From: Saccoglossus kowalevskii
Taxonomy: Eukaryota > Hemichordata > Enteropneusta > Harrimaniidae
Direction of reading: 5' to 3'
Assembly (NCBI RefSeq): GCF_000003605.2
Contig: NW_003113835.1
Location: 1-25,640, forward strand
Length of the DNA: 25,640 nucleotides
The notes under the pieces are model-generated. The model saw only the letters and a list, made by a program, of their open reading frames with translations. It was not told the DNA's origin and searched no databases. The translations under genes and the position numbers were made by a program. This document shows, piece after piece, positions 1-25,640 of the stretch; position 1 is the stretch's first letter, and each line of letters opens with the position of its first letter.

Positions 1-385
1 TCAACAAGGCCTATTTATCTTATATACAAGTTCTCACTCAACACCAATGCAGAGTCTGAGTATTGTATATACGAGTACAATAACTACAATGCGTATATGC
101 CTTATATACAAGTCCTCTCTCAACACCAATGCAGAATCTGAGTATTGTATATACGAGTACCCTAACTACAATGCCTATATATCTTGTATACAAGTCCTCT
201 CTCAACACCAAAGCAGAGTCTGAGTATTGTATATACGAGTACGCTAACTACAAGGTCTATATATCATATATACAAGTCCTCTCTCAACACCAATGCAGAG
301 TCTGAGTATTGTATATACGAGTACCCTAACTACAAGTCATATATATCTTATATACAAGTCCTCTCTCAACACCAATGCAGAGTCT
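1..385. repeat. Cassette 2, left-truncated: L-M-A'-E'-y
   Basis: The window opens inside an L unit (TTCTCACTC at 31-39). It continues with M 58-139 (TATATGCC), A' 140-221 (AATGCC, CTTGTATAC, CCAAAGC), E' 222-303 (GTACGCT, AAGGTCTA, TCATAT) and a y-like unit 304-385 with AAGTCATA in place of AAGGCATA. The same order recurs downstream, for example at 16438-16847. M here has a private GTACAATAAC in place of GTACCCTAAC. The first few bases (TCAACAAGG) look like a small lesion of TAACTACAAGG, or an edge effect. Confidence 0.85.
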
Positions 386-958
386 GAGTATTGTATATAC
401 GAGTACCCTAACTACAAGGCCTATGTATCTTGTATACAAGTTCTCTCTCAGCTCCAATGCAGAGTCAAATATTGTATATACGAGTACCCTAACTACAAGG
501 CCTATATATCTTATATACAAGTCCTCTCTCAACACCAATGCAGAGTCTGAGTATTGTATATACGAGTACCCTAACTACAAGGCATATATATATTGTATAC
601 AAGTCCTCTCTCAACACCAATGCATAGTCTGAGTATTGTATATACGAGTACCCAAACTACAAGGCCTATATATTTTGTATACAAGTCCTCTCTCAACACC
701 AGTGCAGAATCTGAGTATTGTATATACGAGTACCCTAACAACAAGGCCTATATATCTTATATACAAGGCCTCTCTCAACACCAATGCAGAGTCTGAGTAT
801 TGTATATATGAGTACCCTAACTATAAGGCCAATATATCTTATATACAAGTCATCTCTCAACACCAATGCAGAGTCTGAGTATTGTATATACGAGTACCCT
901 AACTACAAGGTATATATATCATATATACAAGTCCTCTCTCAACACCAATGCAGAATCT
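386..958. repeat. Cassette 1: H-x-G-B-C-D-E
   Basis: Seven units in a fixed order: H 386-466 (81 bp), x 467-548, G 549-630, B 631-712, C 713-794, D 795-876, E 877-958. H carries CAGCTCC and loses the junction TGA (GTCAAAT). D has a CpG-to-TpG change (TATATGAG near 805-812) that is also present in the D units near 2038 and 4254. It follows cassette 2 directly, as in several other places. Confidence 0.9.
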
Positions 959-1614
959 GAGTATTGTATATACGAGTACCCTAACTACAAGGCCTATATT
1001 CCTTATATACAAGTCCTCTCTCAACACCAATGCAAAATCTGAGTATTGTATATACGAGTACCCTAACTACAAGGCCTATATATCTTGTATACAAGTCCTC
1101 TCTCAACACCAATGCAGAATCTGAGTATTGTATATACGAGTACCCTAACTACAAGGCCTATATATCTTATATACAAGGCCTCTCTCAACACCAATGCAGA
1201 GTCCGATTATTGTATATACGAGTACGCTAACTACAAGGTCTATATATCATATATACAAGTCCTCTCTCAACACCAATGCAGAATCTGAGTATAGTATATA
1301 CGAGTACCCTAACTACAATGCCTATATATATTGTATACAAGTCCTCTCTCAACACCAATGCATAGTCTGAGTATTGTATATACGAGTACCCAAACTACAA
1401 GGCCTATATATTTTGTATACAAGTCCTCTCTCAACACCAGTGCAGAATCTGAGTATTGTATATACGAGTACCCTAACTACAAGGCATATATATCTTATAT
1501 ACAAGTCCTCTCTCAACACCAATGCAGAGTCTGAGTATTGTATATACGAGTACCCTAACTACAAGGCATATATATCTTATGTACAAGTCATCTCTCAACA
1601 CCAATGCAGAGTCT
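959..1614. repeat. Spacer units: F, A-like, C-like, E', G-like, B, y, y-like
   Basis: Eight 82-bp units with no gene. F at 959-1040 has TATTCC and GCAAAATCT. The unit at 1123-1204 has the CAAGGCC feature of C without AACAAC and ends GAGTCC. The unit at 1205-1286 starts GATTATTG. The unit at 1287-1368 has the rare GTATAGTAT and ends GCATAG. B follows at 1369-1450. The last two units are y types; the second has CTTATGTACAAGTCATC. The stretch up to about 1445 is copied near 3985-4890. Confidence 0.85.
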
Positions 1615-2187
1615 GAGTATTGTATATACGAGTACCCTAACTACAAGGCCTATGTATCTTGTATACAAGTTCTCTCTCAGCTCCAATGCAGAGTCAAATA
1701 TTGTATATACGAGTACCCTAACTACAAGGCCTATATATCTTATATACAAGTCCTCTCTCAACACCAATGCAGAGTCTGAGTATTGTATATACGAGTACCC
1801 TAACTACAAGGCATATATATATTGTATACAAGTCCTCTCTCAACACCAATGCATAGTCTGAGTATTGTATATACGAGTACCCAAACTACAAGGCCTATAT
1901 ATTTTGTATACAAGTCCTCTCTCAACACCAGTGCAGAATCTGAGTATTGTATATACGAGTACCCTAACAACAAGGCCTATATATCTTATATACAAGGCCT
2001 CTCTCAACACCAATGCAGAGTCTGAGTATTGTATATATGAGTACCCTAACTATAAGGCCTATATATCTTATATACAAGTCATCTCTCAACACCAATGCAG
2101 AGTCTGAGTATTGTATATACGAGTACCCTAACTACAAGGTATATATATCATATATACAAGTCTTCTCTCAACACCAATGCAGAATCT
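1615..2187. repeat. Cassette 1: H-x-G-B-C-D-E (second copy)
   Basis: Same order and lengths as 386-958, offset by 1229 bp (15 units less 1 bp). H spans 1615-1695 with CAGCTCC and GTCAAAT. D has the same TATATGAG CpG decay as the first copy. E has a private GTCTTCTC. Confidence 0.9.
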
Positions 2188-2433
2188 GAGTATTGTATAT
2201 ACGAGTACCCTAACTACAAGGCATATATATCATATATACAAGTCCTCTCTCAACACCAATGCAGAGTATGAGTATTGTATATACGAGTACCCTAACTACA
2301 AGGCCTATACATCATATATACAAGTCCCCTCTCAACACGAATGCAGAGTTTGAGTATTGTATATACGAGTACCCTAACTACAAGGCCTATATATCTTATA
2401 TACAAGTCCTCTCTCAACACCAATGCAAAATCT
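2188..2433. repeat. Three spacer units before a tandem block
   Basis: Units 2188-2269 (AAGGCATA, TCATAT), 2270-2351 (CTATACATC, GTCCCCTC, ACACGAATG: private changes) and 2352-2433 (near-consensus). No gene and no non-satellite sequence. Confidence 0.85.
2352..2433. repeat. Reference 82-bp unit (near-consensus copy)
   Basis: This copy is close to the commonest base at each position; it differs mainly by GCAAAATCT instead of GCAGAGTCT at its end. The unit holds one CpG (positions 15-16, in TATACGAG), one CCCTAA hexamer (21-26), an AGGCCT hexamer (32-37), an A/T-rich alternating stretch (37-51) and a pyrimidine-rich CCTCTCTC run (57-64). Positions about 58-82 joined to 1-19 of the next unit are nearly invariant across the window. 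Most sub-type differences lie at about 20-57. Confidence 0.9.
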
Positions 2434-3501
2434 GAGTATTGTATATACGAGTACCCTAACTACAAGGCCTATGTATCTTGTATACAAGTTCTCTCTCAGC
2501 TCCAATGCAGAGTCAAATATTGTATATACGAGTACCCTAACTACAAGGCCTATATATCTTATATACAAGTCCTCTCTCAACACCAATGCAGAGTCTGAGT
2601 ATTGTATATACGAGTACCCTAACTACAAGGCATATATATATATTGTATACAAGTCCTCTCTCAACACCAATGCATAGTCTGAGTATTGTATATACGAGTA
2701 CCCAAACTACAAGGCCTATATATTTTGTATACAAGTCCTCTCTCAACACCAGTGCAGAATCTGAGTATTGTATATACGAGTACCCTAACAACAAGGCCTA
2801 TATATCTTATATACAAGGCCTCTCTCAACACCAATGCAGAGTCTGAGTATTGTATATACGAGTACCCTAACTATAAGGCCTATATATCTTATATACAAGT
2901 CATCTCTCAACACCAATGCAGAGTCTGAGTATTGTATATACGAGTACCCTAACTACAAGGTCTATATATCATATATACAAGTCCTCTCTCAACACCAATG
3001 CAGAATCTGAGTATTGTATATACGAGTACCCTAACTACAAGGCCTATGTATCTTGTATACAAGTTCTCTCTCAGCTCCAATGCAGAGTCAAATATTGTAT
3101 ATACGAGTACCCTAACTACAAGGCCTATATATCTTATATACAAGTCCTCTCTCAACACCAATGCAGAGTCTGAGTATTGTATATACGAGTACCCTAACTA
3201 CAAGGCATATATATATATTGTATACAAGTCCTCTCTCAACACCAATGCATAGTCTGAGTATTGTATATACGAGTACCCAAACTACAAGGCCTATATATTT
3301 TGTATACAAGTCCTCTCTCAACACCAGTGCAGAATCTGAGTATTGTATATACGAGTACCCTAACAACAAGGCCTATATATCTTATATACAAGGCCTCTCT
3401 CAACACCAATGCAGAGTCTGAGTATTGTATATACGAGTACCCTAACTATAAGGCCTATATATCTTATATACAAGTCATCTCTCAACACCAATGCAGAGTC
3501 T
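2434..3501. repeat. 7-unit block in tandem (575-bp period), cassette 1 twice
   Basis: H starts at 2434 and again at 3009, 575 bp apart. Both copies contain x, an 84-bp G with two extra bases in its TATATATA run (2597-2680 and 3172-3255), B, C and D. From H to the end of D I see no difference between the copies. The shared 2-bp expansion, absent from most other G units, shows the block was duplicated as a whole. The first copy ends with E (2927-3008); the second is followed by J. Confidence 0.9.
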
Positions 3502-3993
3502 GAGTATTGTATATACGAGTTCCCTAACTACAAGGCATATATATGTTATATACAAGTCCTCTCTCAACACCAATGCAGAGTCTGAGTATTGTATATACGA
3601 GTACCCTAACTACAATGTCTATATATCATATATACAATTCCTCTCCCAACACCAATGCAGAATCTGAGTATTGTATATACGAGTACCCTAACTAAAAGGC
3701 ATATATATCTTATATACAAGTCCTCTCTCAACACCAATGCAGAGTCTGAGTATTGTATATACGAGTACCCTAACTACAATGCCTATATATATTGTATACA
3801 AGTCCTCTCTCAACACCAATGCAGAGTCTGAGTATTGTATATACGAGTACGCTAACTACAAGGCCTATATACCTTATATACAAGTCCTCTCTCAACACCA
3901 ATGCAGAGTCTGAGTATTGTATATACGAGTTCCCTAACTACAAGGCATATATATGTTATATACAAGTCCTCTCTCAACACCAATGCAGAGTCT
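3502..3993. repeat. Spacer units J-E-(CTAAAAGG)-A-I-J
   Basis: Six 82-bp units. J at 3502-3583 and 3912-3993 has GAGTTCCC and CATATATATGTTAT. The unit at 3584-3665 is an E variant with AATGTCTA and CAATTCCTC. 3666-3747 has CTAACTAAAAGG, a change shared with units near 5580, 6563, 10738 and 15237. I at 3830-3911 has GTACGCT and TACCTTAT. Similar strings recur in 5470-5880, 6450-6860 and 10628-11037. Confidence 0.85.
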
Positions 3994-4895
3994 GAGTATT
4001 GTATATACGAGTACCCTAACTACAAGGCATATATATATTGTATACAAGTCCTCTCTCAACACCAATGCATAGTCTGAGTATTGTATATACGAGTACCCAA
4101 ACTACAAGGCCTATATATTTTGTATACAAGACCTCTCTCAACACCAGTGCAGAATCTGAGTATTGTATATACGAGTACCCTAACAACAAGGCCTATATAT
4201 CTTATATACAAGGCCTCTCTCAACACCAATGCAGAGTCTGAGTATTGTATATATGAGTACCCTAACTATAAGGCCTATATATCTTATATACAAGTCATCT
4301 CTCAACACCAATGCAGAGTCTGAGTATTGTATATACGAGTACCCTAACTACAAGGTATATATATCATATATACAAGTCCTCTCTCAACACCAATGCAGAA
4401 TCTGAGTATTGTATATACGAGTACCCTAACTACAAGGCCTATATTCCTTATATACAAGTCCTCTCTCAACACCAATGCAAAATCTGAGTATTGTATATAC
4501 GAGTACCCTAACTACAATGCCTATATATCTTGTATACAAGTCCTCTCTCAACACCAATGCAGAATCTGAGTATTGTATATACGAGTACCCTAACTACAAG
4601 GCCTATATATCTTATATACAAGGCCTCTCTCAACACCAATGCAGAGTCCGAGTATTGTATATACGAGTACCCTAACTACAAGGTCTATATATCATATATA
4701 CAAGTCCTCTCTCAACACCAATGCAGAATCTGAGTATAGTATATACGAGTCCCCTAACTACAATGCCTATATATATTGTATACAAGTCCTCTCTCAACAC
4801 CAATGCATAGTCTGAGTATTGTATATACGAGTACCCAAACTACAAGGCCTATATATTTTGTATACAAGTCCTCTCTCAACACCAGTGCAGAATCT
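3994..4895. repeat. Copy of 549-1450: G-B-C-D-E-F-A-...-B
   Basis: The stretch repeats 549-1450 at an offset of 3445 bp (42 units plus 1 bp), with G at 3994-4075, E ending at 4403 and F next. Shared uncommon features include TATATGAG in D, GAGTCCG near 1200 and 4645, and GTATAGTAT near 1290 and 4735. Differences include GACCTC for GTCCTC near 4130 and GAGTCCCCT for GAGTACCCT near 4748. The copies are dispersed, not adjacent. Confidence 0.85.
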
Positions 4896-5387
4896 GAGTG
4901 TTGTATATACGAGTACCCGAACTACTAAGCCTATATATCTTGTATACAAGTCCTCTTTCTACACCAATGCAGAGTCCGAGTATTGTATATACGAGTACCC
5001 TAACTACAAGGTCTATATATCATATATACAAGTCCTCTCTCAACACCAATGCAGAATCTGAGTATAGTATATACGAGTACCCTAACTACAATGCCTATAT
5101 ATATTGTATACAAGTCCTCTCTCAACACCAATGCATAGTCTGAGTATTGTATATACGAGTACCCAAACTACAAGGCCTATATATCTTGTATACAAGTCCT
5201 CTCTCAACACCAATGCAGAGTCTGAGTATTGTATATACGAGTACCCAAACTACAAGGCCTATGTATTTTGTATACAAGTCCTCTCTCAACACCAGTGCAG
5301 AATCTGAGTATTGTATATACGAGTACCCTAACAACAAGGCCTATATATCTTATATGCAAGGCCTCTCTCAACACCAATGCAGAGTCT
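4896..5387. repeat. Spacer units with GTGTTG and TTTCTACACC markers
   Basis: Six units. 4896-4977 has GAGTGTTG, CCCGAACTACTAAGCC and CTCTTTCTACACC. 4978-5059 is E. 5060-5141 has GTATAGTAT and GCATAG. 5142-5223 has CCCAAAC with CTTGTATAC. 5224-5305 is a B variant (TGTATTTTG). 5306-5387 is C. TTTCTACACC recurs only near 11672 (offset 6717). The stretch from about 5040 to 5570 recurs near 23128-23658 (offset 18088). Confidence 0.85.
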
Positions 5388-6370
5388 GAGTATTGTATAT
5401 ACGAGTACCCTAACTATAAGGCCTATATATCTTATATACAAGTCATCTCTCAACACCAATGCAGAGTCTGAGTATTGTATATACGAGTACCCTAACTACA
5501 AGGTCTATATATCATATATACAATTCCTCTCTCAACACCAATGCAGAATCTGAGTATTGTATATACGAGTACCCTAACTAAAAGGCATATATATCTTATA
5601 TACAAGTCCTCTCTCAACACCAATGCAGAGTCTGAGTATTGTATATACGAGTACCCTAACTACAATGCCTATATATCTTGTATACATGTCCTCTCTCAAC
5701 ACCAATGCAGAGTCTGAGTATTGTATATACGAGTACGCTAACTACAAGGCCTATATACCTTATATACAAGTCCTCTCTCAACACCAATGCAGAGTCTGAG
5801 TATTGTATATACGAGTTCCCTAACTACAAGGCATATATATGTTATATACAAGTCCTCTCTCAACACCAATGCAGAATCTGAGTATTGTATACACGAGTAC
5901 CCTAACTACAAGGCATATATATCTTATATACAAGTCCTCTCTTAACACAAATGTAGAGTCAAATATTGTATACACGAGTACCCTAACTACAAGGCCTATA
6001 TATCTTATATACAAGTTCTCACTCAACACCAATGCAGAGTCTGAGTATTGTATATACGAGTACCCTAACAACAATGCCTATATGCCTTATATACAAGTCC
6101 TCTCTCAACACCAATGCAGAATCTGAGTATTGTATATACGAGTACCCTAACTACAATGCCTATATATCTTGTATACAAGTCCTCTATCAACACCAATGCA
6201 GAGTCTGAGTATTGTATATACGAGTACCCAAACTACAAGGCCTATATATTTTGTATACAAGTCCTCTCTCAATACCAGTGCGGAATCTGAATATTGTATA
6301 TACGAGTACCCTAACAACAAGGCCTATATATCTTATATACAAGGCCTCTCTCAACACCAATGCAGAGTCT
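5388..6370. repeat. 12-unit tandem duplication, copy 1 (983 bp)
   Basis: Runs from a D unit (5388) to the base before the next equivalent D (6371) and contains D-E-(CTAAAAGG)-y-A-I-J-K-L-M-A-B-C style units. Private markers shared with copy 2 are TATACATGTCC (near 5688), CTCTTAACAC with AATGTAGAG (K, 5880-5960), CCTCTATCAAC (near 6181), CTCAATACCAG (near 6268) and CTGAATATTG. One 81-bp K unit gives the length 983 instead of 984. Confidence 0.9.
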
Positions 6371-7352
6371 GAGTATTGTATATACGAGTACCCTAACTAT
6401 AAGGCCTATATATCTTATATACAAGTCATCTCTCAACACCAATGCAGAGTCTGAGTATTGTATATACGAGTACCCTAACTACAATGTCTATATATCATAT
6501 ATACAATTCCTCTCTCAACACCAATGCAGAATCTGAGTATTGTATATACGAGTACCCTAACTAAAAGGCATATATATCTTATATACAAGTCCTCTCTCAA
6601 CACCAATGCAGAGTCTGAGTATTGTATATACGAGTACCCTAACTACAATGCCTATATATCTTGTATACATGTCCTCTCTCAACACCAATGCAGAGTCTGA
6701 GTATTGTATATACGAGTACGCTAACTACAAGGCCTATATACCTTATATACAAGTCCTCTCTCAACACCAATGCAGAGTCTGAGTATTGTATATACGAGTT
6801 CCCTAACTACAAGCATATATATGTTATATACAAGTCCTCTCTCAACACCAATGCAGAATCTGAGTATTGTATACACGAGTACCCTAACTACAAGGCATAT
6901 ATATCTTATATACAAGTCCTCTCTTAACACCAATGTAGAGTCAAATATTGTATACACGAGTACCCTAACTACAAGGCCTATATATCTTATATACAAGTTC
7001 TCACTCAACACCAATGCAGAGTCTGAGTATTGTATATACGAGTACCCTAACTACAATGCCTATATGCCTTATATACAAGTCCTCTCTCAACACCAATGCA
7101 GAATCTGAGTATTGTATATACGAGTACCCTAACTACAATGCCTATATATCTTGTATACAAGTCCTCTATCAACACCAATGCAGAGTCTGAGTATTGTATA
7201 TACGAGTACCCAAACTACAAGGCCTATATATTTTGTATACAAGTCCTCTCTCAATACCAGTGCAGAATCTGAATATTGTATATACGAGTACCCTAACAAC
7301 AAGGCCTATATATCTTATATACAAGGCCTCTCTCAACACCAATGCAGAGTCT
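6371..7352. repeat. 12-unit tandem duplication, copy 2 (982 bp)
   Basis: Adjacent copy of the preceding block carrying all its private markers. I noticed about five differences: AATGTC for AAGGTC, ACAAGCATA for ACAAGGCATA (1 bp lost, unit 6781-6861), CACCAATG for CACAAATG, CTAACTACAATG for CTAACAACAATG, and CAGAATC for CGGAATC. Identity is thus about 99% or more, so the duplication looks recent. Confidence 0.9.
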
Positions 7353-8418
7353 GAGTATTGTATATACGAGTACCCTAACTATAAGGCCTATATATCTTAT
7401 ATACAAGTCATCTCTCAACACCAATGCAGAGTCTGAGTATTGTATATACGAGTACCCTAACTACAAGGTCTATATATCATATATACAAGTCCTCTCTCAA
7501 CACCAATGCAGAATCTGAGTAGTGTATATACGAGTACCCTAACTACAAGGCATATATATCTTATATACAAGTCCTCTCTCAACACCAATGCAGAGTCTGA
7601 GTATTGTATATACGAGTACCCTAACTACAATGCCTATATATCTTGTATACAAGTCCTCTCTCAACACCAATGCAGAGTCTGAGTATTGTATATACGAGTA
7701 CCCTAACTACAAGGCCTATGTATCTTGTATACAAGTCCTCTCTCAACACCAATGCAGAATCTGAGTATTGTATATACGAGTACCCTAACAACAAGGCCTA
7801 TATATCTTATATACAAGGCCTCTCTCAACACCAATGCAGAGTCTGAGTATTGTATATACGAGTACCCTAACTATAAGGCCTATATATCTTATATACAAGT
7901 CATCTCTCAACACCAATGCAGAGTCTGAGTATTGTATATACGAGTACCCTAACTACAAGGTCTATATATCATATATACAAGTCCTCTCTCAACACCAATG
8001 CAGAATCTGAGTATTGTATATACGAGTACCCTAACTACAAGGCCTATATTCCTTATATACAAGTCCTCTCTCAACACCAATGCAAAATCTGAGTATTGTA
8101 TATACGAGTACCCTAACTACAATGCCTATATATCTTGTATACAAGTCCTCTCTCAACACCAATGCAGAGTCTGAGTATTGTATATACGAGTACCCTAACT
8201 ACAAGGCCTATATATCTTATATACAAGGCCTCTCTCAACACCAATGCAGAGTCTGAGTATTGTATATACGAGTACCCTAACTATAAGGCCTATATATCTT
8301 ATATACAAGTCATCTCTCAACACCAATGCAGAATCTGAGTATTGTATATACGAGTACCCTAACTACAATGCCTATATATATTGTATACAAGTCCTCTCTC
8401 AACACCAATGCATAGTCT
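7353..8418. repeat. Thirteen 82-bp spacer units with two C-D pairs
   Basis: Order: D, E, y (with GTAGTG), A, a TATGTATCTTG unit, C 7763-7844, D, E, F 8009-8090, A, C-like, D, then an AATGCC/ATATTG/GCATAG unit 8337-8418. The first few units look like a partial third copy of the preceding 12-unit block. About 7440-8000 recurs near 12112-12672 (offset 4672). No gene. Confidence 0.85.
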
Positions 8419-8909
8419 GAGTATTGTATATACGAGTACCCAAACTACAAGGCCTATATATCTTATATACAAGTCCTCTCTTAACACCAATGCAGAGTCA
8501 AATATTGTATACACGAGTACCCTAACTACAAGGCCTATATATCTTATATACAAGTTCTCACTCAACACCAATGCAGAGTCTGAGTATTGTATATACGAGT
8601 ACCCTAAATACAATGCCTATATGCCTTATATACAAGTCCTCTCTCAACACCAATGCAGAATCTGAGTATTGTATATACGAGTACCCTAACTACAATGCCT
8701 TTATATCTTATATACAAGTGCTCTCTCAACACCAAATCAGAGTCTGAGTATTGTATATACGAGTACGCTAACTACAAGGTCTATATATCATATATACAAG
8801 TCCTCTCTCAACACCAATGCAGAGTCTGAGTATTGTATATACGAGTACCCTAACTACAAGGCATATATATCTTATATACAAGTCCTCTCTCAACACCAAT
8901 GCAGAGTCT
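8419..8909. repeat. Cassette 2: K'-L-M-A*-E'-y
   Basis: K' 8419-8499 (81 bp, CCCAAAC plus CTCTTAACAC, ends GTCAAAT), L 8500-8581, M 8582-8663, A* 8664-8745, E' 8746-8827, y 8828-8909, followed directly by H. Private changes CCCTAAATAC, GCCTTTATATC, CAAGTGCTC and CCAAATCAGAG are all shared with 22739-23147, 14320 bp away. Confidence 0.88.
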
Positions 8910-10381
8910 GAGTATTGTATATACGAGTACCCTAACTACAAGGCCTATGTATCTTGTATACAAGTTCTCTCTCAGCTCCAATGCAGAGTCAAATATTGTA
9001 TATACGAGTACCCTAACTACAAGGCCTATATATCTTATATACAAGTCCTCTCTCAAGACCAATGCAGAGTCTGATTATTGTATATACGAGTACCCTAACT
9101 ACAAGGCCTATATATCATATATACAAGTCCTCTCTCAAAACCAATGCAGAATTTGAGTATTGTATATACGAGTACCCTAACTACAAGGCCTATATATCTT
9201 ATATACAAGTCCTCTCTCAAGACCAATGCAGAGTCTGATTATTGTATATACGAGTACCCTAACTACAAGGCCTATATATCATATATACAAGTCCTCTCTC
9301 AAAACCAATGCAGAATTTGAGTATTGTATATACGAGTACCCTAACTATAAGGCCTATATATATTATGTACAAGTCATCTCTCAACACCAATGCAGAGTCT
9401 GATTATTGTATATACGAGTACCCTAACTACAAGGTCTATATATCATATATACAAGTCCTCTCTCAACACCAGTGCAGATTCTGAGTATTGTATATATGAT
9501 TACCCTAACTACAAGGCCTATATATCTTATATAGAAGTCCTCTTTCATCACCAATGCAGGGTCAAATATTGTATATACGAGTACCCTAACTACAAGGCTT
9601 ATATATCAGATATACAAGTCCTCTCTCAACACCAGTGCAGAATCTGAGTATTGTATATACGAGTACCCTAACTACAAGGACTATATATCTTGTATACAAG
9701 TCTTCTCTCAACATAAGGCAGAGTCTGAGTATTGTATATACGAGTACCCTAACTACAAGGCCTATATATCATGTATACAAATCCTCTCTCAACACCAATG
9801 CAGAATTTGAGTATTGTATATACGAGTACCCTAACTACAAGGCCTATATATCTTATATACAAGTCCTCTCTCAAGACCAATGCAGAGTCTGAGTATTGTA
9901 TATACGAGTACCCTAACTATAAGGCCTGTATATCTTATATACAAGTCATCTCTCAACACCAATGCAGAGTCTGAGTATTGTATATACGCGTACCCTAACT
10001 ACAAGGTCTATATATCATATATACAAGTCCTCTCTCAACACCAATGCAGAATCTGAGTATTGTATATACGAGTACCCTAACTACAATGCCTATATATCTT
10101 GTATACAAGTGATCTCTCAACACCAATGCAGAGTCTGATTATTGTATATACGAGTACCCTAACCACAAGGTCTATATATCATATATACAAGTCCTCTCTC
10201 AACACCAATGCAGAATCTGAGTATTGTATATACGAGTACCCTAACTACAAGGCCTATATATCTTATATACAAGTCCTCTCTCAACACCAATACAGAATCA
10301 AATATTGTATATACGAGTACCCTAACTACAAGACATATATATCTTGTATACAAGTCCTCTCTCAACACTAATGCAGAGTCT
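8910..10381. repeat. Divergent domain beginning with H
   Basis: After H (8910-8990) the units carry many changes not seen elsewhere: CAAGACC, CAAAACC, GAATTTGAG, CAGATTCTG, ATGATTACC, ATAGAAG, TTTCATCACC, CAGGGTC, ATATCAGATAT, ACATAAGGCAG, TACGCGTACC, AACCACAAGG and AATACAGAATC. Three 81-bp units occur (9483-9563, 9646-9726, 10219-10299). A two-unit tandem copy sits at 8991-9154 and 9155-9318. The G-B-C-D group is absent. The domain is still pure satellite and has no gene. Confidence 0.85.
8991..9318. repeat. Two-unit (164-bp) tandem duplication
   Basis: Unit pair 8991-9154 recurs at 9155-9318. In each pair the first unit has CAAGACC and the second has GATTATTG, CAAAACC and GAATTTGAG. These changes are rare elsewhere, so the pair was copied as a dimer. 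The CAAGACC/GAATTT combination reappears at about 9727-9890 in a different arrangement. Confidence 0.85.
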
Positions 10382-11776
10382 GAGTATTGTATGTACGAGT
10401 ACCCTAACTACAAGGCATATATATCATATATACAAGTCCTCTCTCAACACCAATGCAGAGTCTGAGTATTGTATATACGAGTACGCTAACTACAAGGCCT
10501 ATATACCTTATATACAAGTCCTCTCTCAACACCAATGCAGAGTCTGAGTATTGTATATGCGAGTTCCCTAACTACAAGGCATATATATGTTATATACAAG
10601 TCCTCTCTCAACACCAATGCAGAGTCTGAGTATTGTATATACGAGTACCCTAACTACAAGGTCTATATATCATATATACAATTCCTCTCTCAACACCAAA
10701 GCAGAATCTGAGTATTGTATATACGAGTACCCTAACTAAAAGGCATATATATCTTATATACAAGTCCTCTCTCAACACCAATGCAGAGTCTGAGTATTGT
10801 ATATACGAGTACCCTAACTACAATGCCTATATATCTTGTATACAAGTCCTCTCTCAACACCAATGCAGAGTCTGAGTATTGTATATACGAGTACGCTAAC
10901 TACAAGGCCTATATACCTTATATACAAGTCCTCTCTCAACACCAATGCAGAGTCTGAGTATTGTATATACGAGTTCCCTAACTACAAGGCATATATATGT
11001 TATATACAAGTCCTCTCGCAACACCAATGCAGAGTCTGAGTATTGTATATATGAGTACCCTAACTATATTGTCCTATATATCTTATATACAAGTCATCTC
11101 TCAACACCAATGCAGAGTCTGAGTATTGTATATACGAGTACCCTAACAACAAGGTATATATATCATATATACAACTCCTCTCTCAACACCAATGCAGAAT
11201 CTGAGTATTGTATATACGAGTACCCTAACTACAAGGCCTATATTCCTTATATACAAGTCCTCTCTCAACACCAATGCAAAATCTGAGTATTGTATATACG
11301 AGTACCCTAACTACAATGCCTATATATCTTGTATACAAGTCCTCTCTCAACACCAATGCAGAATCTGAGTATTGTATATACGAGTACCCTAACTACAAGG
11401 CCTATATATCTTATATACAAGTCCTCTCTCAACACCAATGCAAAATCTGAGTATAGTATATACGAGTCCCCTAACTACAATGCCTATATATATTGTATAC
11501 AAGTCCTCTCTCAACACCAATGCATAGTCTGAGTATTGTATATACGAGTACCCAAACTACAAGGCCTATATATTTTGTATACAAGTCCTCTCTCAACACC
11601 AGTGCAGAATCTGAGTGTTGTATATACGAGTACCCTAACTACAAAGCCTATATATCTTGTATACAAGTCCTCTTTCTACACCAATGCAGAGTCCGAGTAT
11701 TGTATATACGAGTACCCTAACTACAAGGTCTATATATCATATATACAAGTCCTCTCTCAACACCAATGCAGAATCT
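10382..11776. repeat. Spacer units with I/J types and one 83-bp unit
   Basis: Seventeen units, all 82 bp except 11038-11120. I and J types appear at 10464-10627 and again at 10874-11037, separated by E, CTAAAAGG and A types, which resembles 3502-3993. The 83-bp unit 11038-11120 has TAACTATATTGTCC where others have TAACTACAAGGCC. B reappears near 11525-11606, after a gap of about 3 kb with few or no B units. Confidence 0.85.
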
Positions 11777-12926
11777 GAGTATAGTATATACGAGTACCCT
11801 AACTACAATGCCTATATATATATTGTATACAAGTCCTCTCTCAACACCAATGCATAGTCTGAGTATTGTATATACGAGTACCCAAACTACAAGGCCTATA
11901 TATCTTGTATACAAGTCCTCTCTCAACACCAATGCAGAGTCTGAGTATTGTATATACGAGTACCCAAACTACAAGGCCTATATATTTTGTATACAAGTCC
12001 TCTCTCAACACCAGTGCAGAATCTGAGTGTTGTATATACGAGTACCCTAACTACAAAGCCTATATATCTTATATACAAGTCATCTCTCAACACCAATGCA
12101 GAGTCTGAGTATTGTATATACGAGTACCCTAACTACAAGGTCTATATATCATATATACAAGTCCTCTCTCAACACCAATGCAGAATCTGAGTATTGTATA
12201 TACGAGTACCCTAACTACAAGGCATATATATCTTATATATAAGTCCTCTCTCAACACCAATGCAGAGTCTGAGTATTGTATATACGAGTACCCTAACTAC
12301 AATGCCTATATATCTTGTATACAAGTCCTCTCTCAACACCAATGCAGAGTCTGAGTATTGTATATACGAGTACCCTAACTACAAGGCCTATGTATCTTGT
12401 ATACAAGTCCTCTCTCAACACCAATGCAGAATCTGAGTATTGTATATACGAGTACCCTAACAACAAGGCCTATATATCTTATATACAAGGCCTCTCTCAA
12501 CACCAATGCAGAGTCTGAGTATTGTATATACGAGTACCCTAACTATAAGGCCTATATATCTTATATACAAGTCATCTCTCAACACCAATGCAGAGTCTGA
12601 GTATTGTATATACGAGTACCCTAACTACAAGGTCTATATATCATATATACAAGTTCTCTCTCAACACCAATGCAGAGTCTGAGTATTGTATATACGAGTA
12701 CCCTAACTATAAGGCCTATATATCTTATATACAAGGCCTCTCTCAACACCAATGCAGAATCTGAGTATTGTATATACGAGTACCCTAACTACAATGCCTA
12801 TATATCTTGTATACAAGTCCTCTCTCAACACCAAAGCAGAGTCTGAGTATTGTATATACGAGTACCCTAACTACAAGGCATATATATCTTATATACAAGT
12901 CCTCTCTCAACACCAATGCAGAGTCT
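11777..12926. repeat. Spacer units starting with an 84-bp unit
   Basis: Unit 11777-11860 is 84 bp, with two extra bases in the TATATATATA run and GTATAGTAT. It is followed by CCCAAAC units, a B unit, D and E types, and then y, A, TATGTATCTTG, C and D units that match 7440-8000. One unit near 12237 has ATATATAAGTCC in place of ATATACAAGTCC. The last two units, A' (CCAAAGC) and y, directly precede H. No gene. Confidence 0.82.
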
Positions 12927-13499
12927 GAGTATTGTATATACGAGTACGCTAACTACAAGGCCTATGTATCTTGTATACAAGTTCTCTCTCAGCTCCAATG
13001 CAGAGTCAAATATTGTATATACGAGTACCCTAACTACAAGGCCTATATATCTTATATACAAGTCCCCTCTCAACACCAATGCAGAGTCTGAGTATTGTAT
13101 ATACGAGTACCCTAACTACAAGGCATATATATATTGTATACAAGTCCTCTCTCAACACCAATGCATAGTCTGAGTATTGTATATACGAGTACCCAAACTA
13201 CAAGGCCTATATATTTTGTATACAAGTCCTCTCTCAACACCAGTGCAGAATCTGAGTATTGTATATACGAGTACCCTAACAACAAGGCCTATATATCTTA
13301 TATACAAGGCCTCTCTCAACACCAATGCAGAGTCTGAGTATTGTATATACGAGTACCCTAACTATAAGGCCTATATATCTTATATACAAGTCATCTCTCA
13401 ACACCAATGCAGAGTCTGAGTATTGTATATACGAGTACCCTAACTACAAGGTCTATATATCATATATACAAGTCCTCTCTCAACACCAATGCAGAATCT
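12927..13499. repeat. Cassette 1: H-x-G-B-C-D-E
   Basis: H 12927-13007 has the extra marker GTACGCT, and x has GTCCCCTCTC. Both markers are shared with 18891-19463 at offset 5964, so about 12760-13495 and 18724-19459 are long-range copies. E ends exactly where the 9-bp deletion of the next unit begins. Confidence 0.9.
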
Positions 13500-13737
13500 A
13501 TATACGAGTACCCTAACTACAAGCCCTATATTCCTTATATACAAGTCCTCTCTCAACACCAATGCAAAATCTGAGTATTGTATATACGAGTACCCAAACT
13601 ACAAGGCCTATATATTTTGTATACAAGTCCTCTTTTCAACACCAGTGCAGAATCTGAGTATTGTATATACGAGTACCCTAACAACAAGGCCTATATTCCT
13701 TATATACAAGTCCTCTCTCAACACCAGTGCAGAATCT
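13500..13737. repeat. Aberrant 73-bp and 83-bp units
   Basis: Unit 13500-13572 lacks the first nine bases of the unit, so ATCT runs straight into ATATACGAG. It also has AAGCCCTATATTCC. Unit 13573-13655 has one extra T (CCTCTTTTCAACACC) on a CCCAAAC/ATTTTG background. Unit 13656-13737 combines AACAACAAGG with TATTCC. The 73/83 pair recurs only at 24704-24859. Confidence 0.9.
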
Positions 13738-14199
13738 GAGTATTGTATATACGAGTACCCTAACAACAATGCCTATATTCCTTATATACAAGTCCTCTCT
13801 CAACACCAATGCAAAATCTGAGTATTGTATATACGAGTACCCTAACTACAATGCCTATATATCTTATATACAAGGCCTCTCTCAACACCAATGCAGAGTC
13901 TGAGTATTGTATATTCGAGTACCCTAACTATAAGGCCTATATATCTTATATACAAGTCATCTCTCAACACCAATGCAGAATCTGAGTATTGTATATACGA
14001 GTACCCTAACTACAATGCCTATATATATTGTATACAAGTCCTCTCTCAACACCAATGCATAGTCTGAGTATTGTATATACGAATACCCAAACTACAAGGC
14101 ATATATATTTTGTATACAAGTCCTCTCTCAACACCAGTGCAGAATCTGAGTGTTGTATATACGAGTACCCTAACTACAAAGCCTATATATCTTGTATAC
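13738..14199. repeat. Spacer units
   Basis: Satellite units of mixed type: an AACAACAATGCC/TATTCC hybrid, an AATGCC unit with CAAGGCC, D (with TATATTCGAG), an AATGCC/ATATTG/GCATAG unit and a B-like unit with AATACCCAAAC and AAGGCATA. No gene and no foreign sequence. Confidence 0.82.
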
Positions 14200-15162
14200 A
14201 AGTCCTCTTTCAACACCAATGCAGAGTCTGAGTATTGTATATACGAGTACCCTAACTACAAGGTCTATATATCATATATACAAGTCCTCTCTCAACACCA
14301 ATGCAGAGTCTGAGTATTGTATATACGAGTACCCTAACTACAAGGCATATATATCTTATATACAAGTCCTCTCTCAACACCAATGCAGAGTCTGAGTATT
14401 GTATATACGAGTACCCTAACTACAAGGCATATATATCTTATGTACAAGTCATCTCTCAACACCAATGCAGAGTCTGATTATTGTATATACGAGTACCCTA
14501 ACTACAAGGTCTATATCATATATGCAAGTCCTCTCTCAACACCAATGCAGAATCTGAGTATTGTATATACGAGTACCCTAACTACAATGCCTATATATCT
14601 TATATACAAGTTCTCACTCAACACCAATGCAGAGTCTGTGTATTGTATATACGAGTACCCTAACTACAATGCCTATATGCCTTATATACAAGTCCTCTCT
14701 CAACACCAATGCAGAATCTGAGTATTGTATACACGAGTACCCTAACTACAATGCCTATATATCTTGTATACAAGTCCTCTCTCAACACCAAAGCAGAGTC
14801 TGAGTATTGTATATACGAGTACGCTAACTACAAGGTCTATATATCATATCTACAAGTCCTCTATCAACACCAATGCAGAGTCTGAGTATTGTATATACGA
14901 GTACCCTAACTACAAGGCATATATATCTTATATACAAGTCCTCTCTCAACACCAATGCAGAGTCTGAGTATTGTATATACGAGTACCCTAACTACAAGGC
15001 ATATATATCGTATGTACAAGTCATCTCTCAACACCAATGCAGAGTCTGATTATTGTATATACGAGTACCCTAACTACAAGGTCTATATCATATATACAAG
15101 TCCTCTCTCAACTCCAATGCAGAATCTGAGTATTGTATATACGAGTACCCTAACTACAATGC
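14200..15162. repeat. 7-unit tandem block with 572-bp period
   Basis: About 14200-14590 recurs at 14772-15162. Both copies contain y, then a y variant with TATGTACAAGTCATC, then a GATTATTG unit shortened to 80 bp by loss of a TA step (GTCTATATCATAT at 14476-14555 and 15048-15127). L 14556-14637 and M 14638-14719 lie between them, with a private CTGTGTATTG at the L-M junction. A' 14720-14801 and E' 14802-14883 follow. Confidence 0.87.
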
Positions 15163-15621
15163 CTATATATCTTGTATACAAGTCCTCTCTCAACACCAAT
15201 GCAGAGTCTGAGTATTGTATATACGAGTACCCTAACTAAAAGGCCTATATACCTTATATACAAGTCCTCTCTCAACACCAATGCAGAGTCTGAGTATTGT
15301 ATATACGAGTACCCTAACAACAAGGCCTATATATATATTATATACAAGGCCTCTCTCAACAGCAATGCAGAGTCTGAGTATTGTATATACGAGTACCCTA
15401 ACTATAAGGCCTATATATCTTATATACAAGTCATCTCTCAACACCAATGCAGAGTCTGAGTATTGTATATACGAGTACCCTAACTACAAGGTCTATATAT
15501 CATATATACAAGTCCTCTCTCAACACCAATGCACAATCTGAGTATTGTATATACGAGTTCCCTAACTACAAGGCATATATATCTTATATACAAGTCCTCT
15601 CTCAACACCAATGCAGAATCT
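15163..15621. repeat. Spacer units with one 84-bp unit
   Basis: Units after the tandem block include one with CTAACTAAAAGGCC and TACCTTAT, the 84-bp C-like unit 15292-15375 (AACAACAAGG, two extra bases, CAACAGCAATG), D, E and a J-like unit (GAGTTCCC with CTTAT). No gene. Confidence 0.82.
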
Positions 15622-16111
15622 GAGTATTGTATACACGAGTACCCTAACTACAAGGCATATATATCTTATATACAAGTCCTCTCTTAACACCAATGTAAGT
15701 CAAATATTGTATACACGAGTACCCTAACTACAAGGCCTATATATCTTATATACAAGTTCTCACTCAACACCAATGCAGAGTCTGAGTATTGTATATACGA
15801 GTACCCTAACTACAATGCCTATATGCCTTATATACAAGTCCTCTCTCAACACCAATGCAGAATCTGAGTATTGTATATACGAGTACCCTAACTACAATGC
15901 CTATATATCTTGTATACAAGTCCTCTCTCAACACCAAAGCAGAGTCTGAGTATTGTATATACGAGTACGCTAACTACAAGGTATATATATCATATATACA
16001 AGTCACCTCTCAACACCAATGCAGAGTCTGAGTATTGTATATACGAGTACCCTAACTACAATGCCTATATATCTTGTATACAAGTCCTCTCTCAACACCA
16101 ATGCAGAGTCT
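15622..16111. repeat. Cassette 2: K-L-M-A'-E' followed by A
   Basis: K 15622-15701 is only 80 bp because it has both the GTCAAAT junction and a lost G (AATGTAAGTC). Then L 15702-15783, M 15784-15865, A' 15866-15947 (CCAAAGC), E' 15948-16029 and A 16030-16111, with H next at 16112. K has the TATACACGAG variant also present in other K units. Confidence 0.88.
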
Positions 16112-16356
16112 GAGTATTGTATATACGAGTACCCTAACTACAAGGCCTATGTATCTTGTATACAAGTTCTCTCTCAGCTCCAATGCAGAGTCAAATATTG
16201 TATATACGAGTACCCTAACTACAAGGCCTATATATCTTATATACAAGTCCTCTCTCAACACCAATGCAGAGTCTGAGTATTGTATATACGAGTACCCTAA
16301 CTACAAGGCATATATATCTTATATACAAGTCCTCTCTCAACAACAATGCAGAATCT
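16112..16356. repeat. H-x-y leading into cassette 2
   Basis: H 16112-16192, x 16193-16274, then y 16275-16356 with CAACAACAATG. Here G-B-C-D does not follow x; the array returns directly to K. This is one of the places where cassette order is broken at a unit boundary. Confidence 0.85.
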
Positions 16357-17256
16357 GAGTATTGTATATACGAGTACCCTAACTACAAGGCATATGTATG
16401 TTATATACAAGTCCTCTCTTAACACAAATGCAGAGTCAAATATTGTATACACGAGTACCCTAACTACAAGGCCTATATATCTTATATACAAGTTCTCACT
16501 CAACACCAATGCAGAGTCTGAGTATTGTATATACGAGTACCCTAACTACAATGTCTATATGCCTTATATACAAGTCCTCTCTCAACACCAATGCAGAATC
16601 TGAGTATTGTATATACGAGTACCCTAACTACAATGCCTATATATCTTGTATACAAGTCCTCTCTCAACACCAAAGCAGAGTCTGAGTATTGTATATACGA
16701 GTACGCTAACTACAAGGTCTATATATCATATATACAAGTCCTCTCTCAACACCAATGCAGAGTCTGAGTATGGTATATACGAGTACCCTAACTACAAGGC
16801 ATATATATCTTATATACAAGTCCTCTCTCAACACCAATGCAGAGTCTGAGTATTGTATATACGAGTACCCTAACTACAAGTCCTATGTATCTTGTATACA
16901 AGTTCTCTCTCAGCTCCAATGCAGAGTCAAATATTGTATATACGAGTACCCTAACTACAAGGCATATATATATTGTATACAAGTCCTCTCTCAACACCAA
17001 TGCATAGTCTGAGTATTGTATATACGAGTACCCAAACTACAAGGCCTATATATTTTGTATACAAGTCCTCTCTCAACACCAGTGCAGAATCTGAGTATTG
17101 TATATACGAGTACGCTAACTACAAGGCCTATATACCTTATATACAAGTCCTCTCTCAACACCAATGCAGAGTCTGAGTATTGTATATACGAGTTCCCTAA
17201 CTACAAGGCATATATATCTTATATACAAGTCCTCTCTCAACACCAATGCAGAATCT
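16357..17256. repeat. 11-unit tandem duplication, copy 1 (900 bp)
   Basis: K 16357-16437, L, M (AATGTCTATATGCC), A', E', y (with TATGGTATATACG), H 16848-16928, G 16929-17010, B 17011-17092, then I and J-like units. H is followed directly by G, with no x. Two 81-bp units give 900 instead of 902 bp. Confidence 0.9.
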
Positions 17257-18238
17257 GAGTATTGTATACACGAGTACCCTAACTACAAGGCATATGTATG
17301 TTATATACAAGTCCTCTCTTAACACAAATGCAGAGTCAAATATTGTATACACGAGTACCCTAACTACAAGGCCTATATATCTTATATACAAGTTCTCACT
17401 CAACACCAATGCAGAGTCTGAGTATTGTATATACGAGTACCCTAACTACAATGTCTATATGCCTTATATACAAGTCCTCTCTCAACACCAATGCAGAATC
17501 TGAGTATTGTATATACGAGTACCCTAACTACAATGCCTATATATCTTGTATACAAGTCCTCTCTCAACACCAAAGCAGAGTCTGAGTATTGTATATACGA
17601 GTACGCTAACTACAAGGTCTATATATCATATATACAAGTCCTCTCTCAACACCAATGCAGAGTCTGAGTATGGTATATACGAGTACCCTAACTACAAGGC
17701 ATATATATCTTATATACAAGTCCTCTCTCAACACCAATGCAGAGTCTGAGTATTGTATATACGAGTACCCTAACTACAAGGCCTATGTATCTTGTATACA
17801 AGTTCTCTCTCAGCTCCAATGCAGAGTCAAATATTGTATATACGAGTACCCTAACTACAAGGCATATATATATTGCATACAAATCCTCTCTCAACACCAA
17901 TGCATAGTCTGAGTATTGTATATACGAGTACCCAAACTACAAGGCCTATATATTTTGTATACAAGTCCTCTCTCAACACCAGTGCAGAATCTGAGTATTG
18001 TATATACGAGTACCCTAACAACAAGGCCTATATATCTTATATACAAGGCCTCTCTCAACACCAATGCAGAGTCTGAGTATTGTATATACGAGTACCCTAA
18101 CTATAAGGCCTATATATCTTATATACAAGTCATCTCTCAACACCAATGCAGAGTCTGAGTATTGTATATACGAGTACCCTAACTACAAGGTCTATATATC
18201 ATATATACAAGTCCTCTCTCAACACCAATGCAGAATCT
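17257..18238. repeat. 11-unit tandem duplication, copy 2, plus C-D-E
   Basis: Repeats copy 1 at an offset of 900 bp, including AATGTCTATATGCC, TATGGTATATACG and the H-G junction without x. Differences noted are AAGGCC for AAGTCC in H, TTGCATACAAATCC for TTGTATACAAGTCC in G, and TATACACGAG for TATATACGAG in K. After B (17911-17992) it continues with C, D and E (to 18238), whereas copy 1 continued with I and J. Confidence 0.9.
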
Positions 18239-18482
18239 GAGTATTGTATATACAAGTACCCTAACTACAATGCCTATATATCTTGTATACAAGTCCTCTC
18301 TCAACACCAATGCAGAGTCTGAGTATTGTATATACGAGTACGCTAACTACAAGGCCTATATACCTTATATACAAGTCCTCTCTCAACACCAATGCAGAGT
18401 CTGAGTATTGTATATACGAGTTCCCTAACTACAAGGCATATATCTTATATACAAGTCCTCTCTCAACACCAATGCAGAATAT
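18239..18482. repeat. Spacer units A-I-J with an 80-bp J
   Basis: A has TATACAAGTACC (CpG-to-CpA change). I follows with GTACGCT and TACCTTAT. J-like unit 18403-18482 is 80 bp through loss of one TA step (GGCATATATCTTAT). This loss, with the following GTCAAAT junction, produces the longest apparent open frame in the window (18283-18693, 136 codons), which I do not regard as a gene. Confidence 0.85.
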
Positions 18483-18890
18483 GAGTATTGTATACACGAG
18501 TACCCTAACTACAAGGCATATATATCTTATATACAAGTCCTCTCTTAACACCAATGCAGAGTCAAATATTGTATACACGAGTACCCTAACTACAAGGCCT
18601 ATATATCTTATATACAAGTTCTCACTCAACACCAATGCAGAGTCTGAGTATTGTATATACGAGTACCCTAACTACAATGCCTATATGCCTTAATACAAGT
18701 CCTCTCTCAACACCAATGCAGAATCTGAGTATTGTATATACGAGTACCCTAACTACAATGCCTATATATCTTGTATACAAGTCCTCTCTCAACACCAAAG
18801 CAGAGTCTGAGTATTGTATATACGAGTACCCTAACTACAAGGCATATATATCTTATATACAAGTCCTCTCTCAACACCAATGCAGAGTCT
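18483..18890. repeat. Cassette 2: K-L-M-A'-y
   Basis: K 18483-18563 (81 bp), L 18564-18645, M 18646-18726 (81 bp, GCCTTAATAC has lost one base), A' 18727-18808 (CCAAAGC), y 18809-18890, then H. E' is missing compared with other copies. Confidence 0.88.
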
Positions 18891-19463
18891 GAGTATTGTA
18901 TATACGAGTACGCTAACTACAAGGCCTATGTATCTTGTATACAAGTTCTCTCTCAGCTCCAATGCAGAGTCAAATATTGTATATACGAGTACCCTAACTA
19001 CAAGGCCTATATATCTTATATACAATTCCCCTCTCAACACCAATGCAGAGTCTGAGTATTGTATATACGAGTACCCTAACTACAAGGCATATATATATTG
19101 TATACAAGTCCTCTCTCAACACCAATGCATAGTCTGAGTATTGTATATACGAGTACCCAAACTACAAGGCCTATATATTTTGTATACAAGTCCTCTCTCA
19201 ACACCAGTGCAGAATCTGAGTATTGTATATACGAGTACCCTAACAACAAGGCCTATATATCTTATATACAAGGCCTCTCTCAACACCAATGCAGAGTCTG
19301 AGTATTGTATATACGAGTACCCTAACTATAAGGCCTATATATCTTATATACAAGTCATCTCTAAACACCAATGCAGAGTCTGAGTATTGTATATTCGAGT
19401 ATCCTAACTACAAGGTCTATATATCATATATACAAGTCCTCTCTCAACACCAATGCAGAATCT
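18891..19463. repeat. Cassette 1: H-x-G-B-C-D-E
   Basis: Full seven-unit cassette. H has GTACGCT and x has CAATTCCCCTC, matching 12927-13499 at offset 5964. Private changes are CTCTAAACACC in D, and TATATTCGAG with GTATCCTAAC in E. Confidence 0.9.
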
Positions 19464-19709
19464 GAGTATTGTATATACGAGTACCCTAACTACAAGGCCT
19501 ATATTCCTTATATACAAGTCCTCTCTCAACACCAATGCAAAATCTGAGTATTGTATATACGAGTACCCTAACTACAATGCCTATATATCTTGTATACAAG
19601 TCCTCTCTCAACACCAATGCAGAGTCTGAGTATTGTATATACGAGTACCCTAACTACAAGGCATATATATCTTATATACAAGTCCTCTCTCAACACCAAT
19701 GCAGAGACT
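19464..19709. repeat. Spacer units F-A-y
   Basis: F 19464-19545 (TATTCC, GCAAAATCT), A 19546-19627, y 19628-19709 ending GCAGAGACTGAG. The GAGACTGAG end is shared with units near 20113, 21264 and 21752. The A-y-H string recurs at offset 1557. Confidence 0.85.
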
Positions 19710-20282
19710 GAGTATTGTATATACGAGTACCCTAACTACAAGGCCTATGTATCTTGTATACAAGTTCTCTCTCAGCTCCAATGCAGAGTCAAATATTGTA
19801 TATACGAGTACCCTAACTACAAGGCCTATATATCTTATATACAAGTCCTCTCTCAACACCAATGCAGAGTCTGAGTATTGTATATACGAGTACCCAAACT
19901 ACAAGGCATATATATATTGTATACAAGTCCTCTCTCAACACCAATGCATAGTCTGAGTATTGTATATACGAGTACCCAAACTACAAGGCCTATATATTTT
20001 GTATACAAGTCCTCTCTCAACACCAGTGCAGAATCTGAGTATTGTATATACGAGTACCCTAACAACAAGGCCTATATATCTTATATACAAGGCCTCTCTC
20101 AACACCAATGCAGAGACTGAGTATTGTATATACGAGTACCCTAACTATAAGGCCTATATATCTTATATACAAGTCATCTCTCAACACCAATGCAGAGTCT
20201 GAGTATTGTATATACGAGTACCCTAACTACAAGGTCTATATATCATATATACAAGTCCTCTCTCAACACCAATGCAGAATCT
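19710..20282. repeat. Cassette 1: H-x-G'-B-C-D-E
   Basis: Seven units. G' 19873-19954 carries CCCAAAC, normally a B feature, on a G background (AAGGCATA, ATATTG, GCATAG). This looks like a short exchange or conversion from the adjacent B unit. C ends GAGACTGAG. Confidence 0.88.
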
Positions 20283-20938
20283 GAGTATTGTATATACGAG
20301 TACCCTAACTACAAGGCCTATATTCCTTATATACAAGTCCTCTCTCAACACCAATGCAAAATCTGAGTATTGTATATACGAGTACCCTAACTACAATGCC
20401 TATATATCTTGTATACAAGTCCTCTCTCAACACCAATGCAGAGTCTGAGTATTGTATATACGAGTACCCTAACTACAAGGCCTATATATTTTATATACAA
20501 GGCCTCTCTCAACACCAATGCAGAGTCTGAGTATTGTATATACGAGTACCCTAACTATCAGGCCTATATATCTTATATACAAGTCATCTCTCAACACCAA
20601 TGCAGAGTCTGAGTATTGTATATACGAGTACCCTAACTACAAGGTCTATATATCATATATACAAGTCCTCTCTCAACACCAATGCAGAATCTGAGTATTG
20701 TATATACGAGTACCCTAACTACAAGGCCTATATTCCTTATATACAAGTCCTCTCTCAACACCAATGCAAAATCTGAGTATTGTATATACGAGTACGCTAA
20801 CTACAAGGCCTATATACCTTATATACAAGTCCCCTCTCAACACCAATGCAGAGTCTGAGTATTGTATATACGAGTTCCCTAACTACAAGGCATATATATC
20901 TTATATACAAGTCCTCTCTCAACACCAATGCAGAATCT
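20283..20938. repeat. Spacer units F-A-C-like-D-E-F-I-J
   Basis: Eight 82-bp units. Notable changes are TATATTTTATATAC in the C-like unit, CTATCAGG in D (private) and GTCCCCTC in I. The E-F pair occurs twice within about 400 bp (E 20201-20282 then F 20283-20364; E 20611-20692 then F 20693-20774). No gene. Confidence 0.85.
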
Positions 20939-21266
20939 GAGTATTGTATACACGAGTACCCTAACTACAAGGCCTATATATCTTATATACAAGTTCTCAC
21001 TCAACACTAATGCAGAGTCTGAGTATTGTATATACGAGAACCCTAACTACAATGCCTATATGCCTTATATACAAGTCCTCTCTCGACACCAATGCAGAAT
21101 CTGAGTATTGTATATACGAGTACCCTAACTACAATGCCTATATATCTTGTATACAAGTCCTCTCTCAACACCAAAGCAGAGTCTGAGTATTGTATATACG
21201 AGTACCCTAACTACAAGGCATATATATCTTATATACAAGTCCTCTCTCAACACCAATGCAGAGACT
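20939..21266. repeat. Cassette 2, partial: L-M-A'-y
   Basis: L 20939-21020 begins with GAGTATTG rather than AAATATTG and has no K before it. M 21021-21102 has GAGAACCC and CTCGACACC. A' 21103-21184 has CCAAAGC. y 21185-21266 ends GAGACTGAG. H follows directly. Confidence 0.87.
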
Positions 21267-22085
21267 GAGTATTGTATATACGAGTACCCTAACTACAAGG
21301 CCTATGTATCTTGTATACAAGTTCTCTCTCAGCTCCAATGCAGAGTCAAATATTGTATATACGAGTACCCTAACTACAAGGCCTATATATCTTATATACA
21401 AGTCCTCTCTCAACACCAATGCAGAGTCTGAGTATTGTATATACGAGTACCCTAACTACAAGGCATATATATCTTATATACAAGTCCTCTCTCAACACCA
21501 ATGCAGAATCTGAGTATTGTATATACGAGTACCCTAACTACAAGGCATATATATCTTATATACAAGTCCTCTCTTAACACCAATGCAGAATCTGAGTATT
21601 GTATATACGAGTACCCTAACTACAAGGCATATATATCTTATATAGAAGTCCTCTCTTAACACCAATGCAGAGTCTAAGTATTGTATATACGAGTACCCTA
21701 ACTACAAGGCCTATATATCTTGTATACAAGTCCTCTCTCAACACCAATGCAGAGACTGAGTATTGTATATACGAGTACCCTAACTACAATGCCTATATAT
21801 CTTGTATACAAGTCCTCTCTCAACACCAATGCAGAGTCTGAGTATTGTATATACGAGTACCCTAACTACAAGGCCTATATATCTGGTATACCAGTCCTCT
21901 CTCAACACAAGTGCAGAATCTGAGTATTGTATATACGACTACCCTAACTACAATGCCTATATATCTTGTATACAAGTCATCTCTCAACACCAATGCAGAG
22001 TCTGAGTATTGTATATACGAGTACCGTAACTACAAGGTCTATATATCATATATACAAGTCCTCTCTCAACACCAATGCAGAATCT
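21267..22085. repeat. H-x followed by y-type and A-type units
   Basis: H 21267-21347 and x 21348-21429, then several AAGGCATA units, two with CTCTTAACAC but a normal TCTGAG-type junction (K-like without GTCAAAT). These are followed by A-type units with ATCTGGTATACCAG and CACAAGTGC changes and an E unit with GTACCGTAAC. G-B-C-D is absent. No gene. Confidence 0.84.
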
Positions 22086-22738
22086 GAGTATTGTATATAC
22101 GAGTACCCTAACTACAAGCCTATATATCTTGTATACAAGTCCTCTCTCAACACCAATGCAGAGTCTGAGTATTGTATATACGAGTACGCTAACTACAAGG
22201 CCTATATACCTTATATACAAGTCCTCTCTCAACACCAATGCAGAGTCAAATATTGTATATACGAGTACCCTAACTACAAGGCCTATATATCTTATATACA
22301 AGTCCTCTCTCAACACCAATGCAGAGTCTGAGTATTGTATATACGAGTACCCTAACTACAAGGCCTATGTATCTTGTATACAAGTCCTCTCTCAACACCA
22401 ATGCAGAATCTGAGTATTGTATATACGAGTACCCTAACTACAATGCCTATATATCTTGTATACAAGTCCTCTCTCAACACCAATGCAGAGTCTGAGTATT
22501 GTATATACGAGTACCCAAACTACAAGGCCTATATATCTTATATACAAGTCCTCTCTTAACACCAATGCAGAGTCAAATATTGTATACACGAGTACCCTAA
22601 CTACAAGGCCGATATATCTTGTATACAAGTCCTCTCTCAACACCAATGCAGAATCTGAGTATTGTATATACGAGTACCCTAACTACAAAGCCTATATATC
22701 TTGTATACAAGTCCTCTCTCAACACCAATGCATAGTCT
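22086..22738. repeat. Units with three 81-bp members
   Basis: 22086-22166 has lost one G (CTACAAGCCTATA). I-type 22167-22247 ends GTCAAAT on an ordinary CAACACC background. K-like 22494-22574 has CTCTTAACAC and GTCAAAT. About 22130-22490 recurs near 23685-24045 at offset 1555. No gene. Confidence 0.85.
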
Positions 22739-23147
22739 GAGTATTGTATATACGAGTACCCAAACTACAAGGCCTATATATCTTATATACAAGTCCTCTC
22801 TTAACACCAATGCAGAGTCAAATATTGTATACACGAGTACCCTAACTACAAGGCCTATATATCTTATATACAAGTTCTCACTCAACACCAATGCAGAGTC
22901 TGAGTATTGTATATACGAGTACCCTAAATACAATGCCTATATGCCTTATATACAAGTCCTCTCTCAACACCAATGCAGAATCTGAGTATTGTATATACGA
23001 GTACCCTAACTACAATGCCTTTATATCTTATATACAAGTGCTCTCTCAACACCAAATCAGAGTCTGAGTATTGTATATACGAGTACGCTAACTACAAGGT
23101 CTATATATCATATATACAAGTCCTCTCTCAACACCAATGCAGAATCT
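22739..23147. repeat. Cassette 2: K'-L-M-A*-E'
   Basis: K' 22739-22819, L 22820-22901, M 22902-22983, A* 22984-23065, E' 23066-23147. It carries the same private changes as 8419-8827 (CCCTAAATAC, GCCTTTATATC, CAAGTGCTC, CCAAATCAGAG), 14320 bp away. After E' the two copies diverge: here a GTATAGTAT unit follows, there y and H. Confidence 0.9.
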
Positions 23148-24212
23148 GAGTATAGTATATACGAGTACCCTAACTACAATGCCTATATATATTGTATACA
23201 AGTCCTCTCTCAACACCAATGCATAGTCTGAGTATTGTATATACGAGTACCCAAACTACAAGGCCTATATATCTTGTATACAAGTCCTCTCTCAACACCA
23301 ATGCAGAGTCTGAGTATTGTATATACGAGTACCCAAACTACAAGGCCTATATATTTTGTATACAAGTCCTCTCTCAACACCAGTGCAGAATCTGAGTATT
23401 GTATATACGAGTACCCTAACAACAAGGCCTATATATCTTATATACAAGGCCTCTCTCAACACCAATGCAGAGTCTGAGTATTGTATATACGAGTACCCTA
23501 ACTATAAGGCCTATATATCTTATATACAAGTCATCTCTCAACACCAATGCAGAGTCTGAGTATTGTATATACGAGTACCCTAACTACAAGGTCTATATAT
23601 CATATATACAATTCCTCTCTCAACACCAATGCAGAATCTGAGTATTGTATATACGAGTACCCTAACTACAATGCCTATATATCTTGTATACAAGTCCTCT
23701 CTCAACACCAATGCAGAGTCTGAGTATTGTATATACGAGTACGCTAACTACAAGGCCTATATACCTTATATACAAGTCCTCTCTCAACACCAATGCAGAG
23801 TCAAATATTGTATATACGAGTACCCTAACTACAAGGCCTATATATCTTATATACAAGTCCTCTCTCAACACCAATGCAGAGTCTGAGTATTGTATATACG
23901 AGTACCCTAACTACAAGGCCTATGTATCTTGTATACAAGTCCTCTCTCAACACCAATGCAGAATCTGAGTATTGTATATACGAGTACCCTAACTACAATG
24001 CCTATATATCTTGTATACAAGTCCTCTCTCAACACCAAAGCAGAGTCTGAGTATTGTATATACGAGTACGCTGACTACAAGGTATATATATCATATATAC
24101 AAGTCCTCTCTCAACACCAATGCAGAGTCTGAGTATTGTATATACGAGTACCCTAACTACAAGGCATATATATCTTATATACAAGTCCTCTCTCAACACC
24201 AATGCAGAGTCT
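23148..24212. repeat. Spacer units, copy of 5060-5570, then a copy of 22130-22490
   Basis: The first part matches about 5040-5570 at offset 18088, including GTATAGTAT, two successive CCCAAAC units, C, D and CAATTCCTC. The second part matches 22130-22490 at offset 1555, including an I unit with the GTCAAAT junction (23722-23802). It ends with A', an E-like unit with GTACGCTGAC, and y. No gene. Confidence 0.85.
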
Positions 24213-24703
24213 GAGTATTGTATATACGAGTACCCTAACTACAAGGCCTATGTATCTTGTATACAAGTTCTCTCTCAGCTCCAATGCAGAGTCAAATATT
24301 GTATATACGAGTACCCTAACTACAAGGCATATATATATTGTATACAAGTCCTCTCTCAACACCAATGCATAGTCTGAGTATTGTATATACGAGTACCCAA
24401 ACTACAAGGCCTATATATTTTGTATACAAGTCCTCTCTCAACACCAGTGCAGAATCTGAGTATTGTATATACGAGTACCCTAACAACAAGGCCTATATAT
24501 CTTATATACAAGGCCTCTCTCAACACCAATGCAGAGTCTGAGTATTGTATATACGAGTACCCTAACTATAAGGCCTATATATCTTATATACAAGTCATCT
24601 CTCAACACCAATGCAGAGTCTGAGTATTGTATATACGAGTACCCTAACTACAAGGTCTATATATCATATATACAAGTCCTCTCTCAACACCAATGCAGAA
24701 TCT
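24213..24703. repeat. Cassette 1 without x: H-G-B-C-D-E
   Basis: H 24213-24293, G 24294-24375, B 24376-24457, C 24458-24539, D 24540-24621, E 24622-24703. The H-G junction without x is shared with 16848-17010 and 17748-17910, so all three probably descend from one loss of x. Confidence 0.88.
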
Positions 24704-24859
24704 ATATACGAGTACCCTAACTACAAGCCCTATATTCCTTATATACAAGTCCTCTCTCAACACCAATGCAAAATCTGAGTATTGTATATACGAGTACCCA
24801 AACTACAAGGCCTATATATTTTGTATACAAGTCCTCTTTTCAACACCAGTGCAGAATCT
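24704..24859. repeat. Second copy of the 73-bp/83-bp unit pair
   Basis: 24704-24776 has the same 9-bp deletion, AAGCCC and TATTCC as 13500-13572. 24777-24859 has the same extra T (CCTCTTTTCAACACC) as 13573-13655. The offset is exactly 11204 bp, and the shared block extends over about 13090-13695 and 24294-24899. Confidence 0.92.
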
Positions 24860-25597
24860 GAGTATTGTATATACGAGTACCCTAACAACAAGGCCTATAT
24901 ATCTTATATACAAGTCCTCTCTCAACACCAATGCAGAGTCTGAGTATTGTATATACGAGTACCCTAACTACAAGGCATATATATATTGTATACAAGTCCT
25001 CTCTCAACACCAATGCATAGTCTGAGTATTGTATATACGAGTACCCAAACTACAAGGCCTATATATTTTGTATACAAGTCCTCTCTCAACACCAGTGCAG
25101 AATCTGAGTATTGTATATACGAGTACCCTAACAACAATGCCTATATATCTTATATACAAGGCCTCTCTCAACACCAATGCAGAGTCTGAGTATTGTATAT
25201 ACGAGTACCCTAACTATAAGGCCTATATATCTTATATACAAGTCATCTCTCAACACCAATGCAGAGTCTGAGTATTGTATATACGAGTACCCTAACTACA
25301 ATGCCTATATATCTTGTATACAAGTCCTCTCTCAACACCAATGCAGAGTCTGAGTATTGTATATACGAGTACCCTAACTACAAGGCCTATATATCTTATA
25401 TACAAGGCCTCTCTCAACACCAATGCAGAGTCTGAGTATTGTATATACGAGTACCCTAACTACAAGACCTATATATCTTGTATACAAGTCCTCTCTCAAC
25501 ACCAGTGCAGAATCTGAGTATTGTATATACGAGTACCCTAACTACAAAGCCTATATATCTTGTATACAAGTCTTCTCTCAACACCAATACAGAGTCT
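24860..25597. repeat. Units C-like, G, B, C', D, A, C-like and two A-like
   Basis: 24860-24941 is C-like. G 24942-25023, B 25024-25105, C' 25106-25187 (AACAACAATGCC), D 25188-25269, A 25270-25351, a C-like unit 25352-25433 (AAGGCC, CAAGGCC), then units with AAGACC (25434-25515) and AAAGCC (25516-25597). All are 82 bp. No gene. Confidence 0.85.
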
Positions 25598-25640
25598 GAG
25601 TATTGTATATACGAGTTCGCTAACTACAAGGCCTATATTC
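25598..25640. repeat. Right-end partial unit (43 bp)
   Basis: The last unit is cut by the window edge. It has GAGTTCGCT, combining the GAGTTC of J with the CGCT of I, and TATTC as in F. The array therefore continues beyond the window. Confidence 0.9.

Follow-up and report, generated by a model that had tools for sequence, protein, structure and literature searches.

The irregular arrays of human alpha-satellite, like the array described here, combine diverged monomers with blocks in recurring order, and on some human chromosomes TRASH is described as returning mixed periods, such as 7, 8, 11 and 15 on chromosome 8, for which the published period is 11 (PMC10199239). Alpha-satellite monomers are given as about 70% identical within a block (PMC8122249), whereas the units here are just about 8% apart. 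The unit also differs in length, 82 bp here against about 171 bp there, and nowhere in the present array does one regular period persist over a long run. The CEN178 satellite of Arabidopsis has another unit length and host and is centromeric, a role that our array may or may not share. CEN178 is not known to have one dominant period. For its higher-order structure, block duplications are listed in a table (PMC10199239). By unit length, not by sequence, the array can be likened to m3cp, a centromeric repeat with an 82-bp unit in mulberry, Morus notabilis (PMC10541557). By description, again not by sequence, it can be likened to TCsat18 of Tribolium castaneum, reported as a short-unit beetle satellite in which an 82-bp variant and dimeric higher-order repeats occur (PMC10218199), although the base unit of TCsat18 is 73 bp and its order dimeric only. 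The host seems different from mulberry: a search for the exact plant telomere string found none, and mucin WxxW frames, found on one contig that carries the satellite, are suggestive of an animal. The host is a eukaryote, probably an animal.

The stretch of DNA analysed (the window, 25,640 bp) is the entire contig C751 of an assembly of 572 Mb in 4,830 contigs, and consists of the 82-bp satellite throughout (Table 1). Tandem Repeats Finder places the repeat at 4-25638 with 313.2 copies and 91% matches. Wrap-around alignment counts 313 whole units rather than the 312 of the initial annotation, and in 271 of them the start-to-start spacing is exactly 82 bp. The units comprise 155 distinct sequences, 107 of which occur once, with a mean difference between units of 6.45 bases, and fall into some 23-29 monomer sub-types. 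That sub-types should separate had been made a condition of the earlier reading, and they do: under hand labels, with 27 unlabelled units excluded, the mean difference is 1.97% within a type and 7.99% between types. In the pocket rich in private changes the mean distance to the nearest other unit is 2.56 against 0.58 overall, a value reached by none of 5,000 shuffles. At least 126 satellite matches lie on 3 contigs besides the window, whose own copies stand outside that list. Both the window and a second contig, C924, show the long unbroken head-to-tail array of a short, non-coding unit that defines satellite DNA. With its irregular higher-order repeats, the window is satellite DNA of an ordinary sort, a further example of an already known type. 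Judged by its satellite class, the array would most likely serve as heterochromatin, whether centromeric, pericentromeric or subtelomeric.

The window contains 155 open reading frames of at least 60 amino acids, as a frequent repeat yields, and might on that count be taken for a protein-coding repeat gene or an RNA array. Such a reading is extremely improbable: 82 is not divisible by 3, the longest frame in 25.6 kb spans 136 amino acids, no Rfam family and no tRNA were found in the window, and the consensus unit folds no better than its shuffles (z -0.32 as DNA on one strand, z -0.44 as RNA on the other). An exact 31-mer and a 24-letter pattern had no match in collections of prokaryote, virus and plasmid DNA, which has little bearing on eukaryotes. 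Nor did blastn of window positions 1-2500 match phages and plasmids, and short sub-strings of the unit were not found in the paper text searched. Within the unit, a half-unit repeat at offset 37 (35 of 82 positions alike; 95% shuffle limit 34) is borderline and is not claimed. Phases 57-65, where 3 recent changes are seen and 18.3 expected, make a weak candidate for a conserved box because they were picked after inspection of the data and are A+T-rich.

Unit labels delineate two cassettes of fixed sub-type order (Table 1), which the initial annotation had described from units cut at phase 54 of our phase scale. All six places at which it saw the first cassette in full read C-E-F-D-B-A-G, the last unit of the copy it put at 12927 being a G shortened to 73 bp. 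All four of its reduced copies, and all nine of its copies of the second cassette, read here as V-O-N-M-R-I in whole or part, are likewise recovered. It had the second cassette abutting the start of the first in at least seven places; of 11 O-N occurrences, 7 lead on into C. Missing from the earlier lists, which are right where given, are C units at 8938, 16140 and 21295 as well as O-N at two places, 5989 and 6971. The cassette at 2462..3036 directly adjoins the next at a lag of 7 units, with 517 bp exact at 2429 and 3004; the copy at 24241 repeats that at 12955, with 604 bp exact at 13093 and 24297; and the bridge at 5252..6152 recurs 12 units later at 6235.

Table 1. Features of the window, by unit label and position.
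Feature	Position	Strand	Basis
Unbroken 82-bp satellite array of 313 whole units	1..25640	.	Tandem Repeats Finder, wrap-around alignment, contig extent
Cassette 2, O-N-M-R-I, then C	4..413	+	unit labels
Cassette 1, C-E-F-D-B-A-G, 7 units	414..986	+	unit labels
Cassette 1, C-E-F-D-B-A-G	1643..2215	+	unit labels
Cassette 1, C-E-F-D-B-A-G	2462..3036	+	unit labels
Cassette 1 reduced, C-E-F-D-B-A	3037..3529	+	unit labels
Bridge D-B-A-G-Q-W-L-Y-V-O-N linking both cassettes	5252..6152	+	unit labels
Cassette 2, V-O-N-(M-like)-R-I, then C	8447..8937	+	unit labels
Pocket of 16 units rich in private changes	9265..10573	+	nearest-unit distance
Cassette 1, last unit cut to 73 bp	12955..13518	+	unit labels, wrap-around alignment
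Cassette 2, O-N-M-R-I	14584..14993	+	unit labels
Cassette 2, V-O-N-M-R, then H unit, then C	15650..16057	+	unit labels
Cassette 2, V-O-N-M-R-I, then C	16385..16875	+	unit labels
Cassette 1 reduced, C-F-D	16876..17120	+	unit labels
Cassette 2, V-O-N-M-R-I, then C	17285..17775	+	unit labels
Cassette 1 reduced, C-F-D-B-A-G	17776..18266	+	unit labels
Cassette 2 reduced, V-O-N-M-I, then C	18511..18918	+	unit labels
Cassette 1, C-E-F-D-B-A-G	18919..19491	+	unit labels
Cassette 1, C-E-F-D-B-A-G	19738..20310	+	unit labels
Cassette 2 reduced, O-N-M-I, then C	20967..21294	+	unit labels
Hybrid unit, left = L type expected after W, right = unit expected before E	22195..22275	+	exact hybrid fit
Cassette 2 reduced, V-O-N-(M-like)	22767..23093	+	unit labels
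Cassette 1 reduced, C-F-D-B-A-(73-bp G)	24241..24722	+	unit labels

The order of units within the window is far from random. Comparison of recurrent label order with a shuffled string was the check proposed at the outset, and over five automatic clusterings, with 500 shuffles each, the observed order lies far above the shuffles at every level. At t=2, neighbour mutual information reaches 3.80, where the shuffles average 2.62 (maximum 2.71), and 39 windows are covered by label 4-mers occurring at least 3 times, against 0 when shuffled. The self-copy cost of the array, a label-free measure, is 704 against 1,280 (minimum 1,250 of 40) with whole units shuffled. TRASH defines higher-order repeats as paired blocks of at least 3 units, alike position by position. 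By our own count, made outside the TRASH program, there are 120 such pairs at up to 1 difference against 1.8 shuffled (maximum 5 of 60), involving 217 of the 313 units, so that at this threshold block pairs exceed chance. At the TRASH default of 5 differences there is no excess (1,317 against 1,594 shuffled) because the units differ by so few bases on average. Exact repeats of at least 250 bp form 44 pairs in the window, 9 of them within 20 units of each other, at lags of 7, 10, 11, 12, 13, 15 (twice) and 19 (twice) units. No single period dominates the window: 7, 10, 11, 12, 15 and 19 stand side by side, and only at lag 10 is the count, 12, above the 95% limit for shuffle maxima, 11.

C924 (48,915 bp) is an all-satellite contig of the same assembly, with 597 of 597 unit spacings within 80-84 bp, and represents other DNA of that assembly rather than another individual. 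Given that the hand-label rules were written after the units had been inspected, the test on C924 carries most weight. A successor rule learned on the window predicts 192 of 430 labelled C924 units, against 30 when shuffled (maximum 48), and the recurrent sub-type order first described in the window holds on a second contig. Blocks of at least 3 units common to the two contigs number 45 exact against 0.05 and 207 near-exact against 4.15. Both are whole contigs of repeats alone, and contigs C3014 and C4081 end inside satellite, as might be seen if a wrong walk through the repeat graph had made the order partly artificial. We consider such an assembly artefact improbable. A short-read graph walk switches only inside exact matches of at least the k-mer, so the short switch intervals (54 of 118 below 21 bp, 95 of 118 below 55 bp) count against it, as do the private variants that mark single copies, including the sequences occurring once.

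The spacing of identical units bears out the suggestion that exchange acted on blocks more than on single units. In the window 15.7 such cases would be expected at lags 1-4 and 5 are seen, a deficit with P 0.003; at lags 10-15 they are in excess (47 against 22.6 expected; 0 of 3,000 shuffles reach 47). The rate of identical pairs is 0.0048 at lags 1-4, 0.0272 at 10-15 and 0.010-0.014 at 16-240 in the window, and 0.0063, 0.0185 and 0.007-0.011 at lags 1-4, 10-15 and 16-450 in C924. The level part of the curve is imperfect, rising to 0.0217 in the window (lags 241-312) and dropping to 0.0053 in C924 (451-596). Hybrid units predicted from context are also present: 16 of 62 target units gain at least 2 bases, against 3.3 (maximum 10 of 300) with contexts permuted. 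With 10 of the 16 being copies of type F, there are 6 distinct hybrid sequences. The hybrid listed in Table 1 fits 3 bases better than any different single window unit, and the same unit is found again at 23750. Breakpoints are spread over many unit phases, no phase fitting more than 51 of 118 breakpoint intervals. The lag pattern and the in-register hybrids together argue for homologous exchange of multi-unit blocks.

The best explanation, with a probability of roughly 0.85, is a non-coding eukaryotic satellite whose irregular higher-order repeats were formed by homologous block exchange. From the observed block order, hybrids, breakpoints and lags we infer both the recombination mechanism and its tract sizes. 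Misaligned copies would recombine homologously by unequal crossing-over and, over longer distances, by break-induced copying or conversion, so duplicating, deleting and transplanting tracts of roughly 8-17 units (0.7-1.4 kb), while point mutation would add private changes. Unit order would be kept because whole tracts move, and kept just partly because tract ends fall anywhere. Best-fit simulated block limits have medians of 8 and 17 units for C924 and of 6 and 19 for the window (6 and 27 over all runs). Among window simulations, tandem-only models are absent from the best 60 and account for 10 of the best 100; for C924 they account for 25 of the best 80, and the single best fit there is tandem-only with a 12-mer founder. 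How much is due to tandem duplication and how much to long-range copying is not decided by the simulations. A more specific and rather doubtful proposal is that exchange favours tracts of about 10-15 units (0.8-1.2 kb) and apart from this scarcely declines with distance, across some 450 units (37 kb) or from one contig to the other. The family might then behave in evolution as a single well-mixed pool, in which templated copying of roughly 1-kb tracts over long range, or the reinsertion of excised circles, counts for more than local unequal crossing-over.

Two alternative histories lie inside the block-exchange explanation. The initial annotation envisaged a single ancestor of 13-15 monomers, later scrambled; the order it relied on stands, but such an ancestor is not established, the heaviest cycles having 9, 12 or 17 types. 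More generally, a regular single-period higher-order repeat (13-15, or 10-17) may once have filled the array and decayed by scrambling, a history to which we give only slightly less than an even chance. Consistent with it, one cycle of 17 types, the heaviest in the window under hand labels, accounts for 152 of 312 steps there (shuffle mean 11.8, maximum 26) and for 142 of 596 in C924 (shuffle 10.6, maximum 22). Window simulations lean towards a higher-order founder: such starts make up two thirds of runs, but 55 of the 60 best fits and 95 of the 100 best. However, cycles of 7 to 19 types coexist, variants of 14 to 16 types come close behind the 17-type cycle, and the heaviest cycle shifts with labels (9 types and 91 steps in the window on automatic labels) and with data (the two heaviest having 12 types each when C924 is added). 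Founder lengths of 10 and 17 fit the window alike. An older, shorter cycle within the 17-type one was also sought and is unsupported (best lag 6, P 0.36). The best 80 C924 simulations split into 42 with a founder and 38 without, each start making up about half of runs, and flat starts thus fit that contig about as well. They accord with the other history, in which diverged monomers without a regular ancestor are reshuffled at steady state by overlapping block duplications and deletions, and recurring order would record just the common descent of neighbours; we hold this tentatively, at somewhat below even odds. Simulations that begin with identical units and use blocks of 5-20 yield mean counts of 130, 123 and 70 recurring 4-unit label strings against 63 observed, under narrow settings in every one of which the top one-lag count exceeds the observed 12. 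For the window, by contrast, where flat starts make up one third of runs, just 5 such fits are among the best 60 and 5 among the best 100. The simulations do not fix a founder.

Irregular higher-order repeats are already well known as biology. The present array offers a compact example: the order of sub-types, the hybrid units and the breakpoints are directly legible, a second contig provides a check, and the tract length of satellite exchange can therefore be estimated. It also provides a signature for which other arrays can be tested: a dip in identical units at 1-4 units, a peak at 10-15 and a roughly level course beyond.

An 82-bp unit repeated head-to-tail fills the window from end to end (4-25638, 313.2 copies, 91% matches), and the window is itself a complete contig, C751 (25,640 bp), of an assembly of 572,110,611 bp in 4,830 contigs, a eukaryotic genome by its size. 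Wrap-around alignment yields 313 whole units, with a start-to-start spacing of exactly 82 bp in 271, and these comprise 155 distinct sequences, 107 of which occur once. The mean difference is 7.87% over all window units and 8.14% between neighbours. No Rfam families or tRNAs were found in the window, the longest ORF reaches 136 aa, and the array falls within the definition of satellite DNA. Two 73-bp units (13446-13518 and 24650-24722) are shortened by the same gap, and both sit within one 604-bp exact repeat whose copies lie 11.2 kb apart. Within the unit, phases 57-65 (consensus TATTGTATA) carry 3 recent changes against 18.3 expected, which is only a hint of constraint in an A+T-rich region picked post hoc. 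Phase 18 is G in 108 of the 313 units; with the rest of phases 15-26 unchanged this gives a perfect 12-bp palindrome, CTTGTATACAAG, present in 60 exact copies in the window, while the A form, CTTATATACAAG, is present in 139.

The order of unit types along the array is real, and units have moved as blocks. When units were clustered automatically at five cut-offs and shuffled 500 times at each, neighbour information exceeded every shuffle in all five clusterings, as did cover by label strings that occur three or more times, at all string lengths having such strings. This bears out the recurrent unit order proposed in the initial annotation. Under hand labels, predicting for each type its most frequent successor is right for 184 of 312 steps (60 in 2,000 shuffles, maximum 73), and a label-free copying model describes the array at a cost of 704, where none of 40 unit shuffles costs less than 1,250. 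Block pairs counted by the TRASH definition, with at least three units and at most one difference each, number 120 against 1.8 when shuffled. At the TRASH default of 5 differences the excess is absent (1,317 versus 1,594 shuffled), which we read as too loose a threshold, since units are only 6.45 bases apart.

With units cut at phase 54, all ten positions previously listed for cassette 1 (C-E-F-D-B-A-G in hand labels) and all nine for cassette 2 (V-O-N-M-R-I) are correct; that list lacks three C units and two O-N pairs. Cassette 2 does abut the start of cassette 1 as described, O-N continuing into C in 7 of 11 occurrences.

Features of unit order in the window
Feature	Position	Basis or setting
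Bridge D-B-A-G-Q-W-L-Y-V-O-N, joining cassettes 1 and 2	5252, again 6235	unit labels
Two-unit duplication	9019-9346	unit labels
Pocket rich in private changes, 16 units	9265-10573	surrounding array well mixed

The satellite also spans the full 48,915 bp of contig C924, which belongs to the same assembly, so that this test does not represent a second individual. C924 holds 597 units, 306 distinct, with 292 identical to some window unit. Carried over unchanged and under the same label rules, the window successor rule is correct for 192 of 430 labelled units (30 in 1,000 shuffles, maximum 48); the remaining 166 steps begin at unlabelled units. The two contigs share exact stretches of up to 646 bp (166 pairs of at least 200 bp), and blocks of at least three units number 45 when exact and 207 with at most one difference; 20 shuffles give 0.05 and 4.15. 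The rate of identical pairs is 0.0082 both between contigs and within C924, and is higher in the window (0.0130). Stretches of the pocket of private changes recur on C924 without mismatch (513 bp from window position 9598, 430 bp from 9549); the pocket thus also travels as a block. A third cassette of 12 units, K-D-Z-R-I-I'-S-H-X-B-A-G, is frequent on C924, where three of its types occur 11 times each, versus 1, 1 and 2 in the window.

On both contigs identical units are few at lags 1-4, most frequent at lags 10-15 and about level beyond. In the window, lags 1-4 hold 5 identical pairs against 15.7 expected (P 0.003) and lags 10-15 hold 47 against 22.6, a count reached in none of 3,000 shuffles. 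Per-lag rates, which ignore insertions and so differ slightly in count from the window lag test, are 0.010-0.014 at lags 16-240 in the window, rising to 0.0217 at 241-312, and 0.007-0.011 at lags 16-450 on C924, falling to 0.0053 beyond. Exact repeat pairs of at least 250 bp number 44 in the window, 35 of them more than 20 units apart and nine nearer, at lags of 7, 10, 11, 12, 13, 15 (twice) and 19 (twice) units. The two-unit duplication indicates that short exchanges are rare, not absent.

Expressed as copied segments, the window array comes to 95 of them (mean 270 bp), with 167 mismatches. Exchange at a fixed recombination site is disfavoured, since breakpoints are spread over unit phases and the best single phase fits at most 51 of 118 breakpoint intervals. 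Hybrid units were sought among 62 whose nearest different window unit lies at least two bases away, the left part being predicted from the preceding unit and the right part from the following one. This fit gains at least two bases in 16 (3.3 with permuted contexts, maximum 10 of 300); ten of these are copies of type F, and the 16 comprise six distinct hybrids. The clearest are the mutually alike units at 22195 and 23750, which fit exactly as hybrids and lie three bases from the nearest different window sequence.

Two contigs carry the satellite at one end. The 1,189 bp at the end of C3014 comprise 14 units that differ from their closest window unit by 0-8 bases (mean 4.1). C4081 starts with a remnant of 160-180 bp. 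These end units fit decay at array edges, where weaker exchange is expected. A 36-bp tandem repeat on C3014 (stretch L011, 8314-8880), in a flank of 24.7% G+C, ends 50 bp from the array edge. No match to the exact plant telomere string was found, which is weak evidence against a plant host. C4081 (stretches L013 and L020) bears a run of mucin WxxW open frames: all three tested match Pfam Mucin2_WxxW (E 6e-22 or better), and three more appear similar by eye; this domain suggests that the host is an animal. Near them a minisatellite (L013, 4378-5409) gives a 343-aa open frame built from repeats of a short motif (DMNPDNLVGQCKQT), and more than one of its frames is open.

Recurrent order and block movement are thus supported by the shuffles and by C924; the single ancestor of 13-15 monomers that had also been proposed is not established, the heaviest cycle having 17, 9 or 12 types according to the labels and contigs used. 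Hand labels in the window give 17 types covering 152 of 312 steps; variants of 14 to 16 types follow closely, shorter cycles of 7-8 types coexist, and the 17-type cycle covers 142 of 596 steps on C924 (10.6 shuffled, maximum 22). Automatic labels in the window give 9 types and 91 steps. Pooling both contigs (29 types, 609 of 910 units labelled) gives two heaviest cycles of 12 types each, one of which takes in several types rare in the window. Window simulations, two thirds of which had a higher-order start, favour such starts, which make up 55 of the best 60 among 7,681 runs and 95 of the best 100 among 14,527; founder lengths of 10 and 17 are not separated. Among the best 80 of 6,956 C924 runs, 42 began from a 12-mer and 38 from a flat start, so neither is preferred. 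By exchange model these 80 divide into 54 mixed, 25 tandem-only and one of pure long-range copying, which therefore fails for C924; the single best is tandem-only.

Mulberry carries a centromeric repeat also of 82 bp (PMC10541557), an agreement that concerns unit length. At the strict TRASH threshold the window array has higher-order repeats, and it does not form a regular higher-order repeat with one period. It is a satellite with irregular higher-order repeats, of an already known kind.
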